This document shows, in pieces, positions 1 to 59,958 of a stretch of 59,958 nt of DNA. Within the stretch, counting starts at the first letter, position 1. Each line of letters begins with the position of its first letter. The DNA comes from a virus. The stretch covers positions 1-59,958 of the IMG/VR virus record IMGVR_UViG_3300025131_000039; one strand, given 5' to 3'. The notes under the pieces are model-generated. The model saw only the letters and a list, made by a program, of their open reading frames with translations, ran no database searches and was not told the origin of the DNA. Position numbers and translations under genes: made by a program.

Positions 1-191
1 ATTAGTAGATGGGTCTGCAAGATCAGGAGCAGCTAAGTTAGTTGTATTCAATGCCAAGAAATTAGTAGGAGCACTATACTGCCATTCTTCTTCAGCAAAG
101 TATGCATCAAATACAGCACTTGATTCATTACAAACTGCTGGACCCCATCCACCTCCATTAACCAATGTAGAACTTATTGTATATGCTGCAC
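1..191. repeat. Terminal direct repeat, left copy
   Basis: Matches 59768-59958. Bases 1-126 are identical to 59768-59893; the remaining 65 bases carry 5 differences (first at 127), four of them synonymous in the shared reading frame and one Cys/Ser. Most likely this is the overlap of a circular or permuted genome assembled from a mixed population. A true terminal repeat or an internal domain duplication is less likely. Confidence 0.8.
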
Positions 192-1383
192 CTGTTCCAC
201 TTGAACCAGATGTAGGATCACCTGAGTTCTGCCATGTATCATTCTTTCCAAAGTATACAAAGCCATTATCAAGATCCATAGCTACACTTATAACATCTCC
301 TACATCCCATGAATTTCCAAAGTCAGCAAGTGTATTATTTCTATATGTCTTTCCATCTAATGATCTATAACCAAGGCTATCACCTGTACCATGCTTACTA
401 CTACTACCTAGTTCATGGTTTGATTGTACATCACATTGACTTATTCCTATTAGCCCACCTACAACTACATCTGTAGATGTCCATTTAACTTCCCAATACC
501 ATTTACCAGTAGTTGGAAAAAAGGTTCCTTTAGCTGAATCTTGTGCTCCAGTACCATTTACAAATCTTTTATTACCTTCTGATAATGTAATATTATCTTC
601 TAAATTATCAGCTACATTCCATACACAATGATTATTAGTCGGAGTATCTGATGATTGATGATCTGAACTTATATTGTTTTCTGTGAAATCATTATTATTA
701 CCACTTACATCATTACCTAGATCACCACTAGATTCAAAATCTAAGAAGCATCCATTCGTACCATAACTTCCACTATACTCTTTTGGAATCCAAACACCTT
801 TACTATTAGTTTCTCCAAAGTCTGCTGCTTCTTCTTGTGTACCATCTATTATATAAAATTCAGCTATATAGCCATCCATATAATTAGAACCTTCTTTACC
901 TATATAATGTGCTGATGTACTATTTATATCAAATGCAAAATCTTCTGCTGGTGCTGTATCTGTACCTAATGAAGCTATTGAACCATTCACATATAATTTT
1001 AATCTATCACTTGCTGTACTCTGTGTTGTATCAGCAGCTATAACTATATGATTCCAAGCTGTTGGATCTCGAAAAACTCCACTAGTAACTTTCAAATTAC
1101 TACCATCACTTACATATAATTTATTATCAGTATCTGATATTTTAATTTCAGTATCACCTACTGCAAATAAAACTATTCCTCCACTAGTAGTACTTGCAAA
1201 TTTACATAATTTAAACCAAAAGCTCATAGTCCAAGTTGTTCTATTAGTATTAGTACTAGGACTTCTTGATAGATACGAGCTAGAAGAAAAATCAAACATA
1301 CAAGAATTATCAATAGAATATGTAGTAGCTGCTCCAGCTTGAGCTGCTGCTGCTGCCATCATATAGTTGGTAAAGATACTCAT
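1..1383 (-). CDS. Tail fibre/appendage protein, N-terminal part (LamG + SPRY-like), cut by window edge
   Basis: Reads leftward from an ATG at 1383 and runs open off the window start (461 codons). Residues about 20-130 look like a LamG/concanavalin A-like fold (TMSFWFKL, WNHIVIAAD, KLYVNGS). Residues about 285-440 look like a SPRY domain (GKWYWEV, LIGISQ, DSLGY, DVISVAMDLDNGFVYFGKN). Both folds bind glycans or proteins, so a virion receptor-binding or appendage role is inferred. Because bases 1-191 recur at 59768-59958 in the same frame, the rest of the protein is the CDS at the window end; rejoined, it is about 804 residues. It follows the fibre-chaperone-like gene at 1385 with only one base between. 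Confidence 0.75.
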   Translation of the reverse strand, partial: MSIFTNYMMAAAAAQAGAATTYSIDNSCMFDFSSSSYLSRSPSTNTNRTTWTMSFWFKLCKFASTTSGGIVLFAVGDTEIKISDTDNKLYVSDGSNLKVTSGVFRDPTAWNHIVIAADTTQSTASDRLKLYVNGSIASLGTDTAPAEDFAFDINSTSAHYIGKEGSNYMDGYIAEFYIIDGTQEEAADFGETNSKGVWIPKEYSGSYGTNGCFLDFESSGDLGNDVSGNNNDFTENNISSDHQSSDTPTNNHCVWNVADNLEDNITLSEGNKRFVNGTGAQDSAKGTFFPTTGKWYWEVKWTSTDVVVGGLIGISQCDVQSNHELGSSSKHGTGDSLGYRSLDGKTYRNNTLADFGNSWDVGDVISVAMDLDNGFVYFGKNDTWQNSGDPTSGSSGTGAAYTISSTLVNGGGWGPAVCNESSAVFDAYFAEEEWQYSAPTNFLALNTTNLAAPDLADPSTN

Positions 1384-1384
1384 T

Positions 1385-1951
1385 TTATTTTTCTAACTCA
1401 GGCCAATCATATAATATGCCTGTTGTGTTACCTTCATTATCTGTTGTTAAAAACAAGGCTTCTATTGCTTCTGTATCTGTTGCATTATTAATAGCATTCT
1501 CCATCTCTGTAGCTTTAGTACGAATGGCATCTCTCCAAGTTTGAAGATTATTTGGAATAGCAGTTCCCTTATCAGCTTTACGAATAATAGCCCAATCAGT
1601 TTGAGATAAAAGACTACCTTGTTGATGCTTTACTCGTTCAATTAAAACAGATTTGACTCCACGAGTAATCCTCTGATTTCCTTTATCATCCTTTACTAGA
1701 TTACCATTTTCATCTGTAGTATTTTCATCATCTAACTTCTTAGCTATCTTTGTTACCTTACCAGCCTCATCTTGTGTAAATGACCATGTTATTTCATTAG
1801 GAATAGAATCAGGAATTATTTCTTCTAGACCAGCAGCTTTCTTCTCAGCTTCACTCCAGATGTGCCAGTTACTTGGATGTCGTATATTATTGGCATCTTT
1901 CCATGAAGAACCTTCTCTTATAATATTTCCTGTTTCGATTTCTCTCCACAT
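1385..1951 (-). CDS. Tail-fibre assembly chaperone-like protein
   Basis: 188 residues. The stretch around residues 114-145 (LLSQTDWAIIRKADKG, then WRDAIR) resembles the C-terminal signature of phage tail assembly chaperones (SDW...P..W..YR..LR; Phage_tail_APC/DUF4376 group), which are normally encoded next to fibre genes. It lies between the discoidin-like protein and the LamG/SPRY fibre in the leftward late unit, which fits. The N-terminal half is polar and unrecognised. The family link rests on this short motif only. Confidence 0.5.
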   Translation of the reverse strand: MWREIETGNIIREGSSWKDANNIRHPSNWHIWSEAEKKAAGLEEIIPDSIPNEITWSFTQDEAGKVTKIAKKLDDENTTDENGNLVKDDKGNQRITRGVKSVLIERVKHQQGSLLSQTDWAIIRKADKGTAIPNNLQTWRDAIRTKATEMENAINNATDTEAIEALFLTTDNEGNTTGILYDWPELEK

Positions 1952-1963
1952 AATTTACTCCTA

Positions 1964-2461
1964 TTAAATAGTATACGTTCGTTCTTCACCTTCCGACCAA
2001 GAACCAACATTAGTTTGTGTATTTAAATCACTAAATGTCGAATTATCGTTTGAACCTTGTAATGTAAATGTCTTTGGTGCTTGGCTTTCTTTTCCATTTC
2101 TTCCTGCTGTGAGGCTGTAACTTGTAGCTGCAATTCCATTACCACTTCCCAAATCCACCTGAATGTATTGAGGATATCCTGCTTGATAAGCAGAAGCCCA
2201 ATGAGGCTCTGAACCAGTAGTAACCCTATCAAAAGCCTTGTAATACGTTCTTGTAGCATTATCTCTACTTGAACCAGTTGCAACCAAAGGTGAAGGAGCA
2301 GAATCTCCTGTCATTGCCGTTGGATACTGAGTACTAGCAACGAATATTGCTAATTCACCTACAGCAACTTCATTGGCATTATGGCCGTCTGCAATACTTA
2401 ATCTCCAATATCTATAAGTAATAGAACCAGAGCCGAACATCTGTGTTCCAAATACTGGCAT
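1964..2461 (-). CDS. Discoidin (F5/8 type C)-like tail protein
   Basis: 165 residues, nearly all one jelly-roll-like domain. Visible features are YRYWRLSI near the start, VAVGELAIF, a WASAYQAGYPQYIQVDLG strand pair in the middle and the ending ESQAPKTFTLQGSNDN, which is the classic order of a discoidin/F5-8C carbohydrate-binding domain. No signal peptide. Its stop abuts the start region of the chaperone-like gene and its start overlaps the stop of the repetitive fibre by one base. Probably part of, or attached to, the adhesion apparatus. Confidence 0.65.
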   Translation of the reverse strand: MPVFGTQMFGSGSITYRYWRLSIADGHNANEVAVGELAIFVASTQYPTAMTGDSAPSPLVATGSSRDNATRTYYKAFDRVTTGSEPHWASAYQAGYPQYIQVDLGSGNGIAATSYSLTAGRNGKESQAPKTFTLQGSNDNSTFSDLNTQTNVGSWSEGEERTYTI

Positions 2462-5400
2462 TAGCTAAATGCTTTCTGTACTGCACCAAGTTGAATACTT
2501 CCTGATGCTCTAACAAAGTATGGTATGATATCCACGGCATTAGCACCAGTACTGAGAGTTATACCTGCACCACCAGCCGTTTCATAATCCGTTCCTAAAC
2601 TCAAAGTTCTTGAACCTGTTCCATCCTGAATACAAACTATAATTCCAGATTGTCCTACCTGCTCTGTACTTGGATTAGCAAAGGTAACATTACCTGTAAA
2701 TGTAAGAACAAAGTTTTGATTGGTAGCAAAGTCTAGTGTTACACTTCCTGTATTACTTGTATCTGTATCTGTTGTAGCAAGTAAAGTTCCAGTTATGGTA
2801 GTTCCATTTGCTGTAGTAGCAAGTTTTGCAGAATTGTCGTGATAAAGAGTGACGGCACCATCACCAGCAAGAACTGCATATGTTTCACTACCATTAGCAG
2901 ATTCAACTCTAAGATCACTAGTACGAATTTTTAAATTACCAGTTCCTCCATCAGCAATATAACTATCCGAACCATCGTGAAAAATTTGTAAGTCTCCAAC
3001 AGTCCCAAATTCTGCTTTTGCATTGTCTAAAAACCTAAGATCATCTGTTCCTGTAGGAACAACAGCAACTATAGTGTCGGCATCGTTCTTGAGAGTTATG
3101 TCATATGAACTGCCCTGCCCAGTTAGTATCAGCCCTTCTGCTGCTGTATATCCGATAGCAGCAGCATCACTAGCAGCCGTGTCTCCAGCAGGATTTACTG
3201 TACCACCTACTCCAAGATCTCCTGTAATAGTTGTGTTACCTGTAATAGTTACTGTGCCACCTACAGTTAAGTTACCTACTAGTACTGTATTACCTGATAC
3301 ACATACATCATCGTCAAATTCTGCTTTAGCTGCAACAGTCATTGTACTTAATAAGTTAGTAGCTCCACCTACACTCAAGGCTCCTGCTATACTAGCAGCA
3401 CCTCCTATAGTTGTAGTACCACCTACAGCTAAGTTACCAACAAGTACTGTATTACCTGAAACACATACATCGTCATCAAACTCTGCTTTACCGACAACAG
3501 TTGCTGTACCACCTACTCCTAAGTTACCTGTTAAGGTTGTGTTACCAGCTATAGTTACTGTACCACCTACAGTTAAGTTACCTACTAATATTGAATTACC
3601 TGATACACAAACGTCATCATCAAACTCTGCCTTGGATGCAAAAGTAGCAACACCACCCACACCTAATGTACCAGTAAGAGTTGTATTACCAGCTATAGTT
3701 ACAGTACTGGCAAATGTAGCAGCTCCACCAACACCTAATGTACCTGTTAGTGTAGTATTGCCAGCTATAGTAACTGTTGATGCAAAGTGTGCAGCACCTC
3801 CCACACTAAGAGCACCTCCTATACTAGCTGCTCCACCAATAGTGGCTGTACCTCCAACTGTTAAGTTACCTACTAGAACTGTATTTCCACTTACACATAC
3901 AGCATCATCAAACTCAGCCTTACCTGCAACAGTTAGTGTACTTGCAAGATTAGTAGCACCACCTACACTAAGTGCTCCTGCTATACTGGCAGCTCCACCT
4001 ATGGTAGTAGTACCACCAACTGTTAAGTTGCCAACTAATATAGAATTACCAGAGACACACACATCATCGTCAAAATCAACCTTACTTACAAATTGGGCAG
4101 TTCCAGATACAAAGGCAGTTCCACCTATGGTTATATTTGTTACGGATATATTACCTTGAACGTCAGCAGTAATACCTGTAAGATTAGAACCATCACCATA
4201 GAATGCACTTGCACATACCTTTGCATTTGCAGCTTGTACATTAGCACCAGCTATGGTTACTGTACTGGCAAAGTTAGCAGCACCTCCTACACTTAAAGCA
4301 CCTCCAATACTGACAGCACCTCCAATAGTAGCTGTACCACCTACGGCTAAGTTACCTACTAATACTGAGTTACCACTTACACATACGTCATCGTCAAACT
4401 CAACCTTGGCAGCAAAGGTAGCTATACCTGTTTGTGTCAGAGTACCACCTATAGATGCATTACCTGCTACATCTAATGTACTTCCAAGACTTGTAGCACC
4501 TGATACACGTATTGTACTAAGGAAACCTGAAGCTCCAGATACAGTAGCTGTACTCAAGAAGTTAACTGCACCAGCTACACTAAGAGTACCACCAATCGTA
4601 GCATTACCTGTTACTCGTAAAGCTGAAACAGATGTATTACCAGAAGCTGGAACATTCGTTAAATTAGATCCATCACCATAGAAAGCAGAAGCACAAACCT
4701 TTGCATTGGCTGCTTGTACACCAGTACCTGCTATGGTAACAGTTCCTGTTATATTAAGATTACCACCTATGGATGTATTACCTACTACGGATAAAGCTCC
4801 ACCTACACCAAGTGAATCTGCCAAAGTCACAGCACCACCTATGGTAGCCGTACCTCCAACAGTCAAGTTGCCTACTAGTACTGAGTTACCTGATACACAT
4901 ACATCATCGTCAAACTCTGCCTTACCTACTACAGTTAATGTACTAAGTAAGTTCGTAGCTCCTCCGACACTCAAGGCTCCTGCTATACTTGTAGCTCCAC
5001 CTATCGTTGCTGTACCTGCCACGGCAAGATTTGTACCTATATTGGCATCACCACTAACGGATACATCTTTCTTGAATGTACCATCACCTGATACAGTAAC
5101 TGTAGATTCAAAGGTAGCTGCACCTGTTCCTTTAAATGTACCACTGACAGATACATTGCCAGCTACATCCAGTGTACTTCCAAGGCTAACGGCTCCTGTT
5201 ATGGTGGTAGTTCCACCTACGGCCAAGTTACCTACCAGTACAGTATTACCACTTACACATACATCGTCATCAAATTCTACTTTACTTACAAATTGAGATG
5301 TACCACTTACATATGCATTACCTACTACCGATATATTTCCTACACAGACATTCCCACCTACACTGGAATTAACACCTGTAATATTGGAACCATCACCATA

Positions 5401-5682
5401 AAATGCAGAGGCACATACTTTTGCATTAGGTGCTGCTACATTGGCACCATCAATAGATACTGTACCACCTATCTGTACGTTACCAGATACAGAAGCATTA
5501 CCATCTACTCCAAATGTACCTGTTGCCTTGGCTGCTCCTGTTGCTACTTGGAAAGCTATATTAGTACCATCACCTGTTTGTATCTGTGTAAGATCAGCAG
5601 AGACACCAGCATTGGCACTTACAGCTAGTTTAATTAGCTGCTTATATGTATCTGATATTTGTCTTCCTGTTAATGTGCTCAT
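2461..5682 (-). CDS. Large repetitive tail fibre
   Basis: About 1073 residues. I chose the ATG at 5682 because it overlaps the upstream stop as ATGA; an in-frame ATG at 5697 is the alternative. Residues about 60-860 are short beta-strand repeats of the type VGGTATIGG/VSGNxxIGG, pointing to a beta-helical shaft. Within it are eight copies of a module with FDD(D/A)VCVSGN(T/S)(V/I)LVGNL and three of KVCASAFYGDGSN. A linker with GDLQIFHDGSDSYI (common in marine phage fibres) precedes a C-terminal domain with QDGTGSRTLSLG, shared with the fibre at 57416. Trimeric receptor-binding fibre inferred. The repeats leave long open frames on the opposite strand. Confidence 0.8.
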   Translation of the reverse strand: MSTLTGRQISDTYKQLIKLAVSANAGVSADLTQIQTGDGTNIAFQVATGAAKATGTFGVDGNASVSGNVQIGGTVSIDGANVAAPNAKVCASAFYGDGSNITGVNSSVGGNVCVGNISVVGNAYVSGTSQFVSKVEFDDDVCVSGNTVLVGNLAVGGTTTITGAVSLGSTLDVAGNVSVSGTFKGTGAATFESTVTVSGDGTFKKDVSVSGDANIGTNLAVAGTATIGGATSIAGALSVGGATNLLSTLTVVGKAEFDDDVCVSGNSVLVGNLTVGGTATIGGAVTLADSLGVGGALSVVGNTSIGGNLNITGTVTIAGTGVQAANAKVCASAFYGDGSNLTNVPASGNTSVSALRVTGNATIGGTLSVAGAVNFLSTATVSGASGFLSTIRVSGATSLGSTLDVAGNASIGGTLTQTGIATFAAKVEFDDDVCVSGNSVLVGNLAVGGTATIGGAVSIGGALSVGGAANFASTVTIAGANVQAANAKVCASAFYGDGSNLTGITADVQGNISVTNITIGGTAFVSGTAQFVSKVDFDDDVCVSGNSILVGNLTVGGTTTIGGAASIAGALSVGGATNLASTLTVAGKAEFDDAVCVSGNTVLVGNLTVGGTATIGGAASIGGALSVGGAAHFASTVTIAGNTTLTGTLGVGGAATFASTVTIAGNTTLTGTLGVGGVATFASKAEFDDDVCVSGNSILVGNLTVGGTVTIAGNTTLTGNLGVGGTATVVGKAEFDDDVCVSGNTVLVGNLAVGGTTTIGGAASIAGALSVGGATNLLSTMTVAAKAEFDDDVCVSGNTVLVGNLTVGGTVTITGNTTITGDLGVGGTVNPAGDTAASDAAAIGYTAAEGLILTGQGSSYDITLKNDADTIVAVVPTGTDDLRFLDNAKAEFGTVGDLQIFHDGSDSYIADGGTGNLKIRTSDLRVESANGSETYAVLAGDGAVTLYHDNSAKLATTANGTTITGTLLATTDTDTSNTGSVTLDFATNQNFVLTFTGNVTFANPSTEQVGQSGIIVCIQDGTGSRTLSLGTDYETAGGAGITLSTGANAVDIIPYFVRASGSIQLGAVQKAFS
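2900..5560. repeat. Coding repeat array of the tail fibre
   Basis: The DNA of the fibre shaft is repetitive: the plus-strand phrases CATACATCATCGTCAAA(T/C)TC and AAGTTACC(T/A)AC(T/A)AGTA recur about eight times with synonymous differences. Copies differ mainly at third bases, so the array is old enough to have diverged or is held under protein-level selection. No CRISPR-like spacers and no reverse transcriptase nearby. Confidence 0.7.
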
Positions 5683-5954
5683 ATCGTTTGCCACCATCTA
5701 TTTTCTGAATCCCAATTACTGGTGCAGTTTTGCCAATCTACAGCTCTGCCACCATCATCAGGACGAGGATTACGTATTGCCGGGTTATCTCTAACATCAG
5801 GTACTTTATTCTGAGGATGATTCTTCAGGTCATACTTACCTTCATAATCCTGTGGGCATACCAGCATCCCATAACTATTCATTTTCATAACTCTATGTGG
5901 ATAAACAAATCCACATGTATCACACATTGCTAGAGCATTCTTATTACTAGCCAT
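5679..5954 (-). CDS. Small zinc-ribbon-like structural-region protein
   Basis: 91 residues. A CDTC pair at about residues 11-14 is followed by one cysteine in VCPQD at about 33. The rest is polar with KYDLKNHPQNKVPD and a Trp-rich end (RWWQTI). The Cys spacing suggests metal binding, although only three cysteines are near enough to act and a fourth lies in the tail. It sits between an adaptor-like protein and the fibre, with an ATGA overlap into the fibre gene. Role unknown; a small head-tail or fibre accessory protein is possible. Confidence 0.6.
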   Translation of the reverse strand: MASNKNALAMCDTCGFVYPHRVMKMNSYGMLVCPQDYEGKYDLKNHPQNKVPDVRDNPAIRNPRPDDGGRAVDWQNCTSNWDSENRWWQTI

Positions 5955-5955
5955 T

Positions 5956-6630
5956 TTATACCGTATTTATATGAGGTCTAATATACATACTAGCTCGTTG
6001 TTTATCTTCTTCTAATGCTCTATTTAATAATTCTTCATAGTTTCCTTTTAACATTGCTATTCTATCAGGAGGTGTACCAGCAGTCTTCATAGCAAGATAG
6101 TAGGAAAGTCCACATGTAAGAGGTGGAAGAAATCTTTTGGGAAGATCTGCATTCTGATCAGCAGATTTATTAACATCTTCCAGTTCTCGTATTCCTTCTA
6201 TATTTAAAATATCTGTACTATTCTCAGGTATGGGCCATACTAGAATATTAGCATTATCTCTATTTCTTTTTACTGTAAACTGACTTGGTCTACCTGTCTG
6301 CTTCTTATTGGGAATAATCTGATATTCCTCAAAACTAATTCTTTGTAGTTGTATATCTGTGTCATCTCTACGTAATACTACTTCCAATGCATCCAAGGTA
6401 TCACTTGCCAATGCATAGGAAGTGGTACTGGTAGCAACAGTTACCAATGTAGTATAGGTAGTCCATAGGAGAATACCTCTATTCTGCCAATCCTTTAACA
6501 TTAGATTGATAGACCTACGTGCAGAAGCAGGAGTATGACCAAGAGTTTGTTCGCCTCCGATCATCTCCGTAGCTTCTTGGATCACCTCATCTATATCTAA
6601 GTTAAAGTTAAATGTTCCTGACGTTGCCAT
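5956..6630 (-). CDS. Head-tail adaptor-like protein (SU10/P22 gp4-type), copy 1
   Basis: 224 residues. It starts with helices carrying DEVIQEATEMIGG and ARRSINLMLKDWQNRGILLWT, then beta segments (TTSYALASDTLDALEVVLR), RPSQFTVKRN and NILVWPIPE, and closes with a helical segment (PPDRIAMLKGNYEELLNRALEEDKQRA). This helix-strand-helix plan is that of SU10-type phage adaptor proteins, which sit as a ring under the portal. A second protein of similar plan is at 8920. Assignment is by architecture and context. Confidence 0.6.
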   Translation of the reverse strand: MATSGTFNFNLDIDEVIQEATEMIGGEQTLGHTPASARRSINLMLKDWQNRGILLWTTYTTLVTVATSTTSYALASDTLDALEVVLRRDDTDIQLQRISFEEYQIIPNKKQTGRPSQFTVKRNRDNANILVWPIPENSTDILNIEGIRELEDVNKSADQNADLPKRFLPPLTCGLSYYLAMKTAGTPPDRIAMLKGNYEELLNRALEEDKQRASMYIRPHINTV

Positions 6631-6636
6631 ATTAAA

Positions 6637-6825
6637 CTATTTCTTTTTACCATGAGTATGATGTGTCTCACTCATGAAGAAACCTACTACACCTGATACT
6701 CCACAAGCAAGCATAACTATATTCTGCCATAGTTCAACTGGTACGGAAATACCAACCATAGCTAGAACACCTGCTAATGCAGCATAGGAAGAAGGCTCTT
6801 TAAATCTACTTATAATATGAGTCAT
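6637..6825 (-). CDS. Small membrane protein, holin candidate
   Basis: 62 residues with two closely spaced hydrophobic stretches (AALAGVLAMVGISVP and IVMLACGVSGVVGFFM) and a His/Lys-rich cytoplasmic-type tail (HHTHGKKK). Two membrane spans, small size and a charged C-terminus are typical of class II holins. It starts inside the stop of the 48-residue gene upstream (ATGA). Other holin candidates lie at 42218, 43386 and 44555, so which one acts in lysis is open. Confidence 0.5.
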   Translation of the reverse strand: MTHIISRFKEPSSYAALAGVLAMVGISVPVELWQNIVMLACGVSGVVGFFMSETHHTHGKKK

Positions 6826-6968
6826 GTTGTTCTCCTTTTGCTCTTTGTTTTTAACGTACTACCTTTACTCTTCTGTATAGCTGCACCATGCTTTCTAGTC
6901 CAGTTCTTGGCTATATTAGGATGGTTAGCATACATATAAGATCTTTGAGCTTTTGACTTAAACGGCAT
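6822..6968 (-). CDS. Small basic protein (MPFKSKAQ type)
   Basis: 48 residues. Starts at 6968 with MPFKSKAQRSYMYANHP and continues NIAKNW(T)RKHG, a start I recognise from short proteins of many marine and T7-like phages; function unknown. The end is very basic (KTKSKRRTT). It overlaps the holin-like gene by ATGA and abuts the Lys-rich gene upstream, so translational coupling is likely. Confidence 0.6.
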   Translation of the reverse strand: MPFKSKAQRSYMYANHPNIAKNWTRKHGAAIQKSKGSTLKTKSKRRTT

Positions 6969-7831
6969 TATTTCTTATATCCTTTACCATAACCACGTAG
7001 AGCAGCACCAACACCGATGGGTCCACCTGCTTTACGTCTTACTGTTCCACCACGTTTTCTAATCTCAAATCCACCCATAGCTCGTAGTTCTTCTTCAGAT
7101 GGTAAATAGTTAGCATGTTTACCTAGACCCATTGCCTCTGCTGTTGCTGCTGTTGGAGGTGCATATCTACCTGTGGCTACAACTATTACTCGTGGACTAC
7201 CATCAGGATTTTTACCTCTTTGAACAAGTTTAACTGTTCCATTCTTAATTAATCTACGTAGCTGTGCTCGTGAATAATTTTTAGGATTAGGATCTACTTT
7301 CATCTTGGATGGTAAAGCAGTATTTACTCCTTCACCAATATTACCTTTTTGAGCAGCCGATCCTCTAACTAAAGGTAATCTGGTAGGTTGTCTAGCAGCT
7401 TCAGGACGTTGAGCCATCATACGCTGAATAGTTTTACTTCCTTTACCAGTAAGACCTGCTGCTTCTTGTTCTAGTCTACTTGCTAGAGCAGCTTCTTGTT
7501 TTCCTATATCTCGTGCTCTAGCTTGAGGAGATAATGCTGTTGATCTTATAGCTGGAAGTGTTGTACTTCTTCTAGTAGGTGTAGCCTTCTTAACTTTAGA
7601 AGCAGACTTCTTTCTTTCTCGTAATTCTTTTACACTAATACCAAGTTCCTCTGCTTGTGCTTGCTCTTCTTTAGTACCGGGTTTACGACCACGAGTTTTA
7701 CGTTTACGTCCACGAGTTTCTTTCTTAACTTTAGTAGTTTCATCTGTCTTTGGTTTAGAACTACTAGCTTTACGCTTACGTCCACGAGTTTTTTTCTTAA
7801 CTACTGACTTTACAACTTTTGCAATTGCCAT
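6968..7831 (-). CDS. Lysine/arginine-rich protein with AT-hook-like repeats
   Basis: 287 residues. The first 60 contain three TRGRKRK or TRGRKPG blocks close to the AT-hook core (RGRP/RGRK), embedded in Lys/Ser/Thr-rich sequence. The middle is basic and helical. The end reads GGTVRRKAGGPIGVGAALRG, a Gly/Lys tail shared with the next gene. No catalytic motif. Being encoded in the capsid region, it may bind packaged DNA or be a minor virion protein; DNA binding is inferred from composition only. Confidence 0.6.
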   Translation of the reverse strand: MAIAKVVKSVVKKKTRGRKRKASSSKPKTDETTKVKKETRGRKRKTRGRKPGTKEEQAQAEELGISVKELRERKKSASKVKKATPTRRSTTLPAIRSTALSPQARARDIGKQEAALASRLEQEAAGLTGKGSKTIQRMMAQRPEAARQPTRLPLVRGSAAQKGNIGEGVNTALPSKMKVDPNPKNYSRAQLRRLIKNGTVKLVQRGKNPDGSPRVIVVATGRYAPPTAATAEAMGLGKHANYLPSEEELRAMGGFEIRKRGGTVRRKAGGPIGVGAALRGYGKGYKK

Positions 7832-7842
7832 GTTACCCTCCG

Positions 7843-8382
7843 TTATTTACGTCTAACAGCTCCACCACCACGGAGAGCAGCACCTATTCCTATACTACCA
7901 CCAGACTTACGTTTAACAGTTCCACCAGACTTATTAGTTTTAAATCTAAGTTCCTGTCCTCGTGTAAACTTCTCACCTTTTTCACGAGTTTCAAATCGTC
8001 TATTTCCTTTTGTTCGTATCTTATGTGCTCTTTCTAAACGAGCTTTAAGCTGTGGATTTTGAACCTTTCTTTTCATTGCCATTATTTCAGTGCCAAAGTA
8101 CTTTTCAGCAATATCATTTGCACTCATACCTTTAAGTTGTTTTCTAACTCTTGACATTTCAGGAAGGTAACTTTTTGCAACTTGCTCAGTCTTCTTACTA
8201 CGATCAGCACGTTTAGCTCCTGCTTTAGCTTCTGATTGCACTCGTGCTGTTTCTTTTTTTACAGCTTGTTTTGCTTTATATTTTTTTAAACCTGTTGGTT
8301 CTCCACTTTTTGTTTTTGGTTTAAGTGCTCGTTGAACACGTTTCCTTTGAATTGCTCTTAGACCTTTAGATAGAATACCCAT
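7843..8382 (-). CDS. Basic head-region protein with Gly/Lys C-terminal tail
   Basis: 179 residues, strongly basic, largely helical (KKYKAKQAVKKETARVQSEAK region). Ends SGGTVKRKSGGSIGIGAALRG plus GGGAVRRK, nearly the same tail as the 287-residue protein downstream. No known fold recognised. Twelve bases separate it from the next gene. Likely a minor virion or assembly protein by position. Confidence 0.55.
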   Translation of the reverse strand: MGILSKGLRAIQRKRVQRALKPKTKSGEPTGLKKYKAKQAVKKETARVQSEAKAGAKRADRSKKTEQVAKSYLPEMSRVRKQLKGMSANDIAEKYFGTEIMAMKRKVQNPQLKARLERAHKIRTKGNRRFETREKGEKFTRGQELRFKTNKSGGTVKRKSGGSIGIGAALRGGGAVRRK

Positions 8383-8398
8383 TTGTTTATCTCCTCTA

Positions 8399-8920
8399 TT
8401 AAACTTTACCGCCAGCTTTATAGCCGATCATGATTTTACCACCGCCTCTGCGAGAAACAGATCCACCTTTAGAATACTTTCTCTTTGGTGTACCACCTTT
8501 ACGTTTCTTTACTGTTCCACCTTTTGACTTGGAAACTTTACCACCTGCTTTAGCTCCCGGTAATAGAAAATCAGGATCTATAGGTGTTTCAGAATCATCT
8601 TTTGCTTTCATTCGCATTCGGAACTTTTCTCCTCTATCTCCTTCATATCCTTCAGGTGGAGGCAAATTCTCTTTAGTTACTTTTGTATTTGGCTTTTTCT
8701 TCTTACGCCATTTAGGTGGATTATAAGGACTTGTACCAGTACCGGGAACCATCTCCCAATCACCGGGACGATTTATTGTACCTCTGTACGCTTTTCCTTC
8801 TGCTAAATCCTTGGCTGTTCCTACTCGTGTATCACGTACATTTGTACCTGCACCAGTTTTCTTTCCAGCTCCACCTGTACGTCTACGAATTGTTTTTGAA
8901 GTATTAGATCGACTAACCAT
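8399..8920 (-). CDS. Basic head-region protein ending in GYKAGGKV
   Basis: 173 residues. Arg/Lys/Gly-rich N-terminus, a middle with NRPGDWEMVPGTGTSPYNPP, then a C-terminal 60 residues made of GGxVxK/KRKGGT steps ending GGGKIMIGYKAGGKV. That terminal phrase recurs in the 96-residue protein at 9940. Its stop is 16 bases before the next start and its start overlaps the adaptor stop by one base. Function unknown. Confidence 0.55.
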   Translation of the reverse strand: MVSRSNTSKTIRRRTGGAGKKTGAGTNVRDTRVGTAKDLAEGKAYRGTINRPGDWEMVPGTGTSPYNPPKWRKKKKPNTKVTKENLPPPEGYEGDRGEKFRMRMKAKDDSETPIDPDFLLPGAKAGGKVSKSKGGTVKKRKGGTPKRKYSKGGSVSRRGGGKIMIGYKAGGKV

Positions 8921-9600
8921 TATTGTGCTCCTTGTATTACAGTATTAGGACCACCCACTGGATTACGTGGATTCTCCATATCATCCTGCCTCATTCTACG
9001 AGATTGATTTCTAAGTGCATCTACTGCATTTTTATAACTACCTTCCCATTCCTGTACTACATTCCAACTCTTGGTGAATCGTGCTGACTCTACCATGCAA
9101 GCACTAAAGAGTGCAGTATAGGCAAATTCACTAAAGTAGTTTGAGGTTGTTGCACTTGTCCCTGTCGCAGAAGATAAGGGAATAGGTCTGCGTGTATATT
9201 GTATTTCTCCTGACACCGCTGAAGCAGGAGTTGGTACTATGTAAATGGATGTATTATTCTTACGTGCATAATATCGTGGAGTACCTGAAGATGTGCTGGC
9301 GTGAGGCCAGTAATCTATAGCATACTCATATGTTCTTTGTAATAGAGTGGTAATATTAGATGAAGCACTCGTTTTAAAATTAACATTCCTTACTACAAGA
9401 GTATCGGCTGGCAGACTAACCGTAGGATTATTTGCCGTAAATGAGAAAGTGGCAAAGTTATCCAGACCGGGATCATCCAGTTCTTTTATCAGACGATCTT
9501 CTGCCTTCTCTACAAACTTAGAGATTTGCTCCTCATATTCTGAGGAGTCATTCTCTGCTGTATTTATAAGATCCGTTTTAAGGAATGCATAATTAGGCAT
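8920..9600 (-). CDS. Head-tail adaptor-like protein (SU10-type), copy 2
   Basis: 226 residues. Helical N-terminus (QISKFVEKAEDRLIKELDDP) is followed by strands with TVSLPADTLVVRNVNF, YYARKNNTSIYIVPTP and EIQYTRRPIPLS. A C-terminal helix carries the ARFTKSWNVVQEWEGSYKNAVD pattern. This order and the phrases around LPADxLxVR and IYIVPTP match SU10-like adaptor proteins. It lies between capsid and tail genes, as expected for a portal-proximal ring. With the protein at 5956 it may form two stacked rings. Confidence 0.65.
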   Translation of the reverse strand: MPNYAFLKTDLINTAENDSSEYEEQISKFVEKAEDRLIKELDDPGLDNFATFSFTANNPTVSLPADTLVVRNVNFKTSASSNITTLLQRTYEYAIDYWPHASTSSGTPRYYARKNNTSIYIVPTPASAVSGEIQYTRRPIPLSSATGTSATTSNYFSEFAYTALFSACMVESARFTKSWNVVQEWEGSYKNAVDALRNQSRRMRQDDMENPRNPVGGPNTVIQGAQ

Positions 9601-9604
9601 GGGC

Positions 9605-9925
9605 TTATCCTAATATGGCAGTTACAGGTCCAGCATCAGGTGCAGATACCGTTACCTTACCGTATACGGCTACACCAGTTTCTCCTAAATATGTATCAAT
9701 TACTCCGTTTGCCTGAATAGCCAATCGTATAGCTGTTCCCTTTGCAGTCTTATTTGTGATCTGCTGCTCACCCATTATCTCAATCATTCCTGATACAGTT
9801 GCCGTAGCATGTATAGCCACGATACGAGTAGTCGTACCATCAGCACCTACTGTTGCTCCTGTATCCACCCTCTTTAAAGGGCCACTGCCAACTGTTGCCA
9901 TTGCAACTGTAAGATTTGAAGCCAT
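9605..9925 (-). CDS. Small structural-region protein, possible head decoration
   Basis: 106 residues, rich in Ala, Gly, Thr and Val with alternating strands (NLTVAMATVGSGP, RIVAIHATATVSG, VAVYGKVTVSAPD), so probably an all-beta virion protein. No family recognised. It follows the capsid genes, separated only by the GYKAGGKV gene, and starts with a good GGAG ribosome site. Decoration or head-fibre roles are guesses from position and composition. Confidence 0.5.
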   Translation of the reverse strand: MASNLTVAMATVGSGPLKRVDTGATVGADGTTTRIVAIHATATVSGMIEIMGEQQITNKTAKGTAIRLAIQANGVIDTYLGETGVAVYGKVTVSAPDAGPVTAILG

Positions 9926-9939
9926 GTTATTCTCCTTTA

Positions 9940-10230
9940 TTAAACTTTACCACCAGCTTTGTAGCCGTACATTATCTTACCACCACGTTTTTTTCTTCCT
10001 CCTCTACGTTTTACTGGACCCGGACCAACTCTAGCACCTCTACCTTTTTTAGGTGGTAGAAATGTAGGATGTTGTGCTGCAAATTCATCTCGTTGCTTTT
10101 GTGTAGCAAAACTATCTAATATACGTTGAAACTCTTTATGTGTAGAAGGAGGCTTATCAAGTTTTTCATATTGACCAAGGTCTTTTTTAACTTTTCCCAT
10201 TTCTTTATCTAAATTATATTTATTAGGCAT
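9940..10230 (-). CDS. Small basic protein ending in GYKAGGKV
   Basis: 96 residues. First half is helical and charged (NLDKEMGKVKKDLGQYEKLD), then TQKQRDEFAAQHPTFLPPKK; the last 35 residues are Gly/Arg/Lys-rich and end RGGKIMYGYKAGGKV, matching the tail of the 173-residue protein at 8399. The first gene after the capsid gene and its downstream stem-loop. Function unknown; likely packaged or assembly-related by position. Confidence 0.55.
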   Translation of the reverse strand: MPNKYNLDKEMGKVKKDLGQYEKLDKPPSTHKEFQRILDSFATQKQRDEFAAQHPTFLPPKKGRGARVGPGPVKRRGGRKKRGGKIMYGYKAGGKV

Positions 10231-10256
10231 AGATTAGTTCCTCTTTTTTAATAGTA

Positions 10257-10284
10257 AGGAGGGTGGCTAACGCATCACCCCCCT
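10257..10284 (-). terminator. Stem-loop after the capsid gene
   Basis: Inverted repeat AGGAGGGTG ... CACCCCCCT (9 pairs, one G-U) with a 10-base loop, 14 bases past the capsid stop. Leftward it lacks a direct U-run (only a stretch of A residues follows), so it is better read as an mRNA 3'-end or attenuating hairpin than as a proven terminator. It could raise capsid mRNA relative to downstream genes. Confidence 0.4.
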
Positions 10285-10298
10285 CACATTAGTTGCCT

Positions 10299-11198
10299 TT
10301 AGCTTCCAGCATTTCCACGCCAGCCTCTCCAATCGGAAACACCAAAACTATATCGTTCTCGTGCTTTAAATCGAAGATTGCCAGTGTCGAAATCTGGCTC
10401 CATTTTTGTCTGAAGTGGAGTACGTGCAAACATCTTTGTACCATTAGGAACATCGGTCTTTACAAACCAATCATCAGTTCCAGTGAAACGCCTATTGACA
10501 TAGAATCCTTGTGGGATCATGCCCATGTGACGAGTGGCATTGATATCATTATTAGAACCACCGGGTTTGCCGGGAGTATTTAAAATGGTATCAGCAATAT
10601 TCCATGAGTCAACAGGAATATGCAAAGATACAGCACTTGCACCTATGAGGATACCACGATCATCCTTGGTCTTTTGGACGTTGGTGATAGCAGTTTCAAG
10701 AGTTGCAATAGCCAATGCACCAGCAGATTCCAGATTGCTCTGGTTCCCATCCGAAATGGTAGGATGAGTAGAAGCAAAGAATGCAACACCATCTCCAATT
10801 GTATCGGAAAATCCGTTGGTAAACAGATTAGCAGCTTTGACTTCCTTGGTATTTGCCATTGCACGAGCCAAACCTCTGGCACGTAACTTAGCAAACGTAT
10901 CATACAAGTTGTCTTCCATTGCTTCTTCTGTAATTGCAAAAGCTAGAGCTACAGTCTCTGCCGTATACCGGGCAGTATAACTCTCTTGTGCATCATCATA
11001 GGTAACAGCAGCCCCTTCAGATTTAACTGGAGCCGTGCCGAAACCTGTAAATAGAACTTCTTCTTCAAAGGCTCTGTCAGAGTTTTCGGTGTCATAAAGT
11101 GCTTTATGCTCATCGTCAACCTGACCGTATTCCAGCCCAAAGACGGCATTTAAACCGGGGAGAAGTTCTTTAGCAATACTAGCTCTATTAACAGCCAT
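10299..11198 (-). CDS. Major capsid protein (HK97-fold type)
   Basis: 299 residues. N-terminus MAVNRASIAKELLPGLNAVFG with no long pro-region, then ALAFAITEEAMEDN and ARGLARAMANTKEVKAANLFTNGF (spine-helix-like), FFASTHPT, SLHIPVDSW and a C-terminal P-domain/A-domain-like run (ARERYSFGVSDWRGWRG). These phrases fit the Mu/HK97-like capsid group of about 300 residues. Encoded after a scaffold-like gene and a second capsid-associated gene, as in podoviruses. Assembles the icosahedral shell. Confidence 0.85.
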   Translation of the reverse strand: MAVNRASIAKELLPGLNAVFGLEYGQVDDEHKALYDTENSDRAFEEEVLFTGFGTAPVKSEGAAVTYDDAQESYTARYTAETVALAFAITEEAMEDNLYDTFAKLRARGLARAMANTKEVKAANLFTNGFSDTIGDGVAFFASTHPTISDGNQSNLESAGALAIATLETAITNVQKTKDDRGILIGASAVSLHIPVDSWNIADTILNTPGKPGGSNNDINATRHMGMIPQGFYVNRRFTGTDDWFVKTDVPNGTKMFARTPLQTKMEPDFDTGNLRFKARERYSFGVSDWRGWRGNAGS

Positions 11199-11216
11199 AG
11201 TTTATCTCCTTCCTAG

Positions 11217-11834
11217 TTATGCCGTTGAAACTGTTGCAGTTGCAAAACGATCCCTGTGCGTGGGTAACCAGACCTCAAGCATTGGATATTGGTCAAGTCC
11301 GTCTGTACCTTCATTCGGATCTTTAGCATATCCAATAACTCGCACATTACCTACAATGGTTTCTACACCAGCAGCCGAAGTTTCTACGAAGAACGCAGAC
11401 TGACCTGTAGTAGTACTACCAGCAGAAGCTGTCGAAACAGTTGCCGTATAATTAAGTACTTTACAAATCTCTCCATGACTACAAGTTGCATTACCTTGAA
11501 TGTAATACGTCTGATCAGGATCAGTTATGACATGGAACTCAACACTGGTTGCAGCCGTGATAGCTTCACCGGGCCAATAACGTGACCAAGTTGGCTTACC
11601 ATCCGTATCTACATAGTTACAACCAACGAATACGCCAGAAGGCTTCAAGGTTGCACCGATAGATTCCGAAATCGTACCACTAGCTTCAATACAGATTAAG
11701 TCACCAGTATACAGTTTCTTAGGAGCACGAGTTATAGTAGTCGGTGAGATAACACTTGACATCCCACCTGTATTATAATTCTGCCCCTTCTTACGAGCAG
11801 GAAGAAAGCCACGTAATGCTCTTGTACTAGACAT
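11217..11834 (-). CDS. Capsid-associated/decoration protein
   Basis: 205 residues, mostly beta-type. Early PARKKGQNYNTGG is followed by TRAPKKLYTGDLICIEASGTI, GVFVGCNYVDTDGKPTWSRYWPGE and a C-terminal MLEVWLPTHRDRF. It lies directly upstream of the capsid gene in the transcript with an 18-base gap. Proteins of this size and position in related podoviruses are virion-associated; a decoration role is inferred, not shown. Confidence 0.55.
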   Translation of the reverse strand: MSSTRALRGFLPARKKGQNYNTGGMSSVISPTTITRAPKKLYTGDLICIEASGTISESIGATLKPSGVFVGCNYVDTDGKPTWSRYWPGEAITAATSVEFHVITDPDQTYYIQGNATCSHGEICKVLNYTATVSTASAGSTTTGQSAFFVETSAAGVETIVGNVRVIGYAKDPNEGTDGLDQYPMLEVWLPTHRDRFATATVSTA

Positions 11835-11862
11835 TATATTTCTCCTTCCAATTGTTTATGGA

Positions 11863-12354
11863 CTACTCCTGAAAAGTAGGAGTCCGTCCTTTAAATGTTC
11901 TCGATTTACTACTATTGGAAATAGGCATCTGAGAATTGGAATGCCGCATTAATTGTGCATTAACAGCTTCCAACATATCGTTGGCCTTAGTCCTATAGTG
12001 TTTTCTTTTGGCCTCTAGCTTTACCGTGGGTATCTTACCCAAAGCAATGTCTCCACGACAGACAACTCCAGCATATCGGCCTTCTTCTCTCACGGTAGAA
12101 GTGGCTCCCATTTCAGGTACTTCTTCAGGAGAAACAAACTCCCATCCTTGCTGTTGTTTCTTACCAACTTCTTGGTAATCATCCTGACCATTAAGAAGGA
12201 TACGTAGCCAACCAAGAGACATATCTTGCTGACGATATCTTTCCTCAACTTCACGAGGTATATAAGTTGCGTTTGGTTCTTCAAAGACGTATTCTGTTTC
12301 TTCTCTGGTTTCGTTTTCCCTAGTCTGAGAACTACGTGATTCAATACGTGTCAT
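11863..12354 (-). CDS. Unrecognised head-region protein
   Basis: 163 residues. Charged N-terminus (SSQTRENETREETEYVFEEP), a middle with IPREVEERYRQQDMSLGWLRI and QQGWEFVSPEEVPEMG, and a basic, Ser-rich end (SKSRTFKGRTPTFQE). No known domain seen. It sits between the scaffold-like and capsid-associated genes, so an assembly or minor capsid role is plausible. Confidence 0.5.
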   Translation of the reverse strand: MTRIESRSSQTRENETREETEYVFEEPNATYIPREVEERYRQQDMSLGWLRILLNGQDDYQEVGKKQQQGWEFVSPEEVPEMGATSTVREEGRYAGVVCRGDIALGKIPTVKLEAKRKHYRTKANDMLEAVNAQLMRHSNSQMPISNSSKSRTFKGRTPTFQE

Positions 12355-12369
12355 AATTTCTCCTCCACG

Positions 12370-13323
12370 TTACAGTTTAATTGCTGTGTATTCGCCATCG
12401 GAGTTTTCCACCTTGGCTTTTTCAGCAGCATATTGTTCAAGCGGTATACCCCAGTTCTGTGCTAACCTTACATCTTCTTTAGTAAGTTTAACTTTCCCCG
12501 GAGCTGGAGTGGAACGTGACGCTCCAGCTACCACTTGAGCAGGTTTAGACGGTTGTTCCTGCACCGAACTTTCTTTGACAGCAGCGTTAAACTTGTTTGG
12601 AAATGTTTCCCTAATCCTGCTATCAATCTCTTTATAAAACTCTGGATCACTTGGATCAAACCCTTCTTCTTTTAGTTCTGCATCTAATGCAAGTGCGGCT
12701 GCGGTCATTACCCTATCTTGTCCGAACCAATCATTATTCTGTGACCATTCAATGGCTCGTGGATCTGCTGCGCCTTGCGGTTGAGCTGGTTGCTGTGGTT
12801 GTTGAACAGGCTGTTGAGGCTGCTGTTCAAACTGAGCCTTAGTAGCACCTAATGATTTTAGATCATTCTGTGCTTCATTTAAAAATTCCTGCGCTTGAAG
12901 AATCTTACTTGTATCACCTTCTTCATGTGCAGACTTATAAGCGGCTCTTGCCAACTCCATCTTATCTGTAAGCTGCTTCTCATTTGCATCTAGTTGCAGT
13001 TTACTAATGTTAGTAAATTCTTGTTCTCTAGTAGTAAGTCTACCAGTTAGTTGCTCGTTCTGTTGTATAAGTTGAGAGATCTGGTCATCTCTATCCTTAC
13101 GTTGTTTTATTAATTGTCGTATTCTTTTCTGAGCACCCTTAGTTTCAATACCATCTAATTCTTCAGGCTGCTCTGGTTTTGTTTCTTTTTGCTCTGTATC
13201 AGAAGGAGCTTCAACTTCAGTCTTGGCTTCTACTGATTTATCTTCTTCCACCTCAAATTCTACTTTAGGTGTATCTTCCTGACTTGGTGATTCCACCTCA
13301 GTCCACTCTTCTTTCTCAATCAT
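12370..13323 (-). CDS. Capsid scaffolding protein
   Basis: 317 residues. Very acidic N-terminal 65 residues, a long coiled-coil zone about 70-160 (RIRQLIKQRKDRDDQISQL... type heptads), a Gln/Pro linker (QQPVQQPQQPAQPQ) and a basic C-terminal helix about 270-300 (KVKLTKEDVRLAQNWG). This composition and its place just upstream of the capsid gene are typical of podovirus scaffolds, whose basic C-terminus binds capsid. It has its own sigma-70-like promoter at 13374. Confidence 0.7.
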   Translation of the reverse strand: MIEKEEWTEVESPSQEDTPKVEFEVEEDKSVEAKTEVEAPSDTEQKETKPEQPEELDGIETKGAQKRIRQLIKQRKDRDDQISQLIQQNEQLTGRLTTREQEFTNISKLQLDANEKQLTDKMELARAAYKSAHEEGDTSKILQAQEFLNEAQNDLKSLGATKAQFEQQPQQPVQQPQQPAQPQGAADPRAIEWSQNNDWFGQDRVMTAAALALDAELKEEGFDPSDPEFYKEIDSRIRETFPNKFNAAVKESSVQEQPSKPAQVVAGASRSTPAPGKVKLTKEDVRLAQNWGIPLEQYAAEKAKVENSDGEYTAIKL

Positions 13324-13373
13324 TTTAATTCCTTTCGCTGCTTACGAAGCATACGTGTTTACGTCCTTATTCT

Positions 13374-13402
13374 ATTATACTACATTAAGTCTAAATGTGC
13401 AA
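13374..13402 (-). promoter_or_regulatory. Sigma-70-like promoter for the head genes
   Basis: On the minus strand, TTGCAC (13402-13397) and TATAAT (13379-13374) are separated by 17 bases. It lies between the GroES-like gene and the scaffold gene, about 50 bases before the scaffold ATG. A short hairpin TGCTT-ACG-AAGCA lies in the leader. Consensus -10 and four of six -35 bases make this a strong candidate. Confidence 0.6.
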
Positions 13403-13405
13403 GTG

Positions 13406-13828
13406 TTAAGAACTAGATGTTAGATTAAATGTAGGGTCTAAGTCTTTAGGATGTTCTACTGTACATATAACCTGATCATCAAATAATAAAATAAGCCTTA
13501 CAGATTTATAGAATAGTTTCTGACCAGCATGTTTAGCATAGCATACATAGTCACCTTCCTGACACCACCCTCCATTTGGGAATCTTGTCTCATCGTAATA
13601 TGCCAAATCTCCTAAAGATAGAACTTTACCTACCGTTGTGAGATATGCCATATCGTCCTTAGTTGAATCAGGTAGCATAATACCACCCTTTGTTACACCT
13701 TTTATACTTATGGGCCTAACTAAAATATGAAAGCCCGGTATCTCTGGTAGAGGACTGGGATCTTTGACCTCATCCTCTGTGATCCACATATCATTCTTGA
13801 TAGCGTTTCCTAAATGTACCTGTTGCAT
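13406..13828 (-). CDS. GroES-like (Cpn10) co-chaperonin
   Basis: 140 residues. Residues about 27-130 follow the Cpn10 barrel: PGFHILVRPISIKGVTKGGIMLP with the mobile-loop position, GKVLSLGDLAYY, GWCQEGDYVCYAKHAGQKLF, and the closing strand RLILLFDDQVICTVE. Phage Cpn10 proteins (T4 gp31 is the known case) pair with host GroEL to fold the capsid protein. Its location just ahead of the scaffold and capsid genes supports that role. The 26-residue N-terminal extension (NDMWITEDEVKDPSPLPE) is unlike host GroES. Could also fold other virion proteins. Confidence 0.75.
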   Translation of the reverse strand: MQQVHLGNAIKNDMWITEDEVKDPSPLPEIPGFHILVRPISIKGVTKGGIMLPDSTKDDMAYLTTVGKVLSLGDLAYYDETRFPNGGWCQEGDYVCYAKHAGQKLFYKSVRLILLFDDQVICTVEHPKDLDPTFNLTSSS

Positions 13829-14020
13829 TTACTCCTCTTCATCGTACATACGTTTTTTAATAATATCAGAGAATATTTGTCTACTCCACTCAATACCTGC
13901 TATCTGTCCTACAATTTGTCGATACTGTGCATAACCTTCCACAGTACCTTCACCAAGAACATTCTTCAGTCTATTAAGTTCGTAGTTATATTCTTTGATA
14001 ACCTCATCCCAAATTTCCAT
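13829..14020 (-). CDS. Small helical head-region protein
   Basis: 63 residues, helical and charged (MEIWDEVIKEYNYELNRLKNVL then YRQIVGQIAGIEWSRQIFSD). The pattern of a heptad-like N-terminus, a GxxEGYAQYR turn and a second helix is common in short genes next to portal genes of marine phages, but I know no function. It directly abuts the GroES-like gene. Confidence 0.55.
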   Translation of the reverse strand: MEIWDEVIKEYNYELNRLKNVLGEGTVEGYAQYRQIVGQIAGIEWSRQIFSDIIKKRMYDEEE

Positions 14021-14023
14021 TAT

Positions 14024-14224
14024 TTATTTAGGATATTTCCATGAAGATGGATCTCTCTGGTTTAGCACACCCTTTTGTGGTCTAGCACCAGCACCGCCAT
14101 CTTTAATAGATTTCTTAGTGGGATCTCCATATGCACCACCATCACCATTAGGTACATGCGTAGGATAACCATCTGTCACACCCTTAACATCGTTAGGGTA
14201 GTGCGCTCCTATATTTCTAGGCAT
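14024..14224 (-). CDS. Small Gly/Asp/Pro-rich protein
   Basis: 66 residues from the ATG at 14224, chosen because AAAGGAGAAG precedes it; a longer frame to 14263 lies inside the portal gene. Sequence begins MPRNIGAHYPNDVKGV and is rich in Gly, Asp and Pro with no predicted helix, so probably an extended or disordered accessory protein. It overlaps the portal stop by 8 bases. Function unknown. Confidence 0.5.
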   Translation of the reverse strand: MPRNIGAHYPNDVKGVTDGYPTHVPNGDGGAYGDPTKKSIKDGGAGARPQKGVLNQRDPSSWKYPK

Positions 14225-16817
14225 CTTCTTCTCCTTTCTGTGTAGCTGCATTTGCAACAACACTATTTACAACATCCATTGTTGTGTGTAGACTTTTATC
14301 ATTTACATCAGCAATTTTTTGCATAACTTCTGTTGTTATTTTCTTTGCATCAAGATCCAGTTTCTGTTGACCAAGAGCAATCTTGACCATCATATCTACT
14401 GACTTTAACTTATTCTTTTCTTGTTCTGTAGCAGCCTTGGTGAGCAGATCAACGGCCTTCATAGTTTCCTTACTTGATCTATCCAGATCTGCTTTCTCCT
14501 TACGGAACTTAACATTAACACCTTCTGATACAACTTCTTTCATAAGTTTAGCTTCTTCCAGTTGTAACTTCTGTGCATCCAATGCAGCTTCAGCCGCATT
14601 CTGTGCAGCTTCCATTTGTATCTTCTGCTGCTCTAGTTGTACTTTATGCTGTTCCAGAATAACCAGTTGCTGTTCTGGTGACTTAGCTTGACCTGCTGCT
14701 TTATTAGCATTCAGTATCTGTTGTGCAGCATAGGTCATTACACCTTCAATTGCTTCTGGCTTCTGCTCTGGCATCTGCTCCATAGCCATCTTGGTAATAC
14801 CATCCATCTGCTCCTGATACTTATGTACCATGTGCTCCTGAATATTAGCTTCCAATATAGGTCTAACACGCTGCATAGTAGGACTTCCACCATTCATGGG
14901 ATCTTGCAAGTAGGCCATCTTTATTTGAACGTGTGCATCATGGTTCTGACCGGGGAATGCTGCAATGGGCATTCCTTTCACAGCAGCCATGATATCGGAT
15001 ACTGGATCAAGATTCTGTGGTTTTATCTTGGGCGGCAGTATCTCTTCCAAGTTCGGCATATTTGCCGCATTCAATATTGTTCTACTTAATGCTTCCATAT
15101 TGAACATACCGGGGGGTGATTGCTGTGCCATTTGCATAGCCATTTGTGCAATCATAAGGCGGTGAGCATTAGATGGAATATTGGGATCGCTAACAGGGAT
15201 AACGTCCACTCTTCCATCAAAGTCAGACTTAAATATACTCCGACTTTCAAACGGCACATCATAGGGATATTCACTTGGTAGATAGTCGTAGTCTATTCTA
15301 GCAAGAATCCTAAATTCATCTCTCTGGGATTTATGCAATCGTTTATGGATTGCAGAGAAGAATTTACTGGACGCTTCCAGTAGTGCCATTGTTGTACCTA
15401 CTGGTCCGTAAGAAGATGCTTCCGATACAATTTGTTCTGTACTGTCTGCAAACTTCTGACCTGCTGTTGAAACAAATCCCAACATCTGGAACAAGGTCGA
15501 GGAAGGCTCTTTGTAGGGGAGAGGAACGATAGCCTTTGCCAAGTCCACACCTGTAGATTCAACTTCTTTAAACTCACCGGGGCTAATAGGATCATTGTCA
15601 CCAACTACCCTAACACCTTTAGCCTTGAACCCACCCGGCAGGTTCGCAAATTGACCTGCATCAATAAGACTTCTCATTGCTGCTGTAGCACTCATGGTAA
15701 GATTACCAAGGAAGTGCATAAGGCCAAAGCCGTAGAAACCAAAACCCGGTACAAACCGATAATGTACAAAGTGATTTATCTTTTCCTTATTTGTATCGTC
15801 AGGTTTATAGTTTCTACGAACACATAAAACTTTTCTTGATTGTTCTTCTACTGTTACAATATAGGGAAGTGCTATTCCCTCTTCTTTATTTGGTTCATCT
15901 ATCTCCAGATAACAATGCTGTTCCAGTAGTACATACTGTGGATCTGTATCCTGTGTTGGAGAGAACCCTAGTATTGTATCCATCTTGGATGCAAATGCAG
16001 TAGGTTCAGGATTAGATGCTTCTGGTAAATCTGTATCTGAATATATTCCTGAACGAATATCTTTTGCCAGATCAATAGGACTACGATAGATTACATGTGT
16101 ATACCTGTCAGCTTTGGAAAGATTACTGGAATAATAAGATACGTAAAACTGGTCAATAGGAACAAATTCTGACACTGGTCGTTTAAGATTTGCATCGTAG
16201 TATACTTTCTTAAATGCGGAGCCTATTAGTGGAAGATGGAAAAGCATCTTCTCAAATTCGTCAAAGTACTCTGGCATCTGCTCTGTGAGCTGGTAATTCA
16301 TAAAGTTCTTGACACGATTGGCTTGCATCTCTCTATCTGGAGTGGACTTGCCAAGTATCTGTGTCTTGATCGGACCTGCCGATGGAAACAATTCCTGTGA
16401 TGCTTTACTTTGGAACTTAACGGCTGACTCTACCAGTAGTGGATGTACTGCTGTACAGGCACCATCGAATGGTTCTGATGTTTCCTGTATCTTTAAACCT
16501 AGGAGGTCAAAGCCACGTTCAAACATAGACTCCCATTCCTGCCGGGAGTTCTTATCTGCATCGTAGTTGTTATATACATTCTCTGCTATTTCTTCCAGAG
16601 CATCATCATCCAGATCTTCTGCAAGATTAGCATACCATTCCTTTACAGGAGCTTCTGCTTCCATAACAACAGTCTTAGTAAAATCTACTGTTACGCCACC
16701 ATCTGGATCTAATTCAAAAGTAGCTTCCTGTTCCTCACTTACAGGATTAGCATCCATAGGAATTACATTTGCAACTTCCTGTGGTATCTGATCGTATGGA
16801 TTTCTTTCTGTAGCCAT
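14217..16817 (-). CDS. Portal protein
   Basis: 866 residues, long for a podovirus portal. The N-terminal half has portal phrases such as FDGACTAVHPLLVESAVKFQ, MLFHLPLIGSAFKKVYYD, YRFVPGFGFYGFGLMHFLGN and the clip/wing region with PGEFKEVE. The C-terminal 220 residues are a long coiled coil rich in Gln/Lys/Glu (about 690-850), comparable to the helical barrel of P22-type portals. It follows the large terminase by 43 bases and has its own promoter. Forms the dodecameric packaging and ejection channel. Confidence 0.85.
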   Translation of the reverse strand: MATERNPYDQIPQEVANVIPMDANPVSEEQEATFELDPDGGVTVDFTKTVVMEAEAPVKEWYANLAEDLDDDALEEIAENVYNNYDADKNSRQEWESMFERGFDLLGLKIQETSEPFDGACTAVHPLLVESAVKFQSKASQELFPSAGPIKTQILGKSTPDREMQANRVKNFMNYQLTEQMPEYFDEFEKMLFHLPLIGSAFKKVYYDANLKRPVSEFVPIDQFYVSYYSSNLSKADRYTHVIYRSPIDLAKDIRSGIYSDTDLPEASNPEPTAFASKMDTILGFSPTQDTDPQYVLLEQHCYLEIDEPNKEEGIALPYIVTVEEQSRKVLCVRRNYKPDDTNKEKINHFVHYRFVPGFGFYGFGLMHFLGNLTMSATAAMRSLIDAGQFANLPGGFKAKGVRVVGDNDPISPGEFKEVESTGVDLAKAIVPLPYKEPSSTLFQMLGFVSTAGQKFADSTEQIVSEASSYGPVGTTMALLEASSKFFSAIHKRLHKSQRDEFRILARIDYDYLPSEYPYDVPFESRSIFKSDFDGRVDVIPVSDPNIPSNAHRLMIAQMAMQMAQQSPPGMFNMEALSRTILNAANMPNLEEILPPKIKPQNLDPVSDIMAAVKGMPIAAFPGQNHDAHVQIKMAYLQDPMNGGSPTMQRVRPILEANIQEHMVHKYQEQMDGITKMAMEQMPEQKPEAIEGVMTYAAQQILNANKAAGQAKSPEQQLVILEQHKVQLEQQKIQMEAAQNAAEAALDAQKLQLEEAKLMKEVVSEGVNVKFRKEKADLDRSSKETMKAVDLLTKAATEQEKNKLKSVDMMVKIALGQQKLDLDAKKITTEVMQKIADVNDKSLHTTMDVVNSVVANAATQKGEEDA

Positions 16818-16851
16818 AAATTTCCCCTAAATAATTCTTCCCATTACTTAC

Positions 16852-16880
16852 ATTATACACCTAACTACGCCAGTACGCAA
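16852..16880 (-). promoter_or_regulatory. Sigma-70-like promoter for portal
   Basis: Minus strand TTGCGT (16880-16875) and TATAAT (16857-16852) with 17-base spacing; the -35 lies in the last codons of the terminase gene. Portal ATG follows 35 bases after the -10. Confidence 0.5.
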
Positions 16881-18402
16881 CCCTTTTCTTCTTTGGAACA
16901 TCATCATCCCATTCTGGATCTTCAGGATGTGTAAGATGCCACGACTCTCGCATGAAATGTACAGCCATAGTCAGGGCATCTACCTGATCATCATGAGCTG
17001 CATTGGGAAACTGTATCAGTTCTTCCAAGAGATCATCAGCCCACTTCTTATGTCTGGGTATCCAAACCTTTCCTGCTTCCATCATGGGAGAGGCTGCATA
17101 TACACGGCTAACCTTATCCCTATCTGGCAGATATTCTCTTACTGGTAGTCCACTTCTACGCATATCCTGTAGTAGCGACTGACCACTGGCTTTCTTCTCT
17201 ATGATACAGACATCAGGTTTGAAATCATTGTACAATACCTGTGATATCCTACGTAATTCAGGATATTCAAATCTTCCCTTCATATTACCCAGTAATATCA
17301 GGTTAGATACGTAGGCTTCTGCTCCATCTTCATCCTGATCGTACATGGAAAATATACCCCATGTCTGAATTACACTGTAATCTGCTGTGGTTTTCGTGGA
17401 GAAAGCCGTATCGTATGTCTGTAGGACAAAATCACACGTAGGAGGCTCATTGTAATCCCACCATTTTATCCATTTCTTCTTTATAAGCCCACCTTCCTCT
17501 GGAGTAGGGTTCTGCATGTACAATGCATTCCAGTAGCGTGCTCCATTGGAGGCTCTAATCTCATTCTCATCTATCTGTAGTACTTCATCTGGCTTCCATT
17601 CTGGAAAGTAGGACGATCCCACTGGTAGCTTTAAAAGTTCTGCTGCTTCATCATCTAGCCATGCAGGTATTCGTACCACCTCCCACGGAATAGTTTCATA
17701 TTCGCTCATATCCTCTTGCTGTTTTAGAAGCCATCCACATAAATCATCAAAATGATACCTTGTATTAATAATTAATATGGAACCGTTTGGCATTAAACGA
17801 GTTCGTAGACCAGCAGGATACCATTCCTTGACATATCTACGGCCAGCTTCGGAATATGAATCCTCTTCGGACATCACATCGTCCAATATCGCTATATTAG
17901 CCCCTCGTCCTGCAATTTGGCTACGGACCCCGGCTGCATAGTACGTTCCACCTTGGTTTGTTTTCCACTTCCCGGCTGCACGTACATCTGTTCGTAGAGA
18001 AACACCCTTGAAAATGTTCTGAAACTCTTCCGAATTGACAACATCACGTACAGAACGGCCAAAATCACTAGAAAGTTGATCAGAGTGAGACACAGTAAGA
18101 ATTTCATGTTGTGGATTTCTCCCTATATACCACGCTGGAAACAATTTGGAACAAATAACAGACTTCGAACTACGTGGTGGTAGGAACACCATTAGTCTTT
18201 TGATCTCTCCAGACTCTAATTGTTTTAATTTATTAGATATTAGCTCAATATGTCGTCCCATCTTCCAATCGGAAACAAGAATTGGAGCCATTAGTCGAAC
18301 AAATGTTAGGAAATCAGTCTGAGTACTCTGTAGTATACTTAGATTTAACAGGTTATTAAGATCTAAGTATGAAGATAATTGTTGTTCTTGTTGTATTTCC
18401 AT
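16861..18402 (-). CDS. terL: Terminase large subunit
   Basis: 513 residues. ATPase domain: Walker A-like PPRSSKS at about residues 75-81 (phage terminases often have PPRxGKS; here the glycine is Ser) and Walker B AILDDV at about 171-176. C-terminal RNase H-like nuclease domain: QTYDTAFS near 315, IIEKKASGQSL near 405 and AAHDDQVDA near 470, giving the three acidic positions. Cuts and pumps DNA into the head through the portal. First gene of the leftward late unit. The small subunit is not next to it but on the other strand at 42622. Confidence 0.9.
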   Translation of the reverse strand: MEIQQEQQLSSYLDLNNLLNLSILQSTQTDFLTFVRLMAPILVSDWKMGRHIELISNKLKQLESGEIKRLMVFLPPRSSKSVICSKLFPAWYIGRNPQHEILTVSHSDQLSSDFGRSVRDVVNSEEFQNIFKGVSLRTDVRAAGKWKTNQGGTYYAAGVRSQIAGRGANIAILDDVMSEEDSYSEAGRRYVKEWYPAGLRTRLMPNGSILIINTRYHFDDLCGWLLKQQEDMSEYETIPWEVVRIPAWLDDEAAELLKLPVGSSYFPEWKPDEVLQIDENEIRASNGARYWNALYMQNPTPEEGGLIKKKWIKWWDYNEPPTCDFVLQTYDTAFSTKTTADYSVIQTWGIFSMYDQDEDGAEAYVSNLILLGNMKGRFEYPELRRISQVLYNDFKPDVCIIEKKASGQSLLQDMRRSGLPVREYLPDRDKVSRVYAASPMMEAGKVWIPRHKKWADDLLEELIQFPNAAHDDQVDALTMAVHFMRESWHLTHPEDPEWDDDVPKKKRVAYWRS

Positions 18403-18455
18403 TAAGTCCCTGTAGTAACTATGTACTTTATCTCTTAATTAGCTTTATAAGTCTA

Positions 18456-18484
18456 ATTATACACTATATACTCTCTATGCACAA
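18456..18484 (-). promoter_or_regulatory. Sigma-70-like promoter of the leftward late unit
   Basis: Minus strand TTGTGC (18484-18479) and TATAAT (18461-18456), 17-base spacer, 54 bases before the terminase ATG. Same format as the promoters at 13374 and 16852, so late genes appear to use host-type recognition. Confidence 0.6.
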
Positions 18485-18668
18485 GTAATTTTTTTAGTAG
18501 CTCGGAAGTTATTGATAAGGTGGACTAATTATTAGCCCTTAAATTTTGGTAAATATGTGAGAGGGTGGTTATATATATATATATGCACATGCGTTCTTGC
18601 GGGTGGGGGCGCATGAAGACTTTAAAAGTCTTGACAAGTCTTGAAAAAAAGATACCTTGACCCAAAAA

Positions 18669-18688
18669 CAACTACTAAGTAGTAGTTG
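18669..18688. repeat. Perfect palindrome CAACTACTA/TAGTAGTTG
   Basis: Nine-base arms around AG. A near copy with arms CAACTACTTA/TAAGTAGTTG lies at 18827-18848. Both are in the divergent control region and could be operators or cruciform-forming sites; no regulator is identified. Confidence 0.6.
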
Positions 18689-18696
18689 GACGAAAT

Positions 18697-18738
18697 AAAA
18701 AACTACTACTTAGCTTTCTTTGAAAGCAGTAGTTTTTT
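18697..18738. terminator. Hairpin A: bulged stem with A/T tails
   Basis: Arms AAAAAACTACT (18697-18707) and AGTAGTTTTTT (18728-18738), an unpaired ACTTA (18708-18712) on the 5' side, then GCTTTC-TTT-GAAAGC. The A-rich 5' flank and T-run 3' flank allow it to work as an intrinsic terminator in either direction. The same unpaired ACTTA before GCTT is seen in the hairpin at 19089. Confidence 0.5.
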
Positions 18739-18826
18739 ATAATAGATTTTGGAGTTGACGATGGAGATTGTGGAGTTCATCGAAGATGGATCTCTTCAGT
18801 CTCTTCAGAGACTTTAAGGCTGCTGC

Positions 18827-18848
18827 CAACTACTTAACTAAGTAGTTG
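18827..18848. repeat. Perfect palindrome CAACTACTTA/TAAGTAGTTG
   Basis: Ten-base arms around AC, related to the palindrome at 18669. It is seven bases before the start of the hairpin at 18855. Confidence 0.6.
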
Positions 18849-18854
18849 AACTAG

Positions 18855-18905
18855 CTAATAAATACTTGGTAGGGAGTTCTTACGAACTACCAAGTAGTTT
18901 ATTAG
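18855..18905 (+). repeat. Intergenic hairpin C (CTTACGA-loop family)
   Basis: Outer stem CTAATAAA/TTTATTAG, inner stem TACTTGGTAG/CTACCAAGTA, loop GGAGTTCTTACGAA, one unpaired G on the 3' side between the stems. Same plan as the hairpins at 19563, 20715, 22523, 27860 and 32289. Thirty-five bases before the 51-residue gene. Confidence 0.75.
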
Positions 18906-18940
18906 AATTAGGATGAACCTGACGAATTGGAGATTGCCGA

Positions 18941-19096
18941 ATGATGAATAGAAATTGGAGAATTGAGCAGCTTATTCAAGCCAAGAAAGAGTTGGATAGA
19001 CAACTATCAATGGGAGTTGACGGCTTGGAGCATCATGGTCAACTACTGGACTACGAAGCAAAGCTTCTGGATGTAGAAACCGCTTTAACTAAATAA
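18941..19096 (+). CDS. Small helical protein, first rightward gene
   Basis: 51 residues starting MMNRNWRIEQLIQAKKELDRQL, with a second helix LLDYEAKLLDVETALTK, likely a two-helix or coiled-coil protein. GGAG lies 9 bases before the ATG. The stop codon lies inside the hairpin at 19089. Small and first after the control region, so a candidate immediate-early host-takeover protein; function unknown. Confidence 0.55.
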   Translation: MMNRNWRIEQLIQAKKELDRQLSMGVDGLEHHGQLLDYEAKLLDVETALTK

Positions 19097-19138
19097 TACT
19101 ACTTAGCTTGGTTAAGTATACCAAGCAGTATTATTTAG
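19089..19138 (+). repeat. Intergenic hairpin B (bulged variant)
   Basis: CTAAATAATACT (19089-19100) pairs with AGTATTATTTAG (19127-19138). Unpaired ACTTA (19101-19105), then GCTTGG/CCAAGC around a nine-base loop. It shares CTAA...TTAG ends with the CTTACGA-loop family and the ACTTA bulge with the hairpin at 18697. It contains the stop codon of the 51-residue gene. Confidence 0.65.
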
Positions 19139-19352
19139 AATTTAGGAAGGAGATTGTCCGATGGTTTAAGGTTATGTCCGAAGAAGTGATCTGTGGCTAC
19201 TCTCTGGAGCCACGGCTATGGGGCAAAGCAGGATGACAGAGAGGCGGTAGGGAGAAGATAAATCGTCAATCCCTACCGTAGGAAAGAGGAGCAGCTATGC
19301 TCTTGAAATAGTTTGGCGTACCTTTTTCAACTCAAATCCGAAAGGAAATATC
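19139..19352 (+). other. Untranslated stretch with two stem-loops
   Basis: No convincing gene; only a 20-codon frame from the ATG near 19174. Two stem-loops are visible: GTGGCT/AGCCAC (19193-19213) and CGGTAGGGA/TCCCTACCG (19245-19278). It could be a long leader for the 66-residue gene or a small RNA. Confidence 0.4.
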
Positions 19353-19553
19353 ATGTCTTTTGTAATGCAAGCTTTTGTCGATGGTGAATGGAAAAACATT
19401 AACCGTGGAAAAAACCAACATCAAAGAACTTGGAAGAAGATCAATTCTGAGTTGCCAGTTAGAGTTGTTCACTCTAACGGCTCTTTCAAAGTCACCTCTA
19501 ATGGTGAAAAGTTGGAAGGAACAGGCGAAGCCTTGTCCTTTGTGGCAAGGTAA
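19353..19553 (+). CDS. Small early protein, unrecognised
   Basis: 66 residues, strong site GAAAGGAAATATC before the ATG. Beta-rich and basic (MQAFVDGEWKNINRGKNQ, LPVRVVHSNGSFKVTSNG). No domain recognised. Flanked by structured untranslated stretches; the CTTACGA-loop hairpin D begins 10 bases after its stop. Confidence 0.6.
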   Translation: MSFVMQAFVDGEWKNINRGKNQHQRTWKKINSELPVRVVHSNGSFKVTSNGEKLEGTGEALSFVAR

Positions 19554-19562
19554 TCTTGCAAA

Positions 19563-19614
19563 CTAATAATACCCTGTAGTAGAGTATCTTACGATACTAC
19601 AGGGTAATTATTAG
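19563..19614 (+). repeat. Intergenic hairpin D (CTTACGA-loop family)
   Basis: Outer stem CTAATAAT/ATTATTAG, inner stem ACCCTGTAGTA/TACTACAGGGT, loop GAGTATCTTACGA, one unpaired A on the 3' side. Stem bases differ from the other members but remain paired. Confidence 0.8.
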
Positions 19615-19619
19615 AAAGT

Positions 19620-19935
19620 TGTCTTTGATGAGCCACATTGAATGTGGTTCATTTAAGCTAACTTATCTTGAGTTAGTTTACCAAAGTACTGTGTACTTTT
19701 GGGAAGTAGTGGTGGATGGTGGTTCACTAGCCGTAAGGCTGAAAAATAGGACAAGCTAGGTCTGGCGAAAGCTCACTTAGTGTAACTACTCAAGGTTAGG
19801 GGCTTGAGGGAACTGATCATCTACTATCAGAGATACTTTGCAAGGTATCTTTGATAGTCAAGTGCATCCTAGTGTGTGCGACTCGGAGGCGTCCTCCCCG
19901 CAGCAGAAGGTTCGATTCCTTCTGGCTTCCCATAA
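19620..19935 (+). ncRNA. Structured non-coding region with tRNA-like 3' end
   Basis: No gene in 19554-19973. At least six stem-loops can be drawn: GAGCCACAT/ATGTGGTTC (19630-19650), CCAAAGTAC/GTACTTTTGG (19681-19702), AGCC-GTAA-GGCT near 19730, CTCAAG/CTTGAG near 19790-19808, a 14-pair stem at 19823-19858, and GGAGG-CGT-CCTCC near 19884. It ends with a T-arm-like GAAGG-TTCGATT-CCTTC (19906-19922). GCTTCCC (19925-19931) can pair with GGGAAGT (19701-19707). Stem lengths and the 230-base span do not fit a normal tRNA, and no tmRNA tag is seen. An unusual RNA, a decayed tRNA, or a tRNA-derived attachment site remain possible. Confidence 0.35.
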
Positions 19936-19973
19936 GTACATGGTACATAACTTGTCTTGAAAGGAGAAGAACT

Positions 19974-20192
19974 ATGTCAAAGAGAAAGGCCGAAAGGCAG
20001 TTGCAAAGGTTCTTGGATTGGTGCAATGCCAACCCACAAAGTACAAGTCAAGAGTGGGTCAAGAACTTTAAGAGAATGGGCTGGACAGCTCAGAGTGATT
20101 TCGGATTCTGGACTAGGGAGAATGAAGAACATCAAGCTTCAAAGAAGTTTGGTTTTGTTTTGAACAATCCCGGCAGGGAATTTACTAACTAA
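19974..20192 (+). CDS. Small early protein, unrecognised
   Basis: 72 residues from the ATG at 19974, chosen for AAAGGAGAAGAACT upstream (a longer frame begins at 19851 in the structured region). Basic N-terminal helix MSKRKAERQLQRFLDWCNANP, then SQEWVKNFKRMGWTAQSDFGFW. The first helix could contact nucleic acid, but no family is recognised. Confidence 0.6.
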   Translation: MSKRKAERQLQRFLDWCNANPQSTSQEWVKNFKRMGWTAQSDFGFWTRENEEHQASKKFGFVLNNPGREFTN

Positions 20193-20209
20193 TCTTGAAA
20201 GGAGCTGTT

Positions 20210-20398
20210 ATGGATATCACAATCCAAATTCAGAACGACACGGCTTATCCAGCTTGTAGTAATGCCAAGCTATTCGCTGAAATAGCAGGGACAAAGACTT
20301 TGACAACAGAAGTCTTGCAAAGAATTATGTGGCTTGGTTTCAAAATTAAACTTGCATCTTCCGATGAACTCTTAGATAATTGGCTCAGAAAGGAGTAA
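20210..20398 (+). CDS. Small early protein, unrecognised
   Basis: 62 residues from MDITIQIQNDTAYPACSN; the ATG at 20210 is preceded by AAAGGAG. Later TEVLQRIMWLGFKIKLASSDELLD suggests mixed helix and strand. No domain recognised. Five bases before the next small gene. Confidence 0.55.
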   Translation: MDITIQIQNDTAYPACSNAKLFAEIAGTKTLTTEVLQRIMWLGFKIKLASSDELLDNWLRKE

Positions 20399-20402
20399 TA
20401 CT

Positions 20403-20516
20403 ATGAACAAAGGCATAGTAGGTGGTGGATTTCTGTTATTCTCAACAGCGTTCACATTCTTAATCTTTGGCCTATGTGTAGGCTATTACTATGGAATGGC
20501 ATTTGCCACAATGTAA
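20403..20516 (+). CDS. Single-span membrane microprotein
   Basis: 37 residues: MNKGIVGGGFLLFSTAF followed by TFLIFGLCVGYYYGMAF. One long membrane span with a Lys near the N-terminus. AAAGGAGTAATACT lies before the ATG. Too short for a family call; a membrane-acting early protein is possible. Confidence 0.5.
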   Translation: MNKGIVGGGFLLFSTAFTFLIFGLCVGYYYGMAFATM

Positions 20517-20531
20517 AGGATTAGTACCAAA

Positions 20532-20705
20532 ATGCAAACAGCAAAACAATTCTTGGAATGGTATCTTGATATACAAAGCAAAGAGATAGACTTTGCAGAG
20601 GTGGAGAAGAATTTATTCTCTTTGCCAAAGCAAGAACAAGATACTATACGAAGGTTATTGACTTCTGCAAAAGCTAAGAAGGTTGATGACCTAGCTCAAT
20701 ATTAA
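20532..20705 (+). CDS. Small helical early protein
   Basis: 57 residues: MQTAKQFLEWYLDIQSKEID, AEVEKNLFSLPKQEQDTIRRLL and a basic end. All-helical and amphipathic. Weak upstream ribosome site (AAGGATTAGTACCAAA). Hairpin E begins 9 bases after its stop. Function unknown. Confidence 0.5.
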   Translation: MQTAKQFLEWYLDIQSKEIDFAEVEKNLFSLPKQEQDTIRRLLTSAKAKKVDDLAQY

Positions 20706-20714
20706 CTTGACAAC

Positions 20715-20766
20715 CTATTAAGTATCCTGTAGTAGATTACTTAAGATACTACAGGATGCTTAATAG
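20715..20766 (+). repeat. Intergenic hairpin E (CTTACGA-loop family, divergent)
   Basis: Outer stem CTATTAAG/CTTAATAG, a T opposite G between stems, inner stem ATCCTGTAGTA/TACTACAGGAT, loop GATTACTTAAGA (CTTAAGA instead of CTTACGA). The outer stem has changed on both sides relative to CTAATTAA/TTAATTAG, keeping pairing. Confidence 0.75.
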
Positions 20767-20782
20767 AAATAGGAGATTTGAT

Positions 20783-20917
20783 ATGAAGCCATTGTTATAT
20801 CCTAACCTTGATCGTTCCAAACTAACCAAAGCTGAATTGGAAGAACTCTTAGAATTGGAGGAACTTGAAGAGGCAAGATATCAAGATTGGTATGAAGATG
20901 CAGAACAACAGTTGTAA
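20783..20917 (+). CDS. Small acidic early protein
   Basis: 44 residues, MKPLLYPNLDRSKLTKAELEE then a Glu/Leu-rich helix and EDAEQQL. Preceded by AGGAG at 7 bases. Highly acidic; such early phage proteins often bind host DNA-binding proteins, but nothing specific supports that here. Confidence 0.5.
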   Translation: MKPLLYPNLDRSKLTKAELEELLELEELEEARYQDWYEDAEQQL

Positions 20918-20928
20918 GGAGTAAGACT

Positions 20929-21102
20929 ATGTTTGATAGTGCATTTGCGAAGTTGTCAAGAGAAGACAAAGAAGAACTACAAAGTAGGATAGACTTTACT
21001 ATCAGCAGTAACGCTGATTTATTCTTGATGACAAGTGAGCAAGAGAGTCGGTTCCGCTTCTATGAAACTCAAATATTCTTGAAAGAGAAAGGGTTAATTT
21101 AA
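20929..21102 (+). CDS. Small early protein, tandem paralogue 1
   Basis: 57 residues with FAKLSREDKEELQSRIDF near the start and FLKEKGLI at the end. The next gene repeats both (YAKLSAENKEELQNRIDF, FLKEKGLI). Stop and next start overlap (TAATG). Unknown function; a recent small-gene duplication. Confidence 0.6.
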   Translation: MFDSAFAKLSREDKEELQSRIDFTISSNADLFLMTSEQESRFRFYETQIFLKEKGLI

Positions 21103-21263
21103 TGCTTACAAGTATCTATGCAAAGTTATCAGCCGAAAATAAAGAGGAATTGCAAAATAGAATTGACTTTGTTATCAGTATAAATACTGATGGCTGCACC
21201 TCTGATGCTGACATTCGCTTCTTTGAAACCGAAGACTTCTTGAAAGAGAAAGGGTTAATCTAA
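21102..21263 (+). CDS. Small early protein, tandem paralogue 2
   Basis: 53 residues, about half identical to the preceding protein, with a different middle (SINTDGCTSDADIRFFETED). Overlaps both neighbours as TAATG, so translation is probably coupled along the three genes. Confidence 0.6.
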   Translation: MLTSIYAKLSAENKEELQNRIDFVISINTDGCTSDADIRFFETEDFLKEKGLI

Positions 21264-21940
21264 TGCAAGTCAAAGAATACGTGAGGCATTGTGAGGATAT
21301 CGGTATGTTTTCAACCGATAGACCTATTAATGACGTTGGAGATACAGAAGGTTCTTGTCTACATAGAACTCCTTACTGTGATGAAAAGTGTTACAACGTC
21401 AAGCTCTATAAGATGTATCCTAACATGGCTGTCAAAGATGTACGAAGTGAGGAGATATGGCAGAACATAAAGCCTTTGCAAGTCAAAGAAGTCTTGGCGA
21501 GAAAGCGTAAGCAAACCAAGAGAGTAAGGCATTGCACCAGAGGTGAGCCAATCAAAGAAGTCTCTGACATTTGGAAGATCAAAGCAGAGGCAAAAGCTAC
21601 GCCAGAGACTACATGGTGGATACCTACAAGAGCTTGGCGAGATCCAACTCTTAACTTCTTGATAAGAACAGAGTTATTTCCTATCAAGAACTTAGCGATT
21701 AATGCCAGCGTTGACCCATCAAATAGCGTAGAAGAATGGAATATGCTGGAAAGTCAAGGCTGGAATATCATGTTCTTTGGTGATGATAGTCTTGACAAAA
21801 GCCCTGCTTCTGGTAAAAGAATGTTTGATTGTCCAAAGACAAAGTGGGGTTTGAAAGGTCACTGTGGTATATGCAAAGCTGGTTGCTTTAGTCAGACTAC
21901 CATAGGTAGACAACAGATTGTCAAATTGTACGAACATTAG
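21263..21940 (+). CDS. Gp88-like cysteine-rich phage protein
   Basis: 225 residues. An N-terminal Cys group (SCLHRTPYCDEKCYNVKLY, about residues 31-49) and a C-terminal group (DCPKTKWGLKGHCGICKAGC, about 189-208) bracket a central domain with TWWIPTRAWRD, NLAINASVDPS and GWNIMFFGDDS. This plan, with CYN in place of the usual CYA, resembles the phage Gene product 88 family, whose function is unknown. Cys spacing suggests zinc or an Fe-S centre. Start overlaps the preceding stop. Confidence 0.6.
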   Translation: MQVKEYVRHCEDIGMFSTDRPINDVGDTEGSCLHRTPYCDEKCYNVKLYKMYPNMAVKDVRSEEIWQNIKPLQVKEVLARKRKQTKRVRHCTRGEPIKEVSDIWKIKAEAKATPETTWWIPTRAWRDPTLNFLIRTELFPIKNLAINASVDPSNSVEEWNMLESQGWNIMFFGDDSLDKSPASGKRMFDCPKTKWGLKGHCGICKAGCFSQTTIGRQQIVKLYEH

Positions 21941-21951
21941 GAGAGTATACT

Positions 21952-22221
21952 ATGAAGAAGTACATTCATGTTAACCAACATAACATCAAGAGTAACCGCA
22001 AGTATGGAGAGAATAAGCCTGTCTTTACAGTCAAGACTTACAAGTCTAATGACTATGGGCATGAGGTACATATTGACGGCCCATGTACCATAGTGTATAG
22101 TCCTCTAAAGCCTTTGTCTTGCGGTGCTCATGTCTGGATACAGACAGAGGCAGAGGTACATATCAAAGAGGAAAGAGAGCTGGATATTGGCACCATCGTT
22201 GACGTAACATCTAAAAGATAA
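21952..22221 (+). CDS. Small early protein, unrecognised
   Basis: 89 residues, beta-rich (KYGENKPVFTVKTYKSNDYGHEV, GPCTIVYSPLKPLSCGAHVWI, DIGTIVDV). GGAG 9 bases before the ATG. No known domain; an SH3- or barrel-like small fold is possible from strand density. Confidence 0.5.
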   Translation: MKKYIHVNQHNIKSNRKYGENKPVFTVKTYKSNDYGHEVHIDGPCTIVYSPLKPLSCGAHVWIQTEAEVHIKEERELDIGTIVDVTSKR

Positions 22222-22232
22222 GGAGTAACTAA

Positions 22233-22388
22233 ATGACAGAAGAAGAGTATCAAGAATATGTTTGCCAGTTGGCAAGAGAGCATGGCTCAATGCACTCTAC
22301 CTTGCAATGGCTGGAGAAGTATACCAATCTTGACAAGATATCTTTAGACATAGTGAAAGGAACTTTGGAGAATGTCACATCCAGTTAA
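22233..22388 (+). CDS. Small early protein, unrecognised
   Basis: 51 residues, MTEEEYQEYVCQLAREHGSMH then TLQWLEKYTNLDKISLD; helical and acidic. AAGGAG upstream. Its last 17 bases overlap the next gene in another frame. Confidence 0.5.
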   Translation: MTEEEYQEYVCQLAREHGSMHSTLQWLEKYTNLDKISLDIVKGTLENVTSS

Positions 22389-22530
22389 TGATATCATCTA
22401 CGATAACATGGAAGATCGTTATCAAGAACTTTATGCTATGTATATAGAGAAAGGTTATGCTCCTTACATAGCAGAAGATAGGGCGTTGATTGATGTCCGT
22501 GAGGAGTTTGAAATCTGTCAACCTAATTAA
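22372..22530 (+). CDS. Small acidic early protein
   Basis: 52 residues, MSHPVNDIIYDNMEDRYQEL then YIEKGYAPYIAEDRALIDVRE. Acidic and helical. TTGGAG precedes the ATG. The stop TAA (22528-22530) lies inside the outer arm of hairpin F. Confidence 0.5.
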   Translation: MSHPVNDIIYDNMEDRYQELYAMYIEKGYAPYIAEDRALIDVREEFEICQPN

Positions 22531-22574
22531 CCATATGTAGTGAAGTTCTTACGAACTACATATGGATTAATTAG
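22523..22574 (+). repeat. Intergenic hairpin F (CTTACGA-loop family)
   Basis: Outer stem CTAATTAA/TTAATTAG, inner stem CCATATGTAGT/ACTACATATGG, loop GAAGTTCTTACGA, one unpaired A on the 3' side. Stems identical to the hairpins at 27860 and 32289; the loop is two bases longer. Confidence 0.85.
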
Positions 22575-22603
22575 TACTAACAAAACTGAAAGGAAATATT
22601 GAG

Positions 22604-22774
22604 ATGAATTTTGTATTCCGTTTGCGTAAACGTGACCGCTTTTTTGGTACACGTAAGACCAAGGATGGCCGTAGGTTTGACCTTGGTAAGATGTATCTCC
22701 ACGTTGCAAAGGCTCCACATTTCTGGAATATTAAGGGAATAGTGGATGTACGTGGCCGTACTTTTGTGATATAA
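22604..22774 (+). CDS. Small basic early protein
   Basis: 56 residues, MNFVFRLRKRDRFFGTRKTK then RRFDLGKMYLHVAKAPHFW and VDVRGRTFVI. Very basic with aromatic residues, so nucleic-acid or ribosome binding is possible. GAAAGGAAATATTGAG before the ATG. Thirty bases after hairpin F. Confidence 0.55.
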   Translation: MNFVFRLRKRDRFFGTRKTKDGRRFDLGKMYLHVAKAPHFWNIKGIVDVRGRTFVI

Positions 22775-22780
22775 TATTAA

Positions 22781-22801
22781 GTGGGGGTGAAATTCCCCCA
22801 C
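22781..22801 (+). promoter_or_regulatory. GC-rich hairpin before the ParB-like gene
   Basis: GTGGGGG-TGAAATT-CCCCCAC, seven G/C-rich pairs, eight bases before the ribosome site of the gene at 22819. No U-run, so not a standard terminator. It may control translation or mRNA stability. Confidence 0.45.
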
Positions 22802-22818
22802 ATAACACGGAGAATGTT

Positions 22819-23598
22819 ATGAACAAGAGACTAAGAAGTAAACTGGGAAATCCTAGCTCACATAAATATTGTATATCACCTAGAAATTCTCTCTACAGAG
22901 AATTAAGAATGGTAAAGGAGAACAGAGTATTAAGTCAAAATAATCTATCTAAGTTAAGACAATCTATACTTGATGAAAACCTATTGGAGCTACGCCCCAT
23001 TCTTGTATATGAAAAGGGTGGTATATTATACATAGCAGATGGACAACATAGATATAAGATAGCCGTGGAAGAACATCTTGACTACTACATAGAGGTACAT
23101 GAAGGAGAAATAACACCAGAAACAATTGCAAAATTAAATACAAATCAAAGGAACTGGACTGTAATGGACTTTGCTCACTCATGGGCTACGTCAACAGGTA
23201 CGAAGAAAGTTTATTCAAAGTATCTTGAGTACTATGAGGACCACAATATAACACATTCGATGCTTATAAGTTTATTTAATGGTGGAACTCAGAGAGGAAT
23301 AGGGATGAAAGAATTTAAGGAAGGTAAATTAAAATGGAATCCCTTGATAAAAGAGTATGTAGAAGATGTACTCTATAAGATGAAACAACTTGAGTTTGCT
23401 GCGTTTAATCCAGCGATGAACAAGGTTACACTTAGAAGGCAGACGTTTCAAATAGGTATGCTTACCGCACTCAAGACACCTAAGTTTAGATTCAATAGAT
23501 TTATCAAGAACTTATATGATGTTAAACATAGATTTAATAAGTATCATAGAGTGGTTGACATTAAGCAAGAAATCTTTAGAATAGAGAGTGCTAAATAA
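22819..23598 (+). CDS. ParB-like nuclease-fold protein
   Basis: 259 residues. Residues about 30-100 match the ParB/sulfiredoxin-like fold: LSKLRQSILDENLLELRPILVYEKGG, then IADGQHRYKIAVE, where the (D)GxHR motif is the family signature. The C-terminal 150 residues are helical and basic with no HTH I can name. Phage members can be DNA-binding, nuclease or partition-type proteins; no parS-like repeat or ParA is seen, so partition is unlikely. Strong hairpin just upstream. Confidence 0.6.
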   Translation: MNKRLRSKLGNPSSHKYCISPRNSLYRELRMVKENRVLSQNNLSKLRQSILDENLLELRPILVYEKGGILYIADGQHRYKIAVEEHLDYYIEVHEGEITPETIAKLNTNQRNWTVMDFAHSWATSTGTKKVYSKYLEYYEDHNITHSMLISLFNGGTQRGIGMKEFKEGKLKWNPLIKEYVEDVLYKMKQLEFAAFNPAMNKVTLRRQTFQIGMLTALKTPKFRFNRFIKNLYDVKHRFNKYHRVVDIKQEIFRIESAK

Positions 23599-23611
23599 CT
23601 AGGAGAGGACC

Positions 23612-23794
23612 ATGAAAAAGAATGGCAAAGCTAAAGTTATACGCAATCAAGACTGTAAAAACCTTGCTGAACTTGAACAAAATTATGCTGGATTATGGAG
23701 AGCATTGGGATGGAAGGTAACAAAGAAAAAGAACTCCTTTATCTTGAGAAGCCAGTGCCATACCTATATGATAGGAGCTGGTGATGCAATATAA
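23612..23794 (+). CDS. Small basic early protein
   Basis: 60 residues, MKKNGKAKVIRNQDCKNLAE then YAGLWRALGWKVTKKKNSF and SQCHTYMIGAGDAI. Basic; unrecognised. AGGAG upstream; overlaps the next gene by 11 bases. Confidence 0.5.
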   Translation: MKKNGKAKVIRNQDCKNLAELEQNYAGLWRALGWKVTKKKNSFILRSQCHTYMIGAGDAI

Positions 23795-23948
23795 AACCCA
23801 TGCAGATATAGACCCACTGACAGAGAGTTATCTTTGCACAGTGGCTAATGTAGGAAGTATCTATGAGCTTGACATAGATGTTATTAACGAGTATCTTTTT
23901 GAGATGCACAGATATCATACAGTAAACAACCAGAAGGAAGTAGCATAA
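23784..23948 (+). CDS. Small acidic early protein
   Basis: 54 residues, MQYKTHADIDPLTESYLCTV and YELDIDVINEYLFEMHRYH. Unrecognised. AGGAG upstream (ATAGGAGCTGGTG). Its stop overlaps the start of the DUF932 gene (TAATG), implying coupled translation. Confidence 0.5.
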   Translation: MQYKTHADIDPLTESYLCTVANVGSIYELDIDVINEYLFEMHRYHTVNNQKEVA

Positions 23949-24853
23949 TGTTTGACTATCAAATGTTTGACCATGACAAGATTGATTTTGAAGTAGAAAA
24001 GTTTAACCTTGCATCCTATACAGATGGGTTCGTTGCTATACCCTCACATATAGGTGTAGGTCTTAGACGTAAAGATACTAGAGACACTCTTGCCATAGTC
24101 TCTGAAGCATATGAGCCAGTGCAATATAAAGACATAGTAACTGGCGTTCAAGAAGCTATAGGTCTATCCGATATGGACTTAACCGATGCCACATATGAGA
24201 CTAATGTCTATGATAATGGAGCAAGGCTTGAGCTACGTGCCAAGTTCCCTGCCCATGAGATACAGATAGACAAAGGAGACACAGTTATACCTGAGTTTGT
24301 CTTTCGTACTTCCCATAATAGGACATGGGCTAACAATGGTATGATGGGATTATGGAGAGGCTTCTGCTACAACACATTAGTATCAGGAGATAAGCTGGCC
24401 TATGTCTATGGTAGACACACCAAGAACTTCAACGTGCTAGGCTTTGCCTCAAAGATAGAGAAGGCTTCTGAATACATAGCTGGTGGTGGACTGCAACAGA
24501 TGAGGAACTGGTATCACACAGATGTTAGCCGTGATAATGTAATCAATCTGTTCACCCATACCTTGGCAAAGAAGACTAATAATATTAGCCGCAAGGTAGA
24601 ACCTAACAAGGTGATGCTCTCTAATCTAATGAAGATCTTTGATGAAGAGAACCGTCACCTACATGGAAGAGGTAGCTATGAGAAGTATGGCACACAGAAC
24701 AAAGGTACTATGTGGTCTGCTTATCAGGCTGCTACCTACTGGAGTAGCCATGATAAGAATGGTGGTAGACCATCCCACACTACCATAGGTGGTAGAGAAG
24801 ACAAGGTAAGGAAGATGTTACACTCACCACAATGGATGCAACTAGCAGCATAA
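23948..24853 (+). CDS. DUF932 (phage/plasmid-like) protein
   Basis: 301 residues. Typical phrases of the DUF932 group are AYEPVQYKDIVTGVQEAIG in the N-terminal third, ELRAKFP, PEFVFRTSHNRTWANNGMMGLWRGFCYN in the middle, and MWSAYQAATYWSSH near the end. The family is widespread in phages and plasmids, usually near early or replication genes; biochemical role unknown. The central Arg/Cys-containing block is the best conserved part. Confidence 0.75.
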   Translation: MFDYQMFDHDKIDFEVEKFNLASYTDGFVAIPSHIGVGLRRKDTRDTLAIVSEAYEPVQYKDIVTGVQEAIGLSDMDLTDATYETNVYDNGARLELRAKFPAHEIQIDKGDTVIPEFVFRTSHNRTWANNGMMGLWRGFCYNTLVSGDKLAYVYGRHTKNFNVLGFASKIEKASEYIAGGGLQQMRNWYHTDVSRDNVINLFTHTLAKKTNNISRKVEPNKVMLSNLMKIFDEENRHLHGRGSYEKYGTQNKGTMWSAYQAATYWSSHDKNGGRPSHTTIGGREDKVRKMLHSPQWMQLAA

Positions 24854-24864
24854 GGAATAGGACT

Positions 24865-25014
24865 ATGAAAGATCAGAGAGTTGTAGGTAAACGTAAGCAC
24901 AATCCATTAGCGAAGCAACTCTCTGATCCTATGTGGAGAAAGAGAGTTGTCACCAGTAAGGTTGTGTATAATAGAAAGAAAGTAAAGGATATAGACTATG
25001 TGGATCATAGTTAA
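24865..25014 (+). CDS. Small basic early protein
   Basis: 49 residues from MKDQRVVGKRKHNPLAKQ; AGGAATAGGACT precedes this ATG (a longer frame begins inside the DUF932 gene). Later LSDPMWRKRVVTSKVVYNRKK. The phrase K(H/R)NPLAKxLxDPxxRKRVVxxK is one I associate with small phage proteins of unknown role; Arg/Lys-rich. Confidence 0.55.
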   Translation: MKDQRVVGKRKHNPLAKQLSDPMWRKRVVTSKVVYNRKKVKDIDYVDHS

Positions 25015-25183
25015 TAGTGATTTCGATGAGGACTGTACCAACATACTCATGGGTGAGGATGGTGCGGCTTTGAAATTCAAAGATAAGACAAGTGCATATA
25101 GATACTTACAAAGTATGTGTAAGGAACATGGACTAGACTACGATTTAATGGAAGGTGATGTGGAATTATGGCGGCTTCACTAG
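24998..25183 (+). CDS. Small early protein, unrecognised
   Basis: 61 residues, MWIIVNSDFDEDCTNILMGE then ALKFKDKTSAYRYLQSMCKEHG and LMEGDVELWRLH. Alternating strand-helix-strand pattern. Overlaps both neighbours (17 and 16 bases). Confidence 0.5.
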   Translation: MWIIVNSDFDEDCTNILMGEDGAALKFKDKTSAYRYLQSMCKEHGLDYDLMEGDVELWRLH

Positions 25184-25452
25184 GTGGTGTCAAGCCACAC
25201 CACTCTGTACTTAAACGTGACAAAGACCATCCTCTATATATCAAAGGGGTACTGGATTGGATGGAGCATAATAATGCTTTGGTAAAAGAACATTCCAGAT
25301 TAGCTAGGCGTGGTGATAAGGATAGCATGTCTCAAAGATATATACATGAAGGATATGTCAGAGATATTAGACACTATCTGCGAACAGGAGATTGGATATC
25401 TGATTTCTTTGGTAAGAATCAAGAACATAAAATTAAATGGAGAAGTATATGA
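25168..25452 (+). CDS. Small early protein, unrecognised
   Basis: 94 residues, MAASLGGVKPHHSVLKRDKD, VLDWMEHNNALVKEHSRLAR, SQRYIHEGYVRDIRHYLRTG and IKWRSI. Helical and basic-aromatic. Overlaps the next start as ATGA. Confidence 0.5.
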   Translation: MAASLGGVKPHHSVLKRDKDHPLYIKGVLDWMEHNNALVKEHSRLARRGDKDSMSQRYIHEGYVRDIRHYLRTGDWISDFFGKNQEHKIKWRSI

Positions 25453-25718
25453 CTGACTTTGTATGGCCTGAAGATAACTTTAACTCTGTACGTAAGGATC
25501 TTGGAGCACATGTTTCCAAGAGAACTGAGTATGTCCAACGTAACTTTGATAAGAAGTGGGTACGTTGGGAGCTAGTGGATACCCAAACTAAAGAGAGGTA
25601 TCCGTTTCAAACAGGCTGCAATAAGAGAGAAGTCTGGATTGCCACTGGTGTGTGGCATGATAAACCTGTCACTACTATGAATAAGGAGAGACAAAGGTGG
25701 AAAGGAAGGCAGAAGTAA
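25449..25718 (+). CDS. Small early protein, unrecognised
   Basis: 89 residues starting MTDFVWPEDNFNSVRKDLGA; the ATG at 25449 forms ATGA with the upstream stop and has GGAG 5 bases before it (25437 is an in-frame alternative). Basic, with YVQRNFDKKWVRWELVDTQ and a Trp/Arg-rich end. Confidence 0.5.
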   Translation: MTDFVWPEDNFNSVRKDLGAHVSKRTEYVQRNFDKKWVRWELVDTQTKERYPFQTGCNKREVWIATGVWHDKPVTTMNKERQRWKGRQK

Positions 25719-25882
25719 GGGAGATACGTTACATCCATCAAGGTTCTACCAATGGTATTGGTTGGCAGGTTATTGTCTATGATCCTCGTGGTGATGTTCG
25801 TATCTTGAAAGAAAGTATTTACAAAGAGGCAGCAATAGACTATGCTGCTGAGTATAACAAGGAGCTGTCCAATGAACATTGA
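25697..25882 (+). CDS. Small early protein with GTG start
   Basis: 61 residues from a GTG at 25697 preceded by AAGGAGAGACAAAG. Sequence (MERKAEVREIRYIHQGS, GWQVIVYDPRGDVRIL, EAAIDYAAEYNKE) reads strand-strand-helix. Unrecognised. Overlaps neighbours by 22 and 11 bases. Confidence 0.5.
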   Translation: MERKAEVREIRYIHQGSTNGIGWQVIVYDPRGDVRILKESIYKEAAIDYAAEYNKELSNEH

Positions 25883-26117
25883 GAAAGAACTACGAAGGAA
25901 TGTTAAAGAGTTGCAAGAACAATTGCAAAGGGCATATGAAAGAATAAAACTTTTGCAAGATGAGATTCACAGTGAACGTCAGAGGAATTTCTACAACGAT
26001 CACTTCTCCAATAAGGATAAATCTGGATGGGCCATGATAGAGCACCCACCTGAGTATCTTGAAGAGGGTCATGCTGAGTTGCCCTATCCTATTGAAAAGA
26101 CAGAGAATGATGTATGA
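25872..26117 (+). CDS. Small coiled-coil protein
   Basis: 81 residues from MNIEKELRRNVKELQEQLQR; AAGGAGCTGTCC precedes the ATG. The first 45 residues form a clear coiled coil, followed by KSGWAMIEHPPEYLEEGHAE. Likely an oligomer; role unknown. Confidence 0.5.
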   Translation: MNIEKELRRNVKELQEQLQRAYERIKLLQDEIHSERQRNFYNDHFSNKDKSGWAMIEHPPEYLEEGHAELPYPIEKTENDV

Positions 26118-26433
26118 AGATGCCAAGATATTAAGTAGGCATGACTTCCTTGAAAAATATGGTAACCACAATGAGTGGATCTATGATAAGGTACATGGTG
26201 AATGGATAAGAGAAATTCTAAAAGAAAGTCTTAAGTCTATAGATAATAGAAAAGAAAAGGAGAGGCAGATGAGTAAAGTAAATGACTTACTAATTCAGAT
26301 GGAAGAGGAAGCTCCACATATTACTAAGACTGCTTTCGTTGGAAAGTATGGGTGGATACATGAAGATGTATGGACAAAGGTTCGTATTGAAATGAGAGAT
26401 CAACTTGGATTGGAGTTAGAAGATGAAGACTAA
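26107..26433 (+). CDS. Small protein with an internal repeat
   Basis: 108 residues (start 26107, or 26110). Two related blocks: HDFLEKYGNHNEWIYDKVHGEW near residue 12 and TAFVGKYGWIHEDVWTKVRIE near 72, joined by a charged linker, suggesting duplication of a helical unit. Unrecognised. Overlaps both neighbours. Confidence 0.5.
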   Translation: MMYEDAKILSRHDFLEKYGNHNEWIYDKVHGEWIREILKESLKSIDNRKEKERQMSKVNDLLIQMEEEAPHITKTAFVGKYGWIHEDVWTKVRIEMRDQLGLELEDED

Positions 26434-26701
26434 AGAACATATCTGTCAAGTCTATGACTTTACTTCCATTAGAGAAGTAATCATGGAGAAGAAGCAAGAG
26501 AAAGAGAAAGCAAGGTATCAAGATAAGTTAGCTGAGATGCAGATAGATCAGGATAACATCACACTTGATCTGTTTACCATCAGAGACATGATACTTAATG
26601 GCTTTGATCCCTCTTGCCCTGAAGACATAGTAGAATATGGAAGGAAGGTGGGCTATGAGATTGATTGGGATACAGGAACATGGAATCCAACCGATGACTA
26701 A
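26423..26701 (+). CDS. Small early protein, unrecognised
   Basis: 92 residues with a charged helix (IREVIMEKKQEKEKARYQDK) and a C-terminal part ending VGYEIDWDTGTWNPTDD. Acidic. Overlaps neighbours by 11 and 8 bases. Confidence 0.5.
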   Translation: MKTKEHICQVYDFTSIREVIMEKKQEKEKARYQDKLAEMQIDQDNITLDLFTIRDMILNGFDPSCPEDIVEYGRKVGYEIDWDTGTWNPTDD

Positions 26702-26873
26702 GACTTTTATACAAGAAGAACGAGACAAATACTTCTGGATTAGGGTTAAAGAATATAAGAGGGAAGGATACTCGTATAGAGAAGCAAAAGGATTAGCTAG
26801 TCAAGATACAAATGAAGCTATGGCTTCAGATGAAATCTGGATGGAGCAGTTTGAGAAGGAGACATGGGAATGA
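26694..26873 (+). CDS. Small early protein, unrecognised
   Basis: 59 residues from MTKTFIQEERDKYFWIRVKE, helical and charged, with EAKGLASQDTNEAMASDEIW. The chosen ATG overlaps the preceding stop region. Stop overlaps the next start (ATGA). Confidence 0.5.
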   Translation: MTKTFIQEERDKYFWIRVKEYKREGYSYREAKGLASQDTNEAMASDEIWMEQFEKETWE

Positions 26874-27145
26874 AATACAGTGGAGTAGCTTGTATAGAGT
26901 GGCTTGACTCTTCAGAGTATGAGGATGCCGATTGGAAGTCAGAAGATGAGGTCAAAGAATTAACACCTATGCGTATCAAAAGTGTAGGTATACTAGTCAA
27001 TGAGGATGACTTGTATATTACACTTGCATCCTCTGTTAATAACTATGATCTTGATTGTGAAGCACAGTATGGCGGTTTGATATCTATTCCTAAATGTGCA
27101 GTCTTAAAAAGATTATCTTTACCAAGGGTATTTACAGATGACTGA
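26870..27145 (+). CDS. Small acidic early protein
   Basis: 91 residues from MKYSGVACIEWLDSSEYEDA. AAGGAG lies at correct spacing for the ATG at 26870. Reads as beta strands (MRIKSVGILVNEDDLYITLA, GGLISIPKCAVLKRLS). Acidic and unrecognised. Overlaps thyX by 8 bases. Confidence 0.5.
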   Translation: MKYSGVACIEWLDSSEYEDADWKSEDEVKELTPMRIKSVGILVNEDDLYITLASSVNNYDLDCEAQYGGLISIPKCAVLKRLSLPRVFTDD

Positions 27146-27851
27146 GAATGGATGGGTTAATCTAGAGGACCACTTAGGTACTGACGTTACAGTAGTTAAT
27201 GCAGCAAGAGTATCCTTTGGTAAACAAATAAATATTATGAACGAACCAGATGAAAGGTTAATAGCTTATCTTGCCAAGCATAATCATTGGTCACCTTTCT
27301 CTCATTGTTATGTAGTGTTTCGTATCAGAGCACCTATCTTTGTAGCTCGTCAGTTAGTTAAGCATCAAGTAGGCTTGGCTTGGAATGAAATAAGTAGAAG
27401 ATATATTGACAAGCCACCTGAGTTTTGGTATCCCTCTAAGTGGAGAGAGAAAGCTGAAGATAAGAAGCAAGGATCAACAGACAATGAGGTGCATGGTAAT
27501 CAGTGGATACAGGAGAAGTATAATAAAGCTATTGAACTATGTCAGCAAACGTATGAAGATATGATAAAGGCAGGGGTCTGTCCTGAACAAGCCAGAACTA
27601 TACTACCTCAGTCCCTTTATACTGAATGGTACTGGAGTGGTAGTCTCTATGCCTTTGCCAGAGTATGTAATCTTAGATTAAGTCCAGATGCACAAGAAGA
27701 AACTAGATGGGTAGCAGAATGCATATCATATCATATGCATAAGTTATATCCTGTCTCATGGAGAGAACTTATGAAACATAAAATAGAAGAGGAGATGAGT
27801 GAACGTATGAAAGAAATATATAGTGGCACTTGGCCGGGTCCGGGTGTGTAA
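27138..27851 (+). CDS. thyX: FAD-dependent thymidylate synthase
   Basis: 237 residues, normal length for ThyX. Makes dTMP from dUMP using methylene-tetrahydrofolate and FAD. Signature helix-loop at residues 71-89: RQLVKHQVGLAWNEISRRY, equivalent to the family motif RQ..RHR..S.NE.S.RY, with KHQ replacing RHR and Leu/Ala where Ser is usual. Other conserved parts: HWSPFSH near residue 50, EQARTILP near 153 and LY.FARVCNLRL near 175. The altered motif needs checking but is embedded in an otherwise intact protein. Works with the NrdJ at 35504 to supply nucleotides. Confidence 0.9.
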   Translation: MTENGWVNLEDHLGTDVTVVNAARVSFGKQINIMNEPDERLIAYLAKHNHWSPFSHCYVVFRIRAPIFVARQLVKHQVGLAWNEISRRYIDKPPEFWYPSKWREKAEDKKQGSTDNEVHGNQWIQEKYNKAIELCQQTYEDMIKAGVCPEQARTILPQSLYTEWYWSGSLYAFARVCNLRLSPDAQEETRWVAECISYHMHKLYPVSWRELMKHKIEEEMSERMKEIYSGTWPGPGV

Positions 27852-27859
27852 CATGGAAA

Positions 27860-27909
27860 CTAATTAACCATATGTAGTAGTTCTTACGAACTACATATGG
27901 ATTAATTAG
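27860..27909 (+). repeat. Intergenic hairpin G (CTTACGA-loop family)
   Basis: CTAATTAA/TTAATTAG outer, CCATATGTAGT/ACTACATATGG inner, loop AGTTCTTACGA, unpaired A at 27901. Identical to the hairpin at 32289. It occupies the gap between thyX and the primase-helicase gene and ends three bases before the AAGGGG ribosome site. Confidence 0.9.
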
Positions 27910-27921
27910 AAAGGGGAAAAT

Positions 27922-29544
27922 ATGCTGAAGAAACAGTGGCTCGACAGAGGGCCATGTCCTAAATGTAAGTCATCCGATGCTAATGTTAAGCATGAGCAGG
28001 GATATTCGTATTGCTTTAGTTGTAATACAAAGTTTGGTGATAATGTTGCTATTGTACCTAAACAAGAATGGACGGTGAAACCTATGTCAACAACTGGAAG
28101 TTGGGGTAATATTAGTGATCGTAAGATTACTATGGATACCGCAAAGAAATATAGTACAAAGATAAAGCAATCTGGTAACATCGTGACCCATCATCTGTAT
28201 GGTTACTTCAACGATAGTGGTGAGCAGATAGGTCACAAAGTTAGACAGTGCAAAGACAAAAGAATGTGGGTGGAAGGTGAGCTAACTGATGCCCTGTTGT
28301 TTGGTCAGAATATATTCTCACCGAAGGGTAAGTATATAACTATATGTGAAGGTGAAGTGGATGCCATGTCAGCCTATGAACTGATGGGATCTAAGTGGCC
28401 TTCTGTATCTATCAAGACAGGAGCTGGTTCAGCATTGCGTGATTGCAAGAATGCATTCACTTATCTGGATAGCTTTGATAACGTAATCATATGCTTTGAC
28501 ATGGACAAGCAAGGTCAAGAAGCTGCACAAGAAGTAGCTCAGTTGTTTGCACCTAACAAGGCAAGGATAGTACGTATGGATCACAAGGATGCTAATGAGT
28601 ATCTCAAGATGGGACAACGTGCTGCCTTCAATGATTGCTGGTGGAATGCAAAGCCATTCACACCTGCTGGTATAATTAATCTCAAAGACTTAGGCGAAAC
28701 ATTATACGATGAGGATTTCTGTGAGACTTGTCTCTATCCTTGGCCTCGTATGAATGAGAAGACCTATGGTATGCGAACAGGAGAACTGATTACATTCTGT
28801 AGTGGTAGTGGTATGGGTAAGTCAAGTATCATACGTGAACTTATGCATCACTTCCTACGTAATACAAAAGATAACATAGGTATACTTGCTCTTGAGGAGA
28901 GTGTGAAGAACACGGCATGGAACATCATGTCAGTGGAAGCAGATGCTAGGTTGTACATCAAGGAGATTAGAGATCAGTTTACACCAGAGCAATTGCAGAA
29001 GTTCCAAGCGGAGACTATTAACTCTGGTAGGTTCTTTGCCTTTGATCACTTTGGATCAGTGGACAATGACGAGATACTAGCAAGGGTTAGGTTTATGGCT
29101 CAAGCTCTTGATTGTAAATGGATTTGTCTGGATCACTTAAGCATACTTGTATCAGGTCAAGAGGATACAGATGAACGTAAGTCCATCGACATACTAATGA
29201 CCAAGCTACGATCTCTCGTGGAGCAGACAGGTATATGCTTGTTACTTGTATCCCATCTACGTAGGCCATCTGGTGACAGAGGACATGAGGATGGTAGGGA
29301 AGTAACACTCTCTCACTTGAGAGGTTCCGCATCCATAGGACATCTGAGTGATGGTGTCATTGGATTGGAGCGCAACCAGCAAGACGATGATCCAATCATA
29401 GCCAACACAACTACCATACGTATACTCAAGAACAGATATACAGGAGATACAGGTGTGGCTACACATTTATTTTATAACAAAGACACAGGTAGGATGACTG
29501 AAATAGACAACCCATTTGATGTAGGAGATACTAATGCCGATTAA
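27922..29544 (+). CDS. Primase-helicase (T7 gp4-like)
   Basis: 540 residues. Zinc-binding motif Cys12, Cys15, Cys31, Cys34; TOPRIM primase core with EGEVDAMS at about 143-150 and CFDMDKQG near 191-198; linker; RecA-like DnaB-family helicase with Walker A GSGMGKSS at about 295-302, LALEESV near 320, and a Walker B-type WICLDHLSIL near 398. Unwinds DNA and makes primers at the fork with the polymerase at 30652. Full length compared with T7 gp4 (566). Preceded by hairpin G. Confidence 0.9.
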   Translation: MLKKQWLDRGPCPKCKSSDANVKHEQGYSYCFSCNTKFGDNVAIVPKQEWTVKPMSTTGSWGNISDRKITMDTAKKYSTKIKQSGNIVTHHLYGYFNDSGEQIGHKVRQCKDKRMWVEGELTDALLFGQNIFSPKGKYITICEGEVDAMSAYELMGSKWPSVSIKTGAGSALRDCKNAFTYLDSFDNVIICFDMDKQGQEAAQEVAQLFAPNKARIVRMDHKDANEYLKMGQRAAFNDCWWNAKPFTPAGIINLKDLGETLYDEDFCETCLYPWPRMNEKTYGMRTGELITFCSGSGMGKSSIIRELMHHFLRNTKDNIGILALEESVKNTAWNIMSVEADARLYIKEIRDQFTPEQLQKFQAETINSGRFFAFDHFGSVDNDEILARVRFMAQALDCKWICLDHLSILVSGQEDTDERKSIDILMTKLRSLVEQTGICLLLVSHLRRPSGDRGHEDGREVTLSHLRGSASIGHLSDGVIGLERNQQDDDPIIANTTTIRILKNRYTGDTGVATHLFYNKDTGRMTEIDNPFDVGDTNAD

Positions 29545-30058
29545 ATTTGATAGAAATTTATATAATAAATATGATTCCTTAACTAAGAATGTTATGAGTC
29601 ATTGGTTATTATCTAAAGGTTATAAGGATATTAATACTGAAGAAACATATGGAGTAGATGTCGTATGTAAAGATAAGTTAGGTTTGGAGTGTTACTTTGA
29701 GACAGAGATAAAGACAAGCTGGCGTGACCATTGGCCTGAGTCTTGGAAGGAGATACGTATTCCATACAGGAAGCATAAGCTCATAGACAAGTGGGTAAGC
29801 TCAGTGAAATCGGAGGGGTGTATTGGTCCCTTAACCTTTGTCATATTCAACAAGCACTTGGATCAGGCATGGTTTATGGATGGCTCTATGGTTAGTGAGA
29901 GTGATGTTAAACCAGTGGACAATAGAAGGAGAGCAGCAGAGCCTTTCTATCATATCAAAGTAGCTGATGCTAAGTTAGTGAAGGTAATGCCAAGTCCAGT
30001 ATTAAAGGAGAAAGGTTATGACAAAGATTTACTCATTAATAGTAAGTACCCTAGCTAG
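29534..30058 (+). CDS. PD-(D/E)XK-like nuclease, putative
   Basis: 174 residues. TYGVDVVCKDKLGLECYF followed by ETEIKTSW gives the D...(E)xK arrangement of the PD-(D/E)XK fold at about residues 38-63, then IRIPYRKHKLIDKW. Phage proteins of this sort act in recombination or DNA degradation. It overlaps the primase-helicase stop by 11 bases. The fold call rests on this one motif. Confidence 0.55.
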   Translation: MPIKFDRNLYNKYDSLTKNVMSHWLLSKGYKDINTEETYGVDVVCKDKLGLECYFETEIKTSWRDHWPESWKEIRIPYRKHKLIDKWVSSVKSEGCIGPLTFVIFNKHLDQAWFMDGSMVSESDVKPVDNRRRAAEPFYHIKVADAKLVKVMPSPVLKEKGYDKDLLINSKYPS

Positions 30059-30263
30059 ATGGATACCCCTCTTGGTCTTTATACCCATATTATCGTGGAT
30101 GGTTATGATGCTTACCGTCTTAATCGTAAAGCATTATATAGAGGACTTACCGTACAGCAACGGCTTTTCAATGTGGCTATGTTCTTTAATTACAGCTTAC
30201 GTTTTCTGTCTGTATAACTTTATGAGGAGTAAACGTGTTAGTATCAATAACGAATCAAGCTGA
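30018..30263 (+). CDS. Two-span membrane protein
   Basis: 81 residues. Two hydrophobic spans (WIPLLVFIPILSWMVMMLTV and FSMWLCSLITAYVFCLYN) with a basic, Ser/Asn-rich tail. AAAGGAGAAAGGTT before the ATG. It overlaps both neighbours (41 and 29 bases). Unknown; it could be an anchoring or lysis-timing protein. Confidence 0.5.
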   Translation: MTKIYSLIVSTLARWIPLLVFIPILSWMVMMLTVLIVKHYIEDLPYSNGFSMWLCSLITAYVFCLYNFMRSKRVSINNESS

Positions 30264-30555
30264 CCATCATCTGTCAGGTATAGTTAAATCAGAGAATGCA
30301 ATAGGCATAGAGCTTGGTGTTAAAGGTGGTGGTTGTGCTGGCTTTACATACCAATGGGAAGTTTTGTTTGACATTCCTGATGAACATGATATAATTCCAC
30401 TTAAAGAAGGGAAGTTATATATTAAGAAAGAAGCAACGATGTTATTAATAAATACAACTATAGACTTCTCTACTGGTATTAATGGTAATTATATTATATT
30501 TAAGAATCCTAATGCTACATCACAGTGTGGATGTGGAGAAAGTTTTGGGATATGA
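30235..30555 (+). CDS. A-type iron-sulfur carrier (IscA/ErpA-like)
   Basis: 106 residues from a GTG at 30235 with GAGGAGTAAAC upstream. The three family cysteines are present: Cys34 in GGGCAGFTY, and Cys98 and Cys100 in QCGCGESF, giving the spacing of HesB/IscA/ErpA proteins. These pass Fe-S clusters to target enzymes. Located between nuclease and polymerase genes; a target could be an Fe-S phage nuclease (the Cys-rich RecB-like protein at 32948 is a candidate) or a host enzyme. Intact and of normal length. Confidence 0.85.
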   Translation: MLVSITNQADHHLSGIVKSENAIGIELGVKGGGCAGFTYQWEVLFDIPDEHDIIPLKEGKLYIKKEATMLLINTTIDFSTGINGNYIIFKNPNATSQCGCGESFGI

Positions 30556-30761
30556 AATATAAAATGTGGGAACATTGGTGCCCAGTGGAACACACAACTA
30601 TAAACGTAGGAAACGGAGAGGAGTGTAACTGGTGTGGACAAGACGAGGAATATGAAAGTCGCAACCGTAGATATAGAAACAGATTCACTACAACCAACAT
30701 TAATCCATTGTATAGTAGCAAAGGATCATCAGACATCACAGATACAAGTGTGGGATCATAG
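30552..30761 (+). CDS. Small zinc-ribbon-like protein overlapping polymerase
   Basis: 69 residues from MKYKMWEHWCPVEHTTINVG; HWCP near residue 8 and CNWCG near 28 form a likely zinc knuckle. ATGA overlap with the Fe-S carrier stop supports the start. The last 37 residues lie in another frame over the polymerase N-terminus and look low in complexity (NRRYRNRFTTTN), so selection on this end may be weak. Confidence 0.5.
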   Translation: MKYKMWEHWCPVEHTTINVGNGEECNWCGQDEEYESRNRRYRNRFTTTNINPLYSSKGSSDITDTSVGS

Positions 30762-32292
30762 TAATCTTGATACGTTTAAGGATTGGGCTAAAACTATTGA
30801 TCGTTTTGTCATGCATAATGGTATTTCGTTTGATGCACCTAATCTTAACAAGCTACTAGGCACACAGATTAAGTTGGAACAGGTCATAGATACCTTGGTA
30901 TTATCACAACTTATCAATCCCATTAGAGATAAAGGTCATAGTCTTCAGGCATGGGGTGAACGGTTAGGTCATTACAAGATGGAGCATGAGGACTTCTCGC
31001 AGTACTCAAAGAGTATGCTTGAGTATTGTAAGAATGATGTTGAGTTAACCTATGAGGTATACAATCAGTTAGCTAAAGAAGGAGCTACCTTCTCCAAGAA
31101 ATCTATTCGTATGGAACATAAGGTACGTGCCATAGTAGATAAACAGGAGAAGAATGGCTTTGCTTTAGACATACGTAAGACCATAGGATTACTGTCTCGC
31201 CTCACTGATGAAGCTCAAGATCTTGAAGCATGGTCTAAGGTATCCTTTGAACCTACAGCAGTGGAGTTAAAGACCAAGACAAAGTACATACCATTTAATA
31301 TAGGATCACGACAGCAGATCGCTGATCGTTTGATGGAGCTTGGTTGGAAACCAAAGGAGTTCACTGAGAAGTCAGGACAACCTAAGATTAGTGAAGAGAT
31401 TCTTGATAAGATTAAGATGGAAGAAGCACATAAGTTTTCACGATACTTCCTATTGCAAAAGAGAATAGCTCAGATACAATCTTGGATTAATTCCTATGAC
31501 GATACCACTGGTAGGGTACATGGTAGAGTATTAACTCTAAAGACTATCACTGGCCGTATGGCTCACCATAGTCCTAACATGGCTCAGATACCAGCAGTAC
31601 GTAGTCCCTTTGGTAAGGAGTGTAGAGCCTGTTGGACTGTGGATAATCCACATACTCATACTCTGGTAGGTACAGATGCTTCTGGTCTTGAGCTACGATG
31701 CCTTGCCCATCTGATGGACAGTAAAGATTATACTAATGAGATCCTCAATGGTGATGTACATACAGCTAACATGAAGATGGCTGGCCTCACCGACAGGGAT
31801 CAAGCAAAGACATTTATCTATGCATTTATGTATGGAGCAGGTGCCGCCAAGATCGGTAAGATCGTAGGTGGTAACAAAGATCATGGACAGGAACTAATGG
31901 ATAGGTTCTTGTCTAATATGCCAGCCCTAAAACGTGTCCGTAACAGCGTTCAGAAGGCCGCTGAGAGGGGTATGATACGAGGGGTGGATGGCAGACACCT
32001 GCATATAAGATCACCTCATGCTGCTCTTAACACCTTAATACAAGGAGCAGGAGCAAGTATATGTAAGGATTGGCTTATTAATATGATACAAAGAATAAGC
32101 CACAAAGGAATTGATGCACGATTAGTTGCTTCAATACATGACGAGTACCAGTTCGAGGTAGCAAAGAAGGATGTGAACCAGTTCGGTATCATAACCAAGG
32201 ATGCTATCAAGGATACGGAACTCAAGTTAAAGTTCAGATGCCCACTGGATAGTACATGGAAGCATGGAACGACATGGGCTGAGACACACTAA
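30652..32292 (+). CDS. DNA polymerase I family (T7-like)
   Basis: 546 residues from MKVATVDIETDSL (an upstream GTG at 30634 is possible). Exonuclease motifs: DIETD near residue 7; HNGISFDAPN near 54; YCKNDVELTY near 125. Polymerase: TGRMAHHSPNMAQIP, motif A DASGLELR, motif B RDQAKTFIYAFMYGAG and motif C SIHDEYQFEV. The residue equivalent to E. coli Phe762 is Tyr, as in T7 polymerase. Shorter than T7 gp5 (704), with no thioredoxin-binding insert that I can see. Replicative polymerase. Its stop lies inside hairpin H. Confidence 0.9.
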   Translation: MKVATVDIETDSLQPTLIHCIVAKDHQTSQIQVWDHSNLDTFKDWAKTIDRFVMHNGISFDAPNLNKLLGTQIKLEQVIDTLVLSQLINPIRDKGHSLQAWGERLGHYKMEHEDFSQYSKSMLEYCKNDVELTYEVYNQLAKEGATFSKKSIRMEHKVRAIVDKQEKNGFALDIRKTIGLLSRLTDEAQDLEAWSKVSFEPTAVELKTKTKYIPFNIGSRQQIADRLMELGWKPKEFTEKSGQPKISEEILDKIKMEEAHKFSRYFLLQKRIAQIQSWINSYDDTTGRVHGRVLTLKTITGRMAHHSPNMAQIPAVRSPFGKECRACWTVDNPHTHTLVGTDASGLELRCLAHLMDSKDYTNEILNGDVHTANMKMAGLTDRDQAKTFIYAFMYGAGAAKIGKIVGGNKDHGQELMDRFLSNMPALKRVRNSVQKAAERGMIRGVDGRHLHIRSPHAALNTLIQGAGASICKDWLINMIQRISHKGIDARLVASIHDEYQFEVAKKDVNQFGIITKDAIKDTELKLKFRCPLDSTWKHGTTWAETH

Positions 32293-32338
32293 TTAACCAT
32301 ATGTAGTAGTTCTTACGAACTACATATGGATTAATTAG
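32289..32338 (+). repeat. Intergenic hairpin H (CTTACGA-loop family)
   Basis: Same 50-base sequence as the hairpin at 27860: CTAATTAA/TTAATTAG, CCATATGTAGT/ACTACATATGG, loop AGTTCTTACGA, unpaired A. Contains the polymerase stop codon (32290-32292) and is followed by a sigma-70-like promoter. Confidence 0.9.
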
Positions 32339-32356
32339 ATTAAGGTAATTTTGTTG

Positions 32357-32385
32357 TTGACACCCTGATCTAATTATGAGATAAT
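32357..32385 (+). promoter_or_regulatory. Sigma-70-like promoter for the SSB gene
   Basis: TTGACA (32357-32362) and GATAAT (32380-32385), 17-base spacer ending TAATTATGA. The HSP20 promoter at 37892 shares TTGACA, TAATTATG and GAGATAAT. SSB ATG is 38 bases after the -10. Confidence 0.75.
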
Positions 32386-32422
32386 TCATTTTTAAACAAT
32401 AGATATATAGGAGATATAAAAT

Positions 32423-32896
32423 ATGTCAGTAATTTCTGGAATCGCTTATTGGGCTGCAATCACCAACCCTAACACTACCTTTGATAGTGATGGTGTATGG
32501 TCTGTAGACATCTGTAATCTGGATGAAAAGAGTTTAGCCACTGTTAAGAACGATGGCCTTATATTAAAGAATAAAGGCGATGAACGTGGTGACTTTGTTT
32601 CAGTTAAGCGTAAGGTTCGTAGGAAGGATGGTTCTCTCAACCGTGCTCCTGATCTGGTTGATGGTCAGAAGCGTACCATGTCCAACACCCTTATTGGAAA
32701 TGGCTCAGAGGTTAATGTTCACTACACTACCTATGAGTGGGAGTTTAAGGGCCGTCAAGGAGTGAGTGCGGATCTCCGTGCCGTACAAGTAACTAATCTT
32801 ATTCCTTACAACACAGAGGCAGATGAAGCCTTTGATGTTGTGGACGGTGCTTTCGTTTCAGAAGAAGGGGATGATGATATTCCCTTTGCTTCTTAG
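32423..32896 (+). CDS. Single-stranded DNA-binding protein (T7 gp2.5-like)
   Basis: 157 residues. Strands of an OB-fold (GIAYWAAITNPN, VWSVDICNL, VSVKRKVRRKDG, VHYTTYEWEFKGRQG, LRAVQVTNLIPY) are followed by an acidic C-terminal tail with DDDIPF, the protein-interaction tip typical of phage and bacterial SSBs. Has its own promoter and a terminator after the stop, so it can be expressed at high level as a single gene. Confidence 0.8.
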   Translation: MSVISGIAYWAAITNPNTTFDSDGVWSVDICNLDEKSLATVKNDGLILKNKGDERGDFVSVKRKVRRKDGSLNRAPDLVDGQKRTMSNTLIGNGSEVNVHYTTYEWEFKGRQGVSADLRAVQVTNLIPYNTEADEAFDVVDGAFVSEEGDDDIPFAS

Positions 32897-32911
32897 TAAG
32901 TAATTAATCTT

Positions 32912-32944
32912 GTGGGAGAGGTGTAGTGCCTCTCCTACTTTTTT
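32912..32944 (+). terminator. Intrinsic terminator after SSB
   Basis: GTGGGAGAGG-TGTAGTG-CCTCTCCTAC followed by six T (ten pairs, one G-U). The T-run ends three bases before the ATG of the next gene. Confidence 0.85.
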
Positions 32945-32947
32945 AAT

Positions 32948-33814
32948 ATGAAAGATATACATACATTAGTTGAAGATATCTATAGTCTTTTTGATCCAGA
33001 TGAATTACAGATGGATGAGAAGGAAATAGATAAACACGTAGATGAATTTGCAACCAACATAAAGGAGCATTTAAAACTATTCTTAAATGAGAAGCCTCGT
33101 AGTAGAAGTAATTTACGTCTATCAGCTATAGGTAAGAAGGATCGCCAGCTATGGTATGATATGTATACTACTGAGGATAAGATAATACCACTATCTTCTT
33201 CCACTCGTATCAAGTTTCTCTATGGTTATATACTTGAGGAACTTCTTATTGTATTGTCCAGACTAGCAGGACATACCGTTACTGATATGCAAAAGGAAGT
33301 TAGTGTGGAAGGAGTGAAGGGACATCAAGATTGTATGATTGATGGTGTCCTAGTAGATTGTAAGTCTGCATCTGATTATAGCTTTAAGAAGTTTGATAAG
33401 GGTAGGCTGGAGAGGGATGATCCATTCGGATACATTGCTCAGATATCAGCTTACGCAGAAGCTAATGATAAAGATGAGGCTGCATTCTTGGTTATCAATA
33501 AGGTAACTGGTGAGATATGTTTGTTACCTGTTCATTCTCTTGAGATGATTAATGCATCTGATAGGATTAAAGATCTTAAAGAGGTAATGAAACAGCAAGC
33601 TCCACCTGCCAGATGCTACTCCGATGTAGCTGATGGTGCTTCTGGTAACAGAAGGTTAGGTACTTCTTGTATATACTGTGCTCATAAGAAGTACTGTTGG
33701 AGTGATGCCAATGGTGGTGATGGATTGAGAGTCTTTAGATATGCAAATGGATATAGATATTTAACCACTGTATCTAGGACTCCTAAAGATGTACCAGAGG
33801 TTATAGATTGGTAG
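32948..33814 (+). CDS. RecB/Cas4-like PD-(D/E)XK exonuclease with Cys cluster
   Basis: 288 residues. Nuclease core: GHQDCMIDGVLVDCKSAS around residues 125-142 (D...DxK), preceded by a helix with GYILEELLIVL and followed by DPFGYIAQISAYAEA (Q-x-Y type motif). C-terminal TSCIYCAHKKYCW plus an earlier Cys gives a cluster like the Fe-S cluster of Cas4/AddB-type nucleases. Probable role: 5'-3' or ssDNA exonuclease in replication/recombination. The start follows a terminator directly with no clear ribosome site, so expression may depend on read-through. Confidence 0.7.
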   Translation: MKDIHTLVEDIYSLFDPDELQMDEKEIDKHVDEFATNIKEHLKLFLNEKPRSRSNLRLSAIGKKDRQLWYDMYTTEDKIIPLSSSTRIKFLYGYILEELLIVLSRLAGHTVTDMQKEVSVEGVKGHQDCMIDGVLVDCKSASDYSFKKFDKGRLERDDPFGYIAQISAYAEANDKDEAAFLVINKVTGEICLLPVHSLEMINASDRIKDLKEVMKQQAPPARCYSDVADGASGNRRLGTSCIYCAHKKYCWSDANGGDGLRVFRYANGYRYLTTVSRTPKDVPEVIDW

Positions 33815-34524
33815 ATCACCATTGGTTGAAGTTTGGTAGTGATAAGACATTCCATGCTGACACATACAAGTTTGGCTTTGTCTATATCATTACCAACCTT
33901 CAGACTACCAAGGCATACATCGGATGTAAACAGTATATGATTAAGGCTAAGTTCGGAGAGAAGGAATCAAACTGGAGAGTATATACTGGTTCTTCCAAGT
34001 GGCTCAATGAAGACATAGAGAAGCTAGGTAAGAAGCATTTCAAGTTTGAGATCATAGCAGAGTATAAGAACAGACGTAGTCTTAGATACTATGAGCTGTA
34101 CTATCAGATGAAATATAATGTGCTTGCTTCTACTTTAGAAGGTACAGATGAACCAGCCTACTATAACTCACGAGTAGGTGGTAAGTTCTATCGGCCTGTT
34201 GAGAGCTATGAAGATCCTGAATATAGAAGGAAACAATCTGAGTCTTCAAATAAAAGATGGAGTGATCCTGAAAAGAGAAAGAAAATATCTGAGTCTTTAA
34301 AAAATTCTGAAGCATTTCAAAAATCTAGGAAAGATCCTGAATATAGAAGGAAACAATCTGAGGCTATGAAGAAAAGATGTGAAGATCCTGAATATAGAAA
34401 GAAACTGTCTGAGGCTGCGCAGAAAAGAACTGTTAATTATGATACTGAATATAGAAAGAAACTGTCTGAGGCTGCGAAGAAAGGATGGGTCAAAAGGAAA
34501 AGAAAGAAGAATGCAAGACGATGA
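33808..34524 (+). CDS. GIY-YIG homing endonuclease with NUMOD3-like repeats
   Basis: 238 residues from a TTG at 33808 with AGAGG upstream. N-terminal catalytic GIY-YIG domain: GFVYIITN, then AYIGCKQ around residues 23-42, and Arg/Glu further on (RRSLRYYELYYQ). The C-terminal 110 residues hold about five repeats of EDPEYRRKQSE..KKRW type, matching NUMOD3 DNA-binding modules. Free-standing mobile gene wedged between the RecB-like nuclease and an unknown gene; no intron detected. Repeats make the DNA at 34203-34490 repetitive. Confidence 0.85.
   Translation: MVDHHWLKFGSDKTFHADTYKFGFVYIITNLQTTKAYIGCKQYMIKAKFGEKESNWRVYTGSSKWLNEDIEKLGKKHFKFEIIAEYKNRRSLRYYELYYQMKYNVLASTLEGTDEPAYYNSRVGGKFYRPVESYEDPEYRRKQSESSNKRWSDPEKRKKISESLKNSEAFQKSRKDPEYRRKQSEAMKKRCEDPEYRKKLSEAAQKRTVNYDTEYRKKLSEAAKKGWVKRKRKKNARR
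34203..34490 (+). repeat. NUMOD3-coding tandem repeats
   Basis: The phrase GATCCTGAATATAGAA(G/A) recurs three times, with related GATACTGAATATAGA and GATCCTGAAAAGAGA units, at about 54-63 base steps. Arises from the repeated DNA-binding module of the endonuclease. Confidence 0.7.
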
Positions 34525-34855
34525 CATAGATATATTTGTAGATCCTATCATTCAGTTCGATCACGAGGAACCTGAACGTAGGTTATTCTTGGCTATAATT
34601 GGTCGAGCACTTATAGATATATTAAAGAAACCTAACAAGAATACACAGACATATCAAGAGGATATAGTTATCAGGGACCGTGCTCATGCATGGTTCTTTT
34701 GTAGTATTGGAGTAACGTGTGACAACTTTGAATTTATATGTGATGGTGCAGGTATAGAACCGTCACAGGTTAGGAGCTTTGCTCTTACAGCTATGCATTC
34801 AAAGAAGAAGAAGAACATAATATACAAGATCTATAATATAATAACGGAGAAATAA
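34511..34855 (+). CDS. Unrecognised phage protein
   Basis: 114 residues from MQDDDIDIFVDPIIQFDHEE (the ATG at 34511; the longer frame upstream is the other frame of the NUMOD repeats). Middle IGRALIDILKKPNKN then DRAHAWFFCSIGVTCDNFEF and a basic tail (SKKKKNIIYKI). The AWF-(S/L)-xxG-x-T-x-x-NFxxIC pattern is a small phage family I have seen without a function. Confidence 0.55.
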   Translation: MQDDDIDIFVDPIIQFDHEEPERRLFLAIIGRALIDILKKPNKNTQTYQEDIVIRDRAHAWFFCSIGVTCDNFEFICDGAGIEPSQVRSFALTAMHSKKKKNIIYKIYNIITEK

Positions 34856-34856
34856 A

Positions 34857-35297
34857 GTGTATGACGAGGGACAACTTGACTTCTTTAAGAAAGAAATTAT
34901 AATAGAATTAGATGAGAATAGTAGAACATGTACTGAATGTAATAAGACAAAACTATTAGATGATTTCCCAAATGATCCTACTATGTACCAAGGAAAGAGA
35001 CACCAATGCAGACAGTGTACTAATGTTCATGTACGTGTTGTAAATTTCTTAAAAACAAAACATAGGTATCCTGATGATGATTACAAGTGTCCTATTTGTG
35101 AGAAAAGTTTTGAGGGTAAGGTACGTAGAAAGGGAATAACATGGTGCCTTGATCATTGCCATATAACAAACCAATTCAGGGGATGGCTTTGCGAGAATTG
35201 TAATTCAGGGATAGGGAAGTTAAAGGATAGTGTTGAGTTATTACAAAGAGCAATAAAATATTTAGAGGGGAATGTAGGCGATGACAAACGGAGCTAA
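34857..35297 (+). CDS. Recombination endonuclease VII-like
   Basis: 146 residues from a GTG at 34857 with ACGGAGAAATAAA upstream. Four N-terminal cysteines (CTECNK, CRQC) and CPIC followed by the endonuclease VII/HNH core: WCLDHCHITNQFRGWLCENCNSGIG, with the LDHxH motif and zinc cysteines. Resolves branched DNA before packaging, as T4 gp49 does. The extra Cys-pair domain at the N-terminus is common in marine phage forms. Confidence 0.85.
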   Translation: MYDEGQLDFFKKEIIIELDENSRTCTECNKTKLLDDFPNDPTMYQGKRHQCRQCTNVHVRVVNFLKTKHRYPDDDYKCPICEKSFEGKVRRKGITWCLDHCHITNQFRGWLCENCNSGIGKLKDSVELLQRAIKYLEGNVGDDKRS

Positions 35298-35520
35298 AGA
35301 ACATCAGGTTGGTGGTGATCATTATAAGAACTTGACCATAGGACCAACAGAGTATATAATGGCTAACAAACTTAACTGGTGTGAAGGTAATGCAGTTAAG
35401 TATATTACCAGACATCGTATTAAAGGTGAAGGATTACAAGACCTGTTAAAAGCAGTACATTATATTAACTTATTAATTGAACTTGAATATGGGGAGAGTA
35501 GTGATGAGTCTACCGACTGA
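35281..35520 (+). CDS. DUF3310 protein
   Basis: 79 residues. VGGDHYKNLTIGPTEYIMAN, GNAVKYITRHRIKG and DLLKAVHYINLLIELE are the standard DUF3310 phrases. Widespread in phages near nucleotide-metabolism genes; sometimes labelled nucleotide kinase, but this is not established. Overlaps both neighbours. Confidence 0.8.
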   Translation: MTNGAKEHQVGGDHYKNLTIGPTEYIMANKLNWCEGNAVKYITRHRIKGEGLQDLLKAVHYINLLIELEYGESSDESTD

Positions 35521-37468
35521 GTACCAGAACTTTATTTACTTATCCAGATATTCTCGTTGGCTGGAATCGGAAGGCCGTAGAGAAACATGGGATGAGACTG
35601 TCAATAGATTAATTAGTTTCTTTAGAGTTCATGTAGAAACAAACCTTGGGGTTAAGGATCAACTTGATACCAAGGATTGGAGTATGATACGTAATGCTAT
35701 TCTTAATCTTGAAGTAATGCCTAGCATGAGATCGTTGATGACTGCTGGCCCTGCTCTTGAGAGGGAGAACATAGCTGGATATAATTGTTCCTATATACCA
35801 GTGGATAATCCAAAGTCCTTTGATGAGATACTTTATATTCTTATGAATGGTACAGGTGTAGGCTTCTCTGTTGAGAGACAGTATGTCAATCAGTTACCTA
35901 CCATACCAGACGTAGAGTTTGAGAGAACCGATGACGTTATTAGTGTGGCTGATTCCAAGGAAGGATGGGCCAGAGCATTCAAGGATTTGATATCTTATTT
36001 ATATTCAAATAGAATACCAAAGGTAGATGTTGCCAAGGTACGTCCTGCTGGTTCAAGGTTAAAAACCTTTGGTGGTAGAGCCAGTGGTCCTCAACCATTG
36101 GTGGACTTGTTTGACTTTACCATACGTAAGTTTGAAGAAGCCAGAGGTAGGAAACTAAACTCCATAGAGTGCCATGATATAGTTTGTAAGGTGGGTGAGG
36201 TGGTAGTCGTAGGTGGTGTACGTAGGTCTGCTCTCATATCTTTGTCTAATCTATCAGATGATCGTATGAGAGCAGCTAAGTCTGGTGCTTGGTTTAATAC
36301 TGATCCACAACGAGCCTTGGCTAACAACTCTGCTGTATATACTAATCGTCCTGACACTGGTATATTTATGCAGGAATGGCAGTCTCTCTATGAAAGTAAG
36401 AGTGGTGAACGAGGTATCTTTAATCGTGAGTCAGCACAATACAAAGCCTCACAAAATAAACGTAGAGCATGGGATGTAGACTTTGGAACTAATCCTTGTT
36501 CAGAGATTATACTACGTCCTAATCAATTCTGTAATCTAACAGAGGTAGTGTGTAGGCATGAAGATGATCGTAATTCTTTGGCAAGAAAGATACGTATAGC
36601 TACCCTGTTAGGTACTATTCAATCTACACTCACTGACTTTGGCTATCTTAGAAAGAGATGGATAACTAATACAGAAGAAGAGAGACTGCTAGGTGTATCT
36701 CTTACAGGGATTATGGATTGTGAACTACTACATACTTCTCCAGAGAAGTTATCTTACTCTGCTAATATACCTTACTTAGAAGATACTCTTAAATATCTAC
36801 GTAACGTAGCCGTGACAACGAATAAGAAGTGGGCAGAGAAACTAGGTATACCTCAGTCCACGGCTATTACCTGTGTGAAACCATCAGGTACTGTCAGTCA
36901 GCTAGTAGATAGTGCCAGTGGTATCCATGCTAGACACTCAGAGTTTTATATTAGAACAGTCAGAGGAGACAATAAAGATCCTATGACTGCATTCTTAAAG
37001 GACATGGGTATACCTAATGAACCTCAAAGAAATGGTAATGTAGAATCTAAGGATGTTTCTGTCTTCTCATTTCCTGTCAAGACATATGCTAAGTCTGTAT
37101 ATAGAAATGATCTTAGTGCTATACAACAACTGGAAATATGGAAGACGTATGCAGAACACTGGTGTGAACACAAGCCAAGTGTTACTATATCTGTGAAGGA
37201 AAGAGAGTGGATAGAAGTTGGTGCTTGGTGTTGGGATAACTTTGATCATCTATCTGGTGTATCTTTCTTACCTTATGCTGATCATAGTTATATACAAGCC
37301 CCTTATCAGGAGATAACCAAAGAGGAATATAGCAAAGCAATGAAAACTATGCCGAAGAAACGTATTGATTGGTCTTTACTTACAGAGTTTGAGAAGGAAG
37401 ACACAACAAAAGGATCACAAGAACTGGCATGTACTGCTGGCGTATGTGAACTGGTAGACATATCATGA
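35504..37468 (+). CDS. nrdJ: Adenosylcobalamin-dependent ribonucleotide reductase (class II)
   Basis: 654 residues from the ATG at 35504 (GGGGAG upstream). Reduces ribonucleotides using B12. Sequence marks: MPSMRSLMTAGPALERENIAGYNCSY near residue 75-95, ILMNGTGVGFSVER, RPAGSRLKTFGGRASGP, GGVRRSALISLS, and active-site NPCSEI near 335; CVKPSGTVSQL near 455; C-terminal redox pair ACTAGVCE. Monomeric RTPR-like form seen in several marine phages. Host must make or import B12. Completes the dNTP pathway with ThyX. Confidence 0.9.
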   Translation: MSLPTEYQNFIYLSRYSRWLESEGRRETWDETVNRLISFFRVHVETNLGVKDQLDTKDWSMIRNAILNLEVMPSMRSLMTAGPALERENIAGYNCSYIPVDNPKSFDEILYILMNGTGVGFSVERQYVNQLPTIPDVEFERTDDVISVADSKEGWARAFKDLISYLYSNRIPKVDVAKVRPAGSRLKTFGGRASGPQPLVDLFDFTIRKFEEARGRKLNSIECHDIVCKVGEVVVVGGVRRSALISLSNLSDDRMRAAKSGAWFNTDPQRALANNSAVYTNRPDTGIFMQEWQSLYESKSGERGIFNRESAQYKASQNKRRAWDVDFGTNPCSEIILRPNQFCNLTEVVCRHEDDRNSLARKIRIATLLGTIQSTLTDFGYLRKRWITNTEEERLLGVSLTGIMDCELLHTSPEKLSYSANIPYLEDTLKYLRNVAVTTNKKWAEKLGIPQSTAITCVKPSGTVSQLVDSASGIHARHSEFYIRTVRGDNKDPMTAFLKDMGIPNEPQRNGNVESKDVSVFSFPVKTYAKSVYRNDLSAIQQLEIWKTYAEHWCEHKPSVTISVKEREWIEVGAWCWDNFDHLSGVSFLPYADHSYIQAPYQEITKEEYSKAMKTMPKKRIDWSLLTEFEKEDTTKGSQELACTAGVCELVDIS

Positions 37469-37815
37469 AGGAAGGAAAAGTATGGGGTAACACGATAGAC
37501 CTATTGAAAAGTCCTGCTGTTGAGATACATCAGATATACATAAAGCCTAAATCATATTGCTCATTGCATAAACATCAGACAAAGTTTAATGCTTTCTATG
37601 TTATTTCTGGCAAGCTAATGATAGAACGATGGAAGAATGACTATGATCTAACAGATCAGACTATATTACATGCCGGGGATTTTACTGTAGTACCACCGGG
37701 AGAATATCATATGTTCACAAGTCTTGATGAATGTGTTAGTGGGCTGGAGATATATTGGAGTGAGTTAAATCATAATGACATAATAAGAAAGAACTCAGGG
37801 GGTACAAAAAAATAA
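37465..37815 (+). CDS. Cupin-domain protein
   Basis: 116 residues. Single cupin barrel: SYCSLHKHQTKFNAFYVISGKL holds the HxH...E/N-type metal motif (LHKH) and HAGDFTVVPPGEYHMF the second motif. Resembles small mannose-6-phosphate isomerase-type or general cupins. Starts four bases inside the nrdJ stop. Possible sugar-nucleotide or small-molecule role; substrate unknown. Confidence 0.75.
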   Translation: MKEGKVWGNTIDLLKSPAVEIHQIYIKPKSYCSLHKHQTKFNAFYVISGKLMIERWKNDYDLTDQTILHAGDFTVVPPGEYHMFTSLDECVSGLEIYWSELNHNDIIRKNSGGTKK

Positions 37816-37965
37816 GGCTTGCCTGTGCCTTCCGACTACTGCTGTAAAAGGTGTGGCTAGAAGAAATCGGACTACAGGCTCTGAAAAGTTCTTGACAAGT
37901 TCTTAATTATGTGAGATAATACACACTGGAATGCCATAATGGGTTCCTAAACAAAGGAGAATGAT
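37816..37965 (+). other. Intergenic stretch: RNA stem and promoter
   Basis: GCCTGT (37821-37826) can pair with ACAGGC (37874-37879), and TCCGA (37831-37835) with TCGGA (37867-37871), enclosing about 30 bases: a possible structured 3' end of the nrdJ-cupin transcript. No U-run follows. The HSP20 promoter comes next. Confidence 0.4.
37892..37920 (+). promoter_or_regulatory. Sigma-70-like promoter for HSP20
   Basis: TTGACA (37892-37897) and GATAAT (37915-37920), 17-base spacer with TAATTATGTGA before the -10, closely like the SSB promoter at 32357. HSP20 ATG follows 46 bases later. Confidence 0.75.
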
Positions 37966-38373
37966 ATGTTAAACAATGACTTATGGCCTAGATATTTTAT
38001 TGGGTTCGACAGAATGCTGGCAAATTTTCCAGCCCCTACTAATAATACAGATGGTGGGTATCCACCTTATGATATTGTTAAATCAGGTGAAGACTCTTAT
38101 TGTATAGAGATGGCTCTTGCAGGTTTCACTAAAGAAGAAATACAGGTTGAGGTTAAAGAAAGTAACTTAACTATAGAAGGGGATGCCAGTGATAGACATG
38201 ATAACTCTGACTATGTTCACAAGGGAATTGCTAGGAGAGCATTCCAAAGGAAGTTTGTCCTTAACGACACGGTTGAAGTCGAGGGGGCTGACCTTACCGA
38301 TGGGGTACTTCATATTCGATTAAAGCAGAACATTCCTGAAGAACAAAGACCAAGACAAATAACTGTTAATTAA
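37966..38373 (+). CDS. Small heat shock protein (HSP20/alpha-crystallin)
   Basis: 135 residues. Alpha-crystallin domain: YPPYDIVKSGEDSYCIEMALAGFTKEEIQVEV at about 32-65, the strand NLTIEGDA, the loop GIARRAFQRKFVL and the end VLHIRLKQNIPEE. Prevents aggregation of unfolding protein without ATP. Phage HSP20 genes are known in marine cyanophages and pelagic phages. Own strong promoter and AAAGGAGAATGAT ribosome site suggest high expression. Confidence 0.9.
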   Translation: MLNNDLWPRYFIGFDRMLANFPAPTNNTDGGYPPYDIVKSGEDSYCIEMALAGFTKEEIQVEVKESNLTIEGDASDRHDNSDYVHKGIARRAFQRKFVLNDTVEVEGADLTDGVLHIRLKQNIPEEQRPRQITVN

Positions 38374-38382
38374 GGAGACTCT

Positions 38383-39162
38383 ATGAATACAGTCTATATT
38401 GGCTACGATCCTAAAGAGGATATGGCCTACCAAGTTTTAAAGTTCTCATTGGAACGTATAACAACGAAGCCAATAAGAGTAGTGCCAATTCGATTAGATG
38501 TAGTACAGCGTATGGGTCTGTATCGTAGAGACTTTTCTGTTATGGACGGTCAGAGATATGATATGATTGATGGCCGTCCTTTCTCTACTGACTTTTCCTT
38601 TACCAGATTTCTTGTTCCCTTCTTGAATATGTTTGAAGGCAAGGCTCTGTACATGGACTGTGATATGTATATGAGGACAGATGTGGCAGACCTCTTTGAT
38701 ATATGTAATTTAGATTACTATCCTCTGTGGTGTGTGCATCACGAGTATGAACCAGAAGCCAGTAGCAAGATGGATAACAAAGTACAGGAACCATACCGTA
38801 GAAAGAACTGGTCAAGTCTTATAATGTTTAACTGTGCTCATCAGGCACACAAGAACCTTAGTATAGATGATGTCAATACACAATCAGGCAGATGGTTGCA
38901 TGGTTTTGAGTGGCTACCTGATAAGGAAGCAGACATAGGACGTATACCTGAAGAATGGAACTGGCTTGATGGTCACTCTGATCCTAACTTAGAAGCAAAG
39001 AATGTACACTTCACAACAGGTGGACCTTGGTTTGAAGGATGGGAATGCAGGGGTAAGGTAGATGCGAAGTATGCAGTCGAGTGGACTAACGATGCACGAT
39101 GGTTACAAGCTAATGGCATGGTAGATGCTGAAGTAGATTACTTAATAAAGGCAAAGAATTAA
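38383..39162 (+). CDS. Glycosyltransferase (GT8-like)
   Basis: 259 residues. N-terminus MNTVYIGYDPKEDMAYQVLK is typical of GT8-like enzymes; FSFTRFLVPFLNMFEGKALYMDCDMYM gives the metal-binding DxD (about residues 85-91); FEWLPDKEADIG and EWNWLDGHSD follow, then HFTTGGPWFEGW. Transfers a sugar from a nucleotide donor. The next gene begins at its stop codon, so they likely act together on a surface glycan or virion protein. Confidence 0.8.
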   Translation: MNTVYIGYDPKEDMAYQVLKFSLERITTKPIRVVPIRLDVVQRMGLYRRDFSVMDGQRYDMIDGRPFSTDFSFTRFLVPFLNMFEGKALYMDCDMYMRTDVADLFDICNLDYYPLWCVHHEYEPEASSKMDNKVQEPYRRKNWSSLIMFNCAHQAHKNLSIDDVNTQSGRWLHGFEWLPDKEADIGRIPEEWNWLDGHSDPNLEAKNVHFTTGGPWFEGWECRGKVDAKYAVEWTNDARWLQANGMVDAEVDYLIKAKN

Positions 39163-41507
39163 TGACACAAATAAATGTAGTTACAGCATTCAATGAGAAC
39201 TCTCTTAAAGATCATGCACACCAGATGTTTCAACGAGTTGCCAAGTACTGGCATCCAGATATTAAACTAACAGCTTACTATTTTGATTGTGATATAACAG
39301 CCTATGATCTTCCTGATTGTATTGAGTATAAAAATCTTGAGGAAGTGCAGGGCTTTAATGAGTTTCGTGCTGATATGGCAGTCCACGATGGTACTGAGAA
39401 TGGTACACTAGATTACAACTGGAGAATAGATACACTTCTAACAGCTCCTAAAGTTTTTGCTCTTACAGAACAGTCCTTCTCCATAGCTGAGAAGACCAAG
39501 GATGGTGGATGGTTACTGTGGATGAACACAAATATCATACCAGTAGCTGATCTTACATCTGACTATATACATAAGTTCTTTCCAGAGGGTTCTGATATAG
39601 TACATCTAAGTGGAGATACAACGGCTGATACACCTGATCAGTATAGTAATCCATCCTTTATGGCCTTCAATCTAAATCATCAGTCACCTTTGGATATACT
39701 TGGTGATCTACGTGGAGCCTATGAGAGTAACGAGATACTATCCTATAGAGAATGGCATGATGCTTTTATCTTTGAAAGATTGCTAAATATATACAGAGCA
39801 CATGGTATGAGAGTGCATACCCTTACTCCAGCCAATACAAAGAAGGGTATCTTTGCTACTCCCTTTAGAAAGTATCTAACAAACTTAGAGGAAAGTAACA
39901 GAGCCTTACGTGACAGTGATGGTAACAGGGTCTTCCCTCTATCAGAGGAAGCCTTACCACCAGACATTAGACCTAATCGTACTAAGATGCTGGCTGATAT
40001 TATTAGATACTATAAGCCTGAAACTATAGTGGAAACAGGTACATGGAATGGTGGACGAGCTATAGAAATGGCTCTTGCTGCTTTTGAAAACAACGATGAA
40101 GTTACCTATACAGGCTACGATTTGTTTGAGGATGCTACAGAAGACACAGATATAGAAGAGTTTAATCACAAAGCTCATGTTAATATGAAAGCTGTTGAGA
40201 AAAGATTAACAGAGTTCAAAGATAGCATGAAGAAAGATAAGAATAAAACCTTTAACTTTACCTTGGTCAAGGGTAATACACGAGATACTCTGGTAAAGGC
40301 AGAGCCTGACTTAGCTTTGATAGGTGGTGGTAATAGTATTATAACTACACAGAATGATTACTCCAAGCTGGAAGGCTCTCGTGTCAAGATGGTGGATAAC
40401 TATTTCAGTGAGGATGCTGATAAGAAACAACCATCCAAGAAGTATCATGGAGCAAACATACTGATACAGACATTGGAGAGTGTGAAGAGAATAGTCCTTC
40501 CTTCCTCTGACCCTGTTAAGGATGGTGGAGTAACTCATTATTGTATTATATATAATGAAGCTACAACTCCAGCCCTTCCTGATAGCTTACTTAACGTACC
40601 TATTGTGGTACATCCACGAGACTGTGTAGACAAAGAGTATATACAGAGCAATATCATGGAGAACATGAAGCTAATGGATAAGGACAAGTTCCTTGGTAAG
40701 TGTATACCTCATAATGGGGAAGTTATTATAGTATCAGGTGGACACTCAACGGACTTTGATAAGGTCAAACAGTTTATTAAGGAGAAACCAGATGCTAAAG
40801 TACTATGTGTAAAGCACTCTTATCCTAAACTGTTGGAGAATGGTATCAAACCTTGGGCTTGTATTGTACTTGATCCACGGTCTATTGAAGGAGAGAGTAC
40901 ACATGGAGTAATACGTAAGGATCTATTCAAGACTATTGATCCTACCACTAAGTTCTTTGTGGCATCCATGACTGATCCATCTGTTACCAAGTATCTGCTG
41001 GAGAAGAAAGCTGACATCTATGGATGGCATGCATTTACCGAATCACTACGTAATGAAGAGGAGAGAGAACAGGAGATAGAGAACCAGAAGGTACATGTAA
41101 TGCCTAACCTTGGCATACCAGAAGGCTCTACTCTTATTACAGGTGGTACGTGTGCAGCCATGAGGTGCCTTGGCATCATGCATACGATGGGCTTTAGAAC
41201 ATTTGATCTCTTTGGATTTGATTCTTCCATGCAGAAGAAGCCTACTCCAGAGCAGATGAAAGAGACAACAGGCTCAGAGGATGAGGAGCCAAAGCCTAAG
41301 TACATACAGGTTAATGTACGAGGTGAAGACTTCTGGACTACTGGTGAGCTACTGGCTATGGCACAGGATTGTGAACGTACCTTTAACGATGCATCTATGA
41401 ACTTAACACTGGATGTGCATGGAGACAAGACACTCGTTAGTGCTCTATGGAAACTATATCTTGATGAACGAAAAGTAAGTGAGTTCAAGGATGCATTCAA
41501 TGACTGA
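39162..41507 (+). CDS. Three-part protein: glycosyltransferase-like, SAM methyltransferase-like, MptE/DUF115-like
   Basis: 781 residues. About 1-240: MTQINVVTAFNENSLKDHAHQMF, WRIDTLLTAPKVFAL and WLLWMNTNIIPVADL, glycosyltransferase-like with a metal site reading MNTN rather than DxD. About 260-440: ETIVETGTWNGGRAIEMAL, a SAM-binding glycine motif, then LALIGGGNS. About 500-780: GEVIIVSGGHSTDFDKVKQF, LLENGIKPWACIVLDPRS, GGTCAAMRCLGIMHTMGFR and FDLFGFDSS, matching the DUF115/MptE-like fold. Probably builds or modifies a glycan with its neighbours; substrate unknown. No frameshift seen. Confidence 0.7.
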   Translation: MTQINVVTAFNENSLKDHAHQMFQRVAKYWHPDIKLTAYYFDCDITAYDLPDCIEYKNLEEVQGFNEFRADMAVHDGTENGTLDYNWRIDTLLTAPKVFALTEQSFSIAEKTKDGGWLLWMNTNIIPVADLTSDYIHKFFPEGSDIVHLSGDTTADTPDQYSNPSFMAFNLNHQSPLDILGDLRGAYESNEILSYREWHDAFIFERLLNIYRAHGMRVHTLTPANTKKGIFATPFRKYLTNLEESNRALRDSDGNRVFPLSEEALPPDIRPNRTKMLADIIRYYKPETIVETGTWNGGRAIEMALAAFENNDEVTYTGYDLFEDATEDTDIEEFNHKAHVNMKAVEKRLTEFKDSMKKDKNKTFNFTLVKGNTRDTLVKAEPDLALIGGGNSIITTQNDYSKLEGSRVKMVDNYFSEDADKKQPSKKYHGANILIQTLESVKRIVLPSSDPVKDGGVTHYCIIYNEATTPALPDSLLNVPIVVHPRDCVDKEYIQSNIMENMKLMDKDKFLGKCIPHNGEVIIVSGGHSTDFDKVKQFIKEKPDAKVLCVKHSYPKLLENGIKPWACIVLDPRSIEGESTHGVIRKDLFKTIDPTTKFFVASMTDPSVTKYLLEKKADIYGWHAFTESLRNEEEREQEIENQKVHVMPNLGIPEGSTLITGGTCAAMRCLGIMHTMGFRTFDLFGFDSSMQKKPTPEQMKETTGSEDEEPKPKYIQVNVRGEDFWTTGELLAMAQDCERTFNDASMNLTLDVHGDKTLVSALWKLYLDERKVSEFKDAFND

Positions 41508-42120
41508 GCCATCCACTGAGTATAACGAATTAGTAGATGAATACAAGGGCTTACATAAAGATCCTACTATGTTTCCGGGCAAGAGTGTACTCAAGTATAC
41601 ACATTATATTAGATCTATTCTAAAGGATAATAAGTGTAAGACTCTTCTAGATTATGGTAGTGGTAAGGGATACTTATATGAAGCAGATCATCCTTATACT
41701 AAGAAGAAGTTAACTAAACCATTGGATAAGTTCTGGAATCTGAACTCAGTAACCTGCTATGATCCGGGTGTGGAGAAGTTCTCCAAGCTACCTGAAGGAG
41801 TATTCGATGCAGTCATAGCTGTGGATGTGATGGAACATATACCTACAGAAGATGCAGAGTGGGTGTTGGATAAGATTATGGGCTACTCAAGCAAGGCTGT
41901 ATTCCTGAACATAGCCTGTTACGAAGCACTTAAAACATTTAAGAACGGCAAGAACGTACACGTATCTGTACATTCTCCTGAATGGTGGATGGACTTATTG
42001 AATAAAGTATGGTATAATAAGCATCATGAATGGACAACTGTTCATGTAACCTTTGAAGAAGTGGAGGAAAGGTTTGTCTCGTCTGGAATATTTAAAACAA
42101 ATGTTTTGTACAGTCATTGA
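41500..42120 (+). CDS. SAM-dependent methyltransferase
   Basis: 206 residues from the ATG at 41500 (AAGGA upstream; overlaps the preceding stop by 8). Class I motif I LLDYGSGKGYLYEA at about 49-62, VTCYDPG near 86 and FDAVIAVDVMEHIP near 104-117, the classic motif set. Small-molecule or glycan methyltransferase likely from the neighbouring sugar genes; DNA methylation motifs (DPPY/NPPY) are absent. Confidence 0.8.
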   Translation: MTEPSTEYNELVDEYKGLHKDPTMFPGKSVLKYTHYIRSILKDNKCKTLLDYGSGKGYLYEADHPYTKKKLTKPLDKFWNLNSVTCYDPGVEKFSKLPEGVFDAVIAVDVMEHIPTEDAEWVLDKIMGYSSKAVFLNIACYEALKTFKNGKNVHVSVHSPEWWMDLLNKVWYNKHHEWTTVHVTFEEVEERFVSSGIFKTNVLYSH

Positions 42121-42127
42121 GGATATC

Positions 42128-42208
42128 ATGGAAGATTGGGAACTAATTATATCTTTATTCGTACTCAGCTTTGTGATAATGTTCTTCAGTGCAATCTATT
42201 TAACATAG
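42128..42208 (+). CDS. Single-span membrane microprotein
   Basis: 26 residues: MEDWELIISLFVLSFVIMFF followed by SAIYLT. One membrane span with an acidic N-terminus. GAGGATATC precedes the ATG. Just before the holin gene; it might be an antiholin-like partner, though size alone is weak evidence. Confidence 0.4.
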   Translation: MEDWELIISLFVLSFVIMFFSAIYLT

Positions 42209-42217
42209 GAGAATAGT

Positions 42218-42622
42218 ATGGCTATAGGAATTATAGAATCAGTAGTGGGTGTGGTAGATAATGTACTGGATAAGTTTGTCGAGGACAAAGATCTACGTGC
42301 CAAGTTAAACCATGAGCTAAAGACACAGGTGCAACGAGCTAATCTTGCACAGATAGATGTTAATAAGGAACAGGCCAAGCATCCTTCTATCTTTGTAGCA
42401 GGAGCTAGGCCAGCTATCATGTGGATATGTGCCTTTGGATTAGGATGGCAATTCGTATTCCAACCTGTATGCCTATGGGTACTAGCTATATGGGCTACTG
42501 ATGTAGTCATGCCTATCATACCAACAGAAGGACTGATGACATTAACATTATCTTTACTTGGTCTTGGTGGTATGAGAAGTTTTGAGAAGACCAAAGGTAT
42601 ACAAAGAGACAATCTTAAATAA
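42218..42622 (+). CDS. Holin (3TM, GTA-type)
   Basis: 134 residues. Amphipathic N-terminus (SVVGVVDNVLDKFVEDKDLR, then a coiled helix with QRANLAQIDVNKEQAKHPS), the family phrase FVAGARPAIMWICAFGLGWQ, and spans continuing FQPVCLWVLAIWATDVVM and MTLTLSLLGLGGMRSFEK. This fits the GTA holin 3TM family. Forms the membrane lesion for lysis. One-base overlap with the terminase small subunit. Confidence 0.8.
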   Translation: MAIGIIESVVGVVDNVLDKFVEDKDLRAKLNHELKTQVQRANLAQIDVNKEQAKHPSIFVAGARPAIMWICAFGLGWQFVFQPVCLWVLAIWATDVVMPIIPTEGLMTLTLSLLGLGGMRSFEKTKGIQRDNLK

Positions 42623-43029
42623 TGCTAACAGATAAACAAGAGAGGTTTGCTCAAGCATACATCCTACATCGTAATGCAACAGAAGCTGCGAAGGCTGCTG
42701 GTTATGCTACACGATCTGCCTATAATCAAGGCTATAGGATGTTAAAGAATGCAGAGATAGTAGAGAGAATAGCTGATCTTGAGAATGAACTTGAAACAAA
42801 CATTGATGTAATAGAGGAGATAGAAAATCAATACACATTTGCGAAAGCAAATGGACATACGAATAGTGCTATCAAGGCACTTGAACTCCTGTCCAGAATA
42901 CGTGGAGCTAAAAGCGGTAAAGAAATAGATATATCAGAGGAAGGATTGGAAACAGCTATCGTGGAAGCTATGCAGGTACTGGGTAAGGAGAAGGTTAGTG
43001 AACTTGTTAATAAATGTAACTTTACATAG
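42622..43029 (+). CDS. terS: Terminase small subunit
   Basis: 135 residues. LTDKQERFAQAYILHRNATEAAKAAGYAT followed by SAYNQGYRMLKNAEIVERIADL is the Terminase_2 helix-turn-helix signature; the C-terminal helices are acidic (KEIDISEEGLETAIVEAM). Recognises packaging sites and activates TerL. Encoded rightward, about 24 kb from terL and on the opposite strand. Confidence 0.85.
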   Translation: MLTDKQERFAQAYILHRNATEAAKAAGYATRSAYNQGYRMLKNAEIVERIADLENELETNIDVIEEIENQYTFAKANGHTNSAIKALELLSRIRGAKSGKEIDISEEGLETAIVEAMQVLGKEKVSELVNKCNFT

Positions 43030-43038
43030 GAGAAATAC

Positions 43039-43389
43039 ATGAAGATTATAGCCGCTTTAGTAGCTAGTTTATTTTTAATTGCTGCTTGTAATGAAGACAA
43101 AGAAGCACAAGCAGGTGACGTTACTGTTGAAGATCTGGCACCATTGCCTACTAGGACAGCAGATCTAGGGATTACACTAGGTACTCGCTATGAGTTTAAT
43201 GCAGATGATGGTACTCAGAATAAGATGAGGCTCTTTCTTTCAAAGCAGTTCTTGGAAGACAATGTTATCAAGGTAGCTTGGACACGTAAGATAGGGCGTA
43301 CCGTAAACTTCTTTCGTTCTGATACAGTAGATGGTGTGAGCTATAGAGATACAGGAGATATATTCCTAGAATATAGCCGTAGTTTTTAA
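43039..43389 (+). CDS. Lipoprotein, possible spanin or superinfection factor
   Basis: 116 residues. Signal peptide MKIIAALVASLFLIAAC with a lipobox (LIAAC; Cys17), then an acidic linker and a beta-rich domain (LGITLGTRYEFNADDG, KVAWTRKIGRTVNFFRSD, GDIFLEYSRSF). A lipoprotein in the lysis region could be an outer-membrane spanin or a surface exclusion protein; it is longer and more beta-rich than typical o-spanins. Stop overlaps that of the opposite gene. Confidence 0.6.
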   Translation: MKIIAALVASLFLIAACNEDKEAQAGDVTVEDLAPLPTRTADLGITLGTRYEFNADDGTQNKMRLFLSKQFLEDNVIKVAWTRKIGRTVNFFRSDTVDGVSYRDTGDIFLEYSRSF

Positions 43390-43538
43390 TTCCTCTCTCT
43401 GTTAAATAGTTCAAAGAGTGTTCTGATCTTCTCTTTTATAATTTGAATATCAGAATGCATCTTAGCCAGCACAATGATAAGGGTAATAAGTGCAACAAAG
43501 ATGGGCCAAGACGTTCTAATAAATTCCATCCAAATCAT
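43386..43538 (-). CDS. Single-span membrane protein, lysis candidate
   Basis: 50 residues: MIWMEFIRTSWPIFVALITL continuing IIVLAKMHSDIQIIKEKIRT and LFELFNRERN. One N-terminal membrane span and a charged coiled helix. AAGGAGTAACAA precedes the ATG at 43538. Resembles small inner-membrane lysis proteins (holin or i-spanin type). Last gene of the leftward unit; its stop overlaps the rightward lipoprotein stop. Confidence 0.6.
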   Translation of the reverse strand: MIWMEFIRTSWPIFVALITLIIVLAKMHSDIQIIKEKIRTLFELFNRERN

Positions 43539-43559
43539 TTGTTACTCCTTATCGTTGCG

Positions 43560-43934
43560 TTACTTATAACTCCATATCATTGGAGTTTGATGATCGTCCA
43601 TATCTAGGTGGACAAACCTATCTTCCTTAGAGCCATGCTGCTTTATACCTATACCTTTAAAGCCATGCTCTGTTGCTACTCTAATTATATTATATGCTTT
43701 CTTACCATGACATGCAATGTCTACTGCTATACCTCGTAGGTGAGGAGAGTCCCTACGGCCTCCGATAACATCGTTGTAGGCCATATGTCTGTAGCCTGAT
43801 ATTATATTCATATGTTGATCTAGTTCTTTGCGAAGAGCTACGAGTCTTTTCATAAACTCTTCATTCATATTTATTTCCCCTGTTCCTTTACATCTTAAAT
43901 CGTCTTCTGAGAAAAACTCCCATCGTTTCTTCAT
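43560..43934 (-). CDS. Endolysin, peptidase M15-like
   Basis: 124 residues. IISGYRHMAYNDVIGG, then SPHLRGIAVDIAC and GIGIKQHGSKEDRFVHLDMD give the M15 zinc site (H...D...H) of D-Ala-D-Ala carboxypeptidase-like lysins (M15_3 group, about 110-130 residues). Cleaves peptidoglycan cross-bridges. No signal peptide, so it depends on a holin. AAGGAGTTATA before the ATG. Confidence 0.85.
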   Translation of the reverse strand: MKKRWEFFSEDDLRCKGTGEINMNEEFMKRLVALRKELDQHMNIISGYRHMAYNDVIGGRRDSPHLRGIAVDIACHGKKAYNIIRVATEHGFKGIGIKQHGSKEDRFVHLDMDDHQTPMIWSYK

Positions 43935-43943
43935 TATAACTCC

Positions 43944-44555
43944 TTATATGGGTCGTGCATTATATGGGTATGGATTACGTTGTATCATCCCACCTGTATA
44001 TTTTTTTAACTTTTTAAAAACCTTTGCTGCATATTTTTCATTCTTTTCTTTATCTTCACTTCCATACCAATCACCTATTACTTCAGCTAATTGTAGATCA
44101 TCCAATCTATCAGGATCGTATCCTTTATAATAGGCTTTTAATTTAAATAGTCTATCACCTAAATCCCAATATGTCTCTTTTTCTTCTGGGGTTAAGAGAT
44201 CTCCTGTTCCACCATAATCATATCGTGGATCATATCCTTCCATATCTTGCTCGTTACCATGTTTAGCAAATTTCTTAGATTGTCTTTTTAGCTTTTCTAC
44301 TAATTTCTTTTCTTTATCAGATAGTTTTGATTGCCCCTTACTTATTAAGTGATCATCTTTTAAATCATCCAACGTAGATCCTGTTATTTGCAAGGGACCA
44401 TAAGCAGTAGAACCACCGGGAGCCTCTCTATGCAGAGTTCTAATCCAAGGATCATCATATAGTTCTTTCGGTGTTTCGTGAGCAGCTATACCTCTTGTAA
44501 GTATATCTCTAGGAGAAGTTCTAGGCAAATACTCCCTTGTAAAAATCTCAGTCAT
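43944..44555 (-). CDS. Lysozyme/transglycosylase-like protein
   Basis: 203 residues. IAAHETPKELYDDPWIRTLH, then GGSTAYGPLQITGSTLDDL resembles the E...GS.(A/G)YG..QI core of goose-type lysozyme and SLT folds, with Glu27 or Glu45 a possible acid. The middle is Lys-rich and helical, and the end has GGMIQRNPYP. Next to the M15 gene and the large virion protein. Could act in lysis or in virion entry. Confidence 0.55.
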   Translation of the reverse strand: MTEIFTREYLPRTSPRDILTRGIAAHETPKELYDDPWIRTLHREAPGGSTAYGPLQITGSTLDDLKDDHLISKGQSKLSDKEKKLVEKLKRQSKKFAKHGNEQDMEGYDPRYDYGGTGDLLTPEEKETYWDLGDRLFKLKAYYKGYDPDRLDDLQLAEVIGDWYGSEDKEKNEKYAAKVFKKLKKYTGGMIQRNPYPYNARPI

Positions 44556-44797
44556 TACTTATCCATTCTCATGTAGTCATCAATCTTATCTTCAAGCCTA
44601 TCGAACCTTGCCATAATCTGCTGTAGGTCATCTTTAACATCTTGTTTGGTTGCATAGGTTAGAGCTATGTGCTCCCTATTAGACAACCCTTCCTCACGTA
44701 TCTTTGTAATGGATGCTGAAGTGTTACGTATCCACCACAGAAATCCACCAATAGCCATCGTGAGAATGGCATTCCAGATCATGGTCATGTCTTGCAT
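44555..44797 (-). CDS. Membrane-anchored coiled-coil protein
   Basis: 80 residues from MQDMTMIWNAILTMAIGGFL; the ATG at 44797 has GAGGAATTAAA upstream and follows the large gene's stop. One membrane span, then a coiled coil (EHIALTYATKQDVKDDLQQI, MARFDRLEDKIDDYMR). Topology fits i-spanin or XhlA-like lysis proteins. Stop overlaps the next start. Confidence 0.55.
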   Translation of the reverse strand: MQDMTMIWNAILTMAIGGFLWWIRNTSASITKIREEGLSNREHIALTYATKQDVKDDLQQIMARFDRLEDKIDDYMRMDK

Positions 44798-44798
44798 T

Positions 44799-47700
44799 TT
44801 AATTCCTCTGTTTAGATTGTTCATATATCTCAAATTTATTTGGTTCTTCACTAATTAAAGAAGAATTTCTATATCTATTATATATCTTCATTAACTGAGA
44901 CTGTGCCTCCCATATCGGTGGAGCTGAGTCTACTTGTAATAAACTTTCTTGCCACCATTTCTTTATTTGAGAACTTCTTGGCTTTGGTGGTATATATATA
45001 CCTGAATTTAATAAACTATTCCACATTTGTTTATCTATATCATACAATCCCTGTGCTGTTATAGATTTTTTTATAGCTGCATTATCAAGTCCTGCTCCTC
45101 TAGCTCTTTCAAATATATCATTTAAATCTTTTGCTTTAGAAAATTGTATTTCTAAAGCCTCTTCATAGGCTTTTACAAGATCATCAACTGTTGTTGGAGA
45201 TTTTTCTTGTATCATATTGGTAAATATTTTACCTGCATCTGCCATGTCCTTTTTTACATTAGCAATCTCATACCCCATTTTAATTTTTATATCATATTCT
45301 TCTGGTTTTATTCCACTTAATCCTATCCATTGATCTTGTGAATTAAATCTACTACCTGATTTTCCTCTTCTAATTGCAGAATAAGGATCAATACCTTGCT
45401 TTTCCAGTTCGTATGCTTCAAATTTAGTAACATCAGGTCGATCAGTATAAGATCTAACTAAATTTTTCACAGTACCTTCACCGCCCGGTGAGTATGCTCT
45501 CCACATTTCCTTCATAAATTGTACTGTATTATATCCAAGATTTTCAACACCTTCCTTATATATTTTTCTTCCATATTCATCATAACCCATCCATACTCTG
45601 CCTAATGCTTCTGCATACATAGAAGGACCAAACCAATTTGCTAATGTTCCAACTGTATTATCCCAAACTGCTTGACCTATTTTATAATCTACATCATCTC
45701 CACCTGTTTGTATAGCTTGTAGAGTTGCATTTATAGGTGTATGAAAATTAGCCCACGGAAAACCATAGCTAAGATTAATTCTTCTTCCTTTACCATTTTT
45801 AGGTGGAGTCAACCAATAATAATAATTTCCTTTAGCATAATCCTCATCAAAGGATTGAATATAATCGAAAGCATCTGAGGCTAAACCTGTAGCACCAGAT
45901 ATTACTTTATCAGCACTCCATGCAGATACAGCACCAGCAGAAGATTGAGCTATCATAGTACTTCCTAGTCTATAAAGTCCATTATTTGCTATATCTTCTC
46001 CAGCTAAAGTTCCATCAGGAAGTCGTACATTACGCTTCATTAATTCTCTTCCTTCACGAACTTCATCTTTAGCAGTTTTTAATATATTATATTGTGTTCT
46101 TGCTAGTTCACTGGTATAAGAAAAGAAATCAGCAAATGGTACAGTACGTAAATATTTTATAAACTGAGATACACTTGCATAGTTTTGCATATGTCTTAGT
46201 GTTTGATCAGCAGCCACTCTATCTAAATAAGTAAGAGCATACTCAACACCATCTGCACTTCTATTTTTTTCTACGACATGTAAAGAAGGATTATAAAATT
46301 TACCACCCTGTCTATTCCATTCATCTAATAACTTTCTTTCTTCACGATTTAATGCTTCTCCAGCCTCTTGTTTTATTTTAGCAACAGATGCTCTACCTAT
46401 TAAAACATTTCTATAGTTTTGTTTCTCATTTAAGAATCCAAAATATTTCCACATATCATCTAAACTTTGATAAACTTCTGCAACACCTAAATTAAGTTTC
46501 TTTGCTCTATTAGCTATACCTTTTTGAGATCGTTGTAAAGGACTTACCTGTGCAAATAAAGATCCACTAGCTGCATCAGCAAAGTTAGCTCTTATAGATG
46601 CTAAATGTACACCACTTTGATGTACGCCTAAAGCAATTAGTTTCTCTATTTCTCCTCGTATAGCAGGATCACTCCATCCAGCCATTTCTTTAAATACAGG
46701 TTTTAGTGCTTTAAGATATGTAGGTCTAAAATATCCAGCACCAAATGCCATCATACCAGCACTTAAAAAGTTACGTGGATATGCAGTTAAACTGTATAAT
46801 ACTTTAGCACCTCTTGTTAAACCTTGTTGATAAAGGTATCCTCTAATTACTTTTCCACCAATATAATTTCCACGAGCTTTTCCAGCCGCTGCTGTCTGAT
46901 GAAGAATTTCATTCCCATTTAAAATTGCATCAGCTACTGTGGATCGTCCATATAGTCCTGACAATGGACGTTGTAATCCTTCTGTTGCTGCTCCAAATCC
47001 TTCCTCATATGGAACATCTATACCAGTACGTTCTGGAAATCGTGATTTAAGTTCTGTAGTTTCTCCTCGTGCTACACTACGTATTGGACCTGCTCCCGGT
47101 ATAAATCCACCTTTAACAAGTTCACTCATTTCTTTTTCATATCTATATGTATTAATAGTAGAATTAAGTTTAAGGAATGAGTTTTCATAATTAGTAAATG
47201 GATCTTCATACTCACCCATAAGTTTTCTAATGGGAGCAGGAATTGCTTTTCTTTTATCCAAAATTTTAATTGGATTCTTACCTATTTTTAAACCATCGGA
47301 AGATCCAAATAGCTTGAACATTTCATCTTCACCATGAATGTTCATTATATCATCCATAAGTTTTGTAACATAACCAGTATCTGGATCAAAATAAGATTGA
47401 TGGAGTGCTATATCTTTAGGATCAACTCCTGCTTGTGCAGCCGATTTATAATTATAATTAGATATACCACTTGCATCTGTAGTAATATGATTATTCATCT
47501 TATTATCTATATCTGCAAGTTTTTTATTAGTTTGAAATACTCTATTTTTTAAAAAGGTTCTAGCACCTACATATATATCTGGTGTAGAGTATGCAATCTC
47601 TTTCCATGCTGGATCATTAAATATTTTATACTGTCTATTTATCCATAGCTCAGTAGTCTTACCATCCATTGATTTTTCTATTTTTCCATAGAGAGGATTC

Positions 47701-49433
47701 GGTATTTGTTTTCCTTTTTTATATGTATCTTTTTTTATAGCTCCTGTTCCTAAAAGAACCTTCTGATAATATTGTATATCTTTCCTCATCTCCTTTAATA
47801 CTTTTAAAGTTTGAGGTTTATCTTTATACTTATTACTAAGTTTACTAACTGTTAAAGCATTACCTCTCAATATATTATTAAGATCTCTTAGTGTATTATC
47901 AGCAAGATTTGCTGCTGTTTTTCTATCTATTAACTTTTGCTTTAATGATGTTCCAAAAAATTCTTTTTGTACAGCTTTATCTAATTGCTTAACTCTTTGT
48001 CCAGCTACTCTTTTAGCTCTTGCTTCACCAGCATCTTTTCTTCTTAGAAGAACTCCAGCTTCTCTAGGTAAACCAGCATCAGAAGATACTTTCTTTTTCA
48101 ACCACCCTACTGTAAGTTCTCCTCTGGCTAACTCCGATCCATATCTTGGTGCAGACTGTGGACCTATATTAAATTCATTAAATTTTCTTCCTATAAATTT
48201 TTTATTCTTACTACCCTTAACAGCTACTAATTCAATACCTAAAGATTTAAAAATATTTTTAATTTCTTCTATACTTGCTCGACTCTGAATATCTTTTGAA
48301 GCACCTCTTCTATTCTTTAGCTTTTCTGTAAGTGCTCTTACTCCTTTTATATCTAAAGTAATCCGTCCACCTTTTATAAGTTTTCTTTGAGTATCAAAAG
48401 CTAATTGTTGTATATTACCTATATCCATTTCAGAACGAACAGTACCTGTAGTTCTATTTACAGGTTTAATAGTAGCTCTTTCCAATGCTGTTAGTTTCTC
48501 ATTATTCTGTCTAACTCTACGCTTTCTAAATAATTTTTCAGAAGCTCTCCCACCATATTTTGATAATAATGATGTAGATAAAGCTCCTTCCAAAGCAGCA
48601 GTAAGAGTTTGAACAGGATCATACTCTTTTACTTCACCTGTTTCTGGATCAATAAACTCCATATTTATATCGAATGTTTGTTGAGCTAAGTCATAAGCTC
48701 CCATATATGCAGCACCGGGAAGTAATGCAGTTTTTCCTCTCTGACTAGCTACAGTTTTAGCTGCTTTACTTCTAGCTTTTGATAATATAGATGCAGTTAT
48801 AGTTTTATGTACTACTCCTTTTTCAGCAAATTGTGTTGCAACCTTTGTTGTAACACCTCTGTCTACTAAATTTTTTATTAATTGCTTTTTAAAGGAACCT
48901 CGTGCAGCCATAGCAGCAGCTCTACCACCAATTTTAGCAGCAGCAAAACCAAAACCAAAACTAGGTAGACCTATTGCTATGGCTACTGGATCAGTAGCCA
49001 TTTGTCTTAAAGAATTCCAAGCTGATCTTAAATCAGGATCAGCCTCGTCATATAAGTTTAAAGAGGTTACCCATGCGTTCTGTACTTCAGGAGTAAAGTT
49101 CTTTACATCTAATGCAGTAGATCCTAAATTATATAGATCCCATGAAAGTTTAGCTTGTCTATTTTTTAACCAATTAGATAATTTTTTATCTGATCCTTTA
49201 AAATTTTCTCCCTCTTCATATTTATAAATAGATTTAGCTGAAGATAACCATTCAGGATTAGTATTTAATGACTCCATAGTTCTTATTGAAGTAGCCGCAG
49301 GAACTTCTTCACCACTTCTAGGATCAGTAGTGGTTTGCTCTCTTATAGGTCTTGGATCTACTTTTGATCCTAGATCTGTATCAGAAGACTTCTTAGAAGC
49401 CTCATACTGCTCAAATTTATTTAGTTCAGCCAT
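44799..49433 (-). CDS. Large internal virion (DNA ejection) protein
   Basis: 1544 residues, longest gene of the window. Position (last of four virion genes before lysis) and size match T7 gp16-like ejection proteins. Visible are hydrophobic/Ala-Gly stretches able to enter membrane (VAIAIGLPSFGFGFAAAKIG near 155; LLPGAAYMGAYDLA near 235; FLSAGMMAFGAGYF near 890; MIAQSSAGAVSAWSA near 1165) between long basic helical regions. No lytic transglycosylase motif seen in it. Likely forms part of the channel that carries DNA through the envelope. Confidence 0.75.
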   Translation of the reverse strand: MAELNKFEQYEASKKSSDTDLGSKVDPRPIREQTTTDPRSGEEVPAATSIRTMESLNTNPEWLSSAKSIYKYEEGENFKGSDKKLSNWLKNRQAKLSWDLYNLGSTALDVKNFTPEVQNAWVTSLNLYDEADPDLRSAWNSLRQMATDPVAIAIGLPSFGFGFAAAKIGGRAAAMAARGSFKKQLIKNLVDRGVTTKVATQFAEKGVVHKTITASILSKARSKAAKTVASQRGKTALLPGAAYMGAYDLAQQTFDINMEFIDPETGEVKEYDPVQTLTAALEGALSTSLLSKYGGRASEKLFRKRRVRQNNEKLTALERATIKPVNRTTGTVRSEMDIGNIQQLAFDTQRKLIKGGRITLDIKGVRALTEKLKNRRGASKDIQSRASIEEIKNIFKSLGIELVAVKGSKNKKFIGRKFNEFNIGPQSAPRYGSELARGELTVGWLKKKVSSDAGLPREAGVLLRRKDAGEARAKRVAGQRVKQLDKAVQKEFFGTSLKQKLIDRKTAANLADNTLRDLNNILRGNALTVSKLSNKYKDKPQTLKVLKEMRKDIQYYQKVLLGTGAIKKDTYKKGKQIPNPLYGKIEKSMDGKTTELWINRQYKIFNDPAWKEIAYSTPDIYVGARTFLKNRVFQTNKKLADIDNKMNNHITTDASGISNYNYKSAAQAGVDPKDIALHQSYFDPDTGYVTKLMDDIMNIHGEDEMFKLFGSSDGLKIGKNPIKILDKRKAIPAPIRKLMGEYEDPFTNYENSFLKLNSTINTYRYEKEMSELVKGGFIPGAGPIRSVARGETTELKSRFPERTGIDVPYEEGFGAATEGLQRPLSGLYGRSTVADAILNGNEILHQTAAAGKARGNYIGGKVIRGYLYQQGLTRGAKVLYSLTAYPRNFLSAGMMAFGAGYFRPTYLKALKPVFKEMAGWSDPAIRGEIEKLIALGVHQSGVHLASIRANFADAASGSLFAQVSPLQRSQKGIANRAKKLNLGVAEVYQSLDDMWKYFGFLNEKQNYRNVLIGRASVAKIKQEAGEALNREERKLLDEWNRQGGKFYNPSLHVVEKNRSADGVEYALTYLDRVAADQTLRHMQNYASVSQFIKYLRTVPFADFFSYTSELARTQYNILKTAKDEVREGRELMKRNVRLPDGTLAGEDIANNGLYRLGSTMIAQSSAGAVSAWSADKVISGATGLASDAFDYIQSFDEDYAKGNYYYWLTPPKNGKGRRINLSYGFPWANFHTPINATLQAIQTGGDDVDYKIGQAVWDNTVGTLANWFGPSMYAEALGRVWMGYDEYGRKIYKEGVENLGYNTVQFMKEMWRAYSPGGEGTVKNLVRSYTDRPDVTKFEAYELEKQGIDPYSAIRRGKSGSRFNSQDQWIGLSGIKPEEYDIKIKMGYEIANVKKDMADAGKIFTNMIQEKSPTTVDDLVKAYEEALEIQFSKAKDLNDIFERARGAGLDNAAIKKSITAQGLYDIDKQMWNSLLNSGIYIPPKPRSSQIKKWWQESLLQVDSAPPIWEAQSQLMKIYNRYRNSSLISEEPNKFEIYEQSKQRN

Positions 49434-49438
49434 TTTAA

Positions 49439-51979
49439 TTAATTTGTTTTTGAATATTTTTCATTTAACTCTTCAATCGACATACTTATAAGTTCATCAA
49501 TCTGTTCTCTTGTCCCACCATACTGCTTTATAAAAGCTGCTATTGATGCCTCATCAGGTTCACTTCGTAATAGATCTATTGCTCCTCTATCTGCACTTAT
49601 AGTACCTTCTCCTAAATGTGTTCTTATATCTTGAGAAACAGCATTGAGTCCTGCTTGAATACCACCAACATCTGGCCCACTAAGTCGCATTGCTTCAAGA
49701 CCTTTCTCCACAGCATTAAGTATTTTCAGCCTTACAACAGGAGGTACATCATCACCTAACACAACATCACCATTAGGTAATACTTGATAATCAACCTTAA
49801 ATCCATCATAAATTAGATTTTTAAGTGAATTAACATCTGATGAAGAAGCTCCCTCTCCTAGTGCTGCTAATTCTGCTACTCTTATATCAGCTTGTACTCC
49901 ATATAAATCTGTAGAAAGATCAAACAGAGTTCCTGCTGCTGCCTGTTCTTCAGCTCGATATGCTCTCTCTTGTTCTAGTGCTTCTTTTGATATACCTGCT
50001 TTTGTTTCCAATGCAGCTAGATCAGATTGTTCAATTTGATCAAGAAGATCTAATTCTTTTCCATAAAAATCTTCCTGAGTTTGTAAAATTGAAGGAAGTG
50101 TTTGCTCACCAGCAGATACAGTCGCACCTAACAGTCCTCGTAAACCTCCTTGTTGAGCACCACCAGATACATCTGTACCTAGCCGTGATAAGAACTTAGC
50201 CAAGTTTCCAAACTGTGCTTGTCTTTCTCTATCAGCTAGTCCTGCCAGTCTATCTTCTAATTTTCCACTTCTTCCCTTAACTCCTTCTAAATATGCTTCT
50301 TGAGCTGCTGCATATTCAGTACGTAGTGGATCATCTCTACCTATTCTTCCTTCCTCAACTAACTTTCTAAGTCTTTCATATTCTTCAAATGGATATGGTA
50401 CTCTTCCACTTCTTTCAACTGGATTCTGACTACCACCATGTCCTTGTGTAAGCCAATCATCAGGATTATTTAAACTTGATGTAGATGCATTTTTACTAAC
50501 AGATAATAATCCACCTTCAGCATACTGACCACCTTGTGTACCGGGATTAAACTCAGCATAGGCTTTCTTGGCAGTACCACCTAGTCCTTTTAATTTTTCT
50601 AAGAATTTAGGATTATTTCTTAATATCATATTAATTAAACCCTTTCCCTGTCCTGATGTAGCAGGTCCACCTTGTGGTTGTGCAGTCTTAGTAGCACTTA
50701 CCCTACTACCACCAAATCTATTTACAACACCACCACTACCTACAGGTTCAGACAATCCACGTATAGCTGCTCCTCTTTGTCGTAGCATCTCCAATGAATC
50801 TAATTCATTAGGTTGCTGTTGATCCATCATTGGCTGACCACCACCTTGCAATCCTACCAGACCACCTTCTTTCTTGAAGCCGCCAAAGGCTCCATACAAT
50901 CCAGCAGCCGTACCTAACCCACCTACTAGTGTCTGTGCCAAGGATGGAGTTGCAAGTGTATCTATTGTAGTTCTTTGTTGAGATGCATCCAATGGAAAAC
51001 CTCGTATTAGTGAAGCATATCGTTGCAAGGATCTTTGAGGGAATGCCTGTTCTTCCAAGAACTCACGCCTTGCCAGATCAAGAGCTTGCTGTTCTCTCTG
51101 CTGTTGTATCTCTCCAATACCTGCCAGACCAGATAGATCTGATCTTGCACGAGTACCTGTTATATCTCCCAATGCTGCAAACTGTCTACCACCTGTCATC
51201 TCTCTTTGTCGTTGTTGTTCAGCAGCTAACTGTGCATTCTGAAATGCTGTAGATAATCCTTGTGCCTGTATGTCACCAAGTCTTTGTCCAAGATTTCTTT
51301 CAGCTTCTGCTTCCAATATAGCCTGTCTGGAACCACCAAAGGAACCAGCACCTACAGCCTGTGCTGCCCTACCTTGACTAGCTAGATCTTCATCTCTTAC
51401 AGCTTCTCTCTTGGCTATATCTACCACATTCTGCAAGAATGGGTCCATCCTACGTTGTATATCTTCTGTACCTATCTCTGCTGTACCTAATGCAGTAGCA
51501 GATAAAGCTGGTTGATAGTATGTACTGGCTTGAGCAAGAGGTGTACCAGCTAATCCTGTAAACTGCCTTCTACCTAATTCCTGTGCAGCTAATTGTTCAG
51601 GTCCAAACTCAGCTATCTGTGGACCGGGGAATGGTTGGAATCCTTCTGCCTGTTCTCTCTCAAACTCTGCCTGTCCTTGTGTAAGTGCATCACTAACAAA
51701 TGGTCTTAGTTCTTTTGGAAAGGATGCTTCCTGTTTAACTTGCTGTTGAGGGGGAGGAGGAGGTTGACCACCACCACCGAACTGTCTAAGTCCAGTAATC
51801 TCATTAATTGTTCCTGACCCACCAATAGACTTTAACAGACGAGCTTCAAATGTATTTACATGAGCTAGTTCTGTATCTCCTTCCGTACCATAACCTGCAA
51901 GTTCACCGTACAAATTGTTGAACAGCTCCACCTTCTCAGGCATTGACAGGGTTGATGTATATTTTCTAATGTCAGTCAT
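49439..51979 (-). CDS. Internal virion protein, Gln/Ala-rich
   Basis: 846 residues. Residues about 75-400 are Gln/Ala/Glu-rich helix (EREQAEGFQPFPGPQIAEFG, NAQLAAEQQRQREMTGGRQF), then FGGFKKEGGLVGLQGGG, a disordered Gly/Pro zone, and a second helical half (AAQEAYLEGVKGRSGKLEDR). In the place of T7 gp15. No enzyme motif. The GG(L/I)VGL-GG motif also occurs in the 762-residue protein. Confidence 0.65.
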   Translation of the reverse strand: MTDIRKYTSTLSMPEKVELFNNLYGELAGYGTEGDTELAHVNTFEARLLKSIGGSGTINEITGLRQFGGGGQPPPPPQQQVKQEASFPKELRPFVSDALTQGQAEFEREQAEGFQPFPGPQIAEFGPEQLAAQELGRRQFTGLAGTPLAQASTYYQPALSATALGTAEIGTEDIQRRMDPFLQNVVDIAKREAVRDEDLASQGRAAQAVGAGSFGGSRQAILEAEAERNLGQRLGDIQAQGLSTAFQNAQLAAEQQRQREMTGGRQFAALGDITGTRARSDLSGLAGIGEIQQQREQQALDLARREFLEEQAFPQRSLQRYASLIRGFPLDASQQRTTIDTLATPSLAQTLVGGLGTAAGLYGAFGGFKKEGGLVGLQGGGQPMMDQQQPNELDSLEMLRQRGAAIRGLSEPVGSGGVVNRFGGSRVSATKTAQPQGGPATSGQGKGLINMILRNNPKFLEKLKGLGGTAKKAYAEFNPGTQGGQYAEGGLLSVSKNASTSSLNNPDDWLTQGHGGSQNPVERSGRVPYPFEEYERLRKLVEEGRIGRDDPLRTEYAAAQEAYLEGVKGRSGKLEDRLAGLADRERQAQFGNLAKFLSRLGTDVSGGAQQGGLRGLLGATVSAGEQTLPSILQTQEDFYGKELDLLDQIEQSDLAALETKAGISKEALEQERAYRAEEQAAAGTLFDLSTDLYGVQADIRVAELAALGEGASSSDVNSLKNLIYDGFKVDYQVLPNGDVVLGDDVPPVVRLKILNAVEKGLEAMRLSGPDVGGIQAGLNAVSQDIRTHLGEGTISADRGAIDLLRSEPDEASIAAFIKQYGGTREQIDELISMSIEELNEKYSKTN

Positions 51980-52406
51980 CTTTCATATCCTTTACTAAGA
52001 CAGTGTAGTATTTCTTATATCCCTTATCTTTTAACAATCTAATCCATCCATCACGTTGTGCTACAATTTCAACATAATCTATATTCTGTTTCTTGCAAAA
52101 ATCTTCTGTAGCTTTGTACCAATCATCTATCCATAAGTCCATTGTATTATTATTTGTAGCAGCTAGTTCCATTCTTAAATGATTATTTCTGGAATAATGA
52201 ATTATCTGTGTGGCACATGCTCCTATAATCTTATTCTGTTCCTTGTCCAGTATTACCCATAACTGGTATGTCTTACTCTTTATCCAACTCTTTATATCTT
52301 CTAACGTATTCTCTCCTAAAGATTTCTCAAGTGGCTTACTTAATAGTTCCCCAACATCAGGCCATATAAGATCAACATGCTTTGGTTCAACTTGATATAT
52401 AATCAT
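51972..52406 (-). CDS. GNAT-like protein (T7 gp13-like)
   Basis: 144 residues. LWVILDKEQNKIIGACATQI near 50-69 and FCKKQNIDYVEIVAQRDGWIRLLKDKGYKKYY at the end form an acyltransferase (GNAT) pattern, but the acetyl-CoA loop (Q/RxxGxG/A) is not evident. T7 gp13, a small internal-virion-associated protein of similar size, has this fold and this position before gp14-16. An assembly role is more likely than catalysis. Confidence 0.65.
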   Translation of the reverse strand: MIIYQVEPKHVDLIWPDVGELLSKPLEKSLGENTLEDIKSWIKSKTYQLWVILDKEQNKIIGACATQIIHYSRNNHLRMELAATNNNTMDLWIDDWYKATEDFCKKQNIDYVEIVAQRDGWIRLLKDKGYKKYYTVLVKDMKDD

Positions 52407-54695
52407 CTATACTAAACTTGAGAGTTCCCTTCCTGCATCCAGTTGAGTCTGCTGCTTATTTGTACCATGTGCTTTCTTACGAAGCAACTGATTAAATTGA
52501 TCCAGCATCTTGGAACCAGCAGTACTACTACCATTACCTAGCATAGATACTACATCGGCTGGCATTACATATTCATCTGAACTTAGGAGAGCCATGTCAG
52601 GAGTATTAGGTACATCTGCTGGAGTTTGAGGTACTACTCCAAATGCTACATCGTCATCCATACCATCTCCCTGACCCATTACTCTTCCTTCAAAGACAGG
52701 AGTATTACCACCTGTAGCTAGTCCTACAATTCCACCAGTAGCTGCTTCCTGTAGTTGAGGTAGATTAGCAGCTCTATTCAATAGATCTTCTAAAGCAGCA
52801 TCACCCTGTTCTTGGAATGCTGTAGCAGTAGCTTGAGGTACGCCAGCAGTAGCTTGAGGTACGCCAAAAGTTTGAGGTACACCAGCAGTAGATTGATCTA
52901 ATAGACTTTGAAAGAGTGCAGCATCTTCTATAGTACTAGGAGAACTTCCACCTATTCTTGCTAGAGTTTCTTGAGCATTGAATGGATTAATAGTAAATTC
53001 TCTAGCTTGTATAGCTTCCTCTACAGGAGGAGGAGGAGGTTTTACAGGATCATTTCTTCCTCTACCTCGACTATTCGTTATAGCTGGATGTTCTGCATAT
53101 CCACCGGGATATCCACCATATGATCCACCATAACCACCTGCTGTACTACCTGTTGCTCCTGTTGTACCACCACCTCCGCTAGAAGCACCTAATCCTGATT
53201 TTCCTTTAATTACTTTAATTCCATTAGGAAGTATTTCTCCTCCACTAAATAAACCTACAATACCACCTTGCTTGGCTACATTAACATCCTGCTCTGTGAA
53301 CCAGCTTTGTGGTTGCCCTGCTGTGGGAGAGCTACTTAGATACTGTGCTAGTATCTCATCTCTATTACGTCCTACAGGAGTACGTATAGGTAGAGGTGGC
53401 TTTTTCTCAAATTCAAATATTTCTTCTTGTTCTTCCAATGGTTCAGGATATTGTGGTTGTAACATGGAGTATCCTAACAATCCCCCACCACCTATGATAC
53501 CAGCTTTAGTTAAATCACCTTGCCTATCCCACCAATCACTTAATTTACCTAATCCTGTTTTTTCTGTTTGATCTGATGTTGAAGCACTCCCATCTGTTGA
53601 AGTATTCCCACTTAAATATTGTTGTTCTACATCTGAAATACTATCTGTTAGTCCACCATAAACATAATTATCAGGTGATCTTTCATAATTACCTTGCCAA
53701 TTTTGTTCAATACTTGAAAGATCAGGCTGTGCTGCATTAGCTCTACCAAGAGCATCCATTGTTACTCTATTATTATACATATTATGTGGTTGCACAACAG
53801 GTGCTACATCAGCCCTACCAAGAGCATCCATTGTTACATTACTTGTAGGTATAGATGGAGTAGTTACAGGAACAGGACCACTAAGTAGATTTTTTGTTCC
53901 AGCATAGTTAACTGGTGCTTGTGCTACTGGAGTGTAGCTTGGTTGTACTACATCTACTTTAGGAGCTGGTGGTGCCCAAGGTGGTTGGAATGTATCTACA
54001 GCCGGGTCAATTGCAGCAACAGTAGGTATTGAGTCTCCTCCTCCAAAGTCTGGCAATAGATTTTGACCTTCTGGAGCAGTTACAGCACCACCAAGACCAC
54101 CCATAGCAGCACCCATAAGTATATCACGCATTGGATTATCACTATCGCCAAAGAGAGAACGAACACCACCCATTGCTCCACCAATAAGCATCCCTTGTCC
54201 TATGGCACCTAGACCACCCCATGCTGTACCTAATGCTGAAGTACCTAATGCTCCACCTATAGCTGGACCTGCAACTCCACCTAAAGCTCCAAAGGCAGCA
54301 CCCTTTAAAGGATCACCACCTGTAACAGCCGAACCTATACCACCTATGGCAGCACCAGTTAAGGCTGGCACTATGAAAGGAGCTAAAGCAGGTAAGAATG
54401 CTTCTGGTAAACCAGTTTCAGGATTAGTTGTAAGAGGAGCAATAGATGCTAATCCTTGTACTTCTTCTGGGTTAACATGTATTAATGTTGTATCTCCATA
54501 CCTACCTTTAGATGCTACCTCTTCTACACTATTATGTAATCCCATATCTCCACCGCCTTCTCTACGTACAGGCTTACGAGCAGGTCCACGTTTCAAGAGT
54601 TGCATAGCATTGTACCTATCCATAGCATTAGGCACTTCAGCTTCTGTCCCTATCATATCTTGTAGTTGTTCCAGTTGTTTTACATTATATGCCAT
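52407..54695 (-). CDS. Internal virion/tail protein with GDGMDDDV motif
   Basis: 762 residues. An Ala/Gly-rich hydrophobic zone about 100-205 (PALTGAAIGGIGSAVTGG, LGTAWGGLGAIGQGMLIGG) could insert in membrane. Then come repeated Pro/Val linkers (two NNVTMDALGRA-like copies) and QGGIVGLFSGGE. The C-terminal block has MGQGDGMDDDVAFGV and LLSSDEYVMPADVVSMLGNGS, a phrase recurrent in podovirus virion proteins. Likely an ejection protein with the two genes that follow. Confidence 0.65.
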   Translation of the reverse strand: MAYNVKQLEQLQDMIGTEAEVPNAMDRYNAMQLLKRGPARKPVRREGGGDMGLHNSVEEVASKGRYGDTTLIHVNPEEVQGLASIAPLTTNPETGLPEAFLPALAPFIVPALTGAAIGGIGSAVTGGDPLKGAAFGALGGVAGPAIGGALGTSALGTAWGGLGAIGQGMLIGGAMGGVRSLFGDSDNPMRDILMGAAMGGLGGAVTAPEGQNLLPDFGGGDSIPTVAAIDPAVDTFQPPWAPPAPKVDVVQPSYTPVAQAPVNYAGTKNLLSGPVPVTTPSIPTSNVTMDALGRADVAPVVQPHNMYNNRVTMDALGRANAAQPDLSSIEQNWQGNYERSPDNYVYGGLTDSISDVEQQYLSGNTSTDGSASTSDQTEKTGLGKLSDWWDRQGDLTKAGIIGGGGLLGYSMLQPQYPEPLEEQEEIFEFEKKPPLPIRTPVGRNRDEILAQYLSSSPTAGQPQSWFTEQDVNVAKQGGIVGLFSGGEILPNGIKVIKGKSGLGASSGGGGTTGATGSTAGGYGGSYGGYPGGYAEHPAITNSRGRGRNDPVKPPPPPVEEAIQAREFTINPFNAQETLARIGGSSPSTIEDAALFQSLLDQSTAGVPQTFGVPQATAGVPQATATAFQEQGDAALEDLLNRAANLPQLQEAATGGIVGLATGGNTPVFEGRVMGQGDGMDDDVAFGVVPQTPADVPNTPDMALLSSDEYVMPADVVSMLGNGSSTAGSKMLDQFNQLLRKKAHGTNKQQTQLDAGRELSSLV

Positions 54696-54946
54696 TACTT
54701 CATTCTCCGTGGATTAGCGTAGTTCGATTGTGGTAATGTATTATTAGCAATAAAAGTACTCTGTTGATTTGGATGGTAGTACATAGGATTATCAAGATTA
54801 GTCATTGGCTTAACTAGAGTCTGTACCGTAGCAGACTTCAAGTAAATAGGCGTACCAAATACTCCCTTATTCATATTGGAAATAAAGCTACCATCTACGA
54901 TATACTGTTTATATTCATCTCTAGTCATTAGTTTAAATCCTGCCAT
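54695..54946 (-). CDS. Small tail-region protein
   Basis: 83 residues, MAGFKLMTRDEYKQYIVDGS, later GVFGTPIYLKSATVQTLVKP, MYYHPNQQSTFI and ANPRRMK. Unrecognised. Overlaps both neighbours (1 and 19 bases). Probably virion-associated by position. Confidence 0.5.
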   Translation of the reverse strand: MAGFKLMTRDEYKQYIVDGSFISNMNKGVFGTPIYLKSATVQTLVKPMTNLDNPMYYHPNQQSTFIANNTLPQSNYANPRRMK

Positions 54947-55212
54947 GCTTGTGTTCCTGCTGTACTAACGTATCCTTTAAACTTACCACTACTAACTGAG
55001 TAAGCTATATCACCTTTATCTGGCCTCTTAATACTACCCACCGTTACTACTGCATAAATATTAGTAGATGGTTTAGCTTCTTCTATTTGATCTCGTGTAT
55101 CCAGTTCGTTAACAAGTGCAGCACCCCATTGCTGAAATCTATTGTAAACATGTTCTACTCCCCTCTGAACATCATCAGGAAATATTAATGGAAACTCTGG
55201 ATACCTAGCCAT
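54928..55212 (-). CDS. Small tail-region protein
   Basis: 94 residues. MARYPEFPLIFPDDVQRGVE, NRFQQWGAALVNELDTRDQI and a C-terminal beta part (IYAVVTVGSIKRPDKGDIAY, VSSGKFKGYVSTAG). Small genes of this kind follow the tail-hub gene in many marine podoviruses; function unknown. One-base overlap with the hub gene. Confidence 0.55.
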   Translation of the reverse strand: MARYPEFPLIFPDDVQRGVEHVYNRFQQWGAALVNELDTRDQIEEAKPSTNIYAVVTVGSIKRPDKGDIAYSVSSGKFKGYVSTAGTQAWQDLN

Positions 55213-57413
55213 TATCTCATCCCATCAGGTTGCATTGACATACGAATGGAACCCCATTGCCACTTCGTACCTCCTGATTCACAGGATACTCTTACTCTCC
55301 CCTGCCTTCCTCGTGCTCTTAAATCTACTTTACTTGTATTCTTTGATATGGAGAATGGTCCTTTCTCCACCAAATCTGAATCAGGTTGATCTGGAAAATT
55401 CTTTGTCTTTATGGAAAACTTAATTAATCCATCATTCATAGTTAAATCAGGAATGATACGATCAATAAACATTAACTCATTACCATCCTGTATATCAAAG
55501 TCTGCTGACTCCAAAAATGAAGTTGCTGCTTCACCATTTACTGTAAAGATATTTTCAGGTTCGTTATTATATAAGTTATTACCTGCAACACTTACACCTG
55601 TTGTAATTGTATTATCAAAGGTTCCCTTATCTGCAAAGGTAGTAAAGATACCACTACCATAGGTCCAGTAGTTTTCATCAGGCGACCATATAACATAGGA
55701 GTCACACTCATTGGAATCCGTGGAAGGATATAACCATACTATTTCTTTAAATTCTGAATTAACTCCTGCAAATATCTTATCTTTCTGGCTCTCATTTAAT
55801 CTATCAAATATATATCTACGTACTGTACAGTCCAGAGTTCGTACCTGTCCATCAAATACATAGAAGTTATCAAAGCCCATCCATGCAGTACGACCATCAT
55901 AGTCAACGGCTGCATGTGGTGCTATAAGTCCACAACCAGAACCCATCTGTGCAAACTTAAATGTAAATGGTGGACCTACAAATGTCTGTAACCATAGTGC
56001 ATTGTCTGTCCATATATTAATAGCATTTCTAGATCGTACTCCACCTACTATCTTATTACCATCAGTAATTTGTACTTCACCTGAAGTCGAACTAACAGAA
56101 GGAACCCAATTAGTCTGGTCTTCCTGATTAGACCATCGTACTGTCATGGGATCATATGTACCTGATGGTGATGCCGTAGTTCCAAATTGATTAGCTCCAA
56201 GAGCTATGACATGTCTATCATTAGGAGATACCAAGATAGATGCAATCGTTGTAGGTGTGGAGTTTGTAGCTCCAGATACTTTTACTGCTCTTAAAGGAGT
56301 TGTTGATGCATCTGTATCGAATAGATATAGTGTTCCGTTCCTACGATTACATAGTACATCTTCACCCCAATTATCTAAACTCCATTGTGTAATCTGACTT
56401 GAGAAACCTGTAGCCCCTACAGATGTAGGTTTATTATAAGCTCTGCCTGTAGTACCTTGTGGGAATATACGAGCAGTCATATTCAAATTAGAAGTAACAT
56501 CTCCTGATGCACTTGCATTAGCTTTAGCTGTAATAATAATCTGTGTACTTGCTACTGATGTTACAGTAAATAGAGGACCACCTACACTTACTCCACCTAC
56601 ACTAGACTTAGTTAGTATAAGATTACCTCCTACTGTGGCAGCTACAGCATCTATACTTGTAGGCTTAAAGAATACAAAGTCATTGGCAGCAGCATTATGA
56701 GCAGCTCCACAAGAGACAGTGACCAAGGGACTACCAGCATTTGTCGTAACCTTACTTATACCTACAGATGTTGGCTCTGTAGCTGTATACTTGGCAGCAC
56801 CAAATCCTAGACCGGGAGCAGCATTAGATACACCAGTAAAGATAGGATAGTGTACAGTAGCCTGACCTGAACTATTTTGAGCAGCACTGGCAGTTGTAGC
56901 TACTTCTATGGAGAAAGAATTAGTTCCTAGATTAGTAACCTCATATACACTTGTACCTAATATTATATTACCACCTATGGTTACACCACCACTTGGACCT
57001 GATACACTGGTAAAGAAGACATAATCTCCAGTTGCTCGTCCATGTCCAGCAGCCGTAACTGTAACTGTAGTAGCTGATAGAGCTACGGTAAATGCACTTG
57101 TAATAGTAGTTGAAGTAGAAACAGGAGTTATATCTACAAGCCTATCCTGATCATGTTCATACAACTTCTGAGGTGTGCCAAAGATTGCTCTCTTCTGCTG
57201 ATCATAATCTGTATAGGTAAGAAGATCACGAGCAGCACCATCAAACGTAGCAGATACTTTTGTCTCATACCCACGTAGGTTCTCTGGTCTACCAGCTCTA
57301 AACCTTACCCTATCAGCATCATACCAAGAACCTTCCTCTGCATACTGAGTAGATTCCCTTCTAATGCCGGGAGCAAAATTCATCTTTACAAGTTTAGCAT
57401 TTGAAGAAGACAT
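55212..57413 (-). CDS. Tail hub/DNA stabilisation protein (P22 gp10-like)
   Basis: 733 residues. N-terminus MNFAPGIRRESTQYAEEGSW, then DADRVRFRAGRPENLRGYE, the start typical of this family; about 100-320 is Thr/Ser/Val-rich, Ig-like inserted repeats; about 360-640 carries propeller-type strands (WGEDVLCNRRNGTLYLFD, DRHVIALGAN, NALWLQTFVGPPFTFKFAQMG, TAWMGFDNFYVFDGQV). Plugs the portal and carries fibres. The C-terminus ends WGSIRMSMQPDG. Confidence 0.75.
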   Translation of the reverse strand: MSSSNAKLVKMNFAPGIRRESTQYAEEGSWYDADRVRFRAGRPENLRGYETKVSATFDGAARDLLTYTDYDQQKRAIFGTPQKLYEHDQDRLVDITPVSTSTTITSAFTVALSATTVTVTAAGHGRATGDYVFFTSVSGPSGGVTIGGNIILGTSVYEVTNLGTNSFSIEVATTASAAQNSSGQATVHYPIFTGVSNAAPGLGFGAAKYTATEPTSVGISKVTTNAGSPLVTVSCGAAHNAAANDFVFFKPTSIDAVAATVGGNLILTKSSVGGVSVGGPLFTVTSVASTQIIITAKANASASGDVTSNLNMTARIFPQGTTGRAYNKPTSVGATGFSSQITQWSLDNWGEDVLCNRRNGTLYLFDTDASTTPLRAVKVSGATNSTPTTIASILVSPNDRHVIALGANQFGTTASPSGTYDPMTVRWSNQEDQTNWVPSVSSTSGEVQITDGNKIVGGVRSRNAINIWTDNALWLQTFVGPPFTFKFAQMGSGCGLIAPHAAVDYDGRTAWMGFDNFYVFDGQVRTLDCTVRRYIFDRLNESQKDKIFAGVNSEFKEIVWLYPSTDSNECDSYVIWSPDENYWTYGSGIFTTFADKGTFDNTITTGVSVAGNNLYNNEPENIFTVNGEAATSFLESADFDIQDGNELMFIDRIIPDLTMNDGLIKFSIKTKNFPDQPDSDLVEKGPFSISKNTSKVDLRARGRQGRVRVSCESGGTKWQWGSIRMSMQPDGMR

Positions 57414-57415
57414 AT

Positions 57416-58339
57416 TTACCTATCAAAGTTCTTTAGAAGTACTGCATCTATTGTTGCACTACTTCGTGCATTAAATACCAGCATATCTACATCAGCAGCA
57501 CCTGTACTTAAACTAGGTACAGAGGCTGATACAAACTGCCAAGCCGTGTTAAAACTTAATGTCCTAGACCCTGTACCATCCTGTACAAAGTATATGTTAC
57601 CACCTTGTCCTACTGTGCATTCAGCAGGTTTCTTCAGTGTTCTATTTCCACCTATAGTAACCAAGAAGTTATTACCCTTGGCAAAGTTTACACTGATACA
57701 TGCTGCATCTGTTACAGTCACTATAGGATTATATACTCTGGCTGATGTTGATATAACAAATGATCCATCACGTATAGTCTTTGTACCTAGTAAGGTTACA
57801 TTACCTGTAGTGGATACTCGTAGATATCGTATGTCAGCAAGAGAAGTATCAGGTATATTAGTAGCACAGACTCCTATATCTGCACTGGCTGCTGTACCTA
57901 GATTAAATCCTTTAGCATTAATAGAGTGTACTGATGTACCATCACATATAACTAATCCTACAGAACCTAGTGGTATATCATATCCATCACCACTGGCTGT
58001 CTTCATCTTCACAATATCAGATGCTGTAGTATTAGCTGATACCTTATTATTAATTACATAGCTCTTTGACTTGGCAGGTATAACTAATGATATAGTATTA
58101 TTGGACCCACCAACTGATCCTTTTAATTCCAAGAAAGCAGAACGAGATTCATCTGCTGCACCTTCGTTCTCTGTTAAGGTAACTGTAGCTGCTGATCCTA
58201 TTGATACTGTTGTATAAGAAGCAATAGCATCGTCTACCAGATCAATGACTTGGTTATTAAGAACAGTTCCCCATGTGTTGGGATTGTCACCATCTCCTTG
58301 TTTTGTTAGTCTTATTCGACTAGTATAACTTGATGCCAT
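57416..58339 (-). CDS. Tail fibre-like protein
   Basis: 307 residues. N-terminus MASSYTSRIRLTKQGDGDNP then NTWGTVLNNQVIDLVDDAIA, the attachment start of many phage fibres. Middle with LGSVGLVICDGTSVHSINAK and RYLRVSTTGNVTLLG. The C-terminal 85 residues with NFLVTIGGNRTLKKPA and YFVQDGTGSRTLSFN match the end of the large fibre at 2461. Likely a short fibre or a fibre adaptor to the tail. Confidence 0.7.
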   Translation of the reverse strand: MASSYTSRIRLTKQGDGDNPNTWGTVLNNQVIDLVDDAIASYTTVSIGSAATVTLTENEGAADESRSAFLELKGSVGGSNNTISLVIPAKSKSYVINNKVSANTTASDIVKMKTASGDGYDIPLGSVGLVICDGTSVHSINAKGFNLGTAASADIGVCATNIPDTSLADIRYLRVSTTGNVTLLGTKTIRDGSFVISTSARVYNPIVTVTDAACISVNFAKGNNFLVTIGGNRTLKKPAECTVGQGGNIYFVQDGTGSRTLSFNTAWQFVSASVPSLSTGAADVDMLVFNARSSATIDAVLLKNFDR

Positions 58340-58349
58340 TATTCAACTC

Positions 58350-58724
58350 CTACTTAAAGTATGGATTAGTATCATAGGGAATACTCATTTCCCCACCTAT
58401 TAACCCACATGATTTATTATTTGGTTTCGATAAAAGTAATACCCACATACCTTTATATTGATGTATGTATAATTCAGCAAGATCTTCTTCTGTTGTTAAT
58501 CCCCACCAAACTTTCTTTAACTGTAGCCTGTCTGTTAAATCCCTATGAGCAAATTCACTATCGGAACATGGTAGATGCCTTTGAAATAATATACCAAACA
58601 TTTCAGTAGATGGTTGATCTGCTTCAGGTGCTTGACTATATGGTGTACCATTAGCATTGGATGCAAATATAAATCCTATGCCCATTGCTATGATAACTAT
58701 TATAGTCATTAATAAAATTCTCAT
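58350..58724 (-). CDS. Secreted or membrane-anchored small protein
   Basis: 124 residues. N-terminal span MRILLMTIIVIIAMGIGFIF then ASNANGTPYSQAPEAD, so signal peptide or anchor. The exported part has two cysteines (HLPCSD, KSCGLIGG) that may form a disulfide, and KVWWGLTTEEDLAELYIHQY. Unusual between fibre genes. Superinfection exclusion or cell-surface role is only a guess. Confidence 0.5.
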   Translation of the reverse strand: MRILLMTIIVIIAMGIGFIFASNANGTPYSQAPEADQPSTEMFGILFQRHLPCSDSEFAHRDLTDRLQLKKVWWGLTTEEDLAELYIHQYKGMWVLLLSKPNNKSCGLIGGEMSIPYDTNPYFK

Positions 58725-58735
58725 CTATTCATTCC

Positions 58736-59958
58736 TTATAATACTGCTGGAGCTACTGCCACTCCACTCCCACCAAAAGGATGCTTGGCAAAAGCTGCAA
58801 ACATATAAATAATATCATCAGCATTCATTCTATTATCTGTTCCTCTAAGTTTAAAACCATTAGAAAGAAAATCTACTGCAACTGTACTAATAGTTGTTTC
58901 TGCACTATTTTCATTACCTAACATAAACTTTTCTGCTGGATTATATGTATCTCGTGCTCTGTCAAAAATAGTCCAAGGTTCACCATCAGAATGTGATTTA
59001 ATCATTATCATTTCAGGAGTAAAGTCACAGAATGCATACGTACCATCTATTTCCCCATGTCCTGTATAAGTTCCAAACTTAGAAAATCCTGCTACTTCTA
59101 CAAATGCATAAGCTGCATAAGTTCTAGTCGAACCATTAACATTAACATCTGTTCCTAGTGTAAAGGTTGTTGAACTTGCTCCTGTAACATGACCAGCAGA
59201 ACTTTCTGGTGGATCATCATCTGAAAGTTTAAATTTCTCACTATAAACAGAAATACCTGTTTCCCAGTTTGATGCAAGATGATTAGTTCCATTACTACGA
59301 GGAAATACCCATACAGTAGTAGGAGTAACTCCTAAACCATGTCCAACAGTTGCTGCACTTCCTGTTCCAGTATATGTACTAATACTCATTCCAGCCGTTG
59401 TATCTACATACGTTGTTGTTGTATTAATACTACCATCTGTATTAGATGATCCTGAATTACCAGTAGCCCAATTCCATGCCACATACGTTCTACTACTTGT
59501 ATTAATAGTTCCTGTTGACAATTCACTACCATCTCCAAGTGCAAAACCATCGGTATCAAAAGATGTTACAGCATCTGTTACAGCATCTTCTGTATCATTG
59601 TTATTCCAGAAGAGAGCTTTTCCAACTCCTCGTGCTGCATCTTGAAAAACATGATCATCACCATTACTTCTACTCTTTGCCCATACTAAATCTGGTTGCA
59701 TATTAGAATTACCACCAAAAGTAATAGATTGTGTACTACCATTTCCTGTGTACGTAGCTACTTGGAAATTAGTAGATGGGTCTGCAAGATCAGGAGCAGC
59801 TAAGTTAGTTGTATTCAATGCCAAGAAATTAGTAGGAGCACTATACTGCCATTCTTCTTCAGCAAAGTATGCATCAAATACAGCACTTGATTCGTTAGAA
59901 ACTGCTGGACCCCATCCTCCTCCATTAACTAATGTAGAACTTATTGTATAGGCTGCAC
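58736..59958 (-). CDS. Tail fibre/appendage protein, C-terminal part, cut by window edge
   Basis: Open frame running in from the window end; the internal ATG at 59824 is not the real start. First residues repeat the SPRY end seen at 1-191, followed by FQVATYTGNGSTQSITFGG, QPDLVWAKSRSNGDDHVF and repeated blocks (STYTGTGSAATVGHGLG, PTTVWVFPRSNG; GTYTGHGEIDGTYAF, MIMIKSHSDGEPW), a repeated beta domain common in marine phage tail proteins (DUF7483-like). Joins in frame to the CDS at 1-1383. Confidence 0.75.
   Translation of the reverse strand, partial: AAYTISSTLVNGGGWGPAVSNESSAVFDAYFAEEEWQYSAPTNFLALNTTNLAAPDLADPSTNFQVATYTGNGSTQSITFGGNSNMQPDLVWAKSRSNGDDHVFQDAARGVGKALFWNNNDTEDAVTDAVTSFDTDGFALGDGSELSTGTINTSSRTYVAWNWATGNSGSSNTDGSINTTTTYVDTTAGMSISTYTGTGSAATVGHGLGVTPTTVWVFPRSNGTNHLASNWETGISVYSEKFKLSDDDPPESSAGHVTGASSTTFTLGTDVNVNGSTRTYAAYAFVEVAGFSKFGTYTGHGEIDGTYAFCDFTPEMIMIKSHSDGEPWTIFDRARDTYNPAEKFMLGNENSAETTISTVAVDFLSNGFKLRGTDNRMNADDIIYMFAAFAKHPFGGSGVAVAPAVL
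59768..59958. repeat. Terminal direct repeat, right copy
   Basis: Pairs with 1-191. All 5 mismatches lie in the last 65 bases. Removing one copy gives a circle of about 59,767 bases with the tail gene intact. Confidence 0.8.

Follow-up and report, generated by a model that had tools for sequence, protein, structure and literature searches.

A family of intercistronic hairpins with a conserved GA/GA apex in the early and middle operons of uncultured phages

Introduction

Six hairpins of one design are spaced along the rightward genes of an IMG/VR record of 59,958 bases (the window, meaning the whole stretch analysed). They raise the question of what such a repeated element does for the phage, and of how its two arms change in sequence and stay paired. 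An earlier note described them as covarying hairpins with a shared CTTACGA-type loop and an unpaired purine on the 3' side, and named mRNA processing, 3'-end protection, protein binding and small mobile palindromes as possible explanations. The structure, distribution, placement and evolution of the element are reported here, together with the reading that they favour.

The phage and its gene layout

The window represents a podovirus-like phage, related by its portal protein to the HTVC023P group; the identity of this protein to those of cultured phages is 30-43%. Late genes form a leftward block and early and middle genes a rightward one, the latter including thymidylate synthase, primase/helicase, DNA polymerase, a Gp2.5-like ssDNA-binding protein and ribonucleotide reductase. 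No T7-type RNA polymerase was found in the phage, with T7 as the positive control, so transcription would be of the host type. An RNase III gene was found in none of ten phage records, and any RNase III involved would therefore be that of the host. A Y1 (HUH) transposase was likewise found in none of ten hairpin-bearing records, although the positive controls were detected; this result refers to a phage-encoded enzyme, and a host-encoded one is possible.

Table 1. Positions in the window of the six hairpins and of neighbouring features
Feature	Position	Strand	Apex	Context
Hairpin 1	18855..18905	+	GGA-GT-TCTT-AC-GA	Leader of the rightward early operon; outer stem CTAATAAA/TTTATTAG, G unpaired, inner stem TACTTGGTAG/CTACCAAGTA
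Hairpin 2	19563..19614	+	GA-GT-ATCTT-AC-GA	Starts 10 nt past ORF 19353-19553
Hairpin 3	20715..20766	+	GA-TT-ACTT-AA-GA	Starts 10 nt past ORF 20532-20705; mini-stem TT/AA, compensated; T.G replaces the bulge at 20723/20758
Hairpin 4	22523..22574	+	GAA-GT-TCTT-AC-GA (22542..22554)	Overlaps the stop of ORF 22372-22530
Hairpin 5	27860..27909	+	A-GT-TCTT-AC-GA	Between thymidylate synthase and primase/helicase
Hairpin 6	32289..32338	+		Overlaps the DNA polymerase stop; same sequence as hairpin 5
Thymidylate synthase	27138-27851
Primase/helicase	27922-29544
DNA polymerase	30634-32292
Sigma-70-like promoter	32357-32385			Precedes the ssDNA-binding protein gene
Ordinary terminator-like site	32912-32938			Distinct from the hairpins

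The six hairpins and their stems

All six hairpins were recovered where the earlier note had placed them (Table 1). Within 18400-33500, counting overlapping registers, 13 stems have 10 bp or more and a loop of 3-16 nt; 40 dinucleotide shuffles gave 0.35 such stems on average and 3 at most. Folded as DNA, the strand is much more stable than shuffled sequence (z -7 to -9). Two covariance models, R1 and R2, each gave exactly six matches in the window, all on the + strand and with the remaining matches much weaker; both models were trained partly on these hairpins, and the result is confirmatory and not independent. Five of the six start within 10 nt of a stop codon or overlap one, as had been described (ORF ends at 19553, 20705, 22530, 27851 and 32292), and the sixth, at 18855, has an early leader position. 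No U-run follows any of them. The sigma-70-like promoter is located downstream of hairpin 6, so this hairpin would belong to the 3' part of the polymerase mRNA and lie outside the leader made from that promoter.

From the apex down, the stem has about 11 Watson-Crick pairs, then in most copies a single small defect, and finally about 8 further pairs. Among 130 hairpins one defect was seen in 81 and two in 15, and none was found in 34. The likeness to the T7 RNase III sites that the earlier note had drawn is supported by this stem of two turns with a central defect. The unpaired purine is not a trait of every copy, since the hairpin at 20715 has a T.G opposition and no 1-nt bulge. The sequence of the arms is variable, with 87 distinct 11-nt arms.

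The apex

The CTTACGA loop, taken at first as the conserved part, is a misreading of the apex. A first alignment of 38 hairpins had a conserved core AGT..CTTACG..ACT, with 158 double-sided and 5 one-sided changes. A scan that made no assumption on the loop gave the plan stem - GA - XY - loop - Y'X' - GA - stem, in which GA opposite GA is invariant, a covarying mini-stem of 2 bp sits on top of it, and the loop varies. When dinucleotide pairs were scanned in the same loop-agnostic manner, GA/GA occupied the apex position in 66 distinct hairpins and every other pair in at most six, setting aside the reverse complement of GA/GA and related variants (AA/GA). The only invariant letters in 31 aligned copies are G, A, G and A; these copies were selected by the GA/GA pattern, and it is the loop-agnostic scans that establish the invariance itself. 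In the window the 5' side reads GA, GAA, GGA or A, the loop has 4-5 nt, and the 3' side reads GA.

The mini-stem covaries as GT/AC, AC/GT, AT/AT, TT/AA (window 20715) and CT/AG. The apical loop measures 3-6 nt and is variable (e.g. TCTT, ATCTT, ATA, TATA, ACA, ACTT, AGTT, ATTA, TTTTT). The odd copy at 20715, listed before as a loop variant CTTAAGA, is a compensated change in which TT/AA replaces GT/AC. Mini-stem cells are paired in 100% of cases with four pair types, compared with 84% in a competing fold, whose own two pairs show no two-sided change; pairing with wobble allowed was part of the selection of copies, which did not penalise the stem of the competing fold. U.G or G.U wobbles occur in the mini-stem of 8-9 copies and A.C in none. 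The opposed GA dinucleotides probably form tandem G.A pairs, for which a sheared geometry may be assumed. On the complementary strand GA/GA becomes TC/TC, which makes the coding strand the likely one to fold.

Several other structures were considered. A fold with a bulge and a UUAC tetraloop was ruled out, as the copy at 20715 and the variants CT/AG, AC/GT and AT/AT fit the GA/GA fold alone, and a pseudoknot between bulge and loop, suggested by the same covariation, was dropped in favour of this simpler fold. A kink-turn, with a 3-nt bulge followed by tandem G.A pairs, does not agree with the number of extra nucleotides before GA, which is zero in 63 and one in 3 of the 66 hairpins in a scan allowing up to two; no 3-nt form is present in the aligned copies. 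The attC sites of integrons differ in that the conserved part is here at the apex and not at the base. Hairpin promoters of the N4 type were rejected: the start site has no place in a stem of 20 bp, and a T7-family RNA polymerase domain was not found in a search that did not include the N4 virion polymerase.

Distribution

Further copies are present in related phages, as the earlier note had anticipated, and the design occurs in about 100 IMG/VR stretches. Three exact-core patterns matched 37, 54 and 15 of them, certain contigs being matched repeatedly. R1 matched 18 of 29 whole records; the 11 without a match were relatives selected for their similar helicases. It also matched all 24 records chosen by pattern. 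One of the latter, the 89-kb record G034, gave a weak R1 match that R2 did not support; the pattern match L100 likewise had no support from R2, and both were discarded. Most records carry several copies, all on one strand, and in long records these cluster in the early/middle region, outside which no matches lie.

Two strict core patterns, which do not represent the other arm types, had no match among 84,980 genomes of bacteria and archaea, and a host origin was rejected on this result. Seven cultured relatives and T7 are without the hairpin. Rfam yielded weak sub-threshold matches and none above the gathering score, and no description of the hairpin was found in the literature, in a search that covered few subscription journals. 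The element is hosted by a group of uncultured viruses of bacteria, apparently marine. It is carried by two or more phage lineages that differ in their terminases: record G006 has a terminase unlike that of the window phage, has terminase and portal in common with G023, and bears the same hairpins. Since the hairpin-bearing lineages share early genes, they have likely exchanged the early region. No phage protein was convincingly common to all hairpin-bearing records and missing from the hairpin-less relatives, in a comparison that included partial genomes.

Placement, gain and loss

An ORF stop is located upstream, near the hairpin start, in 118 of 133 distinct hairpins with flanks (median 6 nt before the hairpin); the same test on the opposite strand gave 87 of 133 and is weakly discriminating. 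A Shine-Dalgarno sequence with ATG lies 10-124 nt downstream (median 26) in 113 of the 133 on the strand of the hairpin and in 5 on the opposite strand. The intercistronic placement noticed earlier is thereby specified as stop, hairpin and Shine-Dalgarno sequence in this order on the coding strand. Downstream k-mers are mostly Shine-Dalgarno-like. Of the 133, 23 have the hexamer TTGACA in the 40 nt before the hairpin and 9 in the 40 nt after it; this hexamer alone points to no consistent adjoining promoter.

At the helicase and polymerase sites, relatives either have or lack a hairpin between the same genes, with unclean edges, so the hairpins are not essential to the gene order. At the helicase site of record G013 thymidylate synthase is missing and the hairpin is kept. 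Units of a small ORF plus a hairpin have been gained, lost or duplicated (L014 versus L092, G001 versus G023). The polymerase-site copy of L003-L005 is identical to the window copy at 22523, and the polymerase-site copy of the window to that at 27860; these identities across sites indicate conversion between sites.

Evolution of the arms

Pairs 5-10 of 130 distinct hairpins, which entered the selection only by a minimum of 3 of 6 and by the choice of bulge length, comprise 780 pairs, of which 743 are Watson-Crick, 1 is G.T, 5 are A.C and 31 are other. G.T is commoner in pairs 11 and 13 (15 and 10, respectively), at the level of the stem defect. Nine intergenic gaps of T7, which we take to be its RNase III sites, have G-U in 31 of 172 predicted pairs (18%). 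At matching sites 42 pairs were changed on both arms, with 9 expected if the arms were independent, and 7 on one arm, with 82 expected; the expectation is the pooled divergence of flanks that are alignable and partly coding, and the counts derive from non-independent pairs of related sequences with kinship ignored. Half of the double changes are unreachable through G-U.

The two-sided changes of the earlier note are thus real, but they differ from RNA covariation in the near absence of wobble, and the strong evidence for selection on RNA structure that they were held to provide is weak. With G-U nearly absent and the changes coupled, the arms do not follow ordinary RNA covariation. The mini-stem accepts wobble and the long arms do not, so the apex evolves in an RNA-like manner and the arms like copied DNA. 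The pattern points to copying from arm to arm or to pairing at the level of DNA. Template switching at the inverted repeats would be the simplest cause, the alternative being strict selection for a perfect duplex.

Arms that change jointly and stay perfect are described for the concerted palindromes of Nematomorpha mitochondria (PMC6649704) and, in PMC8604942, for inverted repeats that template switching is reported to homogenise. Both of these are located within protein genes, whereas the hairpins add a conserved apex and a fixed intercistronic slot. A family of self-templating palindromes may tentatively be proposed, in which the GA/GA apex is selected, the arms are arbitrary, rewritten from one to the other and free to drift, and copies convert one another across sites and phages; this is conceivable and somewhat short of probable.

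Discussion

The nearest known kinds of element are the RNase III sites of T7, the extended start-associated sequences (ESAS) of Cluster K mycobacteriophages and the promoter-early stem-loops (PeSL) of T4-type phages, and none of them is a full match. The T7 sites (R0.3 to R18.5) are likewise intercistronic, on the coding strand, about two helical turns long with a central irregularity, and several per genome in the early/middle operon. A conserved GA/GA apex is not shared by them (T7 gave no R2 match), and they are rich in G-U, which the long arms here are nearly without; T7 also has the RNA polymerase that the window phage lacks, and cleavage of the window hairpins by RNase III is only putative. 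ESAS (PMC3203893) are repeated inverted repeats just before gene starts, nearly all of one orientation and confined to the non-structural half of the genome. Their arms have a consensus and accompany a 13-bp SAS, whereas the present hairpins lack an SAS and combine arms of free sequence with a conserved apex. PeSLs (Arbiol 2010 and Comeau 2014, as cited in PMC4503421) are multi-copy stem-loops between early genes and tied to the shuffling of small ORFs. They are composite promoter-terminators; the hairpins here have no U-run and, judged by TTGACA, no consistent promoter.

Coding-strand placement, the slot between stop and start, the RNA-like mini-stem and the missing U-run favour a cis-element of mRNA, which on these sequence features the hairpin probably is. 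The preferred reading, with a probability of about 0.5, is that the hairpins serve as intercistronic mRNA processing or 3'-end-protection elements, with template switching keeping their arms complementary. They would act in cis within polycistronic early and middle mRNA, where the stem of about two turns, usually with one central defect and capped by GA/GA, would form a stable double-stranded block. This block may be a processing site of the host RNase III type, a shield of the 3' end that determines how stable the upstream cistron is, or both. The arms, free in sequence, would be kept complementary by concerted evolution as replication copies one arm onto the other, and copies at separate sites would homogenise one another. 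Selection on RNA alone would not be expected to leave the long arms almost without G-U, and this counts against an mRNA element. Processing by RNase III specifically is possible but rather doubtful; we know of no need of bacterial RNase III for a conserved apex, and this counts against it.

The rarity of G-U would be accommodated if the coding strand, when single-stranded, extrudes the hairpin as DNA, with a protein reading GA/GA at a site of recombination, repair or replication, for which the arms must be Watson-Crick perfect. The long arms do avoid G.T like A.C (1 and 5 of 780), half of the double changes bypass G-U, the folding of the DNA strand far exceeds that of shuffles, and GA/GA flanked by a pyrimidine and a purine is a stable DNA mismatch motif. 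Such a DNA-level element is unlikely, as it leaves the strict coding-strand position from stop to start, the wobble of the mini-stem and the lack of a Y1 transposase (0 of 10 records) on the other side. This lack also bears on mobile or recombinogenic palindromes that would move from one intergenic site or phage to another and provide joints at which small early genes are shuffled, in the manner of PeSLs. Gene pairs with and without a hairpin, mobile units of small ORF and hairpin, copies identical at different sites (22523 and L003-L005; 27860 and the polymerase site of the window) and occurrence in two virion lineages would all follow from such spreading. The arms lack the conservation of a transposon end, the edges are unclean and the TTGACA count upstream (23 of 133) points to no consistent promoter, so that mobility is rather improbable as the explanation.

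A conserved apex on variable arms, in several copies per operon, would also suit a candidate site at which a phage or host RNA-binding protein reads the GA/GA-capped apex in the control of translation or antitermination. The loop itself varies, and no protein follows the hairpin through the (partial) genomes, and the odds of such a site are low. Intrinsic terminators or chance palindromes would account for stable hairpins positioned after genes and can be given hardly any credence: the G+C-rich stem followed by a U-run that marks ordinary terminators is not found, as the earlier note had said, an ordinary terminator-like site is located elsewhere (Table 1), and long stems are far in excess of chance (13 versus 0.35).

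As mRNA elements with a processing or protective role, the hairpins would add to a group of uncultured phages a multi-copy cis-element that is neither in Rfam nor in the literature searched. Double-sided changes are widely taken as proof of a selected RNA structure, and the arms of these hairpins provide a countable case in which such changes are unlike slow RNA compensation.

Genes and tRNA-like element

The 781-aa protein carries its MptE-like domain at the C-terminal end, and a PHROGs search with it yielded no match. The ParB-like gene is missing as a whole unit from the close relative G013. The early region also contains a possible tRNA-His (GTG) with a 138-nt intron inside, which was matched by ARAGORN solely when introns were permitted. 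The acceptor stem (TGGGAAG/CTTCCCA) and the T-arm of this candidate are clear, and Rfam gave just a weak beta_tmRNA match, on its 3' part.

Additional features of the window
Feature	Position	Pfam
Early leader, alternative hairpins	18675-18740	
ACTTA-bulge hairpin	18697-18740	
ACTTA-bulge hairpin	19090-19141	
Candidate tRNA-His (GTG)	19703-19931	
ParB-like gene	22819-23598	
SegE-like GIY-YIG homing endonuclease	33808-34524	PF19835
781-aa protein, MptE-like domain	39162-41507	PF01973

Hairpins

Within the early leader, two hairpins at 18675-18740 are mutually exclusive: the CTAAGTAGTAGTT/AACTACTACTTAG pairing shares bases with the 5' arm of another hairpin, which is followed by a T-run, and the arrangement looks like an attenuator. 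In the main hairpin family the apex consists of GA, a 2-bp mini-stem, a loop and GA; outside this class are the apices of two compared IMG/VR stretches, L178 (GGA-ACA-GAA-TGT) and L213 (GTA-AC-GAA-GT-GT), the latter at a site equivalent to that of ordinary copies in relatives. Another covarying family, with two copies in the window, has a 5-nt bulge (ACTTA) on the 5' side and the plan CT-ACTTA-GC...GC-AG. Such hairpins were also found, with different arm sequences, in several phage records that carry the main family.
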